From positions 3,410,001 to 3,474,000 of the forward strand of contig NZ_CP134706.1 in assembly GCF_038246755.1 (NCBI RefSeq): a stretch of DNA of 64,000 bases. Direction: 5' to 3'. Of this stretch, positions 1 through 64,000 are shown in pieces. The position numbers and the translations under genes were made by a program. Under the pieces are notes generated by a model that was not told where the DNA came from, made no database searches, and saw nothing but the letters and a program-made list of their open reading frames with translations. The first letter of the stretch is position 1. Each line of letters begins with the position of its first letter. The stretch comes from Micromonospora sp. FIMYZ51 (GTDB taxonomy: Bacteria; Actinomycetota; Actinomycetes; Mycobacteriales; Micromonosporaceae).

Positions 1-532
1 CGCCTCGGGCGTCGGCCGGTCCCTGGTTGGCCCGGGCGGTGATGAGCATGTGCCATCCGTTGCCGGCCGGGTCCGGGAAGACCCAGGGATCACGCCACGC
101 CTGTTCGTACCACATCTCGCGGTCGAGCAGTTCGTACCAGGTGGGGTCGGCCTCCACGAGCGGGCCGTCGCCGTGCCGGTGCCAGGTGACCAGGTCGTCG
201 GAGACGGCCAGGCCGATGCGCTGCACCAGCCCGTCCTCCGCCCGCCCGACTCCGGTGTAGAAGAGGTACCACCGCTCGTCCGGGCCGCGTACGGTGCAGC
301 CGGTCCAGGTGGCCAGGTCGTCCCAGCCGGTGTCGGCGGGCACGAGCGCGTCGGCGACGAGCTGCCAGGAGCGGAGGTCGGTGGAGACGGCGTGGCCGAT
401 CGAGGCGCGCCGGTGACGGCGGTGCGGGTCGAGCAGGGCCCGGGAGGCGCGCAGGAAGAACGCGTGCCACCGACCGGCATCGTCCTGGGCGTACCAGCTG
501 TCCCACACCCAGTGGTCGGGCAGACGTAGCAT
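1..532 (-). CDS. GH32/GH68-like glycoside hydrolase (3' end outside window)
   Basis: This minus-strand frame stays open from ATG at 532 to the window edge, giving 177 codons of the N-terminal five-bladed propeller region. The protein opens with DHWVWDSWYAQDD, where the Asp of WDS sits where the GH32/68 nucleophile is expected. It has the family RDP motif (AWRDPWVFPDP) near residues 147-149. The lack of a signal peptide suggests an intracellular enzyme acting on imported beta-fructosides or a related oligosaccharide; the substrate is inferred only from family resemblance. A CTAAATCGGTTTAG operator lies 17 bases upstream, so the divergent-side LacI regulator probably controls it. The C-terminal beta-sandwich, if present, is not visible. 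Confidence 0.75.
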   Translation of the reverse strand, partial: MLRLPDHWVWDSWYAQDDAGRWHAFFLRASRALLDPHRRHRRASIGHAVSTDLRSWQLVADALVPADTGWDDLATWTGCTVRGPDERWYLFYTGVGRAEDGLVQRIGLAVSDDLVTWHRHGDGPLVEADPTWYELLDREMWYEQAWRDPWVFPDPAGNGWHMLITARANQGPADARG

Positions 533-548
533 GGCGGGCAAGGTATCA

Positions 549-562
549 CTAAATCGGTTTAG
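549..562. promoter_or_regulatory. LacI-family operator, CTAAA-type (site 1)
   Basis: CTAAATCGGTTTAG is a near-perfect palindrome sitting just ahead of the GH32-like start codon and behind the lacI stop. It matches the sites at 1843 and 22157 except around the centre. Binding here would block initiation or early elongation of the GH32-like gene. Confidence 0.7.
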
Positions 563-637
563 CTCGCGACCCGGGGTTGCTTCTCGAAAAACCGCGAGGC
601 GCGAGACGTGGTCACCGTCGAGCGCGCTCGTCCGTCC

Positions 638-1663
638 TCACCTGGCGGGGGTGCTGACCGACCGGCGTCGGCGCAGCGGCATCGGTACCAGCACCGAGCC
701 GCGACCGTCGTCGTCGAGCAGCAGCTCCACGGCCCGGCGCCCCATCTGCTCGTGCGGCAGCGCGGCGGTGGTGAGCCCGGGGCGCAGCCAAGAGGCGATC
801 GGGTCGTCGTCGAAGGAGACCACCGAGATGTCGTCCGGAATGGTCAGGCCGGCCTCGCCGAGCGCCTGGTAGGCGCCGAAGGCGAGCCGGTCGTTCATGC
901 AGATGATCGCGCTGGGCCGCGCCGCCTGGCTGAGTAGCGCACGGGTCGCGGCGTAGCCGTGTTCCGGCAGCCACTCCGGGCAGAAGACCTCGGTGAACAA
1001 CGTGACGTCGGCGGCGGCGAGGGTGTCCCGGATGCCGTGCAGCCGCGCCTCCGCCGCGAGCGAGATCTCCGGATCGCGTTCTTTCTGCCGGTTGCGCCCG
1101 ATCAGCGCGATCCGGTCGCGATGGCCCAGCGCGAGCAGTGCCTCGGCGACCGTCGCGCCGGCGCCCTGGTCGTCCGGGAGCACGCTGGGCAGCTGCGTCG
1201 CGCTTGTGGCGTTGAGCAGCACCACCGAGGCGCCGAGGATCGCCGACGGCACCGCGAGCCGGCGGGTCGCCATGGCCGCGTAGATCACGCCGTCGACCTG
1301 GCGGTCGAGCATCGCCTCGATCGCGTACTGTTCGAACGTCGCGTCACCCTGGGTCTCGGTGATGAGCAGCACGTGGTCGCGCTCGCGGGCGGCATCCAGC
1401 GCGCCCCGGATGAGGCCGCCGGCGAAGCGGGTGGTGGCGACGATGTCGGAGACGAACGCGATGGTGGCCGTCTTGCGGGTCCGTAAACTGCGCGCGGCGA
1501 TGTTGGGCCGGTAACCGAGTTCCTCCGCCGCCGCGAAGACGCGTTGGTGCGCCTCCGCGGAGAGTCGGGTGCCCTCCCGCCCGTTGAGCACCATCGAGGC
1601 GGCGGTCTTGGACAACCCTGCCCGCCTGGCGACGTCTGCCAGGGTTGCTCGGTCGCGGCCCAT
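638..1663 (-). CDS. LacI-family transcriptional regulator
   Basis: The 341-residue protein has an N-terminal LacI helix-turn-helix (ATLADVARRAGLSKTAASMV, residues 5-24), a hinge helix and a periplasmic-binding-like effector domain ending with SVVSFDDDPIASWLRPGLTT. The frame is open for 58 more codons upstream, but ATG 1663 is chosen because GGAGGA lies five bases before it and the HTH then starts at the usual place. Its gene is flanked by two copies of the CTAAA-type operator (549 and 1843), the usual arrangement for a local sugar-responsive repressor that controls its neighbours and itself. The ligand is unknown; it is likely an intermediate of the sugar imported by the adjacent ABC system. 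Confidence 0.9.
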   Translation of the reverse strand: MGRDRATLADVARRAGLSKTAASMVLNGREGTRLSAEAHQRVFAAAEELGYRPNIAARSLRTRKTATIAFVSDIVATTRFAGGLIRGALDAARERDHVLLITETQGDATFEQYAIEAMLDRQVDGVIYAAMATRRLAVPSAILGASVVLLNATSATQLPSVLPDDQGAGATVAEALLALGHRDRIALIGRNRQKERDPEISLAAEARLHGIRDTLAAADVTLFTEVFCPEWLPEHGYAATRALLSQAARPSAIICMNDRLAFGAYQALGEAGLTIPDDISVVSFDDDPIASWLRPGLTTAALPHEQMGRRAVELLLDDDGRGSVLVPMPLRRRRSVSTPAR

Positions 1664-1811
1664 GAGTCCTCCGATCGCGGCCGGTCGTTTCGATGCCGCA
1701 GTTGCACCCATCATGATGGGTGGTGTCGCCGGGCTGGTCATCGGTGGGCGGCCGGAGTCCACCGAGTCCGTCTCGTGAACCAGTCGTTTCCGGACCGTTG
1801 CCAACTCCTCC

Positions 1812-1858
1812 TTGACAGTCCCAAGCATCACGCGCATGCTCTGCTAAATCAGTTTAGC
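1812..1858 (+). promoter_or_regulatory. Promoter with CTAAA-type LacI operator (site 2)
   Basis: A consensus -35 TTGACA (1812-1817) is followed after 17 bases by CATGCT (1835-1840) and then the palindrome GCTAAATCAGTTTAGC (1843-1858), so the operator covers the expected transcription start. The direction is toward the binding-protein gene at 2028. The same arrangement recurs on the other strand at 22157-22203. Confidence 0.65.
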
Positions 1859-2027
1859 GACGAGGTTCAGCCGCTGGCGGAGGCGTTGTCCGCCAAGTCT
1901 TCATTGGGAACGCGAGCCACGCAATCGGCGCGCGACGTCCGACGCGACCGGCCCGACGGCCGGGGCCGGTGGACGCCGACCGGCCGCCGATCGGCCCGGT
2001 TCGCGGACGAGTTCAAGGAGCATTGAG

Positions 2028-3389
2028 GTGCCGGAGTTCTCGACCAGATTCAGCCGCCGCCGGCTGGCACTGTTGGTGCCACTGTTGGCCGCCGGCCTGA
2101 CCATCACCGCGTGCAGCGCGCCCGGCTCCGAGCAGACCGCGTCGAACGACTCCGACGCCGAGGTCAGCACGGAACTGGGCACCGATCCGATCACCTTGGA
2201 GATGTACGCCGAGACCGGCTTCCCGCTGGCCAAGGCGCTCGCCGACGAGTTCACCAGGCAGCACCCGCACGTCAAGTTCAACGTCCGTGAGGACCAGTTC
2301 ACTGTCATCGTGGAGAACGCGCCACGGGTGCTCGCCTCGGACAACGCGCCCGACATCATCCGGCTGCCCACCATGGTCGACCTGGTCAAGGACGGGCTGC
2401 TGAAGAACCTGGACCCGTACTTCGACGCGTACGGCTGGGACAAGTTCCCCGCCTCGCAGCTGGTCCAGCTGCGGCTCACCGACGGCGGCGCGGAGCGGGG
2501 CAACGGCTCGCTGTACGGCATGGGGCTCGGTTACAGCGTGACCGGCGTCTTCTACAACAAGAAGCAGGCCGAGCAGATCGGCATGACCCAGCCGCCGGCC
2601 ACCATCGCCGAGTTCGAGGACCTGCTGGCCAAGGCCAAGGCGGCCAACCTGCTGCCGATCATGCAGTTCAACAAGAACACCGCCGGCATCAACTTTCCGC
2701 ACCAGGCGCTACAGAACCAGTTCGGCGACCCGACCCAGATCGCGGACTGGATCTTCCAGAAGCAGGGTGCCACCTTCGACACCCCGGCCGCGCTCAAGGC
2801 GACCCAGACCATCCAGAAGTGGGCTCAGGCCGGCTACTTCCCGAAGGACGCCAACGCCATCGACTACACCGCGATGATGGGCGAGTTCCAGAAGGGCAAC
2901 GGCGTGTTCATGTTCAACGGCGACTGGGAGTCGGCGAACCTGGACAAGAACATGGCCGGTGAGGTCGGGTTCTTCCTCTTCCCGGGTGAGACCGCCGACG
3001 CCAAGAAGGTGGCGATGTCCGCGCCGAACACCTTCGGGGTCGGTGCCCGGGGGAAGAACGCCGACGCCGCGGCCTACTTCCTGAACTGGGTGCACACCAA
3101 CGACAAGGCCCGGGAGATCTCGGTGAACGTCGGTGGCTCGCACCCGGGCGGCCCGAGTGAGCTGCCGCTGCCGGCGGTGACCGACGGCACCGTACTGGCC
3201 GAGACGCTTAAGGCATCGCAGCAGCTCGGTGCCGACAACGGCGCCGTCGACTTCACCGCGAACGCCACCGGCGGTATCTTCGCCGCGGCCATCACTCCCG
3301 AGATGCAGAAGCTGATCGCCGGCCAGCAGACCCCCGAGGGGTACGTCAAGGCGGTCCAGGCCGAGTACGAGAAGGAACTGTCCCGATGA
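2028..3389 (+). CDS. ABC sugar importer, substrate-binding lipoprotein (CUT1 type)
   Basis: This 453-residue protein is an extracellular solute-binding protein family 1 member. It has an arginine-rich N-terminus, a hydrophobic segment and a lipobox (TITAC, lipidated Cys about residue 29). GTG 2028 is preceded by AAGGAG at 2014. The downstream gene overlaps it by four bases, and two MalF/MalG-type permeases follow, so this is the receptor of a CUT1-type importer that lacks its own ATPase gene; such systems normally share an MsiK-like ATPase encoded elsewhere. The substrate is not readable from sequence. The GH32-like neighbour suggests an oligosaccharide. Confidence 0.9.
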   Translation: MPEFSTRFSRRRLALLVPLLAAGLTITACSAPGSEQTASNDSDAEVSTELGTDPITLEMYAETGFPLAKALADEFTRQHPHVKFNVREDQFTVIVENAPRVLASDNAPDIIRLPTMVDLVKDGLLKNLDPYFDAYGWDKFPASQLVQLRLTDGGAERGNGSLYGMGLGYSVTGVFYNKKQAEQIGMTQPPATIAEFEDLLAKAKAANLLPIMQFNKNTAGINFPHQALQNQFGDPTQIADWIFQKQGATFDTPAALKATQTIQKWAQAGYFPKDANAIDYTAMMGEFQKGNGVFMFNGDWESANLDKNMAGEVGFFLFPGETADAKKVAMSAPNTFGVGARGKNADAAAYFLNWVHTNDKAREISVNVGGSHPGGPSELPLPAVTDGTVLAETLKASQQLGADNGAVDFTANATGGIFAAAITPEMQKLIAGQQTPEGYVKAVQAEYEKELSR

Positions 3390-4354
3390 CGTCTGCCCTT
3401 GGCAGCGCTCCCGCCGGGTCGGGCATCGCCCGACCCGGCGGGGGGACCCCCGATCAACCCGTGCGGCCCCACCGGAAGCGGCGGGGCCGCACGGCCCGGT
3501 GGATCGGCTGGCTCTGGGTCCTGCCCGCCCTGATCATGTACGCCTTCTTCGTGCTGCGCCCGCTCGCGCTGACCGTGCAGTACTCGCTCTACCAGTGGAA
3601 CGGCATCGGCGCGGCCACCTGGGTCGGGCTGGAGAACTACCTCACCGTCTTCACCGACCGCGACCTGCTGAAGATCATCTCGAACGCGTTCATCCTGATC
3701 ATCTTCTTCAGCTTCATCCCGGTCGTACTCGGCCTGCTGGTGGCCAGCCTGGTCCGGCGGATCACCACCGGCCCGGCCGGCACCGTGGTCCGTACCGTGC
3801 TCTTTCTGCCCCAGGTGATCCCGCTGGTGGCCGCCGGTATCGCCTGGAGCTGGATGCTCTCCAGCAGCGGCCTGATCAACCAGGCGATGCGCGCCGTCGG
3901 GCTGGACGGGCTCACCCGGTCCTGGCTCGGTGAGTTCAGCACCGCGCTGCCGGCGGTGGGCGTGATCGGCACCTGGGTCATGCTCGGCCTGTGCACCATC
4001 CTGCTGGTCACCGGCATGAGCAAGATCGACCCGTCGCTCTACGAGGCGGCGCGGATGGACGGCGCCGGCCCGATCCGGGAGTTCTTCGCCGTCACCCTGC
4101 CCAGCCTCCGCCAGGAGATCGGTGTCTGCCTCACCGTGACCGTCATCGCGGCCCTGGCCAGCTTCGACATCGTCTACATCTCCACCAGCGGCGGCCCGGG
4201 CATCCAGACCACCGTGCCGGGGCTGGAGATCTACCGGCTCGCCTTCTCCCAGCGACAGGTCGGGCTCGCCTCGGCCCTGGGCGTGGTGCTGATGCTGCTG
4301 GTCCTGGTCTGCGTACTGCCGATTCAGCGGCTGACCCGAGGGGAGAAGGCGTGA
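3386..4354 (+). CDS. ABC sugar importer permease (MalF-like)
   Basis: The protein has 322 residues and six predicted membrane spans, with the BPD-transport EAA loop YEAARMDGAGPIREFFAVTLP near residues 212-232 that contacts the ATPase. The chosen ATG overlaps the stop of the binding-protein gene (ATGA) and has AAGGA nine bases upstream. The first 25 codons encode a Gly/Pro/Ala stretch whose DNA is a 15-bp perfect hairpin (3410-3442). An in-frame GTG at 3461 is therefore an alternative start that would leave the hairpin intergenic, but its ribosome-binding site is poor. Confidence 0.9.
   Translation: MTSALGSAPAGSGIARPGGGTPDQPVRPHRKRRGRTARWIGWLWVLPALIMYAFFVLRPLALTVQYSLYQWNGIGAATWVGLENYLTVFTDRDLLKIISNAFILIIFFSFIPVVLGLLVASLVRRITTGPAGTVVRTVLFLPQVIPLVAAGIAWSWMLSSSGLINQAMRAVGLDGLTRSWLGEFSTALPAVGVIGTWVMLGLCTILLVTGMSKIDPSLYEAARMDGAGPIREFFAVTLPSLRQEIGVCLTVTVIAALASFDIVYISTSGGPGIQTTVPGLEIYRLAFSQRQVGLASALGVVLMLLVLVCVLPIQRLTRGEKA
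3410..3442 (+). other. 15-bp perfect hairpin behind the binding-protein gene
   Basis: The arms 3410-3424 and 3428-3442 are perfect reverse complements with a three-base loop (ATC). The hairpin begins 21 bases after the stop of the binding-protein gene. It may protect or terminate part of the transcript so that the receptor is made in excess over the permeases. It has no U-run, so strong termination is not assumed. Confidence 0.7.
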
Positions 4355-5178
4355 ACATGACCAGTCGCGGTGAGCGGCTGACCGGACGCATCTTCCTGAT
4401 CGCGCTTGTCGTCGTCACCCTGCTGCCGTTCCTGAGCATGTTGTCCGCGGCGCTGCAACCGCGCGGCACCGTGCCGACCGGCCTGGCCTGGCCGTCGGAC
4501 CCCCAGTGGGGCAACTTCGCCGACGCCTTCACCGCCGCCAACATGGGCGCCCTGCTGAAGTCGAGCATGCTGATCGTGGCCGTGGTGGTGCCGGTCGGCG
4601 TACTCATCGCCACCATGGCCGGCTTCGGGCTCGGCCACCTGCGGGTGCCCGGCGGTCACATCGCGTTCGGCCTGCTGCTGCTCGGCCTGACCCTGCCCTT
4701 CGAAGCGGTGATCACCCCGCTGTACTACCAGATGCGGGACCTGGGTCTGCTCAACACCCGATGGGCGATCATCCTGCCGCTGATCGGCCTCTACATGCCG
4801 TTCGCGGTCTTCTGGATGCGGGCGCACTTCACAAACGTGCCGCCCGAGTTGTCCGAGGCGGCCCGGGTCGACGGCAGCAACACCTGGCAGCTGTTCTGGC
4901 GGGTGCACGTGCCGCTGGCCCGACCGGCGATCGCCTCGCTGACGATCCTGCTGTTCCTCTGGACCTGGAACCAGTTCCTGCTCGCCATCGTGATGGTCGA
5001 CGATGCCACCAAACGGACCATGGCCGGCGCGCTTGGCGCGTTTCAGGGACAGTGGGGGACCGATCTGGTGCTGCTCTGCGCCGGGTCGCTGCTCATCCTC
5101 ACCCCCACCCTCATCGTGTTCCTGATCTTCCAGCGACAGTTCATCAAGGCCCTGCTCCAGGGCTCCGTGAAGGGATAG
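4351..5178 (+). CDS. ABC sugar importer permease (MalG-like)
   Basis: This 275-residue inner-membrane protein has six hydrophobic segments and the EAA loop LSEAARVDGSNTWQLFWRVHVPLA, typical of MalG-type permeases. GTG 4351 is preferred over ATG 4357 because GGGGAG lies five bases before it and it overlaps the upstream stop by four bases (GTGA), implying translational coupling. With the MalF-like protein it forms the membrane channel of the CUT1 importer. A serine hydrolase gene follows after four bases. Confidence 0.9.
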   Translation: MNMTSRGERLTGRIFLIALVVVTLLPFLSMLSAALQPRGTVPTGLAWPSDPQWGNFADAFTAANMGALLKSSMLIVAVVVPVGVLIATMAGFGLGHLRVPGGHIAFGLLLLGLTLPFEAVITPLYYQMRDLGLLNTRWAIILPLIGLYMPFAVFWMRAHFTNVPPELSEAARVDGSNTWQLFWRVHVPLARPAIASLTILLFLWTWNQFLLAIVMVDDATKRTMAGALGAFQGQWGTDLVLLCAGSLLILTPTLIVFLIFQRQFIKALLQGSVKG

Positions 5179-5182
5179 CGAG

Positions 5183-6331
5183 TTGACCGACCCGCAGATC
5201 CACGGCGTTGTCGACGACGGCTTCGGCCCGGTCGCCGACGTGTTCCGGGACAACTTCGCCCACCGTGGGGAGGTGGGCGCCGCGGTCGCCGTCTACCTGC
5301 GCGGACGCAAGGTCGTCGACCTGTACGGCGGACTGGCCGACCCGCGCTCCGGCCGCCCCTGGACCACCGACACGCCCGCCGTCGTCTTCTCCGTCACCAA
5401 GGGGATCATGGCGATCTGCGCGTACCTGCTGGTGCAGCAGGGCCGGCTCGACCTGGACGCGCCGGTGACCCGCTACTGGCCCGAGTTCGGCCAGCACGGC
5501 AAGGCGGAGATCCCGGTCCGTTGGCTGCTCACCCACCAGGCTGGCCTACCGGCGCTGGACAAGCCGTTCACCCGCGAGGAGGTGCTCGCCTGGGACCCGG
5601 TGATCGAGGCGATCGAGGCACAGGCCCCGCTGTGGAAGCCGGGTACGGCGCACAGCTACCACCCGATCACCTACGGCTGGCTGATCGGTGAGGTGATCCG
5701 CCGGATCACCGGGGAACTGCCCGGTGCCTTCTTCGCCCGTTCCCTCGCCGAGCCACTTGGCCTGCGTACCTGGATCGGTCTGCCGGCGACCGAACGCGAC
5801 GCGGTGGCCTGGATGCTGGCACCGATCGGTGACCTCGGCCCGGAGAGCGACCCGGTCGCCGATCGCGGGATCACCATGGGCGGCGCCTTCGCCTTCCCCG
5901 CCGACGAGAACGGCCTGGTCAGCTTCAACGACCCGGCCATCCAGGCGGCCCAGATCCCGGGCGCGGGCGCGGTCAGCACCGCCGAGAGCCTGGCCCGCCT
6001 CTACGCCGCCTGCGTCTCCGAGACCGGCACACCACGGCTGCTCAGCACCGCCACCGTCGACGACGCGATCACCGTCCGCGCCGCCGGCCAGCAGGTGTAC
6101 GGGCATCCCGACGCCGGGCACCGCTGGGGCACCGGATTCCTCGTGCACTCGCAGCCCCGCCCGATGCTCGGCGAGCGCAGTTTCGGTCACGACGGCGCGG
6201 GCGGGCACCTGGCCTTCGGTGACGACACCCACCAGGTCGGCTTCGGTTACGTCGTGAACCAGATGGGTGGCGTGGACGACGAGCGGGCCAACCTGCTCAG
6301 CGCCGCGGTGCGGGACTGCCTGGCCGGATAG
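5183..6331 (+). CDS. Serine hydrolase, beta-lactamase/EstB family
   Basis: The 382-residue protein has the class C beta-lactamase fold motifs: SxxK as SVTK at about residues 70-73, a Tyr motif region (YHPITYGWLIGEVIRRITG) and a C-terminal GHDGAGG box in place of KTG. It has no signal peptide, so it is probably a cytoplasmic esterase or amidase rather than an antibiotic-resistance enzyme. TTG 5183 is the start, with AAGGGA about eight bases upstream. It lies four bases behind the permease gene and so is the last gene of the importer operon. Such enzymes often deacylate imported compounds; the substrate is unknown. Confidence 0.85.
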   Translation: MTDPQIHGVVDDGFGPVADVFRDNFAHRGEVGAAVAVYLRGRKVVDLYGGLADPRSGRPWTTDTPAVVFSVTKGIMAICAYLLVQQGRLDLDAPVTRYWPEFGQHGKAEIPVRWLLTHQAGLPALDKPFTREEVLAWDPVIEAIEAQAPLWKPGTAHSYHPITYGWLIGEVIRRITGELPGAFFARSLAEPLGLRTWIGLPATERDAVAWMLAPIGDLGPESDPVADRGITMGGAFAFPADENGLVSFNDPAIQAAQIPGAGAVSTAESLARLYAACVSETGTPRLLSTATVDDAITVRAAGQQVYGHPDAGHRWGTGFLVHSQPRPMLGERSFGHDGAGGHLAFGDDTHQVGFGYVVNQMGGVDDERANLLSAAVRDCLAG

Positions 6332-6381
6332 GGTCGCCCGCTGGCGGGACACGGTGCCCGAAGCACGCCTCGGCGGGCACC

Positions 6382-6876
6382 GTGCACGCCTACCTGGCTT
6401 TTCCTTCTTCCTCCACCCAGGAGGTCTTCTGGGCCGACGAGTCCGGCGCCAACGTGCGGCGAGCCGGTGTGGACGAGCGGTTGACTCCGTCGGCGCGGTC
6501 GCGGTTGGTGGACGTCAATCTCGATCCGCCGTTTCCCAACGAGCCGGCGTTCCGGGCCAGCCGGCTGCTGGCCGACGAGGAGTTCGTCGCGCGCTTCCAC
6601 CCGCGGGTCGTGTCGACCACGCTGGCGGTGGCGTGGGTCGCCGCCGGCCGGCGGGCGGGATATGTGACCGACGGACAGCAGCGCGACAGCGTGCACTTCG
6701 CCGCCGGCATCGCCCTCTGCGAGGCGGCCGGCTGCGTGGTGACCGGGCTCGACGGCCAGCCCTGGCACCGCGGCGTCGGCGGTCTCGTCGTGGCGGCCGA
6801 CGCGCAAACCCACGCGCAACTGGTGGTGCTCGTCCGGCGGCAGCGGAACGACCGCCACGGGCCGCCGGGACCGTGA
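6382..6876 (+). pseudogene. Inositol monophosphatase family, C-terminal remnant
   Basis: The 164 codons resemble the middle and C-terminal part of IMPase-family phosphatases: a VFWADESGANVRRAG strand, a TTLAVAWVAAGRRAGYV helix and a DSVHFAAGIALCEAAGCVVTG segment that corresponds to the WD..AG...EAGG region. The N-terminal third with the metal-binding GE..D and DP(I/L)DGT motifs is missing, and only about 50 bases separate it from the gene upstream, so there is no room for it. I read this as a decayed gene. A functional short variant cannot be excluded. Confidence 0.6.
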
Positions 6877-6890
6877 CCGTCGACGGCCCG

Positions 6891-7352
6891 TCAGTCGAGG
6901 CAGAACTCGTTGCCCTCGGGGTCGGTCAGCACGATGAAGCCGGCCTCGAACGGCGGCGCGGGGTCGACCCGGCGCAGCCGCGTGGCGCCCAGCGCGACGA
7001 GCCGCTCGCACTCGGCCTCCAGCGCCACCATCCGTTCCGCGCCCACAAGCCCGGGAGCCACCCGTACGTCGAGGTGGAGGCGGTTCTTGACGACCTTGTC
7101 CTCCGGCACCTGCTGGAAGAACAGCCGTGGCCCGTGACCGTCGGGATCCTCGATGGCCGACCGGGTGTTGCGCTCCTCCGGCGGTACGCCGAGCCCGGCG
7201 AGGAACTCGTCCCACGCGGCCAGCGGGTCAGCGCCGTCGGGCAGGTCGACGCCGGGCGGGCCGGGATGCACGTAACCGAGTGCCGCCCGCCAGAATGACG
7301 ACAGCGCCTTCGGATCGTGGGCGTCGAAGGTGACCTGGATGTGCCGGCTCAT
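6891..7352 (-). CDS. VOC-family (glyoxalase/bleomycin-resistance fold) protein
   Basis: The 153-residue protein begins MSRHIQVTFDAHDP and contains the two paired beta-alpha-beta-beta-beta units of the vicinal-oxygen-chelate fold: LSSFWRAALGY in the first half and the ending FIVLTDPEGNEFCLD in the second. This is the common actinobacterial glyoxalase-like type of unknown substrate. The frame stays open upstream, but ATG 7352 is chosen because the fold starts there. It is convergent with the IMPase remnant, 14 bases away. Function beyond a metal-dependent or ligand-binding role is not assignable. Confidence 0.8.
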   Translation of the reverse strand: MSRHIQVTFDAHDPKALSSFWRAALGYVHPGPPGVDLPDGADPLAAWDEFLAGLGVPPEERNTRSAIEDPDGHGPRLFFQQVPEDKVVKNRLHLDVRVAPGLVGAERMVALEAECERLVALGATRLRRVDPAPPFEAGFIVLTDPEGNEFCLD

Positions 7353-8000
7353 CGGGTTGCTCCAATCGGTTGCGCGTCCGGAAGCCACCCTGCCACCCGG
7401 GACCGACAGAACCGGCGCGATCAGACCGGGTAGCCGGGGTCGGCGACCGTCTCGGCGATGCGGCTGAGCCAGTGCAGATCGTTGGTTCTGGCTTGCGGAC
7501 TGGTATCGGGGTCGAGGATGGTGCCAACAAACTCGGCCGCGTCGTCGAGGTGCCGATCGCTGCGGTGGTAGCTCAGCCGGCGGGCCAGATCGCGCCCGCG
7601 ACCCGGCCGCGAGCCGTGCTGGGGGTCGCCAGCGCGACCAGCGAAACAAGCTGGCAATCTCAGAGCTATCGATGTTAACGTTCCCATGGCGTCCCTGCGT
7701 GCGACGTGTCGCCTCGGCCGGCAGCCTGATGTGACCGCCAACATCGGGTGGTTCACCGGGGCGGCGCTCGCCCCTTCTTGACGCTCGGACGAGCCGCGCT
7801 GGCAGCCCTCACCTCGGGCCGCGCATTCATCTGATGTGTCGCGTGCCGAGGTGTCCACCGAATCGGGAAGCCTCCCGGATTTCCCGGGGCATATCCCTTG
7901 TTGAGGCGTTGACGTTACATGCCTGCTACCCCTAACGTCTGACGTCTAACGCGCGTGAGCTCCACCACCCCCGCCATTCCCGCGTTTTGGAGGGATCGCC
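7353..8000. other. Gene-poor stretch; possible decayed ORF and fucose-type operator
   Basis: No convincing gene fills this stretch. A minus-strand frame (7421-7858) has a plausible C-terminal half (DDAAEFVGTILDPDTSP, then a helix and GYPV) but an unstructured Arg-rich start, so it may be a remnant. The right part holds an ACATCTGATGT-like site at 7827, a possible promoter (TTGACG at 7909, TAACGT at 7934, 19-base spacing) and repeated TAACGTC/TGACGTC words at 7934-7948. Confidence 0.4.
7827..7837. promoter_or_regulatory. ACATCTGATGT-like site (candidate FCD/GntR operator 1)
   Basis: TCATCTGATGT matches the 11-base palindrome ACATCTGATGT at 10 of 11 positions. It lies 164 bases before the Tat mini-ORF and 355 bases before the fucose binding-protein gene. 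Similar sites occur at 14974, 17379 and 17592, all in the same locus. Confidence 0.45.
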
Positions 8001-8099
8001 ATGTCCCGTCCCCCTGTCACCCGTCGTGCGCTGATGGCCGCCCTCGGCGCGGGTGGGGCCGCAGCCACGGTCCTGCTCTGGACCGGCACCACCGCCTGA
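8001..8099 (+). CDS. 32-residue ORF encoding only a Tat-type signal peptide
   Basis: ATG 8001 follows a strong ribosome-binding site (GGAGGG, eight bases upstream) and encodes 32 residues. These contain a twin-arginine motif (TRRALMAALG), a hydrophobic core (GAAATVLLW) and a stop right where a mature protein would begin. The sequence past the stop does not continue in any frame as a recognisable enzyme. It is either the stub of a deleted Tat-exported enzyme or a leader ORF of the following operon; the large hairpin 17 bases after the stop favours a leader/attenuator or a retained terminator. This ORF is below usual gene-calling size. Confidence 0.5.
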   Translation: MSRPPVTRRALMAALGAGGAAATVLLWTGTTA

Positions 8100-8115
8100 A
8101 CCTCTCGCAGGCGCC

Positions 8116-8161
8116 TCCGACGCGTGCATCGCCGGGATCCGTCCCGGCGGCACGCGTCGGA
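8116..8161 (+). terminator. Two-stage perfect hairpin between mini-ORF and fucose importer
   Basis: The outer arms (8116-8127 and 8150-8161) pair over 12 bp and the inner arms (8130-8137 and 8142-8149) over 8 bp, with a TCCG loop and a two-base bulge. It lies 30 bases before the ATG of the binding-protein gene, ending before its GGAGGA site. No U-tract follows. It could terminate the mini-ORF transcript or act as an attenuator. Confidence 0.65.
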
Positions 8162-8191
8162 TCACTTCCTGGAATATATGGAGGATCTTCG

Positions 8192-9256
8192 ATGAAGCAT
8201 AACGCTCTGTTGAGCGTCGGGCTCACCGTGCTGCTCGGCGCTTCGGCCACCTTCGCGGCCGGCTGCGGTGCCGGCTCGAACGAAGGCGGATCGGGCGACT
8301 CCCAGGTCATCGGCGTGGACTACCCCCGCTCCGACACCGACTTCTGGAACTCCTACATCAAGTACATCCCGCAGTTCGCCGACGAGTTGGGCGTCGAGAT
8401 CAAGACCACCAACTCGCAGAACGACATCGCCAACCTCATCTCGAACACCCAGACCTTCATCAGCCAGGGCGTCAAGGGGGTGGTGATGGCGCCGCAGGAC
8501 ACCGCCGCCATCGCGCCTACCCTGTCCCAACTGGAGAGCAAGAAGATCCCGGTGGTCACCATCGACACCCGGCCGGACACCGGCAACGTCTTCATGGTCG
8601 TCCGCGCCGACAACCGCGCCTACGGCATCAAGGCGTGCCAGTTCCTCGGCACCAAGCTCGGTGGCAAGGGCAAGGTCGTGATGCTTCAGGGCGGCCTGGA
8701 CTCGATCAACGGTCGGGACCGTACCGAGGCGTTCAACGAGTGCATGCAGAAGGAGTTCCCCGGCATCACCGTCTTCGGCGAGGCCACCGACTGGAAGGCC
8801 GACGTGGCGGCGTCGAAGCTACAGACCCGGTTCGCGTCGGACCCGGACATCAAGGGCATCTACATGCAGTCGTCGTTCGCGCTGTCGGGCACGCTCCAGA
8901 TCCTCAAGCAGCGGGGCCTTCAGGTGCCGCCGAGCGACCCGAAACACGTCTTCGTGGTCTCCAACGACGGCATCCCCGAGGAACTGAAGAACATCGGCGA
9001 GGGGCTTATCGACGCCACCGTCAGCCAGCCGGCCGACCTCTACGCCAAGCACGGCCTGGCGTACGTGCAGGCGGCGATCGAGGGCAAGACGTTCCAGCCC
9101 GGCCCGACCGAGCACGGCAGCAACATCATCCAGGTGCGCGACGGGCTGCTGGAGGACCAGTTGCCGGCACCCCTGGTCACGCTTGACGGTGCGCCGATCG
9201 CCGGTGAGCCCACCCTGAAGTTCGACGACCCGTCCCTGTGGGGCAACAACGCATGA
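8192..9256 (+). CDS. ABC importer sugar-binding lipoprotein (RbsB-type), probably L-fucose
   Basis: The 354-residue protein has a signal peptide with lipobox (FAAGC, Cys about residue 25) and a periplasmic-binding type 1 fold: IGVDYPRSDTDFW strand, ISNTQTFISQGVKGVVMAPQ and a VVTIDTRPDT hinge strand. ATG 8192 has GGAGGA six bases upstream; the frame continues further upstream but through the Tat mini-ORF region. It overlaps the ATPase gene by four bases. Its position at the head of a run of importer and fuconate-pathway genes suggests L-fucose or a close 6-deoxy sugar as ligand. That ligand is inference. Confidence 0.88.
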   Translation: MKHNALLSVGLTVLLGASATFAAGCGAGSNEGGSGDSQVIGVDYPRSDTDFWNSYIKYIPQFADELGVEIKTTNSQNDIANLISNTQTFISQGVKGVVMAPQDTAAIAPTLSQLESKKIPVVTIDTRPDTGNVFMVVRADNRAYGIKACQFLGTKLGGKGKVVMLQGGLDSINGRDRTEAFNECMQKEFPGITVFGEATDWKADVAASKLQTRFASDPDIKGIYMQSSFALSGTLQILKQRGLQVPPSDPKHVFVVSNDGIPEELKNIGEGLIDATVSQPADLYAKHGLAYVQAAIEGKTFQPGPTEHGSNIIQVRDGLLEDQLPAPLVTLDGAPIAGEPTLKFDDPSLWGNNA

Positions 9257-10794
9257 GCACCGTCCCGCAAGGGCCGAGCGACGGGCTGGCCGGTGCCGAC
9301 CAGCCCGTCGTGGAGGCCGTGCACATCACCAAGCGATTCGGGTCGACGGTGGCCCTCTCCGACGCCGGAATCATGGTCCGCCGTGGTACGACGCACGCGC
9401 TGGTGGGGCGCAACGGGGCCGGAAAGTCGACCCTGGTCAGCATCCTCACCGGGTTGCAGGCCGCCGACGAGGGCGCGGTCGCCTTCGACGGGCGCCCGGC
9501 GCCGCCGTTGGGGGACCGTGACGCCTGGCGCAGGCGGGTGGCCTGCGTCTACCAGAAGTCGACGATCATCCCCACGCTCACCGTGGCGGAGAACCTCTTC
9601 CTGAACCGGCACGCTCGTGGCCCGGCCGGTCTGATCCGCTGGTCGAGGCTGCGACGCGAGGCGGCGCAGTTGCTGGCGGAGTGGTCGGTCGACGTCGACG
9701 TACGCCAGCCCGCCGCGACCCTCTCCGTCGAGCAGCGGCAGTTCGTGGAGATCGCCCGGGCGCTCTCCTTCGGCGCCCGGTTCATCATCCTCGACGAGCC
9801 GACCGCCCAGCTCGACGGCGCGGGCATCAACCGGCTGTTCGCCCGGATCCGGGACCTGCGGGCGCAGGGCGTGACGTTCCTGTTCATCAGCCACCACCTC
9901 CAGGAGATCTACGAGATCTGCGACCAGGTGACGGTCTTCCGCGACGCCCGGCACATCGTCACCGCCCCGGTGGCACAGCTGAGCCGCCCGGAGTTGGTGG
10001 CCGCGATGACCGGTGAGGACGTGACCATGCCCGAGGCCGACCACCGGCCGTTGCCCGCCGACGCGCCGGTGCTGTTGTCGGTGCGCGACCTGGTCACCTC
10101 CTCCGGCGCCGAGTTGTCGGTGCAGGCCAGGGCGGGTGAGGTGGTAGGCATCGCGGGCGGTGGCGGCAGCGGCAAGGTGGAGGTCGCCGAGGCGATGGTC
10201 GGCCTGGCCCGGCCGGCGGGCGGGACGGTCGCCGTCGATGGTCGCGCGCTGCGTCCGGGCAGTGTGCCCGACGCCCTCGACGCCGGCGTGGGGCTGGTGC
10301 CGCAGGACCGGCACCGGGAGGGGCTGGTGCCGCTGCTCTCCATCGCCGAGAACGTCACGATGACCGTGCCGGGCCGCGTCGGGCGGCGGGGCCTCATCTC
10401 GCCGGCCCGGCGCGACGCCCTGGCCCGGGACACCATCGCCGATCTGGCGATCAAGGCGTCCGGGCCGCACGTGCCGGTCTCCGACCTGTCCGGCGGCAAC
10501 CAGCAGAAGGTGGTGATGGGTCGGGCGCTGGCCAGTGATCCGAAGCTGCTGGTCCTGATCACCCCGACCGCCGGGGTCGACGTGCGGTCCAAACAGACCC
10601 TGCTCGGTGTCGTCGAGGAGGTACGCCGTCGCGGCACCACCGTGCTGGTCGTCTCCGACGAACTCGACGACCTGCGGATCTGTGACCGCGTACTGGTGAT
10701 GTTCCAGGGGCGGGTCGTCCGCGAGATGGCCCACGGCTGGAGCGACAACGAGCTGGTAGCTGCCATGGAAGGGGTGGATCTCCACCATGTCTGA
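9253..10794 (+). CDS. ABC sugar importer ATPase, two fused NBDs (CUT2)
   Basis: The 513-residue protein has two nucleotide-binding domains. The first is complete: Walker A GRNGAGKST (about residues 52-60), an LSVEQRQ signature and Walker B FIILDEPT. The second has a degenerate Walker A (GGGGSGKVEV), a good LSGGNQQK signature, but VLITPTAGVDV (about residue 435) where [12 protein letters not shown] is expected, so it lacks the Asp-Glu of Walker B. ATG 9253 overlaps the binding-protein stop. Only the first site is likely to hydrolyse ATP. The two other CUT2 ATPases in this window keep the second Walker B. Confidence 0.92.
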   Translation: MSTVPQGPSDGLAGADQPVVEAVHITKRFGSTVALSDAGIMVRRGTTHALVGRNGAGKSTLVSILTGLQAADEGAVAFDGRPAPPLGDRDAWRRRVACVYQKSTIIPTLTVAENLFLNRHARGPAGLIRWSRLRREAAQLLAEWSVDVDVRQPAATLSVEQRQFVEIARALSFGARFIILDEPTAQLDGAGINRLFARIRDLRAQGVTFLFISHHLQEIYEICDQVTVFRDARHIVTAPVAQLSRPELVAAMTGEDVTMPEADHRPLPADAPVLLSVRDLVTSSGAELSVQARAGEVVGIAGGGGSGKVEVAEAMVGLARPAGGTVAVDGRALRPGSVPDALDAGVGLVPQDRHREGLVPLLSIAENVTMTVPGRVGRRGLISPARRDALARDTIADLAIKASGPHVPVSDLSGGNQQKVVMGRALASDPKLLVLITPTAGVDVRSKQTLLGVVEEVRRRGTTVLVVSDELDDLRICDRVLVMFQGRVVREMAHGWSDNELVAAMEGVDLHHV

Positions 10795-11824
10795 GACGCT
10801 GTCCACCACCGCGCCACCAGCCGCGGCACCGCCACCGGCGGGGCCCGCCTCGCGGACTCTGGCCGTCGCCAGGCTGCGTGACCTGGCCCTGGTACCGGCG
10901 ATCGTCGCGGTGGCGATCGTCGGGTCGATCATCAGCCCGGTCTTCCTCAGCACCGACAACATCATCAACGTGTTGCAGAGCATGTCGGAGATCGCCATCG
11001 TGGTCCTGGCCCAGACCATCGTGCTGATCACCGGCAAGATGGACCTGTCGCTGGAATCCACCTTCGGCCTCGCGCCGGGCATCGCGGCCTGGCTGGTCGT
11101 CGACCCGGCACTCACCCGAGGGCTCGGCCTCGACCTGGTGCCGGACGCCTGGGCGGTGCCGGTCGTGCTGCTCGTCGGCGCCCTCGTCGGCGCGTTCAAC
11201 GGGCTGCTCATCGTCCGCTTCGGCCTCAACGGCTTCATCGTCACCCTGGGCATGCTCATCGTCCTGCGCGGACTGCTCACCGGCATCTCGGGTGGCCAGA
11301 CCTTCTTCATGCTGCCCGAGTCGATGACCTACCTCGGCTCGGCCAGCTGGGTCGGGGTGCCGGCGTCGATCTGGCTGTCGCTGCTGTTGTTCGCCGGCGG
11401 CATCGTGGTCCTCGGCTACACCCGCGCCGGCCGGGCACTGTACGCGATCGGCGGCAACGCCGACGCGGCTCGCGCGGCCGGTATCCGTACCGACCGGGTG
11501 CTCTGGATCGCCCTCATCGTGGCCAGCGTGCTCGCGGCACTCGCCGGTCTGCTGATCAGCGGGCGGCTCGCGGCGGTGCCGGCGGCCCAGGGCAGCGGCG
11601 CCATCTTCCAGGTCTTCGCGGCGGCGGTGATCGGTGGCGTCAGCCTCAACGGCGGCAAGGGCAGCGTCTTCGGTGCGTTCACCGGCGTCCTGCTGCTCTT
11701 CATGATCATCAACGTGTTGACCCTGGCCGGAGTGCCCGCGCAGTGGACGAACTTCCTCAACGGCACCGTCATCCTGGTGGCCCTGGTGGTCTCCCGCATC
11801 ACCGGAGGCAAGGCACAGACCTAG
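10787..11824 (+). CDS. ABC sugar importer permease (RbsC-type)
   Basis: The 345-residue membrane protein begins with a Pro/Ala-rich cytoplasmic tail and has about ten hydrophobic segments, with the branched-chain/ribose-type permease signatures [23 protein letters not shown] and [15 protein letters not shown]. It overlaps the ATPase gene by eight bases, indicating one operon. It forms a homodimeric channel in CUT2 systems, so no second permease gene is needed. Its companions suggest transport of L-fucose or a related 6-deoxyhexose. Confidence 0.92.
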
Positions 11825-11898
11825 CCGGCTCGGCCCGCCGGCCGGGCCATCGCACGACAGACGACCATGTTCACCTGTTCAAACCTCCAGGAGCTCCG

Positions 11899-13224
11899 GT
11901 GAGTGAACGCATCTCGGCCGTAGAAACGATCGACGTACGGTTTCCCACGTCCCGGCACCGCGACGGGTCGGACGCGATGAACCCGTTCCCCGACTACTCC
12001 GCCGCGTACGTGATCCTGCGGAGCACCGGCGGCGCCGAGGGCCACGGGCTCGTGTTCACCGTGGGCCGGGGCACCGACCTCCAGGTCGCGGCCGTGCAGG
12101 CGCTCGCCTCGATGGTGATCGGCCAGCGGGTCGACGAGTTGGTCGCCGACCCGGGTGCGCTGGCCCGCCGGCTCGTCGGGGACAGCCAGATCCGTTGGCT
12201 GGGGCCGGAGAAGGGGGTCGTGCACATGGCCGCCGGTGGGCTGGTCAACGCGGTCTGGGATCTCGCCGCCCGGCGGGCCGACAAGCCACTGTGGAAGCTG
12301 CTCGCCGACCTCACCCCGGAGCAGTTGGTCGCCCAGGTGGATTTCCGCTACCTGCGAGACGCCCTCACCGAGGACGAGGCGTTGGCGCTGCTGCGGGCCG
12401 CTGAGGACGGGCGGGCCGAGCGCGAGCGGCAGCTACGGGCCGAGGGCTATCCGGCGTACACCACGACCCCCGGCTGGCTGGGCTACGACGACGAGAAACT
12501 GGCGCGACTCTGCCAGGAGGCGGTCGAGGCCGGGTACCGGCTGATCAAGCTCAAGGTCGGCGGGAACCTGGCCGACGACGTACGCCGGATGGGGATCGCC
12601 CGGCGGGCCGTCGGGCCGGACGTGCGCATCGCGGTCGACGCCAACCAGATCTGGGGGGTGCCCGAGGCGATCAGCTGGATGCGTGAGCTGGCCGCGTTCG
12701 ACCCGTACTGGATCGAGGAACCGACCTCGCCGGACGACGTGCTCGGGCACGCCGCGGTGCGCAAGGCCCTCGCGCCGGTCCGGGTGGCCACCGGCGAGCA
12801 CGTGCACAACGCGGTCATGTTCAAGCAGTTGCTCCAGGCCGACGCCGTCGACGTGGTGCAGATCGATGCCTGCCGGGTCGCCGGGGTGAACGAGAATCTG
12901 GCGATCCTGCTGCTCGCCGCGAAGTTCGGGGTGCCGGTCTGCCCGCACGCCGGGGGAGTGGGGCTGTGCGAGCTGGTGCAGCACCTGGCCATGTTCGACT
13001 TCGTCGCGCTCAGCGGCAGCACCGACGACCGGGCCATCGAGTACGTCGACCACCTGCACGAGCACTTCACCGACCCGGCACGCGTCAGCGGCGGGCGTTA
13101 TCTCGCGCCTGCCGCCCCCGGCATGAGCGCGCAGATCCTGCCCGCCTCGCTGGCCGAGTACCGCTTCCCGGACGGTCCGGAGTGGGCGGGCACGCCCCTC
13201 ATGGCGGGAGCGCCGACGGCATGA
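11899..13224 (+). CDS. L-fuconate dehydratase (enolase superfamily)
   Basis: This enzyme dehydrates L-fuconate to 2-keto-3-deoxy-L-fuconate. The 441-residue length is that of FucD proteins, and the superfamily residues are in order: the KLKVGG lysine motif, the metal ligands [15 protein letters not shown] and GEHVHN, and a HAGGVGL loop. GTG 11899 has AGGAG five bases upstream and gives a start ([18 protein letters not shown]) like that of characterised homologues. It follows the importer permease by 74 bases and overlaps the lactonase gene by four, so lactonase and dehydratase are co-translated. A related acid-sugar dehydratase activity is possible, but context supports fuconate. Confidence 0.87.
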
Positions 13225-14105
13225 TCATCGATGCGCATCATCACCTGTGGCGTCCGGAGCGCGGCTACACCTGGCTTGCGGAACCGGGCCTGGCCGCGAT
13301 CCGGCGGCCGTTCACCCCGGCGGATCTGATCACCGAGATCACCGCGGCCGGCGTGCACGGCACGGTGCTGGTGGAGGGCGGTCGTTGCCATCCCGACGAG
13401 GCGATCGAGTTTCTCGGCTACGCCGCCGACACTCCGCCGATCCTCGGGGTGGTGGCCTGGATCGACGTGGCGGCCGACGACCTGCCCGCCACCATCGAGC
13501 GCTACCGCCGGCTGCGCGGCGGTGAGTTGCTGGTCGGGCTGCGCGCCCAGGTGCAGGGCGAGGCGGACCCGGACTACCTCGACCGGTCCGAGGTGCGGCG
13601 CGGGCTCGCCGGGATCGCCGCTGCCGGGCTCGCCTTCGACCTGGTGATCCGGGCCGATCAGCTGCCGGCGGCGGGCCGGGCGGCGCGGGCGGTGCCGCAG
13701 CTCCGGTTCGTCCTGGACCATCTCGGTAAGCCCCGCATCGACGAGGGTGCCGCCGGGCTGCGGCGGTGGCGCGACTCGTTCGCCGCCCTGGCCGCCAGTC
13801 CCAATGTCACCGGCAAGCTCTCCGGTCTGGTCACCGAGGCCGCGCCGGACTGGACGCCGGACGATCTGCGCCCGTTCGTGGAGGTGGCGGTGCAGGAGTT
13901 CGGCCCGGATCGTCTGATGTTTGGCTCGGACTGGCCGGTGTGTCTGCTCAGGTCGGACTACCTGGGGGTGCGCCGGGCGTTGGAGGCGGCCCTGCCGTCG
14001 TTGACGCAGCGGGAACGGTACGACATCTTCGGCGGCACCGCGCTGCGCAGCTACGAGCTGACCGGGCGGGGTGCCCGCCCCGGACAGTCGGGGGTGTCGG
14101 GATGA
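13221..14105 (+). CDS. L-fucono-1,5-lactonase (amidohydrolase family)
   Basis: This 294-residue TIM-barrel protein begins [18 protein letters not shown], the hallmark of COG3618 sugar lactonases, and carries HLGKP and FGSDWPV, which contain later metal/catalytic His and Asp residues. It would hydrolyse L-fuconolactone to L-fuconate, the substrate of the enzyme encoded just upstream. ATG 13221 overlaps the dehydratase stop (ATGA). It is convergent with the GntR-type regulator gene. Assignment to fuconolactone rather than another 6-deoxy- or galactonolactone is from context. Confidence 0.85.
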
Positions 14106-14189
14106 ATCCGACCGTCCTGCCGGCCGGTTGTGCCCGACGTCCCGGCAGTCGGCCGCCGCCCCGGCCCGCCCGACCGCGCCCGGCGGCGG

Positions 14190-14885
14190 CTACCCGGCCG
14201 CCGGCTTGGCGGCGAGCACCGTACGCAGCCATGCCTCGGAGGTGTTGACATGGATCAACGCGCTGGCCTGGGCGAGCAGCTGGTCGCGCGAGCGCAGGGC
14301 GAGGTAGATCGCCTGATGTTCGTCGATCGTCTTGTGGGCCGCGTTGCCCTCTATCAGGCCGCGCCACACCCGAGCCCGAAGCGTCCGGCCGGAGAGGCCG
14401 TCCAGCAGCGAGGTGAGGGTCTCGTTGCCGGTGGTGGCGACGACGGTGTGGTGGAAGGCGGTGTCGAACTGGATCAGTTTCTCGGCGTCGTCGGCCGCCG
14501 CCCGCATGTCCTCCAGGATCTGGCCGATCTCGTCGAGATCGGCGTCGGTCATCCGCAGCGCCGCCAGGCCGGTCGCCATCGGCTCCAGCATCCGGCGTAC
14601 CTCCATGACCTCCAGGAGGGTGTCGTCACGCAGCAGTTCCACCGCGACGCCGAGCCCTTCCAGCAGCAGCCGGGGGGCGAGACTCGTGACGTACGTCCCG
14701 TCGCCGCGCCGCACGTCGAGTACCCGGGCCGATTCAAGCACCTTCACCGCTTCGCGGACCCCGCTGCGCGACAGCCCCATCTGGGCGGCCAGTTGCGGCT
14801 CGGGCGGCAACCGCGTCCCCGGCGGCAGCTCGCCGCTCTGGATCATGCTCCGGATCTTCGCGATCGCGTCGTCGGTGAGTGCCAT
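14190..14885 (-). CDS. GntR-family regulator, FCD (FadR-type) subfamily
   Basis: The 231-residue protein has an N-terminal winged helix (IRSMIQSGELPPGTRLPPEPQLAAQ, with LSRSGVREAVKVLE) and an all-helical FCD domain whose metal-binding residues include FDTAFHHTVVATTGN and IDEHQAIYLAL. ATG 14885 has AAGGGGG close upstream. It is divergent from the dehydrogenase operon and lies inside the fucose gene block, so it is probably the local repressor, relieved by a pathway acid such as fuconate or its keto-deoxy product. The ACATCTGATGT-like sites at 7827, 14974, 17379 and 17592 are the candidate targets. Confidence 0.88.
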   Translation of the reverse strand: MALTDDAIAKIRSMIQSGELPPGTRLPPEPQLAAQMGLSRSGVREAVKVLESARVLDVRRGDGTYVTSLAPRLLLEGLGVAVELLRDDTLLEVMEVRRMLEPMATGLAALRMTDADLDEIGQILEDMRAAADDAEKLIQFDTAFHHTVVATTGNETLTSLLDGLSGRTLRARVWRGLIEGNAAHKTIDEHQAIYLALRSRDQLLAQASALIHVNTSEAWLRTVLAAKPAAG

Positions 14886-14973
14886 CCACGCCCCCTTCGG
14901 ACCGGCCAGCCGCGCGCCGCCGGCCTGGGCCCGCCGCCTGCGGTCGGCACCGGCAACCCTCACCACTATAGAG

Positions 14974-14984
14974 ACATCGGACGT
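14974..14984. promoter_or_regulatory. ACATCTGATGT-like site (candidate FCD/GntR operator 2)
   Basis: ACATCGGACGT matches 9 of 11 positions and sits in the divergent promoter region between the regulator gene and the dehydrogenase operon. It is well placed for autoregulation and for control of 15047 onward. Confidence 0.4.
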
Positions 14985-15046
14985 TTGCCGGCGACGCGGC
15001 TCGCGCACCGGCCGGCCGACGCGAACCGGAACAACGAGGAGACGGC

Positions 15047-16072
15047 ATGAACCGCAGTGCGCAGTACGTCGGCGAGCGGACCTTCGTGGTCGAACAGACC
15101 GCCACGGTGCCGCCCGGTCCCGGCGAGGTCCGCATCGACGTCGCGTACACCGGCATCTGCGGCACCGACCTGCACATCGCGCATGGCGCGATGGATCAGC
15201 GGGTCCGGGTACCGGCGGTGATCGGCCACGAGATGTCGGGCCGGGTCGCCGAGGTGGGCGCGGGCGTCGCGGCGCACCGGGTCGGTGATCCGGTGACCGT
15301 GCTGCCGCTTGACTGGTGCGGCGAGTGTCCCGCCTGCCGCGCCGGCCACACCCACATCTGTCACCGGCTCACCTTCGTCGGCATCGACTCGCCCGGTTCG
15401 TTGCAGCGATCCTGGACGGTGCCGGCGCGGCTGCTGGTGCCGCTGCCCGGGGACCTGCCGCTGGCACACGGCGCGCTTGTCGAACCGACTGCGGTGGCCG
15501 TGCACGACGTACGGCGGTCCCGGCTCGTCGCCGGTGAGCACGCCGTGGTCATCGGGGCCGGCCCGGTCGGTCTGCTCATCGGCACGGTCGCCCGGCAGAC
15601 CGGTGCCGCGGTGACCGTGCTCGAACTCGACCCGGATCGTCGTGCGCTCGCCGCCGAGCTGGGACTCGACGCGGTGGACCCGGCAACGGTCGACGCGGCC
15701 CGCTACGTCCAGGAGGCCACCGCAGGTGCCGGCGCCGACGTGGTGTTCGAGGTCTCCGGCTCGGCGGCCGGCGTCCGCGCCGCCACCGACCTGCTCGCCG
15801 TACGTGGCCGGCTGGTCGTCGTGGCGATCCACCCCACCCCGCGCGAGGTGGACCTGCACCGGATCTTCTGGCGCGAGCTGGAGGTGATCGGGGTACGCGT
15901 CTACCAGCGCGAGGACTACGCCGAGGCGGTCCGCCTGGTGCAGGGCGGGCAGGTGCCGGCGGACCGGCTGATCACCCGGATCGTGCCGCTGGACGAGGTG
16001 TCGCAGGCGTTCCAGGCCCTCGCCGCCGGGGGCGATGTCAAGGTACTCGTCGACTGTGGAGGAGACGCGTGA
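15047..16072 (+). CDS. Zinc-dependent alcohol/sugar dehydrogenase (MDR family)
   Basis: This 341-residue medium-chain dehydrogenase has the catalytic zinc motifs GICGTDLH and GHEMSGRV, the structural zinc cysteines CGECPACRAGHTHIC, and a Rossmann motif GAGPVGLL. In this setting it most likely oxidises L-fucose to L-fuconolactone, the step otherwise missing from the locus, or else oxidises an intermediate. Most described L-fucose dehydrogenases are SDR or AKR enzymes, so this would be a less usual choice. It overlaps the following SDR gene by four bases (GTGA). Confidence 0.85.
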   Translation: MNRSAQYVGERTFVVEQTATVPPGPGEVRIDVAYTGICGTDLHIAHGAMDQRVRVPAVIGHEMSGRVAEVGAGVAAHRVGDPVTVLPLDWCGECPACRAGHTHICHRLTFVGIDSPGSLQRSWTVPARLLVPLPGDLPLAHGALVEPTAVAVHDVRRSRLVAGEHAVVIGAGPVGLLIGTVARQTGAAVTVLELDPDRRALAAELGLDAVDPATVDAARYVQEATAGAGADVVFEVSGSAAGVRAATDLLAVRGRLVVVAIHPTPREVDLHRIFWRELEVIGVRVYQREDYAEAVRLVQGGQVPADRLITRIVPLDEVSQAFQALAAGGDVKVLVDCGGDA

Positions 16073-16830
16073 ACCCGTTCGACCTGACCGATCGGTTGGC
16101 CGTGGTGACCGGCTGCCGGCGCGGCATCGGCCTGGCGATGGCCGACGCCCTGGCGGCTGCCGGCGCGGACGTGATCGGGGTGAGCGCCGCACTTGAGGAG
16201 CACGGCAGCGAGGTCGCCGAGCGGGTGGCGGCGCACGGCCGCTCGTTCGTGCCGTACCGGGCCGACCTGTCCGACCGCGCCGCCGTCCGCGCGCTCGCCG
16301 AGTGGCTCGGCCAGCGGGAGCGGCCGGTGGACATCCTGGTCAACAATGCCGGCACGATCCGCCGTGCCCCGGCCGCCGAACACACCGACGCCGACTGGGA
16401 CCACGTTCTGGAGGTCGACCTGTCCGCGCCGTTCGTGCTCGCCCGCGAACTCGGTCGGAACATGGTCCAGCGCGGCAGCGGCAAGATCATCTTTACCGCG
16501 TCGATGCTGAGTTTCCAGGGCGGGGTGACCGTGCCGGGCTACGCCGCGGCCAAGTCCGGGATCGCCGGCCTGACCCGTGCGCTGGCCAACGAGTGGGCGC
16601 GCCACGGGGTGAACGTCAACGCCATCGCGCCCGGCTACATCGGCACGGACAACACCCGGGCGCTGCGCGAGCAGCCGGAGCGCAACCGGGCGATCCTGGA
16701 GCGGATCCCGGCCGGGCGCTGGGGTCGCCCCGACGACCTCGCCGGGGTCACCGTCTTCCTCGCCTCCGCCGCGGCCGACTACGTGCACGGCGCCGTCATC
16801 CCGGTCGACGGCGGCTGGCTCGCCCGTTGA
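16069..16830 (+). CDS. SDR dehydrogenase, probably 2-keto-3-deoxy-L-fuconate dehydrogenase
   Basis: The 253-residue protein has the classical SDR motifs TGCRRGIG, NNAGT, an active-site Ser (TASMLS) and YAAAK, and ends GAVIPVDGGWLAR. It resembles KduD/2-keto-3-deoxy-L-fuconate 4-dehydrogenases. It would act after the dehydratase to give 2,4-diketo-3-deoxy-L-fuconate. GTG 16069 overlaps the preceding stop and follows GGAGG. The final hydrolase (FAH family) that would cleave this product to pyruvate and lactate is not encoded in the window. Confidence 0.85.
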   Translation: MNPFDLTDRLAVVTGCRRGIGLAMADALAAAGADVIGVSAALEEHGSEVAERVAAHGRSFVPYRADLSDRAAVRALAEWLGQRERPVDILVNNAGTIRRAPAAEHTDADWDHVLEVDLSAPFVLARELGRNMVQRGSGKIIFTASMLSFQGGVTVPGYAAAKSGIAGLTRALANEWARHGVNVNAIAPGYIGTDNTRALREQPERNRAILERIPAGRWGRPDDLAGVTVFLASAAADYVHGAVIPVDGGWLAR

Positions 16831-16844
16831 TCGAGGTGATGCGA

Positions 16845-17348
16845 ATGTGCGCGTACGTGCCGGCGGCGGTGGACCTCGCCGCCGCCGTCCTGCGCGCCGA
16901 CCCGACCCGTACCGTCGCCGCCCTCGCCGAGGATCTCGGTCGGGCGCGTGAGCGCTTTCCCGGCCTGGCGGGGGAGGCGCTGGCCCTGGCCGCCGCCTTC
17001 GATCTGGCCTATCGCGACCTGCCCGCCAGCCGGCGGCGGCTGCTCCGCTACCTCGGCCTGCACCCGGGCCCGGAGTTCGACGTCGCCGCAGCCGCCGCCC
17101 TGGGCAACCTGACCCTGCTGCATGCCCGGCGAGCCCTGACGGAGCTGCGCGACCGGCGACTGCTCATCGAGACTGGTGGCCGCTTCCGCTTCCCCGACTT
17201 CGTCGCCGCGCACGCCCGCCGGCTCGCCGGTGCGGAGCCCGCCGTGCTCCGCGATGCCGCCCTCGACCGGCTCCGCGATGCCGACCGACGTGCCGCCGCG
17301 CGGGCCCGTCATCCCCCGGACGGAGGAGCCGCCACGGATCACTACTGA
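16845..17348 (+). pseudogene. AfsR/SARP-type regulator fragment (NB-ARC C-terminal part)
   Basis: The 167 residues match only the segment that follows the nucleotide-binding domain in AfsR-like regulators: AFDLAYRDLPASRRRLLRYLGLHPGPEFDVAAAAAL, then a winged-helix-like stretch ending FRFPDFVAAHARRLA. There is no SARP DNA-binding domain, P-loop or TPR array. It directly follows the SDR gene (possible starts from TTG 16827 to ATG 16845; GAGG at 16834 favours the last). It is either a decayed remnant or a free-standing adaptor-like domain. I favour a remnant but the reading frame is intact. Confidence 0.5.
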
Positions 17349-17378
17349 CCGCACGCCCTGGCGTCCAATCCACCGATT

Positions 17379-17389
17379 ACATCTGATGA
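17379..17389. promoter_or_regulatory. ACATCTGATGT-like site (candidate FCD/GntR operator 3)
   Basis: ACATCTGATGA matches 10 of 11 positions, 280 bases upstream of the GH95 start. Confidence 0.45.
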
Positions 17390-17591
17390 ATCAGGGGGAA
17401 CTCGGCGCTGGCTCCGACGTGTCGCCTCGGTGGGATTTGTCGAACGACTGGGTTGAACTCGCTGGCGAATGCTTGTGGGTCGCCGCAGCATGCGACGACT
17501 TTTCCAGCTCAAGGGGCTCGCGGACGGTCGCCTCGCGACCCATGAATTGACCATTGCCTATCCCGGGAGGCGGCGGTAACATTCGCGAAAC

Positions 17592-17602
17592 ACATCATAT
17601 GT
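17592..17602. promoter_or_regulatory. ACATCTGATGT-like site (candidate FCD/GntR operator 4)
   Basis: ACATCATATGT matches 9 of 11 positions and keeps both half-sites. It is 67 bases before the GH95 start codon, a distance suited to direct repression. Confidence 0.4.
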
Positions 17603-17668
17603 CTGGTTGCCTGCTGGCGGGCAGTGGGTGCTTCGGGTGGCCGGATCGATTCACCGGTTGGAGGATCG

Positions 17669-20668
17669 ATGTCAGACCTGACCCGACGGCAGGCCCTACA
17701 GATCGGCGCGGCGGGCGCGGGTGGCGCCCTGCTGCCGCTGCCATGGACCGCCGCGGCCCGAGCGGACACGGCGGCACCACCACAGGTGCTGGCCGCCGGT
17801 GACCTGGCGCTCTGGTACGACCGGTCCGCCGGTACGGACTGGCTGCGGGCGTTGCCGATCGGCAACGGCCGGCTCGGCGCCATGGTGTTCGGCAACACCG
17901 ACACGGAACGCCTACAGCTCAACGAGGACACCGTCTGGGCCGGCGGACCGCACGAGCCGAGCAACCCGCGCGGCCTGGGCGCGCTGGCGGAGATCCGGCG
18001 ACTGGTCTTCGCCAACCAGTGGACCCAGGCCCAGAACCTGATCAATCAGAACATGCTCGGCAACCCGGTCGGTCAGTTGGCGTACCAGACCGTCGGCAAC
18101 CTCCGGCTGGCCTTCCCCGCCGGCAGCGCCGGGCAGTACCACCGGCAACTGGACCTGACCACCGCGACCACCTCGGTGTCGTACGTGACGAACGGGGTGC
18201 GCTACCAGCGCGAGGTGTTCGCCAGCGCGCCGGACCAGGTGATCGCGATGCGGCTGACGGCCGACCGGACCGGCTCGATCACCTTCACCGCCACGTTCGA
18301 CAGCCCGCAGCGGACCTCGGTCTCCAGCCCGGACGGCGCCACGATCGCCCTGGACGGTGTCTCCGGCAACCAGGAGGGCGTCACCGGCCAGGTCCGGTTC
18401 CTCGCCCTGGCTCACGCCACCGTCAGCGGCGGCACGGTGACCAGTTCCGGTGGCACCCTGCGGGTCACCGGCGCCAACAGCGTGACCCTGCTGGTCTCCA
18501 TCGGCTCCAGCTACGTCAACTACCGCAATGTCGGCGGCGACTACCAGGGCATCGCGCGGCGGCAGCTCACCGCCGCCCGGGCCAGCAGCTACGACCAACT
18601 GCGCGCCCGGCATGTCGCCGACTACCAGGCGCTGTTCGGGCGGGTCAGCCTCGACCTGGGGCGCACCTCCGCCGCCGACCAGCCGACCGACGTACGCATC
18701 GCCCAGCACAACAGCGTCAACGACCCGCAGTTCTCCGCGTTGTTGTTCCAGTTCGGCCGGTACCTGCTGATCTCCTCCTCGCGTCCCGGCACCCAGCCGG
18801 CCAACCTCCAGGGCATCTGGAACGACTCGCTGACCCCGGCCTGGGACTCGAAGTACACGATCAACGCCAACCTGCCGATGAACTACTGGCCGGCCAACAC
18901 CACGAACCTGTCCGAGTGCCACGCGCCGGTATTCGACATGGTCAGAGACCTCGCGGTCAGCGGGGCCCGCACCGCGCAGGTGCAGTACGGCGCCGGTGGC
19001 TGGGTCACCCACCACAACACCGACGCCTGGCGGGCCACCTCGGTGGTCGACGGTGCGTTCTGGGGCATGTGGCAGACCGGCGGCGCCTGGCTGGCCACCC
19101 TGATCTGGGACCACTACCTCTTCACCGGTGACGTCGAGTTCCTCCGGGCGAACTACCCCGCGATGAAGGGTGCCGCCCAGTTCTTCCTCGACACGCTGGT
19201 GACCGAGCCGAGCCTCGGTTACCTGGTGACCAACCCGTCGAACTCGCCGGAACTCGGACACCACCCGGACGCCAGTGTCTGCGCCGGGCCCACAATGGAC
19301 AACCAGATCCTGCGGGACCTCTTCGACGGGTGTGCCCGGGCGAGCGAGATCCTGAACGTCGACGCCACCTTCCGGGCCCAGGTGCGGGCCACCCGGGATC
19401 GGCTCGCGCCGAACCGGATCGGCTCGCGCGGCAACATCATGGAGTGGCTCTACGACTGGACGGAGACCGAGCGCAATCACCGGCACGTCTCGCACCTGTA
19501 CGGGCTGGCGCCCAGCAACCAGATCACCAGGCGCGGCACTCCGCAGCTGTTCGAGGCGGCCCGGCGCACGCTGGAGATCCGTGGCGACGACGGCACGGGC
19601 TGGTCGCTGGCCTGGAAAATCAACTTCTGGGCCCGGCTGGAGGAGGGCAACCGCGCCCATGACCTGATCCGCTACCTCGCCACCCCGGCCCGGCTGGCGC
19701 CCAACATGTTCGACCTGCACCCACCGTTCCAGATCGACGGCAATTTCGGCGCCACCGCCGGCATCGCGGAGATGCTGCTGCACAGCCACGTCGGCGAACT
19801 GCACATCCTGCCGGCGCTGCCGACGGCCTGGCCCACCGGGCAGGTGAGTGGCCTGCGCGCCCGGGGCGGGCACACCGTCGGCATCGCCTGGAGCAACGGT
19901 CAGGCCACCGAGGTACTCGTCCGACCGGATCGTGCCGGCACGGTCCGGCTTCGGGGCCGGCTCTTCGCCGGCAACCACACAGTGGTCGACACCACCGACG
20001 GCACGCCGGCCCGCACCACCCGGATCGAGACCGACCTCATCGAGGTCACCGTGACGGCCGGCCGCACCTACCGGGTCACCGGCTCCGGGTCCGGCCCGAC
20101 CACACCGCCGCTGGAGCAGAGCTTCACAAACGCCAGCACCACAAACGACAACAACACCGGTGCCGGCAACTTCGACGGCAACGGCGCCACCCTCTCCGCG
20201 CAGGCACTGGCCGCGGCGGGCGTCACCCCGGGCGCCACCGTGAGCCGTAACGGGGTGAACTTCCGCTGGCCGAACGTCGCACCTGGCGGTGCCGACAACG
20301 CCATCGCCTCCGGGCAGTCGATCGGTGTGACGGGCACCGGCCGCACCCTCGGCTTCCTGGCCACCGGCACCTACGGTGCCGTGTCGGGCACGGCCGCGGT
20401 GGTCTACGCCGACGGCAGCCGGCAGACCTTCACGCTGAGCACCCCCGACTGGTACGGCGGGCCGCACGCCGGTGCCACCGCCGCCATCGTGATGGCGTAC
20501 CAGAACCGGCCTGGAAACCAGCGGCAGAACGTCTCCGCCTGTATCTACTACGTGGGGGTGGGGTTGCAGAACAAACCGGTGGCCCGGGTCGAGCTGCCCA
20601 ACATCAGCGCGCGTCCCGCAGCCAACGTACCGACCATGCACATCTTCGCGATCGCGATCGGCGGCTGA
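17669..20668 (+). CDS. Secreted alpha-L-fucosidase, GH95
   Basis: The 999-residue protein starts with a Tat signal (MSDLTRRQALQIGAAGAGGA) and continues with the GH95 catalytic region: LALWYDRSAGTDWLRALPIG at the N-terminus, NANLPMNYWP with the two active-site Asn, the EWLYDWTETERNHRHVSHLY segment, and DGNFGATAGIAEMLL with the catalytic Asp. It should release terminal (1,2)-linked L-fucose from plant xyloglucan or similar glycans outside the cell. A C-terminal 180-residue module from about residue 815 is joined by a Thr/Pro link; it resembles appended beta-sandwich modules of actinomycete GHs but I cannot name it. ATG 17669 follows GGAGG. It supplies substrate for the fucose importer and pathway upstream. 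Confidence 0.92.
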   Translation: MSDLTRRQALQIGAAGAGGALLPLPWTAAARADTAAPPQVLAAGDLALWYDRSAGTDWLRALPIGNGRLGAMVFGNTDTERLQLNEDTVWAGGPHEPSNPRGLGALAEIRRLVFANQWTQAQNLINQNMLGNPVGQLAYQTVGNLRLAFPAGSAGQYHRQLDLTTATTSVSYVTNGVRYQREVFASAPDQVIAMRLTADRTGSITFTATFDSPQRTSVSSPDGATIALDGVSGNQEGVTGQVRFLALAHATVSGGTVTSSGGTLRVTGANSVTLLVSIGSSYVNYRNVGGDYQGIARRQLTAARASSYDQLRARHVADYQALFGRVSLDLGRTSAADQPTDVRIAQHNSVNDPQFSALLFQFGRYLLISSSRPGTQPANLQGIWNDSLTPAWDSKYTINANLPMNYWPANTTNLSECHAPVFDMVRDLAVSGARTAQVQYGAGGWVTHHNTDAWRATSVVDGAFWGMWQTGGAWLATLIWDHYLFTGDVEFLRANYPAMKGAAQFFLDTLVTEPSLGYLVTNPSNSPELGHHPDASVCAGPTMDNQILRDLFDGCARASEILNVDATFRAQVRATRDRLAPNRIGSRGNIMEWLYDWTETERNHRHVSHLYGLAPSNQITRRGTPQLFEAARRTLEIRGDDGTGWSLAWKINFWARLEEGNRAHDLIRYLATPARLAPNMFDLHPPFQIDGNFGATAGIAEMLLHSHVGELHILPALPTAWPTGQVSGLRARGGHTVGIAWSNGQATEVLVRPDRAGTVRLRGRLFAGNHTVVDTTDGTPARTTRIETDLIEVTVTAGRTYRVTGSGSGPTTPPLEQSFTNASTTNDNNTGAGNFDGNGATLSAQALAAAGVTPGATVSRNGVNFRWPNVAPGGADNAIASGQSIGVTGTGRTLGFLATGTYGAVSGTAAVVYADGSRQTFTLSTPDWYGGPHAGATAAIVMAYQNRPGNQRQNVSACIYYVGVGLQNKPVARVELPNISARPAANVPTMHIFAIAIGG

Positions 20669-20696
20669 CGCCGGACCGCACGCGACGGTTGACGAA

Positions 20697-20744
20697 CCGG
20701 GGCGGGTCGGCCGGATCCACGAAGGACCGGCCGACCCGCCCCGG
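20697..20744. terminator. 18-bp perfect hairpin, bidirectional terminator
   Basis: Arms 20697-20714 and 20727-20744 pair perfectly around a 12-base loop. It lies between the convergent GH95 and esterase genes, 29 bases past one stop and 12 past the other, so it probably serves both. Confidence 0.85.
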
Positions 20745-20756
20745 TGTGCCGGACCG

Positions 20757-22067
20757 TCAGCCCTTTCGCTGGGCCAGCAGCCACTTGAGGATGCTCTGGT
20801 CCTCGTAGGTCGGGCCGTAGGCCGCGTGGTAGTCGGGAAGCGAGAAGACGTCGTTGCCGTACTCGGTGTAGTGCAGCAGCGTGGCGATCTGCTCGGGGGT
20901 CTTGCCCCGCGCCTCGTACGCCGAACGCAGCGCGCTGTGGGAACCACGCGCGAGCGAGATGTTGAGCAGGTGGTCGTTGACGCCGTGGGTGATCCAGAGC
21001 GGGACCTCGCCGGCGGCGATGGCCGTCGCCTGCGCGGCGCTGAGCTGGAAACCGCCGGTGACCAGGCCGGCGGTGAACAGGTCGGGACGCTTGGCGAACG
21101 CCTCCCACAGCAGCCGCGAGCCGTACGAGACGGTGGTGGCGTACACCCGCCCGGTGTCCACCGCGAAGTCCTTGCTGAACTGCTCGACCAGCTTGATCAG
21201 CAGGTCGCCCTCGGCGGGCAGGCCGACGCGCTGGTTCTGTGGCGCCAGCACGATCACGTCCTCCTGGCTGCCCGTCCAACTGGACTGCAACCAGGCGGTC
21301 GCCGGGATGTCGGCGGCGATCTGTACGCCCAGGTTGTCGCCGTCCCAGCCCATGCCGTGCCCGGGCAGCACCACCATCAGCGGGTACTTCTTACCGGGCT
21401 GGTAGTTCTTCGGCAGGTGGTAGTGGTACGGCAGCACCAGGCCGGCGTTGAGGTACGAGCCGTACTGGAAGTCGTCGACGAGCAGGTTGACCGCCGGCTC
21501 GGTGACGCCCCGCGAGAGCTTCGGGGTGGCCTTGGCCAGCACCGGTCCCTTGCCCTTGCCCTTGCCCGGCTGGGCGTGCACGTCCTTGCGCTGCACCACC
21601 TGGGTCGGCAGCTCGGCGTTCACCTTGACGTGGCACAGGAAGGTCGGGCACTTGGAGAGGACGACCGTCCAGCCCAGGTTCTCGTCCGGGTCGAGTTCGA
21701 CGATGACGTACCGGCCCGGCACCGATCTGCGGTCGGCGCGCGAGGTGGGCGCGTCGTTGGTGTAGGTGTGGGTGATCTTCCGCTCGGCCAGCTTCGGCAG
21801 GTCCTCGATCGGGTTGAAGCGGAAGTTGTACGTGGTGTCCGAGACGGCGAAGGTCGAGTTGTCCAGGGTGCGGTCGTTTACCGTCTGGCCGTACTCGACC
21901 GCGACGGCGGAGACCTTCTGGCCGTAGGTGTAGACGGTGGTGATCGGGGTGATGCTCTTGATGCCGTCGCTGGGGCCGCCGTGGTCCTTCGACGCGGCGT
22001 AGGCCGTGCCGGACGAGGCGAGCGCCAGCACCGTGGCGACGGCGATCAGGCTCCTTCGCAGTCTCAT
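20757..22067 (-). CDS. Secreted esterase/peptidase-like alpha/beta hydrolase with N-terminal Ig-like domain
   Basis: The 436-residue protein has a Sec signal (residues 1-25, ending GTAYAA), an N-terminal beta-rich region that resembles the EstA Ig-like domain (ITPITTVYTYGQKVSAVAVEYG), and an alpha/beta-hydrolase domain opening with LPYHYHLPKNYQPGKKYPLMVVLPG. The nucleophile elbow is TVSYGS, a variant of GxSxG. Acid and base candidates are THGVNDH and LPDYHAAYG. Comparable proteins cleave esters on plant polymers, but the substrate here is unknown. ATG 22067 follows AAGGAG. A perfect TTGACA promoter and the same LacI operator as the GH32 locus lie upstream. Confidence 0.82.
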   Translation of the reverse strand: MRLRRSLIAVATVLALASSGTAYAASKDHGGPSDGIKSITPITTVYTYGQKVSAVAVEYGQTVNDRTLDNSTFAVSDTTYNFRFNPIEDLPKLAERKITHTYTNDAPTSRADRRSVPGRYVIVELDPDENLGWTVVLSKCPTFLCHVKVNAELPTQVVQRKDVHAQPGKGKGKGPVLAKATPKLSRGVTEPAVNLLVDDFQYGSYLNAGLVLPYHYHLPKNYQPGKKYPLMVVLPGHGMGWDGDNLGVQIAADIPATAWLQSSWTGSQEDVIVLAPQNQRVGLPAEGDLLIKLVEQFSKDFAVDTGRVYATTVSYGSRLLWEAFAKRPDLFTAGLVTGGFQLSAAQATAIAAGEVPLWITHGVNDHLLNISLARGSHSALRSAYEARGKTPEQIATLLHYTEYGNDVFSLPDYHAAYGPTYEDQSILKWLLAQRKG

Positions 22068-22156
22068 CGGTTCTCCTTGTCGACGTCCGTCTGACCGGAC
22101 ACCCGCTGTCATCGCTTTCGGCGAGCGGTGGTGGGCATGGTGTGGCGGGAACGGTC

Positions 22157-22203
22157 GCTAAACTGATTTAGCAGAGCATCTGCCCAGGACCGCGTCATGT
22201 CAA
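22157..22203 (-). promoter_or_regulatory. Promoter with CTAAA-type LacI operator (site 3)
   Basis: Read on the minus strand, TTGACA (22198-22203) is followed after 17 bases by GATGCT (22175-22180), then the palindrome of 22157-22172, the exact reverse complement of that at 1843-1858. Identity with the 1.8 kb site runs for 26 bases (22154-22179). It drives the esterase and puts it in the same regulon as the first importer. Confidence 0.7.
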
Positions 22204-22422
22204 GACCGCCGAGGGTTCGCCACCCGGCGTGCCGGCGGGGTCGCGGTATGCCACTGACCGTCGCATGTGGTGTATCGTCTCCGTTCGATGGCCGTTCACG
22301 ATCGGGCTCGCGCGTTCCCCGGCACCGCCCGTCGCCACCGGCCTTGACCTGCGGTGACCTGGCCGAACGGAGGAGCGCTTCGTTCGTTACGAGACCGTGA
22401 CCGCTGGATTACCAACCAGGTG

Positions 22423-22450
22423 TTGACCTGGCCAATGTGAGCGCTAACAC
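22423..22450 (+). promoter_or_regulatory. Promoter with TGTGAGCGCTAACA operator
   Basis: TTGACC (22423-22428), 16 bases, then TAACAC (22445-22450). The operator TGTGAGCGCTAACA (22436-22449) covers the spacer and -10 region. The same layout is seen before araB at 30596-30624. Confidence 0.65.
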
Positions 22451-22513
22451 TTGGCCTCCAAGTGCGACCCGCGCAGCCGATCCGACGGCGCGAGTTCCAG
22501 ATTGGGGAAGCCA

Positions 22514-23647
22514 GTGAGCAGAAGAGTCCTGGCCGCTCTCGGCAGCGCCGTACTGGCGCTCAGCCTGGCGGCCTGTAGTGGCGAGGGCGCCGGCAGCGGT
22601 GGGAATGACAGCGAGAAGCCCACCGACCTGACCATCGGCGTCTCGATGCCGACCCAGACCTCCGAGCGGTGGATCGCCGACGGCAACTCGGTGAAGGAGA
22701 AGCTGGAGGCCAAGGGCTACAAGGTCGACCTCCAGTACGCCGGTGACGACATCCCCACCCAGTCGCAGCAGGTCGACCAGATGATCACGCGCGGCGCCGA
22801 CGTGCTGATCATCGCGGCCATCGACGGCACCGCGCTCAGCGGCCAGTTGCAGGCGGCGGCCGACGCGAAGATCCCCGTCATCGCCTACGACCGGCTGATC
22901 CGGGACAGCCCGAACGTCGACTTCTACGTCAGCTTCGACAACTTCAAGGTCGGTGTCGCGCAGGCCACCGCGTTGCTGGTCGGGCTCGGCGTGCAGAACA
23001 AGGACGGCTCGAAGGGCGACGCCAAGGGCCCGTTCAACATCGAGCTCTTCGCCGGCTCGCTTGACGACAACAACGCCCACTTCTTCTTCAACGGCGCGAT
23101 GGAAACCCTCAAGCCGTTCATCGACGATGGCACGCTGAAGGTCAAGTCGGGACAGACCAAGATCGAGCAGGTGGCGATCCTGCGCTGGCAGCAGGAGGCC
23201 GCGCAGAAGCGGATGGAGGACCTGCTGACCTCCAGCTACAACGACGGCGCCAAGGTCAACGGGGTGCTGTCGCCGTACGACGGCCTGTCGCGCGGCATCA
23301 TCACCGCCCTCCAGAACGCCGGCTACCGCGGCGACGCGATGCCGGTGGTGACCGGGCAGGACGCCGAGATCGCCTCGGTCAAGCTGATCAACGACGGGGT
23401 GCAGAACTCCACCATCTTCAAGGACACCCGCCTGCTGGCCGAGCAGGCCGTGGTCGCCGGTGAGGCGTTCCTCCAGGAGAAGCAGCCGGAGGCCAACGAC
23501 ACCGAGACCTACAACAACGGGGTCAAGGTGGTGCCGTCCTTCCTGCTGCCGGTCGAGACCGTCTACAAGGAAGAGATCAAGCCCATCCTGATCGACTCCG
23601 GTTACTTCACCGCTGAGGAGGTCGCCGCCGGTCAGGCCAAGAGCTGA
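22514..23647 (+). CDS. ABC importer sugar-binding lipoprotein (XylF/ChvE type)
   Basis: The 377-residue protein has a lipobox (LSLAAC) and a type 1 periplasmic-binding fold with the ChvE/XylF-like signatures IGVSMPTQTSERW, QVDQMITRGADVLIIAAIDG and VIAYDRLI. It also has PVVTGQDAEIASVKLI near the C-terminus. GTG 22514 is chosen because it follows GGGGAAG and starts the signal peptide. These receptors bind xylose, glucose or galactose/arabinose; the neighbouring operators are shared with the arabinose and xylanase genes, so a pentose or a plant hexose is likely. A strong hairpin follows the gene. Confidence 0.9.
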   Translation: MSRRVLAALGSAVLALSLAACSGEGAGSGGNDSEKPTDLTIGVSMPTQTSERWIADGNSVKEKLEAKGYKVDLQYAGDDIPTQSQQVDQMITRGADVLIIAAIDGTALSGQLQAAADAKIPVIAYDRLIRDSPNVDFYVSFDNFKVGVAQATALLVGLGVQNKDGSKGDAKGPFNIELFAGSLDDNNAHFFFNGAMETLKPFIDDGTLKVKSGQTKIEQVAILRWQQEAAQKRMEDLLTSSYNDGAKVNGVLSPYDGLSRGIITALQNAGYRGDAMPVVTGQDAEIASVKLINDGVQNSTIFKDTRLLAEQAVVAGEAFLQEKQPEANDTETYNNGVKVVPSFLLPVETVYKEEIKPILIDSGYFTAEEVAAGQAKS

Positions 23648-23658
23648 CCGTGCGCGCC

Positions 23659-23689
23659 GGGCTCGGCGGCGGTGCCCGCCGCCGAGCCC
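23659..23689 (+). other. 14-bp perfect hairpin between binding-protein and ATPase genes
   Basis: Arms 23659-23672 and 23676-23689 pair perfectly around TGC, 12 bases after the binding-protein stop. There is no U-run. It is placed to protect the upstream message or partly stop transcription into the ATPase gene. Confidence 0.75.
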
Positions 23690-23744
23690 ACCTCCTTTGG
23701 CCTGACCATTCTGCCCAGCACGACAAGATCGCAGGACGGTGATC

Positions 23745-25283
23745 ATGGGCGACAACATCCTCGAGATGCGTCGCATCACCAAGACCTTCCCGGGAGTGGC
23801 GGCGCTCCAGGACGTCTCGCTCGCCGTGGCGCGTGGCGAGATCCACGCCATCTGCGGTGAGAACGGCGCCGGCAAGTCCACACTGATGAAAGTGCTCTCG
23901 GGCGTCTATCCGTCCGGCAGCTACTCCGGCGAGATCCTCCTCGACGGCAAGCCTGTGGACTTCCGCGGCATCCGGGACAGCGAGCAGCACGGCATCGTCA
24001 TCATCCACCAGGAACTCGCCCTGGTGCCGTACCTGTCGATCGCCGAGAACATCTTCCTCGGCAACGAGCGCCGGGGGCGCAGCGGTCTGATCGACTGGAA
24101 CCGCACCAACGCCGACGCCGCCGAACTGCTCGCCTCGGTCGGGCTGCACGAGAACCCGGTGACGCCCGTCGTTCAGCTCGGTGTCGGCAAGCAGCAACTG
24201 GTGGAGATCGCCAAGGCACTCTCCAAGAAGGTCCGGTTGCTGATCCTGGACGAGCCGACCGCCGCGCTCAACGACGTCGACTCGGCGCACCTGCTCGACC
24301 TGATGCGTCGGCTCCGCGACCAGGGCATCACCTGCATCATGATCTCGCACAAGCTGAACGAGATCACCTCGATCGCCGACTCGACCACCGTGCTGCGCGA
24401 CGGCCGGACGGTGGAACGGCTCGACATGCGCTCGGGCGAGGTGAGCCAGGAACGGATCATCCGGGGCATGGTCGGTCGGGACCTGGACAGCTTCTACCCC
24501 GACCGGGTCAGTACGCCGGGCGCGGAGGTGCTGCGCATCGAGAACTGGACCGTACGGCACCCGACGCAGGACCGGCTGGTCGTCGACGGCGCCAGCCTCG
24601 ACGTACGGGCCGGCGAAGTGGTCGGCATCGCCGGACTGATGGGAGCCGGACGCACCGAACTGGCGATGAGCGTCTTCGGTCGCTCGTACGGCCGGGACAT
24701 CACCGGCCGGCTGTTCATGCACGGCAAGGAGATCAGGGCACGCTCGGTCGCCGAGGCGATCAACAACGGGATCGCGTACGCGACCGAGGACCGCAAGCGG
24801 TTCGGGCTCAACCTCATCGAGGACATCCGGCGCAACGTCTCCTCCGCCGGCCTGCGCAAGCTCGCCCGCTTCGGGTGGGTGCACGACAACGAGGAGACCA
24901 AGGTCGCCGAGGCGAGCCGGCGCGACATGAACATCAAGGCGCCGAGCGTGATGGCCGTGGTGGGCAAACTCTCCGGCGGCAACCAGCAGAAGGTCGTCCT
25001 GTCGAAGTGGCTCTTCACCGACCCGGACGTACTGATCCTGGACGAGCCGACCCGCGGCATCGACGTCGGCGCCAAGTTCGAGATCTACACGATCATCAAC
25101 CGGTTGGTCGCGGCCGGCAAGGCCGTCATCATCATCTCCTCGGAACTGCCCGAACTGCTCGGCATGTGCGACCGCATCTACACGCTCTCGGCGGGCCGCA
25201 TCACCGGCGTGGTACCGGTCGGTGAGGCGACCCAGGAGAAGCTCATGGAACTCATGGCGAAGGACAAGGAACCCGTGCGATGA
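23745..25283 (+). CDS. ABC sugar importer ATPase, two fused NBDs (XylG/MmsA type)
   Basis: The 512-residue protein has two NBDs. The first has Walker [10 protein letters not shown], an ATPase signature at [15 protein letters not shown] and Walker [12 protein letters not shown]. The second has the usual weak Walker A ([10 protein letters not shown]), [15 protein letters not shown] and an intact [18 protein letters not shown] 23745 is preferred to the in-frame GTG 23739 because of the spacing from AGGA. It energises the XylF-type receptor and the permease that overlaps its stop codon. Confidence 0.92.
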
Positions 25284-26530
25284 CCAGCACCAAGCCCTCC
25301 TCGGTCGCGAAGGGCGAGCCGACCGAGAGCGCACCCGCCGCCGCGCTGCACGTCGGCACCAGCGATCCCCGTACGCTGATCCTGAACAACCTGCGGCAGA
25401 GTGGCATCTTCGTCGCCCTCGTCGTCATCGTGGCGCTCTTCGCGTTCCTGACCGACGGTCTATCGCTGAGCCCGGGCAACATCACCAACATCGTCCTTCA
25501 GTACTCGTACATCCTCGTGCTCGCCATCGGCATGGTCATCGTGATCATCGGTGGGCACATCGACCTGTCCGTCGGCTCGGTGGTCGCGCTCACCGGCGCG
25601 GTCTCCGCCGTGGTCGTCATCCGGCAGGGCCAACCCTGGTGGGTGGGCGTGCTGGCCGCGATCGCGGTCGGGCTCGCGGTCGGCGCATGGCACGGCTTCT
25701 GGGTGGCGTACGTCGGCATCCCCGCGTTCATCGTGACCCTGGCCGGCATGCTGCTCTTCCGCGGCCTCACCCTGCGGGTGCTGGACAACATCTCGCTGTC
25801 GCCGTTCCCGGCCGAGTACAACCGGATCGCGGCGGGCTTCCTCAACGGACTCATCGGCGGCGACGGCTACGACGCCTTCACCCTGCTCATCGGCGGCATC
25901 GCGGTGGCCGGCTACGTGGTGAGCTGCTTCCGCACCCGGGTGGCCCGGATCCGCTACCAGCAGCCCGTCGAGTCGTTCGCGCTCTTCGTCGCCCGGATGG
26001 TGCTTGTCGGTGCCGTGGTCATGTGGTTCGCCTGGCAGTTGGCCCACGCCCGGGGGCTGCCGATCGTGCTGATCATCCTCGCCGCCTTGGTGCTGGTCTA
26101 CGGGCTGCTCACCCGGCGTACCGTCTTCGGTCGGCAGGTGTACGCGATCGGCGGCAACCTCTCCGCGGCGATGCTGTCCGGCGTGAAGGTCAAGACGGTC
26201 AACTTCTGGATCTTCGTCAACATGGGCTTCCTGTCCGCGGTGGCGGGCATCATCTTCTCCTCCCGGTCCAACGGCGCGCAGCCGGCGGCCGGCAACATGT
26301 TCGAACTGGACGCGATCGCGGCGGCCTTCATCGGCGGTGCGGCCGTCACCGGTGGCGTCGGAACGGTCGTCGGCGCCATGGTCGGCGGGCTCATCATGGC
26401 GGTGATGAGCAACGGCATGCAGCTGATGGGCGTGGACCAGTCGATGCAGTCGGTGGTCAAGGGCCTGGTGCTGCTCGTCGCGGTGGCCTTCGACGTCTAC
26501 AACAAGCGTCGCGCCGGCGCGAGCCGGTGA
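25280..26530 (+). CDS. ABC sugar importer permease (XylH/MmsB type)
   Basis: The 416-residue membrane protein carries family motifs [33 protein letters not shown] and [14 protein letters not shown]. At 416 residues it is longer than RbsC (about 320), as XylH/MmsB proteins are, with extra hydrophobic segments in the middle. ATG 25280 overlaps the ATPase stop. Together with 22514 and 23745 it makes a complete CUT2 importer. Confidence 0.92.
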
Positions 26531-26640
26531 TCGGCTGGCGCGGGCCGGCGGGTGCCAGGCCGGTCCGCGCCTTGACGTCCGGCACCGTGTTGGCGACACT
26601 GCCTCCCGTCAACTGTCCGCATCAGCGCTGATGCCGGAGG

Positions 26641-27870
26641 GTGCGGATGTTGCTCCAGGAGGAGATCCGCCGGCGCAACGCCGGCGCGCTGCTGCGGCAC
26701 GTCCACCTGGGTGGCCCGGTCTCCCGCGCCGAGCTGGCCGGGCGGATGGGCCTGAACCGCAGCACCATCAAGGCACTCACCGCCGAACTGGCCCGGGTCG
26801 ATCTGGTGCACGAGGAACCGCCCTCGGACACCGGGCGCGCCGGTCGACCGTCCCTGCTGGTCCGGCCCGCCGCCGACCGGTGCTATGTGCTGGCCTTCGA
26901 CGTCGCGGTGGATCGGCTGGTCGCCGCCCGGGTCGGGCTGGGCGGGGTGATCCTGGACCGCCGGGAAGCGGTCCGCCCGCGTGCCGGACCCGACCTGCCC
27001 CGCGTGGTCGAGGTCCTCGCCCGTTTCGGCCGCCAACTGCATCGCGCGGCGCCGCCGCAGGCGACCTGCGTGGGGCTGGGCGCGTCGTACTGCGGAATGA
27101 TCCGACCCGGCGATGGGATGGTCCGCTTCGGCCCCGACCTCGGCTGGGTGGACCAGGCGTTCGGGGCCGAACTCGGCCGGCGGCTCGGGCTCGGTCTGCC
27201 GGTGGTGGTGGGTAACGAGGCGCATCTCGGCGCCCAGGCCGAGCAGCAGCGCGGTGCCGGCGTCGGCCTCCAGAACCTCATCTACCTGCACGGCGACGTC
27301 GGCGTCGGCGGCGGCATCATCGTCGGTGGCCGACTGCTTGGCGGCGACGGCGGCTACGGCTGCGAACTGGGGCACATGGTGGTGAACCCGTACGACGGGC
27401 GGCCCTGCGGCTGCGGCTCGTCCGGCTGCCTGGAGGCGGAGGTGGGCGAGCGGGCCCTGCTCGACGCCGCCGGGCGCCCCGCCGAGCAGTTCGGCCGGGC
27501 GGCCATCCGGTCCGTGGCCGACGACGCCGACCGGGGCGATCCCGCCGCCCGAGAGGCGTTGCGCCGCATCGGCGACTGGCTCGGCATCGGGGTGGCGAAT
27601 CTGATCAACCTGTTCAACCCGGGCATGGTGATCTTCGGCGGGATGCTCTGCGACCTGTACCCCGGCGCGGCGGCCCAGGTCCGCAGCCGGATCGCCCGCA
27701 ACGTGCTCCCGGTCGCCCGGGAGCACGTACGGCTGCGCACCGCGGCGCTCGGCGACGACGCCACCCTCGTCGGCGCCGCCGAACTAGGCTTCGCCGCCCT
27801 CCTCGCCGACCCCCTCGGAAAGGAAGGGCCCCTTATTAACGCCTCGTGTAGAGGAGGGGTCCCCTCTTAA
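26641..27870 (+). CDS. ROK-family transcriptional regulator
   Basis: The 409-residue protein has an N-terminal winged helix (VSRAELAGRMGLNRSTIKALTAEL), a ROK domain with sugar-binding-type segments (YLHGDVGVGGGIIVGG, GCELGHMVV) and the zinc motif CGCGSSGCLE, and so probably senses a sugar such as xylose or glucose. It lies 110 bases behind the importer and is probably its regulator. GTG 26641 is the start. The last 18 residues (from about GKEGPLINAS) are encoded by an interspersed repeat (27817-27877), so the original stop has been lost or moved and the C-terminus is extended. Confidence 0.88.
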   Translation: MRMLLQEEIRRRNAGALLRHVHLGGPVSRAELAGRMGLNRSTIKALTAELARVDLVHEEPPSDTGRAGRPSLLVRPAADRCYVLAFDVAVDRLVAARVGLGGVILDRREAVRPRAGPDLPRVVEVLARFGRQLHRAAPPQATCVGLGASYCGMIRPGDGMVRFGPDLGWVDQAFGAELGRRLGLGLPVVVGNEAHLGAQAEQQRGAGVGLQNLIYLHGDVGVGGGIIVGGRLLGGDGGYGCELGHMVVNPYDGRPCGCGSSGCLEAEVGERALLDAAGRPAEQFGRAAIRSVADDADRGDPAAREALRRIGDWLGIGVANLINLFNPGMVIFGGMLCDLYPGAAAQVRSRIARNVLPVAREHVRLRTAALGDDATLVGAAELGFAALLADPLGKEGPLINASCRGGVPS

Positions 27871-27877
27871 CATTTCC
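27817..27877. repeat. Interspersed imperfect palindrome, GGAAA...TTTCC type
   Basis: This 61-base element starts GGAAAGGAAGGGCCCC and ends with TCCCC...CATTTCC. Its ends pair as an imperfect inverted repeat. I recognise the GGAAAGG-GGCCCC-TTAAC style as a recurrent intergenic element of Micromonospora-type genomes. It supplies the last codons and the stop of the ROK gene. Confidence 0.6.
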
Positions 27878-27880
27878 CGG

Positions 27881-27968
27881 CACCCCGCCGCCGATCTTGC
27901 ACTTCCGGTCGTCGGTATGCCTGCTGAGCAGCCGTTGCCGGGACGGAGAGCGCAAGATCGGCGGGGTG
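27881..27968. terminator. Inverted repeat between convergent ROK and GH27 genes
   Basis: Left arm 27881-27900 (ending GATCTTGC) and right arm 27952-27968 (starting GCAAGATC) pair over 17 bp with one GCC insertion and a 51-base loop. It may be a bidirectional terminator or another interspersed element. Confidence 0.5.
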
Positions 27969-28004
27969 CGGGGTGCGGGGTGCGGGGTGCGGGGTGAGGG
28001 GTGC
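27963..28004. repeat. Six tandem copies of GGGGTGC
   Basis: Six 7-base units run head to tail (the fifth is GGGGTGA), directly after the GH27 stop on the minus strand. Copy number is probably variable between strains. Confidence 0.8.
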
Positions 28005-28009
28005 GGGAG

Positions 28010-29659
28010 TTAGGTTCGGCTCCAGCGTTGGTTGGGGGCGGTGTGGCAGTTCCAGACCAGGACTGTGGTGCCGTTGGCGGTGCCGTTGTTGTTGACGTCC
28101 AGGCAGAGGTTGGGGAAGCGGACACTGCTGATGGTGCCGTTGCTGTTGAAGGTCCACTGCTGGTTGGTGCCACCGTTGCAGTCCCAGATCTGCACCGGCG
28201 TACCGGCGGTGGCGGTCGGGGAGATGTCCAGGCACTTGCCGAGCACCTGGAGCGCCTGACCGTTCTGGGTGAAGCTCTGGTTACTGCCGGTGTGACAGTC
28301 CCAGATCAGCGTCGCGGTGCCGTTGGCGGTGCCGCCGTTGTTGACGTCGAGGCATCGGCCGGCCGACTCGCTGCGCAGCCGGAAGGTGGTCGGCGGTGGC
28401 GGGTTTGTGGTTCCACCGCCGCTGACCCGGTACACCACGGTGCCGTGCGCCGGCACGCTCGCGGAGATGGTGCCGGTGCTGGTCGAGGTGCCGTTGGTCC
28501 AGGCGTCGCGGAGGGTGAAGGAGTTGCCCGACTTGCCGATCGCCGCCGCCGTGGTGGAGACGGTGGTGGTGGAGTTGCCCTGGTTGAACAGGGCCACCGC
28601 GACATCCCCGTTGGCCAGCCGCTTGGCCAGCACCCGGCGGGTGCCGTCGTGGGACACCTGTACGGCCTGTAGTGCCAGCGAATCCTGGTTGATGGCGATC
28701 AGATTCTGGTTACGCAGGATGTCCAGGGTCGCCGTATTGGCGTTGCGGATGTCGTTACCGGCGATCAACGGGGCCGCCATGATGGCCCAGAGCGCGAAGT
28801 GGCTCCGCATCTCGGTGTCGGTCATGCCGCCGTTGCCGACCACGAGCATGTCCGGGTCGTTGAACGAACCCGGCGAGGCGTACGAGGCGATCGGCACGTT
28901 GACGTTGACGATGTTCTGGATGCCCATCGGGTAGCCGTTGGTCTGGCCGGTGTTCCACTGGTTGGTGATGTCCTCGGTGGTCCGCCACATGTTGGCGATG
29001 TCGCCCCAGTTGCGTTGCGGGCCGGTCTTCTCGTGGATGCTGTTCGGGTTGATGCTGTAGACGATCGGTCGGCCGGTGGCGGCGAGCGCGTCGCGCATCA
29101 GGGAGAATCCGGCTATCTGATCGTTTATCGTGCCCCAGGGCGAGCACCAGTCGTACTTGAGGAAGTCCACGCCCCAGGCGGCGAACTGGCGGGCGTCCTG
29201 GTATTCGTGTCCGAGGCTGCCGGTCGAGCCGGGCCAGGCCCCGAAGTACTGGGCGCAGGTCTTCTCCCGTGGCACCTGGTAGAGACCGAAGAGCAGGCCA
29301 CGGGCGTGCAGGTAGTCGCCGAGCGCCTTCATTCCGCTGGGGAAGCGGCCTGCGTGGGCCTGTAGGTTGCCCTGGGCGTCCCGGTTGGGATCGAACCAGC
29401 AGTCGTCGACCACGACGTACTTGTAGCCGAGGTCGCGCATGCCGGTGTTGACGATGGCGTCGGCCATCTGCCGGATGAGCGCCTCGTTGATGTTGCAGCC
29501 GAAGGTGTTCCAGGTGTTCCATCCCATCGGCGGGGTGCGGGCCACGCCGTTGTTGAGTGCCTGAGCGGGCTTCGGCGAGTGGAAACCGCCGACGACGACT
29601 GCGGTGAGCGTCAATGCCACAACGCTCAGGACGGCCAACCATCGTGGTCGTGCGCGCAT
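28010..29659 (-). CDS. Secreted GH27 alpha-galactosidase-type enzyme with C-terminal ricin-type CBM13
   Basis: The 549-residue protein has a signal peptide, then a GH27 catalytic domain: PPMGWNTWNTFGCNI, YVVVDDCWF, FLKYDWCSP (nucleophile Asp) and a later acid Asp in the LVVGNGGMTDTEMRSHFALW region. It ends in a ricin-B/CBM13 trefoil from about residue 425 with repeats such as CLDVNNGGTANGTATLIWDCH and QxW-type motifs. It removes alpha-galactose or, as known for some GH27 members, beta-L-arabinopyranose. The Asp pair in VVVDDCW favours galactosidase. The divergent arabinose operon keeps the alternative open. ATG 29659 follows GAGGAGG. Confidence 0.9.
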   Translation of the reverse strand: MRARPRWLAVLSVVALTLTAVVVGGFHSPKPAQALNNGVARTPPMGWNTWNTFGCNINEALIRQMADAIVNTGMRDLGYKYVVVDDCWFDPNRDAQGNLQAHAGRFPSGMKALGDYLHARGLLFGLYQVPREKTCAQYFGAWPGSTGSLGHEYQDARQFAAWGVDFLKYDWCSPWGTINDQIAGFSLMRDALAATGRPIVYSINPNSIHEKTGPQRNWGDIANMWRTTEDITNQWNTGQTNGYPMGIQNIVNVNVPIASYASPGSFNDPDMLVVGNGGMTDTEMRSHFALWAIMAAPLIAGNDIRNANTATLDILRNQNLIAINQDSLALQAVQVSHDGTRRVLAKRLANGDVAVALFNQGNSTTTVSTTAAAIGKSGNSFTLRDAWTNGTSTSTGTISASVPAHGTVVYRVSGGGTTNPPPPTTFRLRSESAGRCLDVNNGGTANGTATLIWDCHTGSNQSFTQNGQALQVLGKCLDISPTATAGTPVQIWDCNGGTNQQWTFNSNGTISSVRFPNLCLDVNNNGTANGTTVLVWNCHTAPNQRWSRT

Positions 29660-29918
29660 GTGATCCTCCTCGGATGACAGGGCGGACAGCGGTAAGTGGT
29701 CGATGACCGACCGCGGGTTGTGCGAAGAAGCCCGCGGGTCGGAAGGGGGTGGCGGGGCCGGGGTCGCCGGCTTGTCCACGGACGGAGCGACCGGAGTGTG
29801 GTGGGGACGCCTACCGCCGGCCCGCCCGCAGGGTCGCGTGGGCCGTCACCGTCACGCCGGCACTGGCCTGGTGACAGGGGGCCGGATCACCCGCACACAG
29901 GCCGCATCGATGTCAGCG

Positions 29919-29947
29919 ATGTTATCGCTTACATCCAGTCCTGTAAA
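29919..29947 (-). promoter_or_regulatory. GH27 promoter with embedded TGTTATCGCTTACA operator
   Basis: On the minus strand TTTACA (29942-29947), 17 bases, TAACAT (29919-29924). The operator 29920-29933 covers the -10 and most of the spacer. Confidence 0.55.
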
Positions 29948-30119
29948 TCGAGGACGGTCGCTGTCGGCGCGGGGGCTGGTTTCCACGCTTTGGTACGGAC
30001 TCGTCACCGACTTTCGAACTCGCAGCTCAATCCCATGGATGGCGAGAGGTCGTACCGCAGCTATCGGTTGATCCAAAGTCCGACCTGCCGGATCGGATGA
30101 CCTTGGGAGGCAAGCCCAT

Positions 30120-30133
30120 TGTTAACGCTAATA
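30120..30133. promoter_or_regulatory. TGTTAACGCTAATA operator-like site
   Basis: Differs from TGTTAGCGCTAACA at two positions. It is in the middle of the divergent region and could act as an auxiliary (looping) site. It overlaps TAATAT (30129-30134), a possible -10. Confidence 0.45.
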
Positions 30134-30595
30134 TTGGCGGCCGGTGGGCGGATGCCGGGTCCGGCGCGGGCCGGCTGCGGGGGCGTCGTACCGTCCGGAG
30201 GCGGGGCGCGCGTCGAGGCTGTGCGGCACGTCTGGGTCTGGCGCGACCATCGCTGGCCCCGGGGCGTCGCTGCCCGGGCTGTCCCGTCCGGACGGCCCGA
30301 ACCGGCTCGAATCCGGTTGAACCGGCGGGGTCGTGGCCGAGGAATGCCGTCCCCGGTGTCGTCGACCGCCGCGCCGTGCGTCGTCGGAGACCACCCCCCG
30401 CGACGTCGGATCCCGCCCCGGTGTCCTCGGGTCGGGCGTTGCTGCGGCATCCGACCGTGGCTCGCGCCCGACATCGGTCCGGTCGGGCCGTGGCCGGCAT
30501 CGTCCGGACCGGACGTTGTCGCAGCTCACGGCGGCGCGGGTGGGGTAAATCGGGCAGTCCGGCACTCCGTTACGGAGCTGTTGCCGGCAGGTGTC

Positions 30596-30624
30596 TTGAC
30601 GGCATCTGATGTGAGCGTTAACAC
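30596..30624 (+). promoter_or_regulatory. araB promoter with embedded TGTGAGCGTTAACA operator
   Basis: TTGACG (30596-30601), exactly 17 bases, then TAACAC (30619-30624). The operator (30610-30623) covers the spacer and -10. The start codon of araB is 29 bases further on. Confidence 0.7.
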
Positions 30625-30652
30625 TGAGGTTCGTCATCGGCCGGAGGTGAAG

Positions 30653-32338
30653 ATGAGCGGTGTGGACGAAGCGGGCGACCGGTACGTCGTCGGGGTGGAC
30701 TACGGAACCTTGTCCGGACGGGCCCTGGTGGTCCGGATCCGAGACGGTGCCGAGCTGGGAACCGCGGTGCACGAGTACCGCAACGCGGTCATCAGCTCCG
30801 CCCTGCCGGACGGCGGCACGCCCCTACCACCCGACTGGGCGTTGCAGGATCCCGAGGACTATCGCGAGGTACTCCGGCGGGCCGTGCCGGCGGCGGTGGC
30901 CGCGGCCGGCGTCGATCCGGCCCACGTGGTCGGGATCGGCATCGACTTCACCGCCTGCACGGTCCTGCCGACGCTCGCCGACGGCACCCCGCTGTGCGAG
31001 GTGCCGGAGCTGCGGCAGCGCCCGCACTCCTGGGTGAAGCTCTGGAAGCACCACGCGGCCCAGCCGCACGCCGACCGGATCAACGCCCTGGCCCACGAGC
31101 GGGGCGAGCCGTGGATCGGCCGGTACGGCGGCAAGATCTCCGCCGAGTGGCAGTTCGCCAAGGGCCTTCAGCTCCTCGAAGAGGACCCGGAGGTGTACCG
31201 GCGGGCCGAGCGTTTCATCGAGGCCGCCGACTGGATCGTGTGGCAGCTCTGCGGCGTCGAGACCCGCAACGTCTGCACGGCCGGCTACAAGGGCATCGTG
31301 CAGGACGGCAAGTACCCGTCGACGGACTACCTGACCGCGCTGAACCCCGACTTCGGCGACTTCGTGGCCAAACTGGACGGTCCGTTGCTGCCGCTTGGCG
31401 ACAAGGCTGGCGAGTTGACCGCCCAGGCGGCCGACTGGACCGGGCTGCCGGCGGGGATCGCGGTGGCGGTCGGCAACGTCGACGCCCACGTCACCGCCGC
31501 CTCCGCGCAGGCGCTGCACCCGGGCCGGCTGGTGGCGATCATGGGAACCTCCACCTGTCACGTGGTCAACGGTGAGCACCCGGCCGAGGTGGCCGGAATG
31601 TGCGGCGTGGTCGACGGCGGTATCAGCGCCGGTGCGTGGGGCTACGAGGCCGGGCAGAGCGGTGTCGGCGACATCTTCGGCTGGTTCGTCAAGCACGCCG
31701 CACCGGCCGAGGTGGCCTCGCACGAGCGGCTCACCGAGCTGGCCGCCGCGCAGCCGGTCGGTGCTCACGGGCTGGTCGCGCTGGACTGGTGGAACGGCAA
31801 CCGCTCGCTGCTGGTCAACCACGATCTCAGCGGGATGATCGTCGGGCTCACCCTGGCCACCCGGCCGGAGGACATCTACCGGGCGGTGCTGGAGGCGACG
31901 GCGTACGGCACCCGGATGATCATCGAGGCGTTCGTCGAGGCGGGGGTGAGCGTCGACGACCTGGTGATCGCCGGCGGCCTCACCTCGAACAAGCTGCTGA
32001 TGCAGATCTACGCCGATGTCACCAACCGGCCGCTGGGCATCATCGGCTCCGCCCAGGGGCCGGCGCTCGGCTCGGCGATCCACGCCGCAGTGGCCGCTGG
32101 CGCGTACCCCTCGATCCACGAGGCGTCGCAGGCGATGGGACGGGTGAACGAGGCGGTCTACCGGCCGGACCCGGACCGGGTACGCGCGTACGACGCCCTC
32201 TACGCCGAGTACCGGGCGCTGCACGACCACTTCGGTCGGGGCGCCAACGACGTGATGCTGCGCCTGCGGGCCATCCGCAACGCGGCGGTCGAGTCGGCCG
32301 CGTCGCAGCACGAGACCGCGCTGGAGGTGGTCGCATGA
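30653..32338 (+). CDS. araB: L-ribulokinase
   Basis: The 561-residue FGGY-family kinase phosphorylates L-ribulose to L-ribulose 5-phosphate. Visible signatures are YVVGVDYGTLSGRALVV at the N-terminus, the GIGIDFTACTVLP segment, IMGTSTCHVV and the C-terminal GGLTSNKLLMQIYAD; length and order match AraB. ATG 30653 follows GGAGG. The open frame extends 178 codons upstream, but that part contains the promoter and operator. Its stop overlaps the araD start. Confidence 0.95.
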   Translation: MSGVDEAGDRYVVGVDYGTLSGRALVVRIRDGAELGTAVHEYRNAVISSALPDGGTPLPPDWALQDPEDYREVLRRAVPAAVAAAGVDPAHVVGIGIDFTACTVLPTLADGTPLCEVPELRQRPHSWVKLWKHHAAQPHADRINALAHERGEPWIGRYGGKISAEWQFAKGLQLLEEDPEVYRRAERFIEAADWIVWQLCGVETRNVCTAGYKGIVQDGKYPSTDYLTALNPDFGDFVAKLDGPLLPLGDKAGELTAQAADWTGLPAGIAVAVGNVDAHVTAASAQALHPGRLVAIMGTSTCHVVNGEHPAEVAGMCGVVDGGISAGAWGYEAGQSGVGDIFGWFVKHAAPAEVASHERLTELAAAQPVGAHGLVALDWWNGNRSLLVNHDLSGMIVGLTLATRPEDIYRAVLEATAYGTRMIIEAFVEAGVSVDDLVIAGGLTSNKLLMQIYADVTNRPLGIIGSAQGPALGSAIHAAVAAGAYPSIHEASQAMGRVNEAVYRPDPDRVRAYDALYAEYRALHDHFGRGANDVMLRLRAIRNAAVESAASQHETALEVVA

Positions 32339-33009
32339 CCGAGCGTGAGTTGCGCGAGACCGTCGCCCGCCTGCACGGCGAGCTGACCCGGTACGGCCTG
32401 GTGGCCTGGACGGCCGGCAACGTCTCCGCCCGGGTACCCGGCCGGGACCTGATGATCATCAAGCCCAGCGGCGTCGACTACGACGACCTCACGGCGGAGA
32501 ACATGGTGCTCTGCGACCTGGACGGCGTACCTGTCGAGGGGGAACTGTCGCCGTCCAGCGACACCGCCGCGCACGCCTACGTCTACCGCGCCATGCCCGA
32601 GGTCGGCGGGGTGGTGCACACCCACAGCACGTACGCGACCGCCTGGGCGGCCCGCGGCGAGTCGATTCCCTGCTATCTGACCGCCCAGGCCGACGAGTTC
32701 GGTGGCGAGATCCCGGTCGGACCGTTCGCGTTGATCGGCGGCGACGACATCGGCAAGGGCATCGTCAGCACCCTCACCGGGCACCGCTCGCCGGCGGTGC
32801 TGATGCGTAACCACGGTGTCTTCACCATCGGGTCGACCGCCCGGGCCGCGGTCAAGGCGGCGGTGATGTGCGAGGACGTCGCCCGGACCGCGCACCTGGC
32901 GCGTGCGCTCGGTGAACCGATACCGATCGCACCGGCCGACGTCGACGCCCTGTACGCCCGCTATCAGAACGTGTACGGCCAGCGTCCCGCACCGTCGGCC
33001 AACCCCTGA
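32335..33009 (+). CDS. araD: L-ribulose-5-phosphate 4-epimerase
   Basis: The 224-residue class II aldolase-fold enzyme converts L-ribulose 5-phosphate to D-xylulose 5-phosphate. It has the phosphate-binding AGNVSAR and KPSGVDY segments, the zinc ligands in VVHTHSTYATAWA and a third His in RNHGVF. ATG 32335 overlaps the araB stop. It completes, with araB and araA, the bacterial L-arabinose route into the pentose phosphate pathway. The importer genes then lie between it and araA. Confidence 0.95.
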   Translation: MTERELRETVARLHGELTRYGLVAWTAGNVSARVPGRDLMIIKPSGVDYDDLTAENMVLCDLDGVPVEGELSPSSDTAAHAYVYRAMPEVGGVVHTHSTYATAWAARGESIPCYLTAQADEFGGEIPVGPFALIGGDDIGKGIVSTLTGHRSPAVLMRNHGVFTIGSTARAAVKAAVMCEDVARTAHLARALGEPIPIAPADVDALYARYQNVYGQRPAPSANP

Positions 33010-33102
33010 CCCGGTCCCGGGCCACCGGCGGCCCCGGACCGACCGCGCATCACCCACGCAACCCGATCGCACCACCCCTGCACCACCATGCCGCACCACA
33101 AC

Positions 33103-33129
33103 CGCCACCCGCGCAGCTCGCGGGTGGCG
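33103..33129 (+). other. 11-bp hairpin in the leader of the YtfQ-like gene
   Basis: Arms 33103-33113 and 33119-33129 pair perfectly around CAGCT, ending 31 bases before the YtfQ-like start codon and 94 bases after araD. It may separate the enzyme and receptor parts of the message. Confidence 0.6.
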
Positions 33130-33160
33130 TGGCACCCGCAACCCCACCCGAGGAGTACCG

Positions 33161-34165
33161 ATGAGAAACATGCAAATGTCCCTCGCGCCTCGGCGCGCCG
33201 TCGCGGCCCTGGCCGCCCTGCTGCTGGCCGGCAGCGTGGCCGCCTGCGGCAACAGCGACACCGGATCAGGCGACGGCGGCGGCGACGACAAGATCGTCAT
33301 GGGCTTCTCCCAGGTCGGCGCGGAGAGCGGCTGGCGTACGGCCAACACCAACTCCATCAAGGAGGCCGCTGCCGAGGCGGGCATCGAGCTGAAGTTCGAC
33401 GACGCCCAGCAGAAGCAGGAAAACCAGATCAAGGCCATCCGCAACTACATCCAGCAGAAGGTCGACGTGATCGCCTTCTCGCCGGTGGTGGAGTCCGGTT
33501 GGGACACCGTGCTCAAGGAGGCCAAGGATGCCGGCATCCCGGTCATCCTGACCGACCGTGCCGTGGACTCGGCCGACAAGTCGCTCTACAAGACCTTCCT
33601 CGGCTCGGACTTCGTCAAGGAAGGCCGGCTGTCGGGGGAGTGGCTGGTCGAGGAGAAGAAGGCCGCGACCGGTGACGTGAACATCGTCGAGTTGCAGGGC
33701 ACCACGGGCTCGGCCCCGGCCAACGACCGCAAGAAGGGCTTTGCCGAGGCGATCGCCGCGGACCCCAAGCTGAAGGTCATCGCGTCCCAGTCGGGTGACT
33801 TCACCCGGGCCGGCGGCAAGCAGGTCATGGAGCAGTTCCTGAAGGCCCACCCGAAGATCGACGTGCTCTTCGCGCACAACGACGACATGGGCCTGGGCGC
33901 GCTGGAGGCGATCACCGCCGCCGGCAAGGTGCCCGGCAAGGACATCACCATCATCACCATCGACGCGGTCAAGGACGGCATGCAGGCCCTGGCCGACGGC
34001 AAGTTCAACTTCATCGCGGAGTGCAGCCCGCTGCTCGGGCCACAGCTGATGGACCTGGCCAAGAAGGTGCACGCCGGTGAGGAGGTGCCGCCGCGGATCG
34101 AGACCGAGGAGACCACCTTCACCCAGGAGCAGGCCAAGGAGGCACTGCCCAACCGGAAGTACTGA
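33161..34165 (+). CDS. ytfQ: ABC importer sugar-binding lipoprotein (YtfQ type)
   Basis: The 334-residue protein has a lipobox (GSVAACG) and the YtfQ-type sequence KIVMGFSQVGAESGWRTANT, the signature opening of galactofuranose/arabinose receptors. Hinge segments FSPVVESGWDTVLKEAK and VLFAHNDDMGLGALEAI follow. The E. coli YtfQ protein binds galactofuranose and arabinose-type sugars. Here, inside the araBDA operon, L-arabinose (perhaps as the furanose) is the probable ligand. ATG 33161 follows GAGGAG. A 19-bp hairpin follows the gene. Confidence 0.92.
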   Translation: MRNMQMSLAPRRAVAALAALLLAGSVAACGNSDTGSGDGGGDDKIVMGFSQVGAESGWRTANTNSIKEAAAEAGIELKFDDAQQKQENQIKAIRNYIQQKVDVIAFSPVVESGWDTVLKEAKDAGIPVILTDRAVDSADKSLYKTFLGSDFVKEGRLSGEWLVEEKKAATGDVNIVELQGTTGSAPANDRKKGFAEAIAADPKLKVIASQSGDFTRAGGKQVMEQFLKAHPKIDVLFAHNDDMGLGALEAITAAGKVPGKDITIITIDAVKDGMQALADGKFNFIAECSPLLGPQLMDLAKKVHAGEEVPPRIETEETTFTQEQAKEALPNRKY

Positions 34166-34257
34166 TCGACGCCCGGGGTCGCCGCGTTGACCGTGGCGGC
34201 CCCACCGCGTCGCTTATTTTCCCGACGGACTGGGCGTCTGGCCCGACAAACCCGTGC

Positions 34258-34299
34258 CACGTCCGCCCGGTCGACCCACAGGTCGGCCGGGCGGACGTG
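34258..34299 (+). other. 19-bp hairpin between ytfQ and ytfR
   Basis: Arms 34258-34276 and 34281-34299 pair with a single mismatch around CACA, 92 bases after the ytfQ stop and 55 before the ytfR start. It is the third importer operon here with a strong hairpin behind the receptor gene. Confidence 0.75.
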
Positions 34300-34354
34300 A
34301 CGGGAGCGCCGTGACCCATCCGTACCGATAGAACCCAGAAGAAGGTCTGATGGG

Positions 34355-35896
34355 ATGACGGATAGTCGTCCGGTCCTGACGATGACCGGGATCAGCAAGT
34401 CCTTCCCCGGGGTGCGCGCACTCCACGACGTCGACTTCCGGCTCTTCCCCGGTGAGGTGCACGCCCTGATGGGCGAGAACGGTGCCGGCAAGTCGACCCT
34501 GATCAAGGTGCTGACCGGGGTGTACGGCATCGACGAAGGCACCATCACCCTGGGCGACGAGCAGGTGGCCTTCAGCGGACCGATGCAGGCCGCCGCCGCC
34601 GGGGTCAGCACGGTCTACCAGGAGGTAAACCTCTGCCCGAACCTCTCGGTGGCGGAGAACATCTTCATCGGCCGGGAGCCCCGCCGCTTCGGTGCCGTGC
34701 GCTGGGGCGAGGTCCGGCGGCGCGCCCGGCAGTTGCTGGCCCGGCTGGATCTCGACATCGACGTGACCGCGCCGGTGGCGAGTTATTCGCTTGCGGTGCA
34801 GCAGATGGTCGCCATCGCCCGGGCCATCGACGTGCAGGCTCAAGTGCTGATCCTGGACGAGCCGACCTCCAGTCTGGACGCGGGCGAGGTGGCACAGCTG
34901 TTCCGGATCATGGGGCAGCTGCGCGACGAGGGGATCGCGATCCTCTTCGTGACCCACTTCCTCGACCAGGTCTACGGCATCGCCGACCGGATCACGGTAC
35001 TGCGTAACGGCACCCTGGTCGGCGAGTACCCGACCGCCGAGCTGCCGCAGCTCGCCCTGGTCGAGAAGATGATCGGCAAGGAACTCGACGTCCTCGAACG
35101 GATCGAGGAGCACCCCCGGCGGGAGCTGGCGGCGCTGGAGGGTGGCACCCCGTTCGTCGAGGTCTCCGAGTTGGCCCGCAAGGGGGCGGTCGCCCCGTTC
35201 AGCCTGACCATCCACGCCGGTGAGGTGGTCGGTTTGGCCGGCCTGCTCGGTTCCGGTCGTACCGAGGTGGCCCGGCTGTTCTTCGGTGCCGACCGGGCCG
35301 ACCGGGGCCAGGTCGCGGTGGGCGGCAAACCGACAAGCCTGCGTAACCCGGTGCAGGCCATCGAGCAGGGCATCGGGTTCTGTTCGGAGAACCGCCGCGC
35401 GGAGGGAATCATCCCCGACCTGACGGTGCGGGAGAACATGATCCTGGCGATGCAGGCGGCTCGGGGCTGGCTGCGTCCGATCCCGCGTCGCCGCCAGGAC
35501 GAGCTGGTCGATCAGTACATCAAGGCGTTGAGTATCCGGCCGGCCAACCCCGAGGTGCCGGTGCGCAACCTCTCCGGCGGAAACCAGCAGAAGGTGCTGC
35601 TGGCCCGCTGGCTGATCACCGAGCCCCGACTGCTGATTCTGGACGAACCGACCCGCGGCATCGACATCGGCGCCAAAACCGAGATCCAGCGGCTCGTGGT
35701 GCAGCTCTCCGACGGCGGCATGGCCGTGCTCTTCATCTCCGCCGAGCTGGAGGAGGTGCTGCGGCTGAGCCACAAGGTCGCGGTGATGCGGGATCGGGAG
35801 ATGGTCGCCCAGCTCAGCAATGACGACACCGTGGACGCGGACCGGGTGATGCAGACTATCGCCAGCGGTTCCCAACGGGAGGGGGCGGAGCAGTGA
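34355..35896 (+). CDS. ytfR: ABC sugar importer ATPase, two fused NBDs (YtfR type)
   Basis: The 513-residue protein has Walker [24 protein letters not shown] and LILDEPTSSL in the first NBD; the second has [25 protein letters not shown] and an intact [15 protein letters not shown]. It powers the two membrane subunits encoded downstream. ATG 34355 is the first in frame after the hairpin. The stop overlaps the next start (GTGA), so permease translation is coupled. Confidence 0.93.
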   Translation: MTDSRPVLTMTGISKSFPGVRALHDVDFRLFPGEVHALMGENGAGKSTLIKVLTGVYGIDEGTITLGDEQVAFSGPMQAAAAGVSTVYQEVNLCPNLSVAENIFIGREPRRFGAVRWGEVRRRARQLLARLDLDIDVTAPVASYSLAVQQMVAIARAIDVQAQVLILDEPTSSLDAGEVAQLFRIMGQLRDEGIAILFVTHFLDQVYGIADRITVLRNGTLVGEYPTAELPQLALVEKMIGKELDVLERIEEHPRRELAALEGGTPFVEVSELARKGAVAPFSLTIHAGEVVGLAGLLGSGRTEVARLFFGADRADRGQVAVGGKPTSLRNPVQAIEQGIGFCSENRRAEGIIPDLTVRENMILAMQAARGWLRPIPRRRQDELVDQYIKALSIRPANPEVPVRNLSGGNQQKVLLARWLITEPRLLILDEPTRGIDIGAKTEIQRLVVQLSDGGMAVLFISAELEEVLRLSHKVAVMRDREMVAQLSNDDTVDADRVMQTIASGSQREGAEQ

Positions 35897-36966
35897 CCGA
35901 CAGCAAGGACCGCTACCGGGCCATCCTCGGTCACCGGCTCTTCTGGCCGGTCGCCGTGCTCCTGGTGCTGTTGGCGGCCAACACCATCTACCGGCCGGGC
36001 TTCCTGGCCGTCGAGGTGAACAACGGCCACCTGTACGGCACGCCGATCGACATCCTTCGGCTGAGTGCGCCGCTGATCCTGGTCGCGCTGGGCATGACCC
36101 TGGTCATCTCCACCGGCGGCATCGACCTGTCGGTCGGTTCGATCTGCGCGATCAGCGGTGCCATCGCCTGCCTGCACATCAGCCAGGCACCGGACCAGAA
36201 CAACATGACCACGGTGGTCACCGCGATCGCCATGGCGCTCGGTGTCGCGCTGGTGCTCGGTGCCTGGAACGGCGTGCTGGTCTCCGTGATCGGCATCCAA
36301 CCGATCATCGCCACGCTGATCCTCATGGTGGCCGGCCGGGGCATCGCCCAGTTGGTCACCGAGGGCCAGATCATCACCATCAACTCCGGTCCGTACCGGG
36401 CGATCGGTCTGGGGCACTTCCTGACCCTGCCGCTGGCGATCTTCATCGCGCTCGGCGCGGCGCTGCTCGTCGCGGCGCTCACCCGCCGTACCGCGCTCGG
36501 CATGATCATCGAGTCGGTGGGTGGCAACCGCGAGGCCAGCCGGCTGGCCGGCATCCGCTCGGCCCGGATGGTCTTCCTCGTCTACGTGGTCAGCGCCGTG
36601 TGCGCGGCCATCGCCGGCTTCATGATGACCGCAAACGTCTCCAGTGCGGACGGCAACAACGCCGGTCTCTGGGTGGAACTCGACGCGATCCTCGCGGTCG
36701 TCATCGGTGGCACCTCGCTGGCCGGCGGCCGGTTCTACCTCGGCGGCACGATCCTCGGCGCGCTGATCATCCAGACCCTCACCACGACGGTGTACGCCAT
36801 GAACATTTCCCCGCAGACGGCGCTGCTCTTCAAGGCGGTGGTCGTCATCGCGGTCTGCCTCATCCAGGCACCGGCCTTCCGGGCCAAGTTCAGCCGGCGC
36901 CGGCGCGGCGCCTCGACCCCGCCGGCCCCGTCGGCACAGCGGCAGAAGGAGGAGGTGACGGCGTGA
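35893..36966 (+). CDS. ytfT: ABC sugar importer permease (YtfT type)
   Basis: The 357-residue membrane protein has the motifs GMTLVISTGGIDLSVGSICA, GIQPIIATLILMVAGRGIAQ and SVGGNREASRLAGI, typical of YtfT. It pairs with a second, different permease encoded next, as in E. coli ytfQRT-yjfF. GTG 35893 overlaps the ATPase stop and follows GGAGG. Its last residues are a basic Arg-rich tail. Confidence 0.93.
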   Translation: MTDSKDRYRAILGHRLFWPVAVLLVLLAANTIYRPGFLAVEVNNGHLYGTPIDILRLSAPLILVALGMTLVISTGGIDLSVGSICAISGAIACLHISQAPDQNNMTTVVTAIAMALGVALVLGAWNGVLVSVIGIQPIIATLILMVAGRGIAQLVTEGQIITINSGPYRAIGLGHFLTLPLAIFIALGAALLVAALTRRTALGMIIESVGGNREASRLAGIRSARMVFLVYVVSAVCAAIAGFMMTANVSSADGNNAGLWVELDAILAVVIGGTSLAGGRFYLGGTILGALIIQTLTTTVYAMNISPQTALLFKAVVVIAVCLIQAPAFRAKFSRRRRGASTPPAPSAQRQKEEVTA

Positions 36967-37952
36967 CCACGACCTCGCTGACCACCGGGCCGAGGTGGGC
37001 CCGGCTGCCCCGGCGGCACGTGCCGGTGCTGGTCACCCTCGTTCTGCTGCTGGTCATGTACGGCATCGGCGTGTCCCAGTACCGGGCCTTCTCCAACATC
37101 CAGGTCATCTTCAACGTCTTCATCGACAACGGTTTCCTGCTGGTGGTCGCCGTGGGGATGACCTTCGTGATCCTCACCGGTGGCATCGACCTGTCGGTCG
37201 GTTCGGTGGTGGCGATGACGGCGATGGTCTCGGCGTGGTTGCTCCAGTCCGGCATGCCCGCGCTGCCGGTGCTGGTGATCGCGCTGCTGATCGGGCCGAC
37301 GCTCGGCTTCCTGATGGGCTGTGCGATCCATTTCTTCGATCTCCAGCCGTTCATCGTCACCCTCGCCGGGATGTTCTTCGCCCGCGGCATGTGCACCTTC
37401 ATCAGCGACGCCTCGATCCCGATCACCGACGGCTTCTGGACCACCATGTCGCAGTACCGGATCGGCGATCCCCGGGGCAACTTCGTCTCGATCAGTGTGC
37501 TGGTCGTGCTCGTGGTGGTGCTCATCGCCGCGTACGTGCTGGCGTACACCCGGTTGGGGCGCAACGTGTACGCGATCGGCGGCAACCCGCAGTCGGCGCT
37601 GCTGATGGGGCTGCCGGTGGGGCGTACCCGGATCGCGGTCTACACCATCAGCGGGCTCTGCTCGGCGATCGGTGGGATCCTGCTCTCCTTCTACACGCTC
37701 TCCGGGGCGCCGCTGATCGCGGTCGGCATGGAACTCGACGTGATCGCGGCCGTCGTGATCGGCGGAACGGTGCTCACCGGCGGCTCGGGCTACATCTTCG
37801 GCACCGTGCTCGGTGTGCTGGTGCTCGGCGTGATCCAGACGCTGATCACCTTCGACGGCAGCCTCAACTCCTGGTGGACCAAGATCGTGATCGGAGGACT
37901 GCTCTTCGCGTTCATCCTGTTCCAACGCCTCATCGGCATCCGCTACAAGTAA
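36963..37952 (+). CDS. yjfF: ABC sugar importer permease (YjfF type)
   Basis: The 329-residue membrane protein has [40 protein letters not shown] and YAIGGNPQSALLMGL, as in YjfF. GTG 36963 overlaps the ytfT stop. The two-permease arrangement is diagnostic for the YtfQRT-YjfF group as opposed to RbsC-type systems, which use a homodimer. The araA gene follows after 27 bases, so the importer is translated from within the arabinose operon. Confidence 0.93.
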   Translation: MTTTSLTTGPRWARLPRRHVPVLVTLVLLLVMYGIGVSQYRAFSNIQVIFNVFIDNGFLLVVAVGMTFVILTGGIDLSVGSVVAMTAMVSAWLLQSGMPALPVLVIALLIGPTLGFLMGCAIHFFDLQPFIVTLAGMFFARGMCTFISDASIPITDGFWTTMSQYRIGDPRGNFVSISVLVVLVVVLIAAYVLAYTRLGRNVYAIGGNPQSALLMGLPVGRTRIAVYTISGLCSAIGGILLSFYTLSGAPLIAVGMELDVIAAVVIGGTVLTGGSGYIFGTVLGVLVLGVIQTLITFDGSLNSWWTKIVIGGLLFAFILFQRLIGIRYK

Positions 37953-37979
37953 CCGCCCCTCTCGCGGAAGGCAACTCCC

Positions 37980-39482
37980 ATGGCAACACACCCCCAACCC
38001 GAGGTCTGGTTCCTCACCGGAAGCCAGGCACTGTACGGCGAGGACACCCTCCGGCAGGTGGCCGAGCAGTCCCGTCAGATCGCCGCCCTGCTCGACGACT
38101 CGCCGCACATCCCCGCCCGGGTGGTCTGGAAGCCGGTCCTGACCACCAGTGCCGACATCCTGACGATCTGTCGGGATGCCGCCGTGCAGGGAGCGGTCGG
38201 GGTGATCGCCTGGATGCACACCTTCTCGCCGGCGAAGATGTGGATCTCGGGGCTGGACGCGTTGCGGACACCGTTGCTGCACCTGCACACGCAGGCCAAC
38301 GTCCGGCTGCCGTGGGACGAGATCGACATGGACTTCATGAACCTGAACCAGGCCGCCCACGGCGACCGGGAGTTCGGTTTCGTTCAGACCCGGCTCGGGG
38401 TGGCCCGCAAGACGGTGGCGGGGCATGTAAGCGATCCGCGCGTCGCGCAGCGCGTCGGCGCCTGGACCCGGGCGGCGATCGGCTGGTCGGCCATGCGGTC
38501 GCTGCGCCTGGCCCGCTTCGGCGACAACATGCGCGACGTCGCGGTGACCGAGGGGGACAAGGTCGAGGCCGAACTGCGCTTCGGCGTCTCGGTCAACACC
38601 TACGGGGTCAACGACCTGGTCCGGGTGGTCGACGAGGTCACCGACGCGCAGATCGACGATCTGGTCAAGGAGTACGACGACACCTTCCGGGTCGCCGCCG
38701 AGCTGCGGCCCGGCGGTGAGCGACACGACTCGCTGCGGTACGCGGCCCGGCAGGAGATCGGCCTGCGGACGTTCCTGGACGCCGGTGGGTTCCGCGCCTT
38801 CACCACGAACTTCGAGGACCTCGGCGGGCTGCGGCAGCTGCCCGGCATCGCGGTGCAGCGGCTGATGGCCGACGGGTACGGCTTCGGTGGGGAGGGAGAC
38901 TGGAAGACCTCCGTGCTGGTGCACACGCTCAAGGCGATGTCGGTGGGCACCAAGGGTGGCACCTCCTTCATGGAGGACTACACCTACGACCTCACCCCCG
39001 GGGAGGAACTCATCCTCGGCGCCCACATGCTCGAGGTGTGTCCGACCATCGCCGCGGACGTGCCGAACGTGGAGATCCATCCACTGAGCATCGGCGGCCG
39101 GGAGGATCCGGTCCGGCTGGTCTTCGACGCCGAACCCGGCCCGGCGGTGGTGCTCGGCCTGGCGGACATGGGTGAGCGGTTCCGGCTGGTGGCAAACGAG
39201 GTCGACGTGGTGCCGCCGCCGCAGCCGCTGCCCCGGCTGCCGGTGGCCCGGGCCGTCTGGCGGCCCCGCCCGCACCTGGCCGGCTCGGCCGAGGCCTGGA
39301 TCACCGCGGGCGCTCCGCACCACACCGTGCTCTCCCGGGCGCTGGGTGTGGAGGAGCTGCACGACCTGGCCGAGATGGCGCGTACCGAACTCGTGGTCAT
39401 CGACGCCGACACCGAACCCCGGCGCTTCGCCGCCGAGCTGCGCTGGAACCAGGCGTACTACCGGCTCGCCCGAGGGTTCTGA
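37980..39482 (+). CDS. araA: L-arabinose isomerase
   Basis: The 500-residue enzyme interconverts L-arabinose and L-ribulose. It begins [13 protein letters not shown], has the [25 protein letters not shown] stretch, conserved Glu and His residues around [11 protein letters not shown] and HMLEVCP, and the usual length for AraA. ATG 37980 follows GGAAGG. It closes the operon araB-araD-ytfQRT-yjfF-araA, an order in which the enzymes bracket the importer. A 14-bp hairpin terminator follows within 15 bases. Confidence 0.96.
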
Positions 39483-39496
39483 GCGCACCGCGCGTC

Positions 39497-39537
39497 CGGC
39501 GGGCCGGGTCCACTGTGTGTGGAGACCCGGCCCGCCG
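39497..39537 (+). terminator. Terminator hairpin of the arabinose operon
   Basis: Arms 39497-39510 and 39524-39537 pair over 14 bp around a 13-base loop, starting 14 bases after the araA stop. Confidence 0.8.
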
Positions 39538-39695
39538 ATGACCACGCCTGAGGTGCGCCCGCGCGCCGCCCGGCGAGGCGCACCGGATGCCGCCCGGCGA
39601 CCGCCCGATCCTGCCCACCGCACCGTCGGCGTTGGCCCGTGCGGTGGGCTCCCGTACGCCTGCGGTCCGCTCGTTCGTCTCGGGCAGGTTTCGTC

Positions 39696-39722
39696 TTGAC
39701 TAACGGCCTGTTATCGCTCACA
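39696..39722 (+). promoter_or_regulatory. TGTTATCGCTCACA operator upstream of GH43 gene
   Basis: The operator 39709-39722 lies eight bases behind a TTGACT hexamer (39696-39701), the same -35/operator arrangement as at araB, though the -10 here is unclear. It is 204 bases before the GH43 start. The rest of 39538-39925 holds a second site (39823) and no gene. Confidence 0.55.
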
Positions 39723-39822
39723 GTCGATACTTAAGACGGACGATATCTCTGGCTGGCCGGGCCGTTAGCGTCGCGTCAAGGGCGAAACACACGTCTGCGC
39801 CTCCCCATGGGCAGGGAGGCTT

Positions 39823-39836
39823 TGTTAGCGATCACA
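39823..39836 (+). promoter_or_regulatory. TGTTAGCGATCACA operator proximal to GH43 gene
   Basis: Second site of the same family, 90 bases before the start codon. Two spaced sites suggest cooperative repression or looping. Confidence 0.55.
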
Positions 39837-39925
39837 TGCCGCTCGCCGGCGGCGCCAAGGGCGCTGCGGTGAAGACCGCGCTTGTCGATGGTCGATACGG
39901 CACCTCGTTCCGTGGAAGGAAGGGC

Positions 39926-42037
39926 ATGGCTACCTTGGACGGGATCGCACCACCTGCGCCGGGCCGGCGCAGGTGGCTGTCGCGGGTTGCCGCTGCGGCG
40001 GTGGCGGTGGTGGTGGGCGGCACGGTGGCCGCGGCGGTGGTCTCGACGCCCGCGGCGGCGGCGACGGTCGACACCAACGCCTGGTACGTGCTGGTCAACC
40101 GCAACAGCGGTAAGGCCCTGGACGTGTACAACCTGGCGACGAACGACGGTGCGCGGATCACGCAGTGGACGCGCAACAACGGAAACCAGCAGCAGTGGCA
40201 GTTCGTGGACTCCGGTGGTGGTTACTACCGGTTGAAGTCGCGGCTGTCGAACAAGGTGCTGGATGTCTACAACTTCTCGACCGCCAACGGTGCGTCGATC
40301 GTGCAGTGGACGGATCACAACGGGACCAACCAGCAGTTCCGGTTGGCCGACTCCGACGGTGGTCACGTCCGGTTGATCAACCGGAACAGCAACAAGGTGC
40401 TGGAAGTACAGAACGCCTCCACCGCCGACGGTGGCAACATCGTGCAGTACGACGACTGGAACGGCGCCAACCAGCAGTGGCAGCTCGTCCGGGTCGACGG
40501 CGGGACCAACCCCACGCCGGGGCCGACGACGCCGCCGCCGGGCGGGAACTTCACCAACCCGGTGGTCTGGCAGGACTTCGCCGACGTCGAGGTGATCCGG
40601 GTCGGCGACGTCTACTACCTGACCGCCTCCACGATGCACTACTCGCCCGGCGCGCCGATCCTGCGCTCGTACGACCTGGTGAACTGGGAGTTCGCCGGGC
40701 ACTCGGTGCCTCGGCTGGACTTCGGCACCAAGTACGACCTGCCTCCCGGGCAACAGGCGTACGTGGAGGGCATCTGGGCCTCGACGTTGGCCTACCGGCC
40801 GAGCAACCGGACGTACTACTGGGCCGGCTGCATCGGGTTCTCGCAGACGCACATCTACACCGCCACGGCCGTGGACGGCACCTGGAGCCGGCACGCCACG
40901 CTCCCCAACTGCTACTACGACGCCGGCATGCTCATCGACGACAACGACACCATGTACGTCGCGTACGGCAACGGCACGATCAGCGTGGCCCAGCTCTCCG
41001 CCGACGGGCGCAGCCAGGTGCGGTCCCAGCAGGTCTACCAGACGCCGTCGAGCATCGGCACCCTGGAGGGTGCCCGCTTCTACAAGCGCAACGGCGCCTA
41101 CTACATCTGGTTGACCCGACCCGCCAACGGCCAGTACGTGCTGAAGTCCACAAACGGACCCTTCGGCCCGTACGAGCAGCGCCAGGTGCTGCTCAACATG
41201 CAGGGCCCGATCGCCGGCGGTGGGGTGCCCCACCAGGGCGGGCTGGTGCAGCTGCCGAACGGCTCCTGGTACTACATGGCGTTCACCGACGCGTACCCGG
41301 GCGGGCGGATGCCGACCCTGGCTCCGATCACCTGGACCGCCGACGGCTGGCCGCAGGTGCAGACGGTCAACGGCGCCTGGGGTGTCAACTACCCGAACCC
41401 GCTGCCGCTGCGCCCGGTCAAACCGCTCACCGGCGTCGACACCTTCGCCGGCACCACCCTCGGTCCGCAGTGGGAGTGGAACCACAACCCGGACAACAGC
41501 AGGTGGTCGGTGAACAACGGCCTGCGGCTCCAGACCGCCACGGTGACCAACGACCTCTACCAGGCGCGCAACACGATCACCCACCGCATCCAGGGGCCGA
41601 CCTCCACGGCGACCGTCGAGCTGGACTACTCGACGATGCGCGACGGTGACCGTACCGGGCTGGCCATGCTGCGGGACGTCTCAGCCTGGATCGGGGTCCG
41701 CCGCGACAACGGGGCGACCCGGGTCGTGATGACCAACGGGCTGAACATGAACAGCAACTGGGACACCACCAGCACCGGCAGCGAGATCGCCAGCGCGTCG
41801 GTCTCCGGAGGCCGGATCTGGCTGCGCGCCAACGCCGACATCCGGCCCGGTTCCGGCCGGCAGGCCCGCTTCTCGTACAGCACCGACGGGGTCAACTTCG
41901 TCCCGCTGGGCAACGCCCTGACGCTGAACAACAACTGGACCTTCTTCATGGGATACCGGTTCGCCATCTTCAACCACGCCACTCAGGCCCTGGGCGGCGC
42001 GGTTACCGTGCGACGCTTCGAGTTGGCCACGCCGTGA
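39926..42037 (+). CDS. Secreted GH43 arabinofuranosidase/xylosidase with N-terminal ricin-type module
   Basis: The 703-residue protein has a signal peptide (to about residue 47), a ricin-type lectin domain of three repeats (VLVNRNSGKALDVYN; KSRLSNKVLDVYN; RLINRNSNKVLEVQN), a Pro/Thr linker, a GH43 five-bladed propeller and a C-terminal concanavalin-like beta-sandwich. Catalytic candidates are Asp in DFADVEVIRVGD, Asp in YDAGMLIDDND and Glu in GTLEGARFYKRN. It probably trims arabinose or xylose side chains from arabinoxylan. ATG 39926 follows GGAAGG; the frame's earlier ATG at 39836 lies on the operator. The lectin module at the N-terminus is less usual than at the C-terminus. Confidence 0.9.
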   Translation: MATLDGIAPPAPGRRRWLSRVAAAAVAVVVGGTVAAAVVSTPAAAATVDTNAWYVLVNRNSGKALDVYNLATNDGARITQWTRNNGNQQQWQFVDSGGGYYRLKSRLSNKVLDVYNFSTANGASIVQWTDHNGTNQQFRLADSDGGHVRLINRNSNKVLEVQNASTADGGNIVQYDDWNGANQQWQLVRVDGGTNPTPGPTTPPPGGNFTNPVVWQDFADVEVIRVGDVYYLTASTMHYSPGAPILRSYDLVNWEFAGHSVPRLDFGTKYDLPPGQQAYVEGIWASTLAYRPSNRTYYWAGCIGFSQTHIYTATAVDGTWSRHATLPNCYYDAGMLIDDNDTMYVAYGNGTISVAQLSADGRSQVRSQQVYQTPSSIGTLEGARFYKRNGAYYIWLTRPANGQYVLKSTNGPFGPYEQRQVLLNMQGPIAGGGVPHQGGLVQLPNGSWYYMAFTDAYPGGRMPTLAPITWTADGWPQVQTVNGAWGVNYPNPLPLRPVKPLTGVDTFAGTTLGPQWEWNHNPDNSRWSVNNGLRLQTATVTNDLYQARNTITHRIQGPTSTATVELDYSTMRDGDRTGLAMLRDVSAWIGVRRDNGATRVVMTNGLNMNSNWDTTSTGSEIASASVSGGRIWLRANADIRPGSGRQARFSYSTDGVNFVPLGNALTLNNNWTFFMGYRFAIFNHATQALGGAVTVRRFELATP

Positions 42038-42128
42038 CGGCTGTCGTCCGGCGTCCTCGCGGCGGGTGCGGCGCTCTCCTCCGGCAGCGCCGCCCACCGG
42101 ATAGGGGGGTCACCGGCAACCGGTGACG

Positions 42129-42208
42129 CGCGGGTGGCGCCCGCCAAGCGCCACCCGCGTACCCTGCGCGGCCCGTGCCGTACTCCCGCCGAGAGTGCGG
42201 CACGGGCC
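42129..42208 (+). terminator. Two successive hairpins after the GH43 gene
   Basis: The first pairs 42129-42140 with 42148-42159 (12 bp, 7-base loop). The second pairs 42170-42180 with 42198-42208 (11 bp). They lie 91-171 bases after the stop. The remainder of 42038-42416 has no gene; a CGATATCG core at 42264 may be part of the lacI promoter. Confidence 0.7.
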
Positions 42209-42416
42209 CTCGCGCGTGCCGGTAGCGGTCGGTCCCGGCACGCCTGGCTGGCCTGTCCGCAATCGATATCGTTGCTGGCGTACACTGTCCGTGATCTAGC
42301 GCAGGCCATCCGGCGGGCACGGGCCGGCGTGGGCGCCGCGAGAGGGATCGTGAACTCAAGCCGCTCCGGTCAGCGTCGACGGGCCGCGGCGACCCACGGG
42401 CATGCGGGAGTGTGAG

Positions 42417-43427
42417 ATGGCCGTACGCGATCCTGCGATGACGGACGTGGCTCGCCTCGCTGGCGTCTCTCACCAGACGGTTTCGCGAGTGCTAAATGGC
42501 CACCCGAACGTGCGTGAACAGACCCGGCTGCGGGTCCAGGCGGCAATCGCCGAACTCGGCTACCGGCCGAACCGGGCGGCCCGGGCGCTGGTCACCGGCC
42601 GCTCTCAGGTGATCGGCGTGGTCGCGCAGAACACCACCCTCTACGGCCCGGCGTCCCTGCTGGCCGCCCTGGAGCAGACGGCCGCCGAGGCGGGCTTCGC
42701 GGTGAGCGTGGGCAGTGTGCGCGACCTCGACCACCGGTCGATCTCCGCGGCGGTCGAGCGACACCTGGCGCACCGGGTCGCCGGCATCGTGGTGATCGCG
42801 CCGGTGGAGTCGGCCGGTGAGGCGCTGGAGCGGCTGCCGAAAGAGGTTCCGCTGGTCACCGTCGACGGTGATCCCCACCGGCCGATGCCGTTGGTGACGG
42901 TCGACCAGGCCGCCGGTGCCCGCGCCGCCACCCAACATCTGCTCGACGCCGGGCACCGTACGGTCTGGCACGTTTCCGGGCCCTCCGACTGGTTCGACAG
43001 CGCGGGCCGCATCGAGGGTTGGCGGGCGGCGCTGCTCGCGGCGGGAGCGGAGATCCCGCCGCTGGTGCCGGCGGACTGGTCGGCGGCGGCCGGTTACCGG
43101 TGCGGGCAGATGCTGGCCCGGATGCCGGATGTCACCGCGGTCTTCACCGCCAACGATCACCTCGCCCTCGGGGTGCTGCGGGCCCTGCACGAGCACGGCC
43201 GCCGGGTGCCGGACGACATCAGCGTGGTGGGTTTCGACGACGTCCCGGAGGCCGCGTACTTCATTCCGCCGTTGACCACCGTGCGGCCGGACTTCGACGC
43301 GGTGGCCCGGGCGAGCCTGGACATGCTGCTGGCACAGATCGAGTCGGACAGCGGCGGCGCGCTCCGCGAGACCATCGCCCCGTGCCTGGTCTCCCGCCGC
43401 AGCGTAGCGCCCCCACCCCGCCGCTGA
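42417..43427 (+). CDS. LacI-family transcriptional regulator
   Basis: The 336-residue protein has an N-terminal HTH (MTDVARLAGVSHQTVSRVLN) with hinge (IAELGYRPNRAARAL) and a type 1 periplasmic-binding effector domain ending VVGFDDVPEAAYFIPPLTTV. ATG 42417 has GGGAG six bases upstream and is preferred over ATG 42402. It sits between the GH43 and xylanase genes, so it is the best candidate to bind the TGTTAnCGnTAACA sites of the surrounding arabinose/xylan genes. That pairing is inferred from position and the operator style of LacI proteins. Confidence 0.9.
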   Translation: MAVRDPAMTDVARLAGVSHQTVSRVLNGHPNVREQTRLRVQAAIAELGYRPNRAARALVTGRSQVIGVVAQNTTLYGPASLLAALEQTAAEAGFAVSVGSVRDLDHRSISAAVERHLAHRVAGIVVIAPVESAGEALERLPKEVPLVTVDGDPHRPMPLVTVDQAAGARAATQHLLDAGHRTVWHVSGPSDWFDSAGRIEGWRAALLAAGAEIPPLVPADWSAAAGYRCGQMLARMPDVTAVFTANDHLALGVLRALHEHGRRVPDDISVVGFDDVPEAAYFIPPLTTVRPDFDAVARASLDMLLAQIESDSGGALRETIAPCLVSRRSVAPPPRR

Positions 43428-43446
43428 CCCACCCCAGGCTAGGGTT

Positions 43447-43493
43447 GATCAAGAGGTTCTGGTCGAGCTGTTCCCGACCAGAACCTCTTGATC
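43447..43493. terminator. 19-bp perfect palindrome, shared TTGATCA-type element
   Basis: Arms 43447-43465 and 43475-43493 pair perfectly. It lies between convergent lacI and xylanase genes and can end both. Its outer arm (TTGATCAAGAGGTT) matches that of the element at 57706 at 13 of 14 bases. Confidence 0.75.
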
Positions 43494-43519
43494 GACATTC
43501 CTCGGCGTGGGTCGGTGGG

Positions 43520-44941
<1,422 letters not shown>

Positions 44942-45229
44942 TCAGCAGCGGTGGGACCCGATTCGGGCACGGCGGAACCGCGCCGAGGCGTGTCGTGGCG
45001 CGTCGGTGCCGGAACGAGCGGAAAGCTGCGTCGACCCCTCGTGGCAGCCGGCTGTCACGAGGCGAATCGGTGATGCCTACCCGTCGAGGTGGCCCTTCCA
45101 CGCGAAAAGTCAGCGCGCGGCGCCTCACGGATGTGGACCCGGACAGGTCGCCGGGCGGTCGGCGGAAACCGCCTCGGCCTGCTGGCCGGCGACCTCGGTG
45201 CGGAGTGTGCCCGTAACTCCTTGGCCAAA

Positions 45230-45258
45230 AGCTAACATGTTATCGATAACACGCTCAA
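45230..45258 (-). promoter_or_regulatory. Xylanase promoter with perfect TGTTATCGATAACA operator
   Basis: On the minus strand TTGAGC (45253-45258), 17 bases, TTAGCT (45230-45235), with the perfect 14-base palindrome 45238-45251 filling the spacer. The 5' leader to the xylanase start is long (about 325 bases) and shows no gene. Confidence 0.65.
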
Positions 45259-45327
45259 GTGATGGCAATGAATTCGACGCGCTCCGCCCGGCGGACGCAA
45301 GCGCGCCAGCCACCACCGACGACACGG

Positions 45328-45366
45328 GGGCGCGTCCGGCGGAGCCAGGGCCCCGGGGACGCGCCC
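45328..45366 (-). terminator. Displaced terminator of the GH127 gene
   Basis: Arms 45328-45337 and 45357-45366 pair over 10 bp. Before the IS inserted, this hairpin lay about 20 bases behind the GH127 stop codon; the IS has moved it more than 1 kb away. Confidence 0.55.
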
Positions 45367-45388
45367 GATCCGCGACTACCGCCTCCTA

Positions 45389-46432
45389 GGGCGTGTGTCG
45401 AAGTCGGTGGCAGGGCTTGAGCTGCCGGCTTGAGGATCTTCGTGTGTCGGTGTTCGAGATGTAGCGAGGTCTCCGGTATCTGGTTCAGCGACCAAGCAGA
45501 ACCCGAACACCGGAGACCTCGTGGATACCCTAGCGGTGGCGAGGCGGCACGACTTGACCGACGCACAGTGGGTGGCGCTGGAGCCGCTGCTGCCTGTGGG
45601 GCGTAGGCCAGGTCGGCCGTCGGTATGGACGAAACGGCAGCTCATTGATGGGATTCGGTGGCGGATTCGGGTCGGTGCCCCGTGGCGGGACGTGCCGCAG
45701 TGTTATGGGTCCTGGGCTGCGGTGTACGGGCTGTTTCGGCGTTGGCAGCGTGATGGGACCTGGGCGAGGATCCTGACGGTGTTGCAGGCGGTGGCTGATG
45801 CGTCCGGACGCGTCGTCTGGGACGTGTCGGTGGACTCGACGGTTGCCCGGGCTCATCAGCACGCCGCCGGGGCGCGTAAAAGGGGGATCTGCAGGCCGAG
45901 CCGCCGGGCGGGGTCATGGTCGAGCCGACCGATCACGCGCTTGGGCGGTCGCGGGGTGGGCTGACCACGAAACTGCATCTGGCCTGCGAGCAAGGGCGCA
46001 AGCCGTTGTCGATCGTGTTGACCGCTGGGCAGCGTGGGGACAGCCCGCAGTTTGTGGCGGTGCTCGACGGGATCAGGGTGCCCCGCCTCGGCGGCGGCCG
46101 GCCCCGAACCCGCCCGGACCGAGTCTTGGCCGACAAGGCGTACACGTCCCGAGCTAACCGCCGCTACCTGCGCCGACGCGGCATCGCCGCGACGATCCCG
46201 TCAAAGGCCGACCAAGACGCCAACCGGCGCAAGAAGGGGTCCAAGGGCGGCCGGCCACCGGCCTTCGATCCCGAGCGGTACAAGCAGCGTCACGCCGTGG
46301 AATGCGGCATCAACCAGCTCAAACGCTATCGAGCCGTAGCGACTCGTTTCGACAAACTCGCCGTCCGCTACGAAGCTACCGTTCACATCGCCGCGATCAA
46401 CGAGTGGCTGTGACCGACTTCGACACAGGCCC
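45389..46432 (+). mobile_element. IS5-family insertion sequence (IS427-like), 1044 bp
   Basis: Terminal inverted repeats 45389-45407 (GGGCGTGTGTCGAAGTCGG) and 46414-46432 match at 18 of 19 positions. A TA dinucleotide flanks both ends (45387-45388 and 46433-46434), consistent with target duplication. The transposase gene is intact, with a -1 frameshift site, so the copy may be active or recently inserted. It landed on the stop codon of the GH127 gene. Confidence 0.9.
45521..46413 (+). CDS. IS5-family transposase, two frames joined by -1 frameshift
   Basis: Frame 1 (GTG 45521 to 45964) has the N-terminal domain [14 protein letters not shown] and [21 protein letters not shown] and the first catalytic Asp ([10 protein letters not shown]). 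The conserved continuation ([20 protein letters not shown], second Asp in [11 protein letters not shown], Glu in [20 protein letters not shown]) is in the -1 frame, which ends at 46413. The switch occurs on TAAAAGGGGG at 45877-45886, a typical slippery run, giving a full DDE transposase of about 297 residues. Without slippage a 147-residue truncated protein is made. Confidence 0.88.
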
Positions 46433-49173
46433 TAGATGAACCGCCAGCGGTGGTCGCCGGCGCCGTTGTCGTCCCAGAGGATGATCTGAGTGCCCTGGCT
46501 CGACGAGGCGTTCTGGACGCCGAGAACGCGCCCGCCGTTGGCGGACTGGATCCGGAAGTAGCCGTTGGCGCCGTAGCGCAGCCGCCAGCGGTTCGCCGTC
46601 GAGCCGTTGTCCGCCCACTGCACCACCCGGGCACCGTTGCCGCTGCCGCCGTTCTCCACGCCCAGCACCTTGCCGCTGTGCGAGTTGCGCAGCCGCAGGT
46701 AGCCGCCGCTGTCCACGAGCGCGGTCCAGAGGTGGTCGGCGGTGCCGGTGTCGCCCCACTGGATCACCAGGCCGCCGTCGGCGGTGGACATGTTCTGTAC
46801 GCCGAGCACCAGACCGGTGGCCAGGTTCTGGATTCGCCGGGCACCGTTGGGCAGGAACCGCCACTGGTTGTCCGGCGTACCGTTGTCGGGATCCTGCACC
46901 ACCCGGGCGCCCTGCGCGGTGGAGCCGCCCAGCACGGCAAGCAACTTGCCGCTGTGCCCGTTGCGGATCTTGTGCGAGCCGTCGCCCGCGTCCACGATCG
47001 TCCACCGGTGGTCCGCGGTGCCGGTGTCCGACCATTGCAGGACCTGCGCGTTGTCGGCGGTGGACATGTCCTGTACGCCGAGCACCTTGCCGCTGTTGGC
47101 GTTGCGGAACCGCACCGCGTTGCCGTCCACCACCAGCTGCCAGTCGTGGTCCAGCGTGCCGTTGTCGGCCCACTGCAACGCCGGGGCGCCGTCGGCGGTG
47201 GACATGTTCTCGATGCCCAGCACCAGGCCACTGGCGGCGTTGACCAGGCGGAAGGTGGCCCCGGCCGGGCCGGTCTGGCCGCCGCTGCTCCAGTAGACCG
47301 TGTAGTTGTGCCCGTGCGCGTCGTAGAACGGGATCAGGTTGACCTGTGACCCATTGGCGGTGGCGGTGAAGTTCAGCGCCGAGGTGCTGGTGCGGGTGAC
47401 CGAGGAGACCGCCAGCGCGGGCAGCGCCGACAGCGCGGTGTTGCCGTAGTTGCCGGAGAGCACCGCCGGGCCGTACCGCAGCGCCACCACGTTCGGGTTG
47501 TCGTTCGTCGGCTCCGCGACGACCCGCATCGGCAGCCGTACGGTCACGGTGTCGCCCGAGGTCCAGGAGCGGGTGAGGGTGGCGTACGTGCCGGGCGTGG
47601 TGGCGATGTTCTGCTGGGTGCCGTTGACGCTGACCGTGGCGCCCTGGGTCCAGCCGGGGATGCGGATCCGCATCGTCCACGAGCCGCCGACACTGCCGGT
47701 CACGGTAAGCGTGCTGGTGTCGCTGGCCGGAAAGCTTGTGGACTGGGTGACCGTGATGCCGCGCTGGGACCAGGTCAGCACCGAGGGCATGAAGAGGTTC
47801 ACCGTCAGCGTGCTGCCGTTGTGGAAGTAGATCGAGTCCATCAGCGTGGTGTTGCTCTCCAGCCCGGTGCCCTGACAGCACCAGAAGGAGTTGTAGTCCG
47901 TACTCCAGGTGCCGCCGCCCCAGGCCGGTCCCACGCCGCGCCGACCGCCCGGTTGCAGCGGCGTGAAGTAGGTGATGTGCCCGTGGTTGTCGGCCGGGTT
48001 CTGCGCGCCGACGAGGTGGTTGAGCAGGGCCCGCTCGTAGAAGTCGAAGTACGCCACCCGGTTCGGGTCGAGCAGCCACAGTTCCCGGGTCAGCTTGAGC
48101 ATGTTGTACGTGTTGCAGTGCTCGCAGGTGTCGTTGCGCAGGAACCCGGAGATGGCGTTCGGCGCGCGGAAGTGTTCGGCCTGGCTGTTGCCGCCGATCG
48201 CGTAGGTGCGGGTGTTGACTGTGATGTTCCAGGCGTTGCTGGCGATGTCCCGGTAGCGGGTGGTGCCGGTGGCCTTGAACTCCCGGGCGGCGCCGATCCA
48301 CTTGGGGATCTGGGTGTTTGCGTGCAACCCGTTGAGCTGGTCCTGATTCGAGGCCAGTGGGTTGAACACGGCGGCGTGGTCGAAGCGCTGGGCGGCGGTC
48401 AGCCAGCGGGCGTCACCGGTCTGCTGGTACAGGTCGGTAAGCACCGCGTTCATGCCGCCGAACTCGGTGCCCAGCATGGCCTGCATCTGCGCCGAACTGA
48501 GCCGGCCGGTACGCCAGTCGACCCACCCGGCGAAGGCCAGCAGCACGTCGCGGGCCTGGGTGTTGCCGATGTGTCGCCACACGTCGAGCAGCCCGGCCAG
48601 GGTCTTGTGGATGGCGTAGTACGGCACGTTGCCGTTGTTGAGGGTGCGGTTCTCCACCGCGGTGAAGTCGGACTCGGGGAAGCCGCACAGATACCCGGGG
48701 TTGAACCCGGCGGCGGCGTTGTTGGCCTGACACTTGGCCAGCTCGGCGACCATGTAGTTGGCCTTGTCCCGGCAGTTGGTGTCGCCGAGCACGGCCCACA
48801 TGTACGACCAGGCGGTCAGGAAGTGCCCCTGGGAGTGGGTGCGGAACGGGAAGTTGGGGGCCTCCCAGCCGCCGGTCGCCGCCGCGCCGCCGGTGGAGAG
48901 GCGGTGGTTGGCGCGGAAGTTGTAGAGCAGCCGATTGACGTCGACGAAGCGCAGGTAGTTGAGGGTGCGGTTCTGGTTGTCCAGCCAGCGGCTGGCGGTC
49001 AACCGGACCTGGCCCATGTCGAACGCGTACGCGCCGACGCCGATGTCGGGTCGGGCCGGGGGGATCGCCGCGCTGGCCGTACCGCCGCCCAGGGCGGGGC
49101 CGACCGTGCTGGCGACGGCAGCCGCGCCGGCGACCTGGAGTACGCGCCGACGGTTGAGGGACGGGTAAGGCAT
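46432..49173 (-). CDS. Secreted GH127 beta-L-arabinofuranosidase with six ricin-type repeats
   Basis: The 913-residue protein has a Tat-like signal (LNRRRVLQVAGAAAVAS) and a GH127 (formerly DUF1680) catalytic region with the zinc-thiolate site: Glu and Cys in TCEHCNTYN (E351, C353) and the Cys pair in FWCCQGTGLE (C432, C433), one of which is the nucleophile. From about residue 645 there are six repeats of about 45 residues of the type SGKVLGVQDMSTADNAQVLQW, i.e. two ricin trefoils. It would release beta-L-arabinofuranose, known from extensin-type glycoproteins. Its stop codon TAG is shared with the IS end. GH127 enzymes are often intracellular, so a secreted lectin-bearing one is notable. Confidence 0.92.
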   Translation of the reverse strand: MPYPSLNRRRVLQVAGAAAVASTVGPALGGGTASAAIPPARPDIGVGAYAFDMGQVRLTASRWLDNQNRTLNYLRFVDVNRLLYNFRANHRLSTGGAAATGGWEAPNFPFRTHSQGHFLTAWSYMWAVLGDTNCRDKANYMVAELAKCQANNAAAGFNPGYLCGFPESDFTAVENRTLNNGNVPYYAIHKTLAGLLDVWRHIGNTQARDVLLAFAGWVDWRTGRLSSAQMQAMLGTEFGGMNAVLTDLYQQTGDARWLTAAQRFDHAAVFNPLASNQDQLNGLHANTQIPKWIGAAREFKATGTTRYRDIASNAWNITVNTRTYAIGGNSQAEHFRAPNAISGFLRNDTCEHCNTYNMLKLTRELWLLDPNRVAYFDFYERALLNHLVGAQNPADNHGHITYFTPLQPGGRRGVGPAWGGGTWSTDYNSFWCCQGTGLESNTTLMDSIYFHNGSTLTVNLFMPSVLTWSQRGITVTQSTSFPASDTSTLTVTGSVGGSWTMRIRIPGWTQGATVSVNGTQQNIATTPGTYATLTRSWTSGDTVTVRLPMRVVAEPTNDNPNVVALRYGPAVLSGNYGNTALSALPALAVSSVTRTSTSALNFTATANGSQVNLIPFYDAHGHNYTVYWSSGGQTGPAGATFRLVNAASGLVLGIENMSTADGAPALQWADNGTLDHDWQLVVDGNAVRFRNANSGKVLGVQDMSTADNAQVLQWSDTGTADHRWTIVDAGDGSHKIRNGHSGKLLAVLGGSTAQGARVVQDPDNGTPDNQWRFLPNGARRIQNLATGLVLGVQNMSTADGGLVIQWGDTGTADHLWTALVDSGGYLRLRNSHSGKVLGVENGGSGNGARVVQWADNGSTANRWRLRYGANGYFRIQSANGGRVLGVQNASSSQGTQIILWDDNGAGDHRWRFI

Positions 49174-49218
49174 GGCGGCCTCCGGAATGCCGGGCGATTG
49201 GTTGATGGGAAACCATCG

Positions 49219-49247
49219 ATGTTATCGCTAACATAGTGAGTCGTTAA
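49219..49247 (-). promoter_or_regulatory. GH127 promoter with embedded TGTTATCGCTAACA operator
   Basis: On the minus strand TTAACG (49242-49247), 17 bases, TAACAT (49219-49224). The operator 49220-49233 overlaps the -10. It is 46 bases before the start codon, so the leader is very short. Confidence 0.65.
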
Positions 49248-49429
49248 CAGCCACGCAACCCTCCCGTCCCGCTACGACACATCGCGGAAACCGAGCCGTG
49301 CGGCGTACCCGCCCTGAAGGGTCGGTCGATGCGCCGTCGACTTGACCCTCCAGTCGGTCGAGGCCGGACAGTGCCGACGGCACGGCACCGGCGTCGCATT
49401 CGCCCGGTGGGCTCGATCGGCGGGGAGGC

Positions 49430-50686
49430 ATGGTGGCAGTGACGACCGGCAGTCAGGCGGTGCCCCGGCGATACTGGGCCTGGCTCGGTGGTGCCACCCT
49501 GTCCCTGCTCGGCGTGCAGACCATGGCGTTCGCGATGGCCTGGGTGGCGGCCGGACACGGCGGTCGCTTCGCCGCGCTTGTGTTCACCGCGATCGCGCTG
49601 CCCCGGGTGCTACTGCTGTTGGTCGGCGGCGCGGTGGCCGACCGGTTCGGCGCCTGGGCCGTCCTGGTGGTCACGGACGCGGTGATGATCGTCGTCATGG
49701 TGATGCTGGCCGCCGTCGTGTGGTCGTCGACCGATCCGCGGCTGCCCCTGCTGCTGGCCGCCCTGGCCATCGGGATCGTGGACGCGTTCCACCTGCCGAG
49801 CACCGGTGCGATGCCCCGGCGGCTGGTGCCGGCGCCCGCGCTGACCCGGGCGATGTCGGCCCGTCACCTGGCCGCCCAACTGGCCCTGTTCGGGGGACCG
49901 GCGGCGGGCGGCCTGGTCCTCGCCGCGGTCGGGCTCGCCGGGGTGGCGCTGGCCAACGCCGCCACGTTCGCGGTGCTGCTGGCGGTGCTGGTGGCGCTGC
50001 GATCGCACGCGACGCACGCACCGGACGCTGCGGCGTCCGAATCGACGCAGCCGGTGTGGCGAGCTGCCCTGGACGGGCTGCGGGTCGCCGCCTCGCATGC
50101 CGTGCTGCGACCCGCGCTGCTGCTGGTCGGCGTCGCCGCCGGCTTCCTGCTGCCGGTCACCGGGCTGCTCGTGCCGTTGCTGGCCCGGGAGCGGAACTGG
50201 CCGCCGCAGGTGGCCGGTGCGACGGTCGCGGCGCTGGCGCTGGGCACGGCGACCATCGCGGTACTCGTGCTGGCGTGCGGTGGGCTGGCCGAGCCCGGTC
50301 GGGCGGCCGGTGCCGGCCTGATGGTGGCCGCCGTCGGCGTGGCCGCACTGGCGATCGCCGGCTCGCCGCCGGCCGCGATCGCGGCCGGGGCACTTGTCGG
50401 CCTCGGATCGGGTGGGTTCGTCACGCACATCGGTCCACTGGTGCTTGCCGCCACCCCGGCGAGCCACCTGTCCCGGGTGCAGGCCGTGCTCGCGCTCGTG
50501 CAGAACCTGCCGCTGCTGGTCACCGCCAACGTGCTGGGCTCGCTCGCCGAGACGGTGGGTGCCGCGGCGGTGCTGTCCGGCTGCGCCGGGGTGCTGGCGG
50601 CGGCTGCCCTGGCCGCACTGGCCTCCGCCGCCCTGCGGCACTCGGACCCGGCTGACCGGGCGACTACCACCAACCGCGATGTCTGA
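49430..50686 (+). CDS. MFS transporter
   Basis: The 418-residue protein has about 12 hydrophobic segments and MFS features: LVGGAVADRFGAWAVLVV after the second span (motif A variant), a DAFHLPSTGAMPRRLVP loop and a homologous second half. It resembles drug-efflux or EntS-like proteins with no clear substrate. ATG 49430 follows GGGGAGG. The next gene encodes a MarR-GNAT protein whose probable operator overlaps this stop codon, suggesting co-regulation as an efflux module. Confidence 0.85.
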   Translation: MVAVTTGSQAVPRRYWAWLGGATLSLLGVQTMAFAMAWVAAGHGGRFAALVFTAIALPRVLLLLVGGAVADRFGAWAVLVVTDAVMIVVMVMLAAVVWSSTDPRLPLLLAALAIGIVDAFHLPSTGAMPRRLVPAPALTRAMSARHLAAQLALFGGPAAGGLVLAAVGLAGVALANAATFAVLLAVLVALRSHATHAPDAAASESTQPVWRAALDGLRVAASHAVLRPALLLVGVAAGFLLPVTGLLVPLLARERNWPPQVAGATVAALALGTATIAVLVLACGGLAEPGRAAGAGLMVAAVGVAALAIAGSPPAAIAAGALVGLGSGGFVTHIGPLVLAATPASHLSRVQAVLALVQNLPLLVTANVLGSLAETVGAAAVLSGCAGVLAAAALAALASAALRHSDPADRATTTNRDV

Positions 50687-50696
50687 CTAAAGTCAG
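50683..50696. promoter_or_regulatory. MarR-type operator CTGACT-AA-AGTCAG
   Basis: A perfect 6-bp inverted repeat with a two-base spacer, five bases before the MarR-GNAT start and overlapping the MFS stop codon. Likely an autoregulatory site. Confidence 0.55.
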
Positions 50697-50701
50697 CAAT
50701 C

Positions 50702-51595
50702 ATGGATCGCCAACTGGTCGACGTGGTGCGGCGCTTCAGCCGCACGGTGACCCAGCGCGTCGGTGCGCTGGACGACAGCTACCTCGCCCGTGACCGGCCG
50801 TTGGCCCAGTCGCGCCTGCTGTGGGAGATCGGTCCGGCCGGTGCCGAGGTCGCGGCGCTGCGGACCCGGCTGGACCTCGACGCCGGCTACCTCAGCCGGC
50901 TGCTGCGCACGCTTGAAACGGCCGGCCTGGTGGTGGTGGGCCCGACCGGCGGGGACGGCCGGGTGCGTACCGCCCGACTCACCGAGGCCGGCCGGATCGA
51001 GTGGGACCTGCTCGACCGGATCTCCGACGAGCTGGCCTGGTCGATGCTCGCGCCGCTCAGCGACGGCCAACGGGGCCGGCTGATCACCGCAATGGGCGAG
51101 GTGGAGCGGCTGCTGATGGCCTCACTCGTCACCATCGAGGTCTGTCCACCCGCTGATCCACGGGCCCGGGCCTGCCTGCGGGCGTATGTGGCGGAGTTGG
51201 CCGAGCGCTTCGACGCCGGCTTCGAGTCCGGCGCCGACGACGGCCAGGAATTCGTCCCGCCGGCCGGGGTGTTCCTGGTGGCCACGCTTGCCAGCGAGGC
51301 GGTGGGCTGTGGCGGGCTGCGGCTGAGCCCCGGTGAACCCGCCGAGATCAAGCGCCTCTGGGTGTCCCGGTCGGTACGCGGACTCGGCGTCGGCCGGCGG
51401 CTGCTCGGCGAGTTGGAGCAGTGCGCGGCGGCGGCCGGAGTCGACGCCGTTCACCTCGACACCAACCGCAACCTCACCGAGGCGATCCAGCTCTACCGCA
51501 GCGCGGGCTACCACGAGATCCCGCGTTACAACACGAACCCGTACGCCCATCACTGGTTCGCCAAGCGTCTGGCCGGTGTTGCCGGCGACAACTGA
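50702..51595 (+). CDS. MarR-GNAT fusion protein
   Basis: The 297-residue protein joins a MarR winged helix (residues 1-145: RLLWEIGPAGAEVAALRTRLDLDAGYLSRLLRTLE, wing VVGPTGGDGRVRTARLTEAG) to a GNAT acetyltransferase (about 150-290) with acetyl-CoA motif RGLGVGRRLLGELEQCA and LDTNRNLTEAIQLYRSAGYHEI. Such fusions are common in actinomycetes. It probably represses the flanking genes and acetylates a small amine, perhaps the ligand it senses. ATG 50702 lies just behind an inverted-repeat operator. Confidence 0.9.
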   Translation: MDRQLVDVVRRFSRTVTQRVGALDDSYLARDRPLAQSRLLWEIGPAGAEVAALRTRLDLDAGYLSRLLRTLETAGLVVVGPTGGDGRVRTARLTEAGRIEWDLLDRISDELAWSMLAPLSDGQRGRLITAMGEVERLLMASLVTIEVCPPADPRARACLRAYVAELAERFDAGFESGADDGQEFVPPAGVFLVATLASEAVGCGGLRLSPGEPAEIKRLWVSRSVRGLGVGRRLLGELEQCAAAAGVDAVHLDTNRNLTEAIQLYRSAGYHEIPRYNTNPYAHHWFAKRLAGVAGDN

Positions 51596-51606
51596 ACGAT
51601 GGTTCA
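51593..51606. promoter_or_regulatory. TGAAC-4-GTTCA inverted repeat before aidB-like gene
   Basis: A 5-bp inverted repeat with a four-base spacer starting on the stop codon of the MarR-GNAT gene and 39 bases before the AidB-like start. It is a possible TetR or MarR site. Short arms make this uncertain. Confidence 0.35.
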
Positions 51607-51644
51607 ATTCTCGGTTCACCCGTCACACGCTTGGAGTCTGTCCG

Positions 51645-53276
51645 GTGACCACACACGAGGTGTTCAACCAGGTTCCGCCGCTTGTCGACTACGACACCGC
51701 GGCTGACCCGGCGCTACTCGACGGGCTGGCCCGCGAGGGCGCCGGCTGGGCCACCGACGAGGTGCGTGCCCTCGGCCGGCTCGCCGGCACCGAGGAGGCG
51801 ATCGAGCACGGTCGGCTGGCCAACGAACACCCGCCGGTGCTGCGTACCCACGACCGCTACGGGCACCGCATCGACGAGGTGGAGTTCCATCCGTCCTGGC
51901 ACGAGCTGATGCGTACCGCCGTGGGTCATGGCCTGCACGCCGCGCCCTGGGCCGACGACCGGATCGGCGCGCACGTCGCCCGGGCCGCGAAGTTCTACAC
52001 CTGGCGCACCGACGCCGGCCACGGGTGCCCGATCTCGATGAGCTACGCGGCGGTGCCGGCCCTGCGGCACGCCCCGGACCTGGCCGCGAGCTACGAGCCG
52101 CTGCTCACCGCCACCACGTACGACTTCGGGTTGCGGGCGCCGTCGACCAAGCGCGGCCTGCTGGCGGGCATGTCCATGACGGAGAAACAGGGCGGCTCGG
52201 ACGTACGCGCCAACACCACGAACGCCCGCCCGCAGCCGGACGGCAGCTACCGGCTGGTCGGGCACAAGTGGTTCACCTCCGCGCCGATGTGCGACCTGTT
52301 CCTGACCCTGGCCCAGGCGCCGGGCGGGCTGACCTGCTTCCTGGTGCCGCGCGTGCTGCCCGACGGCACCCGCAACCCGATGCGGCTCGTGCGGCTGAAG
52401 GACAAACTGGGCAACCGGTCCAACGCCTCCAGCGAGATCGAGTACGACGAGGCGGTCGCCTGGCGGGTCGGCGACGAGGGTCGGGGCGTACGCACCATCA
52501 TCGACATGGTCAACCTGACCCGCCTGGACTGCGTGATCGGCGCGGCGGCCGGCATGCGGCAGGGCCTGCTCACCGCCGCCCACCACGCCGCCCACCGGCG
52601 GGCCTTCGGCCGGTACCTCGCCGACCAGCCGTTGATGCGTAACGTCCTGGCCGACCTGGCGGTGGAGTCGGAGGCCGCGACGGTGCTGATGATGCGCCTG
52701 GCCGGTGCCACCGACCGGTCCGCCCGCGGCGACGCGACCGAGACCGCCTTCAAGCGGATCGCCCTGGCCGTCGGCAAGTACTGGGTCTGCAAGCGGTGGC
52801 CGGGTCATGCCGCCGAAGCTCTGGAATGCCTCGGCGGCAACGGCTACGTCGAAGAGTCCGGCATGCCGCGCCTGTTCCGCGAGTCGCCGCTGAACTCGAT
52901 CTGGGAGGGCTCCGGCAACGTCGCCGCGCTGGACGTACTGCGGGCGCTGGCCGGTCAGCCCGAGGTGCTGGCGGCGTTCCAGGCCGAGGTGGCGCTCGCG
53001 GCAGGTGCCGACCGTCGACTGGACGCCGCCGTACGCCAGGTGCAGGCCGCCCTGAACGACCCGGCCGACCTTGAGCTGCGGGCCCGCCGGGTGGTCGAAC
53101 AGTTGGCCCTGGTGCTCCAGGGTGCGCTGCTGGTCCGGCACGGCCACCCGGCCGTCGCCGACGCCTTCTGCGCCTCCCGCCTGGCCGGGGACCACGGCCA
53201 CGCCTACGGCACCCTGCCCGCCGGTGTCGACTTCGCCGCCATCATCACCCGCGCCACCCCCAAACTCGCGCCATAG
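51645..53276 (+). CDS. aidB: AidB-like acyl-CoA dehydrogenase family flavoprotein
   Basis: The 543-residue length and sequence match AidB: NQVPPLVDYD at the N-terminus, MSMTEKQGGSDVRANTT in the FAD-binding region, LKDKLGNRSNASSEIE, and GGNGYVEESGMPRLFRESPLNSIWEGSGN near the active site, where AidB proteins have Glu/Arg around the flavin. E. coli AidB binds DNA and is induced by alkylating agents; its enzymatic role is debated. GTG 51645 follows TTGGAG. It may be co-transcribed with the MarR-GNAT gene 49 bases upstream. Confidence 0.88.
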   Translation: MTTHEVFNQVPPLVDYDTAADPALLDGLAREGAGWATDEVRALGRLAGTEEAIEHGRLANEHPPVLRTHDRYGHRIDEVEFHPSWHELMRTAVGHGLHAAPWADDRIGAHVARAAKFYTWRTDAGHGCPISMSYAAVPALRHAPDLAASYEPLLTATTYDFGLRAPSTKRGLLAGMSMTEKQGGSDVRANTTNARPQPDGSYRLVGHKWFTSAPMCDLFLTLAQAPGGLTCFLVPRVLPDGTRNPMRLVRLKDKLGNRSNASSEIEYDEAVAWRVGDEGRGVRTIIDMVNLTRLDCVIGAAAGMRQGLLTAAHHAAHRRAFGRYLADQPLMRNVLADLAVESEAATVLMMRLAGATDRSARGDATETAFKRIALAVGKYWVCKRWPGHAAEALECLGGNGYVEESGMPRLFRESPLNSIWEGSGNVAALDVLRALAGQPEVLAAFQAEVALAAGADRRLDAAVRQVQAALNDPADLELRARRVVEQLALVLQGALLVRHGHPAVADAFCASRLAGDHGHAYGTLPAGVDFAAIITRATPKLAP

Positions 53277-53698
53277 AAGATCTTGGGCGTTCTCGGCCCC
53301 CATAGGGGCGACTTCGGTCCATGATTCACAGCGGCAGGTCCAGCGTCCGAGGTGGGCGCCGGGCGGGGACCCGGTCGGTGAAACGGTGGTGTGGGACGCC
53401 GCCGACGTACGCGCATACGCGGAGCGGCGCGGCCGGCGGCTCGCGGACGAGGAGCCGCAGTAGCCGGGGGGCAGTTAGTCGCCCCACCCCGTAGCGCCTC
53501 CCGGCATCCTTGTGGGATTTTGGTGTGTCGATGCGTTGTCGCGCGCGCGAGTGGCCGTCGCCCAAATGGGCAGCCGGGGCCGTCATGGCCTGCGGCGGGT
53601 GACGGCAGAGGAGTTCGTCGTTCTCTCGACCGTTCATGGCCGGGCCTGCGAAGGCCCGGCCATGGACGGCTCTCGCCCGTGATCAGCGAAGGACAACC
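53277..53698. other. Intergenic region with a possible excisionase-like remnant
   Basis: No complete gene is seen. Codons 53347-53463 read GETVVWDAADVRAYAERRGR, which resembles the end of AlpA/excisionase-type HTH proteins (W..ADV..WA..R), but no HTH precedes it. A perfect hairpin sits at the right end (53636-53663). Confidence 0.35.
53636..53663. other. 11-bp perfect palindrome in the leader of the GH-A gene
   Basis: ATGGCCGGGCC (53636-53646) pairs with 53653-53663 around TGCGAA, 35 bases before the ATG of the next gene. It could be an attenuator or a terminator of incoming transcription. Confidence 0.6.
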
Positions 53699-55810
53699 AT
53701 GAGAGTTTCGAACAGGCACGGTGTTCGATCATTTGCCCTACCACTGTCCCTGACCCGGCGTGGCCGCGCGGCACTGGTGGCCGGCCTGCTGCTCGGCACG
53801 AGCGTGCTGACCGGCGTCAGTGCTCCGAGCGCCGGTGCGGCGACGGCGCCGGTGACCGTCACCGTGAACGCCCGGGCCGGACTGGCGACCATGCCCGCCA
53901 CCGGGCTCGGCGTCAACCACGCCATCTGGGACCAGTACCTGGCCACGAACGAGACGTCCGACCTGCTGCGTGATGCCGGGGTACAGATGGTGCGTTACCC
54001 CGGTGGCTCGTACGCCGACATCTACCACTGGCGTGACCACACCGCGCCCGGCGGCTACGTCGCACCCGGCACCGACTTCGACAGTTTCATGGCCGCGGCC
54101 CGGCGGGTCGGTGCCGAGCCGATGATCATCGCCAACTACGGCACCGGTACGCCGGCCGAGGCCGCCGACTGGGTGCGGTACGCCAACGTGACCAAGCGGT
54201 ACGGCGCGCGGTACTGGACGGTCGGCAACGAGAACTACGGCAACGGGCACTACGGCGCTGCCTGGGAGGCCGACCACCACCCCGACAAGAGCGCCACCTA
54301 CTACGCGAACCTGGTGGTCTCCTACGCCGAGGCGATGAAGGCCGTCGACCCCACAATCAAGGTCGGCGCGGTGCTGACCATGCCGGCCAACTGGCCGGAC
54401 GGCCTGACCGCGGGCGACGATCCAGGTCCGTGGAACAAAACAGTGCTCTCCATCGCCGGGCCGAAGATCGACTTCGTCGACGTGCACTGGTATCCGGGCG
54501 GCAGCGCCGCCGAGTCGCTGCCCCGCACCAGCCACATCACCGACGCGGTGCACCTGCTCCGGCAGCAGATCACCCGGTACGCCGGCCCGGATGCCGCGCG
54601 CATCGGGATCAGCCTCACCGAGGTGAACGTGACCGCCGACGGCATGACCAGCCAACCCGCCGCGCTCTTCCTGGCCGACGCCTACAGCGGGCTGCTCGCC
54701 AACGGCGTCTTCACGGTGCACTGGTGGAACGTGCACAACGGCATCGGCCGGGTGACCACGGTGGCCGGGCAGACCGACTACGGCGATTTCGGCCTGCTCT
54801 CCAGCGGCACCTGCACCTCGGACGGCACGGTCTGCGAACCGCCGGTGAACACGCCGTTCGCCGCCTACCACGGGCTGTCCATGATGAGCCGCTTCGCCCG
54901 GACCGGCGACCAGTTCATCCGCGCCGGCTCCGACCAGCCGATGGTCACCGCGCACGCGGTGCGGCGCGGCAACGGGGAGGTGGCGGTGCTGCTGGTGAAC
55001 AAGGACCCGGAGAACGAGTACCCGGTCACCATCGACTACGCCGGCTTCGCCCCGTCGAGCGCGGCACCGACGGTGCACACCCACACCAACGGCGCCACCG
55101 CCATCACCACCAGCCAGAGCGGCAGCGCGACCAGCCGGACCCTGCCGCCGTACTCGCTGACCACCCTCGTGGTGCGTCCGGCGGCTGCCGCGACCGGCCT
55201 GCCCGGCGCACCCGGGCAACCCACCGTCAGCGCGGTCACCGACCGCAGTGCGACGATCTCCTGGCCGGCGGCCACCCCGGGCACCAGCCCGATCGCCAAG
55301 TACGAGGTCCACCGGCAGTACGGGACGGTAAGCGAGCAACTCGGCGAGACCTCGGGCACCTCGCTCACCGTCGGCAACCTCAACCCCGGCAGCAGGTACA
55401 CGGTAAACGTGCTGACCCGCGACACCGCCGGTCGGGTCTCCTGGGCCTCACCGCCGTTGACCTTCACCACCGGCAGTCCGGCCGAGAGCGCCTGCGCCAT
55501 CCGCTTCACAAACGACACCGACTGGGGCAACGGGTACGTGGCGACGGTGGAGATCGCGAACAACACCGAGCGGCCGATCAACGGCTGGACGCTGACCTGG
55601 ACCTGGCCGACCACCTGGCAACAGGTGGGCAGCGGCTGGAACGCCAACTGGACGCAGGTCGGCAGCAACGTGCGGGTGACCAGCAACGACGACAGCCGCC
55701 AGATCGCCGCCGGAGGCACGGTGAGCGTCGGGTTCGTCGGGGAGTACAGCGGACCGAACGTCGTGCCGACCGCCTTCCGGCTCAACGGCACCCTCTGCAC
55801 CGCACGCTAG
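53699..55810 (+). CDS. Secreted clan GH-A glycoside hydrolase (arabinofuranosidase-like) with Fn3 and CBM2
   Basis: The 703-residue protein has a long signal peptide (to about residue 48), a GH51-like TIM-barrel region (VRYPGGSYADIYHWRD, acid/base Glu in TVGNENYGNG, nucleophile candidate in SLTEVNVT, VDVHWYPG), a beta-sandwich, an Fn3 domain (about 500-590: GAPGQPTVSAVTDRSATISW) and a C-terminal CBM2 (CAIRFTNDTDWGNGYVATVE). The family is not certain: the pattern is of GH51/GH39/GH79 type. It probably acts on arabinose- or glucuronate-type side chains of plant polymers. ATG 53699 has AAGGA upstream. Confidence 0.8.
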   Translation: MRVSNRHGVRSFALPLSLTRRGRAALVAGLLLGTSVLTGVSAPSAGAATAPVTVTVNARAGLATMPATGLGVNHAIWDQYLATNETSDLLRDAGVQMVRYPGGSYADIYHWRDHTAPGGYVAPGTDFDSFMAAARRVGAEPMIIANYGTGTPAEAADWVRYANVTKRYGARYWTVGNENYGNGHYGAAWEADHHPDKSATYYANLVVSYAEAMKAVDPTIKVGAVLTMPANWPDGLTAGDDPGPWNKTVLSIAGPKIDFVDVHWYPGGSAAESLPRTSHITDAVHLLRQQITRYAGPDAARIGISLTEVNVTADGMTSQPAALFLADAYSGLLANGVFTVHWWNVHNGIGRVTTVAGQTDYGDFGLLSSGTCTSDGTVCEPPVNTPFAAYHGLSMMSRFARTGDQFIRAGSDQPMVTAHAVRRGNGEVAVLLVNKDPENEYPVTIDYAGFAPSSAAPTVHTHTNGATAITTSQSGSATSRTLPPYSLTTLVVRPAAAATGLPGAPGQPTVSAVTDRSATISWPAATPGTSPIAKYEVHRQYGTVSEQLGETSGTSLTVGNLNPGSRYTVNVLTRDTAGRVSWASPPLTFTTGSPAESACAIRFTNDTDWGNGYVATVEIANNTERPINGWTLTWTWPTTWQQVGSGWNANWTQVGSNVRVTSNDDSRQIAAGGTVSVGFVGEYSGPNVVPTAFRLNGTLCTAR

Positions 55811-55833
55811 ATCCCGCAGCAACCGAGCAACGA

Positions 55834-55867
55834 CCGGTGCCCCGGCCGAGAGTGGCCGGGGCACCGG
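55834..55867. terminator. 14-bp perfect hairpin, bidirectional terminator
   Basis: Arms 55834-55847 and 55854-55867 pair perfectly around GAGAGT, between the convergent GH-A and CE1 esterase genes. Confidence 0.85.
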
Positions 55868-55882
55868 GGGGACGGGTCGGGG

Positions 55883-57265
55883 TCAGGAACAGGCGGCCCC
55901 GTTGAGGGTGAAGCGGTTCGGTGCGGTGTTGGTGCCGGTGTGGGTGCCCTGTAGGCCGAAGGTGACGCTCTGGTTGGCGCCGATTGTGCTGTTGTAGCCG
56001 ACGTTGCGGGCGGTCACCTGGTTACCGCTCTGGGTGATGGTGGCGTTCCAGGCGTTGGTGACCTGCTGGCTGTTGGGCCAGGTCCACTGCACCGTCCAGC
56101 CGTTGACCGGGCTCGGGCTGGTGTTGGTGACGGTGATGTTGGCGACCAGGCCGTTGTTCCAGGAGTCGGCCGAGTACTGCACCCGGCAGGACGTCGAGCC
56201 GGGCGGCGGCGTGGTGGTCGGCGGCGGTGGCGGGGTGGTGGTCGGCGGTGGCGGTGGGGTGGTGGTCGGCGGTGGCGGTGGGGTGGTGGTCGGCGGCGGT
56301 GGCGGGGTGGTGGTCGGCGGCGGGTTGGTGCCGGTCAGGCCGAAGAACTCGATCGCGACCCGGGCCATGCCGGTCGACGGCAAGCTGTGCCCAGCCCCCT
56401 GGATGGCGTACGCCTCCACCCGCACCGTGCCCGACGAGTCGGCGAACTGGCGCCGGTTCCAGTTCGGCTGCGGGGTGTCCGTGCGCGTCGGGGTCTGGCT
56501 CAGCCCGGCCACGTTCGTCCACTGCTCCACCGACTCCTGGAGCAGTTGGAAGGGGATCAGGTTGTCGGCGGTGCCGTGCCACAGCTGCACCCGGGGACGG
56601 GCTCCGCTGTAGCCCGGGTACGCCTGCCGGACGGCGTCGCCCCACTGCTGCGGGGTCCGGTCCATCCGGCCGTTGACGCACTGACTGTTTGTGGGTGGGA
56701 AGTCGGCGGCGTTGGCGAAGCAGTTGAACGGCACACCCATGAACGCCGCGCCGGCCTTGTACACGTCCGGGTAGAGCGCCATCAGGGCCTGGGTCATCAT
56801 CCCGCCCGACGAGCTGCCGGTGGCGAAGACCCGGTTCAGGTCGCCGCCGTACTGCCGCTGCGCGTAGTTCACCATCGACATGATGGAAACCGGGTCGCTG
56901 CCACCGTCGCGCCGCTTGCTTGCCGCAGACCAGACGTCGAAGCAGTTGCCGAAGCCGGCCTGCTGGGTGGCGGTGGGATAGATGACCAGGAAGCCGTACT
57001 GGTCGGCGAGGCGGGCGAACTCGCTGCCCGAGTAGAAGCCCTGACCGGAGCCGCCGCAGCCGTGCATGGCCACCACGATCGCCGGGTTGGTCGGCCGGTT
57101 GTCCGGCGCGTAGATGTGCATCCGCATGTTGCCCGGGTTGCTGCCGAAGTTGGTCACCTCGACCAGGGACGCGGCGGCGGCCGGCTGCGGGACCAAGACG
57201 AGGGTCGCCACGGCGAAGAGGAGCGCGGCGGCCAGCGATGCCAGCGCCGCTGTGGTTCGTTTCAC
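55883..57265 (-). CDS. Secreted CE1-type esterase (PHB depolymerase family) with CBM2
   Basis: The 460-residue protein has a Sec signal, an esterase domain with oxyanion region VVAMHGCGGSGQGFYSGSEFARLADQYGFLVIYP, nucleophile GSSSGG in VFATGSSSGGMMTQALMA, Asp in WHGTADNLIPF and His in GAGHSLPSTG, followed by a PPPPPTTT-repeat linker and a CBM2 (CRVQYSADSWNNGLVANI). It is of the acetylxylan/feruloyl esterase type and would deacylate xylan. GTG 57265 is preferred because GGAGGTGG lies directly before it; ATG 57277 is the alternative. The linker DNA is a tandem repeat. Confidence 0.9.
   Translation of the reverse strand: MKRTTAALASLAAALLFAVATLVLVPQPAAAASLVEVTNFGSNPGNMRMHIYAPDNRPTNPAIVVAMHGCGGSGQGFYSGSEFARLADQYGFLVIYPTATQQAGFGNCFDVWSAASKRRDGGSDPVSIMSMVNYAQRQYGGDLNRVFATGSSSGGMMTQALMALYPDVYKAGAAFMGVPFNCFANAADFPPTNSQCVNGRMDRTPQQWGDAVRQAYPGYSGARPRVQLWHGTADNLIPFQLLQESVEQWTNVAGLSQTPTRTDTPQPNWNRRQFADSSGTVRVEAYAIQGAGHSLPSTGMARVAIEFFGLTGTNPPPTTTPPPPPTTTPPPPPTTTPPPPPTTTPPPPPTTTPPPGSTSCRVQYSADSWNNGLVANITVTNTSPSPVNGWTVQWTWPNSQQVTNAWNATITQSGNQVTARNVGYNSTIGANQSVTFGLQGTHTGTNTAPNRFTLNGAACS
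56206..56326 (-). repeat. 24-bp tandem repeat encoding the PPPPPTTT linker
   Basis: About five tandem units of 24 bases with synonymous GGC/GGT differences encode repeated TTTPPPPP. Linker length is likely variable through slippage. Confidence 0.75.
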
Positions 57266-57705
57266 GTCCACCTCCATGGAGTACGGATCGACGCCGGTCC
57301 CGGCCCACGACGGAGTCGACGCCGTCGAGGCGTCCGTCAATTGGGGACCGATGTCGTGATAGGGGAAGTGCTGCCCTACGGAACGCGGTGTCCGTCCACC
57401 TCACCCTGACAAGCGTGCATATCGTGCCAATCCGCAGCTCGCGCGTAGCCAAAGTATGTGCCCGCGTCGATGGGTGCGGCAAGATGCTTGCAGATATCGA
57501 TAGTTTCGGTCTTCCATGATCGAAGATGTCCATGACCCCTTTTCGGGACGCGCGCCAAGGTCATCCACCCGAACAACCAGGCCCGCCACTGGTCGCAACG
57601 CACCGCGTGCCGGCAGCTGCGGCCCCCTCCCTCCCTCCCCCTTTCTCCCTCCCTCCTCCCCCTCCCTCCGTCCCTCCCTCCTCCGTCCCTCCCTCCCTCT
57701 CCTCC
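57266..57705. other. Intergenic region ending in a pyrimidine tract
   Basis: No gene is supported. It contains a TATCGATA core at 57495 (weak operator resemblance) and, from about 57610 to 57705, an almost uninterrupted CCCTCC-type pyrimidine run on the plus strand. Confidence 0.6.
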
Positions 57706-57766
57706 GTTGATCATGAGGTTGGCGGCACTTTGAAGATCGACGACTGCCGCTAACCTCATGATCAAC
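57706..57766. repeat. 22-bp palindrome, shared TTGATCA-type element
   Basis: Left arm 57706-57727 (GTTGATCATGAGGTT, then GGCGGCA) pairs with 57745-57766 with one mismatch and a 17-base loop. A pyrimidine tract precedes it and a purine tract (57767-57810) follows it. Its outer arm matches the element at 43447. Confidence 0.75.
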
Positions 57767-57907
57767 GGGGATAGTGGTGGGGGTGGGGAGGGTGGGGAGG
57801 GGGAGGAGGATTGATAGCCGTGAAGGTCGGTTTTGTGGTCCAATGGGCGTCCGGGGCTGTTCCGTGCCTGGTGCTTCCGCCCGTCAGTTGATGTGGATGG
57901 AGAATCG

Positions 57908-58864
57908 ATGCGACGTGCTCTCGCTACGCTCGTTGCCGCGGCGACCGTGTTTGCCGGTGCCGCATGTGGCGCCGATGAATCCGGTTCACCGTCGCCCGGT
58001 CAGCCCGACAAGGTCGAGGTCGGCGTCATCGCGATCGCGGATGTGGCACCGATCTATCTCGGTAAGGACCAGGGCTTCTTCAGCAGTCGCAACATCGACC
58101 TGACGCTGACGACGGCCCAGGGCGGCGCGGCCATCATTCCGGCCGTCGTCGGCGGGCAATACCAGTTCGGCTTCAGCAACACCATTTCGCTTCTGCTCGG
58201 CGAGTCGAGAAACCTGCCGCTGAAGGTGGTGAGCAACGGCAACAACTCGACGGGAGTGGACGGTCAGGACTTCGCCGGTCTGTTCGTGCGGGCAGACAGT
58301 CCGATCCGGTCGCCAAAGGACCTGGCGGGTAAGACGGTCGCCGCCAACACGTTGAACAACATCGTCGACACCGCCGTCCGGGCCTCGGTCCGTAAGGCCG
58401 GCGGGGACGCCACGGCGGTGAAGTTCGTCGAGTTGCCCTTCCCGGATCAGGGTGCCGCGTTGGAGTCCGGCCGAGTCGACGCCATCTTCGTGGTCGAGCC
58501 GTTCCAGCAGGCGGCGCTCGCCTCGGGGGCTCGGAAGATCGCGTCCAGCTACGTTGACGCGGCGCCGAGCCTCACCGTCGCCATGTACTTCACCTCGAAC
58601 CAGCTGGCCAGCCAGAATCCGGACCTCGTCAAACGCTTCAGCGAAGCGATGAAGGAGTCCCTGGCGTACGCCGACAGCCATGCCGAGGAGGTGCGGGAGA
58701 TACTCGGCGACTACACCCGGATCTCGCCGGAAGTCCGTGCGACGATGATCCTGCCCAAGTGGCCGGCCGAGATCAACCGCGACTCGGTGCAGGCGCTCGC
58801 CGACCTGGCCGTGACCGACGGGCTGCTGACCAGCAAGCCGGACCTCGACAAGCTGCTGCCCTGA
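57908..58864 (+). CDS. Orphan SsuA/TauA/NMT1-like ABC substrate-binding lipoprotein
   Basis: The 318-residue protein has a lipobox (FAGAACG) and a type 2 periplasmic-binding fold of the nitrate/sulfonate/thiamine-precursor group: PIYLGKDQGFFSSRNIDLTLTTAQGGAA, FGFSNTISLLLG, GKTVAANTLNNIVD and DAIFVVEPFQQAAL. ATG 57908 follows TGGAG. No permease or ATPase gene is adjacent, so either it works with a system encoded elsewhere or it is a stand-alone sensor. The ligand (sulfonate, riboflavin or pyrimidine precursor) cannot be read. Confidence 0.88.
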   Translation: MRRALATLVAAATVFAGAACGADESGSPSPGQPDKVEVGVIAIADVAPIYLGKDQGFFSSRNIDLTLTTAQGGAAIIPAVVGGQYQFGFSNTISLLLGESRNLPLKVVSNGNNSTGVDGQDFAGLFVRADSPIRSPKDLAGKTVAANTLNNIVDTAVRASVRKAGGDATAVKFVELPFPDQGAALESGRVDAIFVVEPFQQAALASGARKIASSYVDAAPSLTVAMYFTSNQLASQNPDLVKRFSEAMKESLAYADSHAEEVREILGDYTRISPEVRATMILPKWPAEINRDSVQALADLAVTDGLLTSKPDLDKLLP

Positions 58865-58919
58865 GCACCGAGTGGCCGGGCGCCGCGCGGCGGGCCGTCG
58901 GGCTGGCGAAGAGGTGGGC

Positions 58920-59837
58920 ATGACGGGGTGGACGTACGACGATGTTCCCGACCAGCGGGGCCGGACTGCTGTCGTCACCGGGGCCAACAGCGGGCTGGGT
59001 TTCGAGACCGCCCGGCTGCTCGTCGGCCGGGGAGCGCGGGTCGTCCTCGCCTGCCGCGACCAGGGCCGGGGCGCGGCGGCGGCCGAGCGGATCCGGGAAC
59101 AGTTCCCGGCGGGCCAGGTCGACGTCGTCCGGCTCGACCTGGCCGATCTCGACTCGGTGGCCGCGTTCGCCAACGCGTTGCGGGCCGAGCATGACCGGCT
59201 CGATCTGCTGATCAACAACGCCGGGGTGTTGTATCCGCCGCTGCGGCGGACCCGGCAGGGTTTCGAGCTTCAGTTCGGCACCAACCACCTGGGCGCCTTC
59301 GCGCTCACTGGTTGCCTGCTTCCACTGCTGCTGGCCACCCCGGCGGCGCGGATCGTCACCGTCGCCAGCAACGCGCACCGCACCGGCCGGATCGACTTCG
59401 CCGATCTCAACTGGCAGCGGCGGCGGTACCAGCGGTTCGCCGCGTACGCCCAGAGCAAGCTCGCGAATCTGCTGTTCACGCTGGAACTGCACAGGCGGTT
59501 GACCGAGGTCGGCTCGCCGTTGCGGGTCACCGCCGCGCACCCCGGTTGGGCCTACACCGGGCAGCGCGGTCACCGGGACGGTTTCGTCAACACCGCCGCC
59601 CGGGTGCTCGCGATGACCACCCACGAGGGGGCGCTCCCGATCATGCGCGCGGCCACCGACCCGGACGCGGCGAGCGGCAGCTACTGGGGGCCGGCGCACC
59701 GCTTCCAGTACGCCGGCCCACCGGTCCAGGTCACCGGGACGGACCGGGCGCGCGATGCCGCAGTGGCGCGGCGGCTCTGGGCGGAGAGCGAACGGCTGAC
59801 CGGCGTGGCGTTCCCCCTACCGCCGGTCGCCTCCTGA
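58920..59837 (+). CDS. SDR-family oxidoreductase (retinol dehydrogenase-like)
   Basis: The 305-residue protein has TGANSGLGFETARLL, LINNAGVLYPP, FGTNHLGAFALTG and YAQSKLANLLF (the YxxxK catalytic pair), typical of the protochlorophyllide reductase/retinol dehydrogenase-like SDR group common in actinomycetes. ATG 58920 has GAGG upstream. It lies 55 bases after the orphan binding-protein gene, but no functional link is evident. Its substrate is unknown. Confidence 0.88.
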   Translation: MTGWTYDDVPDQRGRTAVVTGANSGLGFETARLLVGRGARVVLACRDQGRGAAAAERIREQFPAGQVDVVRLDLADLDSVAAFANALRAEHDRLDLLINNAGVLYPPLRRTRQGFELQFGTNHLGAFALTGCLLPLLLATPAARIVTVASNAHRTGRIDFADLNWQRRRYQRFAAYAQSKLANLLFTLELHRRLTEVGSPLRVTAAHPGWAYTGQRGHRDGFVNTAARVLAMTTHEGALPIMRAATDPDAASGSYWGPAHRFQYAGPPVQVTGTDRARDAAVARRLWAESERLTGVAFPLPPVAS

Positions 59838-59860
59838 CGCGGACCCCGCCGCCCTCGCAC

Positions 59861-60154
59861 CTATTCGACGAGCACCGGGGCCACGCTTGAGGTCCAGACC
59901 AGCCGGGGTCCGAAGCGGGACAGCACCTCGACGACGTTCGCCACGGCGTCGTCGGGCACCAGCACGTCGACCCGTAGCCGCGCCAACAGCGGTTCCTCCT
60001 GCCAGTAACCGCGCGGCAGCACCTGCTGTGACGGTTCGTCGGTGGCGGCTGCCGCGTCGGAGCCCGCGAGCGAGATCGCCCCGACGCCGAGCAGCGCCTC
60101 GCGCAGTTCGGCGCTGCCTTGACCGTCCGTGCCGGGAACCGCTGCCACGGTCAC
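59861..60154 (-). CDS. Small hypothetical protein
   Basis: A frame of 97 codons (GTG 60154; GTG 60148 is equally likely and better spaced from GGGAGAG). I do not recognise the family. The C-terminal half (RLRVDVLVPDDAVANVVEVLSRFGPRLVWTSSVAPVLVE) looks like a beta-alpha-beta unit, as in small regulatory or ACT/PII-like folds, while the N-terminal part is Ala/Gly-rich. It is convergent with the SDR gene. The 60155-60259 gap holds a TAGCAATAACAT stretch with slight operator resemblance. Confidence 0.5.
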   Translation of the reverse strand: MTVAAVPGTDGQGSAELREALLGVGAISLAGSDAAAATDEPSQQVLPRGYWQEEPLLARLRVDVLVPDDAVANVVEVLSRFGPRLVWTSSVAPVLVE

Positions 60155-60259
60155 CTCTCCCGGGCCGAAGGATCTCCTCTCTGCAATTTCTAGCAATAAC
60201 ATGGGCTTTACGAATAAAGAAGGATAAGTCCGGTCCGCCTTGGGTCGGATGGCGGAGCC

Positions 60260-60292
60260 TTCCCTGGCGGGCACCGAGCGCCCGCCAGGGAA
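60260..60292 (-). terminator. 13-bp perfect hairpin terminator of the beta-helix gene
   Basis: Arms 60260-60272 and 60280-60292 pair perfectly around a 7-base loop, directly after the stop at 60297 on the minus strand. Confidence 0.85.
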
Positions 60293-60296
60293 CGAC

Positions 60297-62159
60297 CTAC
60301 GGATACTGCTTGAGGTAGACGGGTGTGCCGACCCGGTCCATGCCGGCCGCCTCGCCGACGCCGTTGACCACGTGGTCGATGGTGCCGGCGCTGAGGTTGA
60401 CGGTCATGATGTGGTGCAGTCTGATCCCCGGCCGTACCGGCACCTCGAACCCGTTCTCGGTCCGGATCGACGGGTTGTTCTGGTTGAAGACGTAGACGCC
60501 GCCGCCGTACAGGGTGTGCTTGCGGACCCGGTCGCCGACCTTGTAGCCGGCCCAGCCGTTGACCGTGCCGTTGCGCCAGTCGGCCTGCGTCGGCGGGTCG
60601 TACGGCAACTCGTTCTGGTAGAGGATCGTGGTGCCGTGCTCACCGTTCCAGACCGTGTTGTAGCGCTGGAAATGCTCGACGAAGAGACCGGTGGCGGTGA
60701 CGTGGTCGCCGTTGATGACCGCGCCGTACCGCCCGGTGTTGGTCCGCCAGCGGTCGGTGTCACCGTTGACGCCCTCGGTGAAGCCCTCGACGCCGTGGTC
60801 ACCGCGCCACACCCAGGTGTGGTCGATCAGGACGTGGTCGCTGTTCACCTCCAACGCGGTGTCGGTCCGACCGATGTGCGGGCCGCCGACGCGGAAGTAC
60901 ACGTCGGAGAGGGTGGTCGGGTTCTTCGGGGTGCTGTGGTCACGACCGTGCCGCTGGCCGACCCGCAGCAGCACCGGCGACTCCTTGCGGCCGGCGTCGA
61001 TGGTGACCCCGGCGATCACCACACCGGGTACGCCGGCCACGGTCAGCGGGACCGCCCCGTTGACGGCGGTGAGGGTGGCATGCCCGATGCCGAGGACGAC
61101 GGTGTCGGGGCGGCGTACCTCGATGCTGCGGGCCACGTCGTACCGGCCGGGGGTGAGCAGCAGGTGCTTGCCCCGGGCCAGTTGGGCGTTGATGACGTGC
61201 ACCGGGTCGGCGGGCCGGGCCACGAAGAAGTCGCCGATCGGGATGCTGCGGCCCGACGTCATGCCGTTGGCCCAGGTGATGCCCCTGGTGTGCTGACGCG
61301 CGGCCGGGACCCGGACCTGGTACCTGCCCTTGCCGTCGACGAACAGGTACGGCTTCTCCCGGCTGACCGGGGTCCGGTCGAGGGTGGTGTAGGGCGGGTC
61401 GGGGAAGTCGGCGTCGTCGGGGGCGCCGACCACGCCGCTGAACACCTGGTTCCACACCCCGTTGGACCAGCTCTCGACCTCGCTGTTGCGGGTCAGCCAC
61501 TGCTGCTGGGAGCCGTTGGTGGTGGCCGGCAGCCGGGAGTCGGCGATGAAACCGCCGCTGGCGTACTGCGGCCCGTTTGTGCAGTAGTCCATCAGCGACA
61601 GTCCGCCGCCGGAGATGTCGAGCCGGCGCATCGACACCGCCTGGGAGACCGCCCAGAAGTTGGCCGAGGCGCGGCAGTCGTCCTGGCCGGCGGCGTTGAT
61701 GCGCAGCGACAGGTTGGACAGGGTCCGCCAGAAGTTGACAAGCGCGATGCAGTTGCCGGTGCCGCCCTCGGTGAGGCAGCGGTTGTACGCCTCGATCTTG
61801 CCGTTGATGACCACGTCGGTGGGGGAGGCGCCAAGCCCGGAGATCTCGGTGTAGTAGCCCACCTTGATCTGCAACGGCTCCTCGGCCGTGCCGTAACTGC
61901 CCGGCCGGAACAGGTAGGCGTGTCGGCTGGTACCCATCTCGTCATCGACCTGTGCGGCGTACGTCGCGTCGAGCACGGCCTGGATCTGGCGGACCGGCAT
62001 GCTCGGGTCGAAGACCGTGACGTTGGGCCCGAAGTCAGGGTTTGTCGGTCGCGGCGGACCGGCGCTGACCGGGGTGTGCGTGGCGACGGCGGTGGTGGTC
62101 AGCACCAGGCCCAGGGCCAGTGCCCGGCCGAGCCGCCGCTGCGGTGGTGAGGTCGGCAT
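60297..62159 (-). CDS. Secreted right-handed beta-helix protein, unknown substrate
   Basis: The 620-residue protein has a Sec signal (ending TPVSA) and a body typical of pectate-lyase/GH55-like beta-helices: IQAVLDATYA (the usual entry helix for such folds), HAYLFRPGSYG, the repeated strand turns VVLGIGHATLTAVNG and GVVIAGVTIDAG, then DHTWVWRGDHG. No confident catalytic triad can be named. Similar actinomycete proteins carry inconsistent annotations, so function is left open; a polysaccharide lyase or glucanase role fits the setting. ATG 62159 follows GGAAGGA. A GAGAGCGCTCTC palindrome lies 68 bases upstream. Confidence 0.75.
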   Translation of the reverse strand: MPTSPPQRRLGRALALGLVLTTTAVATHTPVSAGPPRPTNPDFGPNVTVFDPSMPVRQIQAVLDATYAAQVDDEMGTSRHAYLFRPGSYGTAEEPLQIKVGYYTEISGLGASPTDVVINGKIEAYNRCLTEGGTGNCIALVNFWRTLSNLSLRINAAGQDDCRASANFWAVSQAVSMRRLDISGGGLSLMDYCTNGPQYASGGFIADSRLPATTNGSQQQWLTRNSEVESWSNGVWNQVFSGVVGAPDDADFPDPPYTTLDRTPVSREKPYLFVDGKGRYQVRVPAARQHTRGITWANGMTSGRSIPIGDFFVARPADPVHVINAQLARGKHLLLTPGRYDVARSIEVRRPDTVVLGIGHATLTAVNGAVPLTVAGVPGVVIAGVTIDAGRKESPVLLRVGQRHGRDHSTPKNPTTLSDVYFRVGGPHIGRTDTALEVNSDHVLIDHTWVWRGDHGVEGFTEGVNGDTDRWRTNTGRYGAVINGDHVTATGLFVEHFQRYNTVWNGEHGTTILYQNELPYDPPTQADWRNGTVNGWAGYKVGDRVRKHTLYGGGVYVFNQNNPSIRTENGFEVPVRPGIRLHHIMTVNLSAGTIDHVVNGVGEAAGMDRVGTPVYLKQYP

Positions 62160-62226
62160 ACGTTCGTCCTTCCCGTCGGGCACGGCCGCGTTCTCCGCCC
62201 CGACGCTGTGGTGGACCAGTCGGCGT

Positions 62227-62238
62227 GAGAGCGCTCTC
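62227..62238. promoter_or_regulatory. GAGAGCGCTCTC palindrome (CebR/CelR-like LacI operator)
   Basis: A perfect 12-base palindrome upstream of the beta-helix gene. It resembles the GAGCGCTC core of the cellobiose-responsive CebR/CelR operators of actinomycetes. A TAGAAA hexamer lies next to it on the promoter side. Confidence 0.6.
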
Positions 62239-62306
62239 TCGCCGAGATGTTTCTACCCCGTAACGCCGCCGCGCGCCATGCTCGCGGGCGAATCGGATGA
62301 CGCCGG

Positions 62307-62370
62307 CACCCGTTGCGGCGAGATGGCGCTGTCCGCCTTGGACGGATGGCGCCACTTCGCCGCAACGGTG
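62307..62370. terminator. Long imperfect palindrome behind the PepSY gene
   Basis: Arms 62310-62321 and 62357-62368 pair perfectly over 12 bp. Including inner segments about 28 bp pair with a few mismatches. It lies 18 bases after the PepSY stop and looks like an interspersed palindrome used as terminator. Confidence 0.65.
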
Positions 62371-62385
62371 TCGATCAACCGACGG

Positions 62386-64000
62386 TCAACGGCTGGCGGG
62401 AGCCGCTGCGCCGCCCCGCGGCCCACTGTCGGGCTGTCCGCTGTCGGTTCGTCCACTGTCGTTTTGTCGGCTGTCGTTTCGTCGGCTGTCGTTTCGTCGG
62501 CTGTCGGGCCCTGCGCTGTCGCTTTGTCGGCTGTCGGGCCCTGCGTTGTCGCTTTGTCGGCTGTCGGGCCCTGCGTTGTCGCTTTGTCGGCTGTGGGGCC
62601 CTGCGCTGTCGGTTCGTCCGCTGGCGCGTCGTCGCGCGAATGCGCCGAGGGCGACGTCGAGGACGAGGAAGCCGAGCAGGGTGACGCCGAGCCACGGCAG
62701 GGCCCAGCCGACCGCGGCGACCACCGGCCCACCGGCCAGCAGCGCCCACCAGGGCAGCCCGCGCAAGGCGCCCCGGGCAGGCGGGGCGCCGACGGGCGCG
62801 CGACGGTCGCCACGGGTCGGACGACGCTGCCACCACATGCGGTAGCCCCAGACGATGACGCAGAGCAGGCCAATGGCGAGCGCGGCGAGCAGGATCTGGT
62901 TGGCCGTACCGAAGAGCACCCCCATGTGAGCCTGCACGCCGAGCGCGCTGAGCTTGGCGAGTACCGGCCAGTCGGCGAAGTCGTTGCGGGCGGTCACCGT
63001 ACCGGTCTCGGGGTCGACGGCGGCCTGGTCCAACCGGATCGGCCAGGTGTTGTCGGTCTGCGCGACCGCCCAGGCCTCGCCGGGCTCGCCAGGGCTGATC
63101 TCCACGGGCCCGGACAGGCCGGCGTCGCGGGCCACCGCCAGGACCCGGTCGAAGGTGGCCGGGTCGGCCGCCCCCGACGACGGCGCGCCGCCGTGCTGGT
63201 GCTCGCCACCGCCGTCGGCCGGCGCACCGATCAGGCTGGTGGTGAGCGCCGGCCGCCGGGCGTCGAGCGCGTCCAGCCCGGCGGCGAAGTTCCCACCGGC
63301 GAAGCGGGACCAGGTCAGGCCGGTCGCGGAGAGGATGAGCAGCCCCACGGCGAGCCAGACGCCGGTGGTGGCGTGCCACCCCCGGGTACGCCGGACGCCC
63401 TTGCCGGCCGTCAGATCCGGCACCAACAGGTGCGTTACCCGGCCGCGTCCGGTACGCCGCCGACGCCACCACAGGATGATGCCGCCGAGCGCCAGGACCC
63501 AGAGCCAGCTGGCGGCGATCTCCGAGTAGTGCCGCCCGAGGTCACCCAGATGCAGATTACGGTGCAGATCGTCGAGCCAGGTGGTGGCGGGGGTGGAGCC
63601 GAACCAGGTGGTGAGCTGTCCGCGTACCTCGCCGCTGTACGGGTCGACGTAGACGGTGTGCTGCTTGTCGCCCAACTCCGGCAGCGCGAACACCACCTTC
63701 GTGGTCTGCTCACCAGCGCCGGGCGCCACCGCCACGAGGGTGCCGTCCGGATGGGCCGCCCGGGCTGCGGTGACCTGCTCGGCCAACGGTCGGGGCTGGT
63801 CGCCGACGCTGGCCACGGTGAGTTGGTCGCCGTACCGGATCTGGTCGACCTGTGGCGTGACGGTGTATGCCAGGCCGGTAAGCGCGGCCACCACCAGGAA
63901 CGGGGCGACCAGGATGCCGGCGTAGAAGTGCAGGCGCAGCAGCAGCGCCGCCAGCGGCGCGACACGTCGTTGGGTGCGGGTCGAAGGTGTCTGGGCGGCT
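62386..64000 (-). CDS. PepSY-domain membrane protein (N-terminus outside window)
   Basis: At least 537 residues in one frame to the window edge. It has a first membrane span RLHFYAGILVAPFLVVAALTG, two PepSY-like regions (about YVDPYSGEVRGQL and VDPETGTVTARND), further spans (WLWVLALGGIILWW; TTGVWLAVGLLILSATGLTW; LLAALAIGLLCVIVW) and a His-rich HQHGG loop, matching PiuB/YdfO-type PepSY-associated TM proteins linked to iron-siderophore reduction or export. The cytoplasmic C-terminal tail carries 10- and 5-residue repeats (GPDSRQSDNA; SRRND). No start codon is visible; the frame runs past GTG 63894. Confidence 0.85.
   Translation of the reverse strand, partial: AAQTPSTRTQRRVAPLAALLLRLHFYAGILVAPFLVVAALTGLAYTVTPQVDQIRYGDQLTVASVGDQPRPLAEQVTAARAAHPDGTLVAVAPGAGEQTTKVVFALPELGDKQHTVYVDPYSGEVRGQLTTWFGSTPATTWLDDLHRNLHLGDLGRHYSEIAASWLWVLALGGIILWWRRRRTGRGRVTHLLVPDLTAGKGVRRTRGWHATTGVWLAVGLLILSATGLTWSRFAGGNFAAGLDALDARRPALTTSLIGAPADGGGEHQHGGAPSSGAADPATFDRVLAVARDAGLSGPVEISPGEPGEAWAVAQTDNTWPIRLDQAAVDPETGTVTARNDFADWPVLAKLSALGVQAHMGVLFGTANQILLAALAIGLLCVIVWGYRMWWQRRPTRGDRRAPVGAPPARGALRGLPWWALLAGGPVVAAVGWALPWLGVTLLGFLVLDVALGAFARRRASGRTDSAGPHSRQSDNAGPDSRQSDNAGPDSRQSDSAGPDSRRNDSRRNDSRQNDSGRTDSGQPDSGPRGGAAAPASR
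62440..62615 (-). repeat. 30-bp and 15-bp direct repeats in the PepSY tail
   Basis: Three near-identical 30-base units (each encoding AGPDSRQSDN-like residues) and several 15-base units of related sequence are in tandem, all in multiples of three, so copy changes keep the frame. Confidence 0.75.

Follow-up and report, generated by a model that had tools for sequence, protein, structure and literature searches.

A predicted LacI regulon of Micromonospora that links a CUT1 importer, a GH32-like enzyme and esterases through a common operator

In a 64,000-nucleotide stretch of the genome of Micromonospora sp. FIMYZ51, a soil bacterium (the whole stretch is called the window below), two promoters 20 kb apart carry the same palindrome. 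One precedes a CUT1 importer operon beside a gene for a LacI-family protein, and the other precedes a gene for an Ig-fold esterase, Est. Do these promoters, and a similar site before a gene for a GH32-like enzyme, form one regulon, and what substrate might it serve? A preliminary description of the DNA had proposed that the LacI protein co-controls the GH32-like enzyme, the importer and Est.

Direct reading and a script both show that the 26 nucleotides ATGCTCTGCTAAATCAGTTTAGCGAC at 1836–1861 (plus strand) are the reverse complement of 22154–22179, the identity comprising five −10 bases, the two bases that follow them and the operator. The two palindromes are exact reverse complements, as had been described, and re-reading the coordinates on both strands confirmed their placement 2 nt behind a −10 element with TTGACA 17 nt before it (Table 1). 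Relative to transcription, the core TCAG points the same way at CUT1 and Est, also in their counterparts at related loci. The third site had been described correctly as present, but it lies directly upstream of an extended −10 (TGATACCTT) and not downstream of a −10 as at CUT1 and Est. The palindrome spans 14 nt at the GH32-like gene and 16 nt at the promoters of CUT1, Est and a fourth gene, Est2, introduced below; a central CG is present in the GH32-like and Est2 operators and absent from those of CUT1 and Est. The LacI protein contains both a helix-turn-helix and a periplasmic-binding-protein-like domain.

Table 1. Features of the predicted regulon in the window
Feature	Position	Strand	Remarks
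GH32-like cytoplasmic enzyme, 5′ part in window	1..532	−	PF00251 9e-15; full gene L004:7582-8532 minus
Operator of GH32-like gene, CTAAATCGGTTTAG	549..562	−	16 nt from ATG (532-530, minus)
LacI-family repressor (predicted)	638..1663	−	PF00356 6e-12, PF13377 1e-28
CUT1 promoter	1812..1840	+	TTGACA 1812-1817, 17-nt spacer, CATGCT 1835-1840
CUT1 operator, palindrome GCTAAATCAGTTTAGC	1843..1858	+	2 nt after −10
CUT1 substrate-binding protein	2028..3389	+	PF01547
CUT1 permease A	3386..4354	+	PF00528
CUT1 permease B	4351..5178	+	PF00528; start inferred, ORF 3991-5178
Beta-lactamase-fold serine hydrolase, cytoplasmic by eye	5183..6331	+	PF00144 2e-70
Est, EstA-type Ig-fold esterase, signal peptide by eye	20757..22067	−	PF18435 1.6e-28
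Est operator, palindrome same as CUT1	22157..22172	−	2 nt after −10
Est promoter	22175..22203	−	TTGACA 22198-22203, 17-nt spacer, GATGCT 22175-22180

The pattern given in the preliminary description, at up to two mismatches, has six matches in the window (three places on two strands) against an expected mean of 0.24, and 0 of 100 shuffles reach six. The genome scan proposed there gave a favorable result: the strict site CTAAANNNNTTTAG occurs at three places in the 7,046,848-base genome, all inside the window, with 0 for the reversed control and a mono-nucleotide expectation of 0.24. The looser CTAA-N6-TTAG is found at four places genome-wide, with four for its reversed control and a mono-nucleotide expectation of ~10; the fourth place precedes Est2, 3.4 Mb from the window. 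At up to two mismatches CTAAAYYRRTTTAG matches 9 genome places versus 11 for the reversed control, so that weak matches say nothing by count and only near-perfect sites are informative in this respect. Chance palindromes are ruled out by the window shuffles, the genome-wide count and the conserved footprints described below.

We examined co-occurrence in 151 Micromonospora genomes. LacI is found in 53 genomes (81% identity or more), the strict site in 55 and both in 51; the strict site is thus present in 51 of 53 genomes with LacI and in 4 of 98 without. Est occurs in 45 genomes (44 with LacI), Est2 in 38 (36 with LacI) and the GH32-like enzyme, at 75% identity or more, in 50 (49 with LacI), while ten further GH32-like homologues of 59–63% identity lie in genomes without a window-type LacI. 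The two genomes with LacI and no site (G040, G054) lack CUT1 and the GH32-like gene, and LacI there adjoins the hydrolase gene. The four with a site and no LacI (G089, G090, G112, G123) have one match each, and the 10–12 kb read around the sites of the last three hold variant cores and no regulon reference genes. Of the two Est2 genomes without LacI, G066 holds part of the Est2 gene only, and in G020 Est2 has no site and lies next to an Est copy that contains an internal stop. Fisher values from such counts are inflated by common ancestry and by linkage, and the case rests on site positions instead; the named-record set from which loci were also drawn overlaps the 151 genomes, many species being common to both.

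Site positions are well conserved. At the LacI loci (the best-scoring 30 of 53 plus 9 further loci) the CUT1 site is present in 37 of 39, the other two (L083, L128) being without CUT1, and TTGACA-17/18-CATGCT accompanies it in 36 of 37. The CUT1 rows were picked by their core (TCAG or TCAT; TCAG for the promoter-motif check), with L083 and L128 dropped, so the invariance of this core is partly due to selection. In the N-terminal helix-turn-helix of LacI from G006 and G080, the segment LSKTAASMVLNGREGTRLS contains no change that would explain the altered sites of these genomes. Est, in the best-scoring 30 of 45 matches, has the site 69–91 nt upstream of the match start at every locus, always behind TTGAC(A/T), 17 or 18 nt and (C/G)ATGCT; with further places read, the site is seen in at least 37 of the 45 Est genomes and absent in 4. 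The best-scoring 30 of 60 GH32-like matches all have the operator followed by TGnTAnnnT and then 5–9 nt to the ATG (17 operators strict, 3 with one mismatch, 10 with two), a geometry in which the operator covers the −35/spacer of a probably leaderless promoter. For Est2 (best-scoring 30 of 38 matches), a site with at most one mismatch lies within 400 nt of the match at 28 loci, 27 of them behind TTGAC(A/G)-17/18-nA(C/G)ACT; in FIMYZ51 the Est2 site, CTAATTCGATTTAG at genome position 6,832,524, stands behind TTGACA, 18 nt and CACACT.

The same positions persist outside Micromonospora and Verrucosispora, where nine Est loci (two each from Plantactinospora and Virgisporangium and one each from Acrocarpospora, Nonomuraea, Herbidospora, Streptomyces and Kibdelosporangium) all carry a site no more than 250 nt away; six of these sites are strict, two have a single mismatch and one has two. 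Over all 39 Est loci, 35 sites are strict, two have one mismatch, one has two, and one locus, a split gene (L177), has none; among shuffles, 1.1% give no more than two mismatches and 0.06% no more than one. LacI identity at the outside loci is 82–85% in Plantactinospora, 77% in Virgisporangium and 50–52% in Acrocarpospora, Nonomuraea and Streptomyces, and no LacI was seen in the Est loci read from Herbidospora and Kibdelosporangium. An order-level search placed 5 of 26 LacI-positive genomes outside the genus (49–55% identity); of six outside LacI loci, including a second copy in G287, a site with one mismatch is present at five and no site at L135. Acrocarpospora (L160:7874-7964) and Nonomuraea (L169:7813-7949) carry two sites before Est, not one.

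The distance between Est and the importer operon varies widely. The CUT1 operon of G111 ends with Est, which is separated from the hydrolase stop by 34 nt and has no site of its own; at nine other loci (G005, G006, G120, G133, L161, L162, L164, L171, L174) Est lies ~1 kb or less from the hydrolase gene. In Virgisporangium, Acrocarpospora, Nonomuraea and Plantactinospora no more than ~8 kb separate it from LacI and CUT1. In records such as L156-L159 the interval is ~7 kb and holds other genes, and in G000, G001 and G003 it holds a fucose-type cluster, from a substrate-binding protein gene to GH95. These distances indicate that the 20 kb reflect insertion here or loss elsewhere, the operator staying with Est. 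In the window the intervening region, 7955–20668, encodes a CUT2 importer, an enolase-superfamily enzyme, an amidohydrolase, dehydrogenases and GH95, and looks like an L-fucose/fucoside catabolic cluster. We rejected control of this cluster by the window LacI: it contains no CTAA-N6-TTAG, and Est and the importer are not separated by it in several species.

These comparisons also bear on the reading that the identity between 1836 and 22154 reflects a recent promoter duplication without common regulation. The identity does extend over the −10 and the bases up to the operator, beyond what an operator needs. Against this, the CUT1 and Est promoter-operator modules are preserved across the loci examined in the genus while their flanks vary far more, Est has sites in families with differing promoters, and where Est or Est2 has become part of the operon its site has disappeared, so that we regard duplication alone as hardly credible. 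We consider it highly probable, from comparative genomics, that the GH32-like gene, the CUT1 operon and Est are co-regulated by the window LacI, as had been proposed; genome exclusivity, co-occurrence, footprints, the Est sites in seven other genera and the fusion in G111 all support this.

The three-target proposal is supported as far as it went, and it missed both the unlinked Est2 and an esterase-type hydrolase inside the CUT1 operon. Inclusion of Est2 could be questioned: its operator might be a relic or the target of another LacI, of the type found in G287, with three units only in the regulon. In G287, Est2 is divergent from the second LacI (51–54% like the window LacI) with a site in between, and the Est2 core, CTAATTCG, is unlike that of CUT1 and Est. 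A LacI of this type, however, was found neither in the FIMYZ51 genome nor in any of the 36 genomes that combine Est2 with a window-type LacI, and yet the site is retained at 28 of 30 Est2 loci. Moreover, in G143 the CUT1 operon itself ends with Est2, which has no site of its own and whose first ATG follows the hydrolase stop by 59 nt. Separate control of Est2 is therefore improbable, and the conserved sites make its membership in the regulon of the window LacI quite probable.

The encoded proteins suggest what the regulon may act on. Est aligns over nearly its full length with 3doh (7e-25) and, like the EstA-type esterase 3doh/3doi from Thermotoga maritima, has an EstA_Ig_like domain followed by an alpha/beta-hydrolase domain. 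Residues S314, D365 and H414, invariant in 12 relatives, would form its catalytic triad, judging from the alignment with 3doh. Unlike 3doh/3doi, Est has an N-terminal signal/linker of ~40 residues and is under predicted LacI control, as are an importer and a GH-J-type enzyme (clan GH-J comprises GH68 and GH32). Est2 has 646 aa, a signal peptide by eye, a PF00756 esterase domain (1.7e-11) and a C-terminal Big_3_5 Ig-like domain. It is predicted to be a secreted CE1/feruloyl-type esterase: among solved structures it is related to the XynZ esterase domain 1jjf (7.5e-19) and to ferulic acid esterases, and its catalytic region resembles those of XynZ and CBM-linked CE1 enzymes, which differ in lacking the Ig-like domain and the predicted LacI-type control. 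The nearest solved structures of the CUT1-operon hydrolase are carboxylesterases.

The GH32-like protein has 316 aa and no signal peptide by eye, and a PfkB kinase gene lies behind its gene, outside the window. WDSW, WRDP and HLEVP, which we take to be the GH32/GH68 catalytic motifs (acidic nucleophile, RDP and acid/base), are invariant in 20 relatives, with D11, R147-D148-P149 and E206 as the corresponding residues. Fold comparison of a structure model places it closest to levanases and invertases among the 50 best entries listed, and the model supports their five-bladed-propeller-type fold. The enzyme thus shares fold and motifs (WDSW, RDP and the E of HLEVP) with GH68/GH32, but is too short for a C-terminal beta-sandwich, is cytoplasmic by eye and has weak sequence similarity (3e-9) to solved members.

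At three loci of other families a clear GH68 sits in the slot of the GH32-like enzyme, which makes a fructoside, perhaps esterified, the likely substrate: we judge a fructoside probable, and an esterified fructoside about as likely as not. A single regulon could also serve a feruloylated or acetylated arabino- or xylo-oligosaccharide, the esterases deacylating hemicellulose fragments and the GH32-like enzyme being GH43-like. This alternative appears unlikely given the better Pfam match to GH32N (9e-15), the GH68 substitutions and the nearest folds listed.

We infer that the LacI protein is, very probably, the local repressor of four units that share GCTAAnnnnnTTTAGC or close variants: the GH32-like gene, with the kinase gene behind it in this genome; the CUT1 operon, the cytoplasmic esterase-type hydrolase gene last; secreted Est; and secreted Est2, 3.4 Mb off. 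Bound to its operators, which lie about the start site and immediately behind the −10 at CUT1, Est and Est2 but immediately before the extended −10 at the GH32-like gene, LacI would block RNA polymerase until released by a sugar inducer. The secreted esterases would then strip acyl (possibly hydroxycinnamoyl) groups from the sugar, the sugar, deacylated wholly or in part, would enter through the importer, and the cytoplasmic esterase would complete deacylation, after which the GH32/GH68-type enzyme would release fructose for phosphorylation by the kinase. More tentatively, and with somewhat less than even weight, this may be a dedicated actinomycete pathway for acylated fructosides (e.g. plant sucrose esters or acylated fructo-oligosaccharides) with three esterases under one LacI, their genes scattered over the chromosome and held together by the operator.

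As a local LacI regulon the system looks to be of a known kind with new content; our literature search found no paper describing it. In a survey of LacI regulators, nearly 90% are local sugar regulators, among them CscR/ScrR/SuxR for sucrose and BfrR/FruR for fructo-oligosaccharides, and sucrose is assigned to at least 11 LacI groups, with a single actinobacterial lineage (PMC4052901). The linked importer, glycosidase and kinase, the even palindrome and the sites near the start codon are common to such regulons as far as described there (PMC4052901). The esterases (two secreted, one intracellular), the target 3.4 Mb off and a core without CG at two of the four sites are unusual: the word esterase is absent from the survey's main text, and a central CG is present in the motifs of 1173 of its 1303 regulators (PMC4052901). 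The regulon offers a testable role for EstA-type Ig-fold esterases and an unlinked CE1-type esterase, tied to one importer and one sugar-splitting enzyme, and one genus displays how an operator keeps a pathway together as genes enter and leave one operon.

Further genes and sites lie near these loci. In Acrocarpospora and G342, LPMO_10 genes (L160:6688-7755, L181:10378-11190) lie next to the LacI/CUT1/GH68 loci. In the window, a different LacI-type operator candidate, TGTGAGCGCTAACACT at 22436–22451, lies upstream of a ChvE-type gene at 22514, and a further LacI-family gene at 42438–43415 (genome 3452438–3453415) encodes a protein 38% identical to the G287 LacI.
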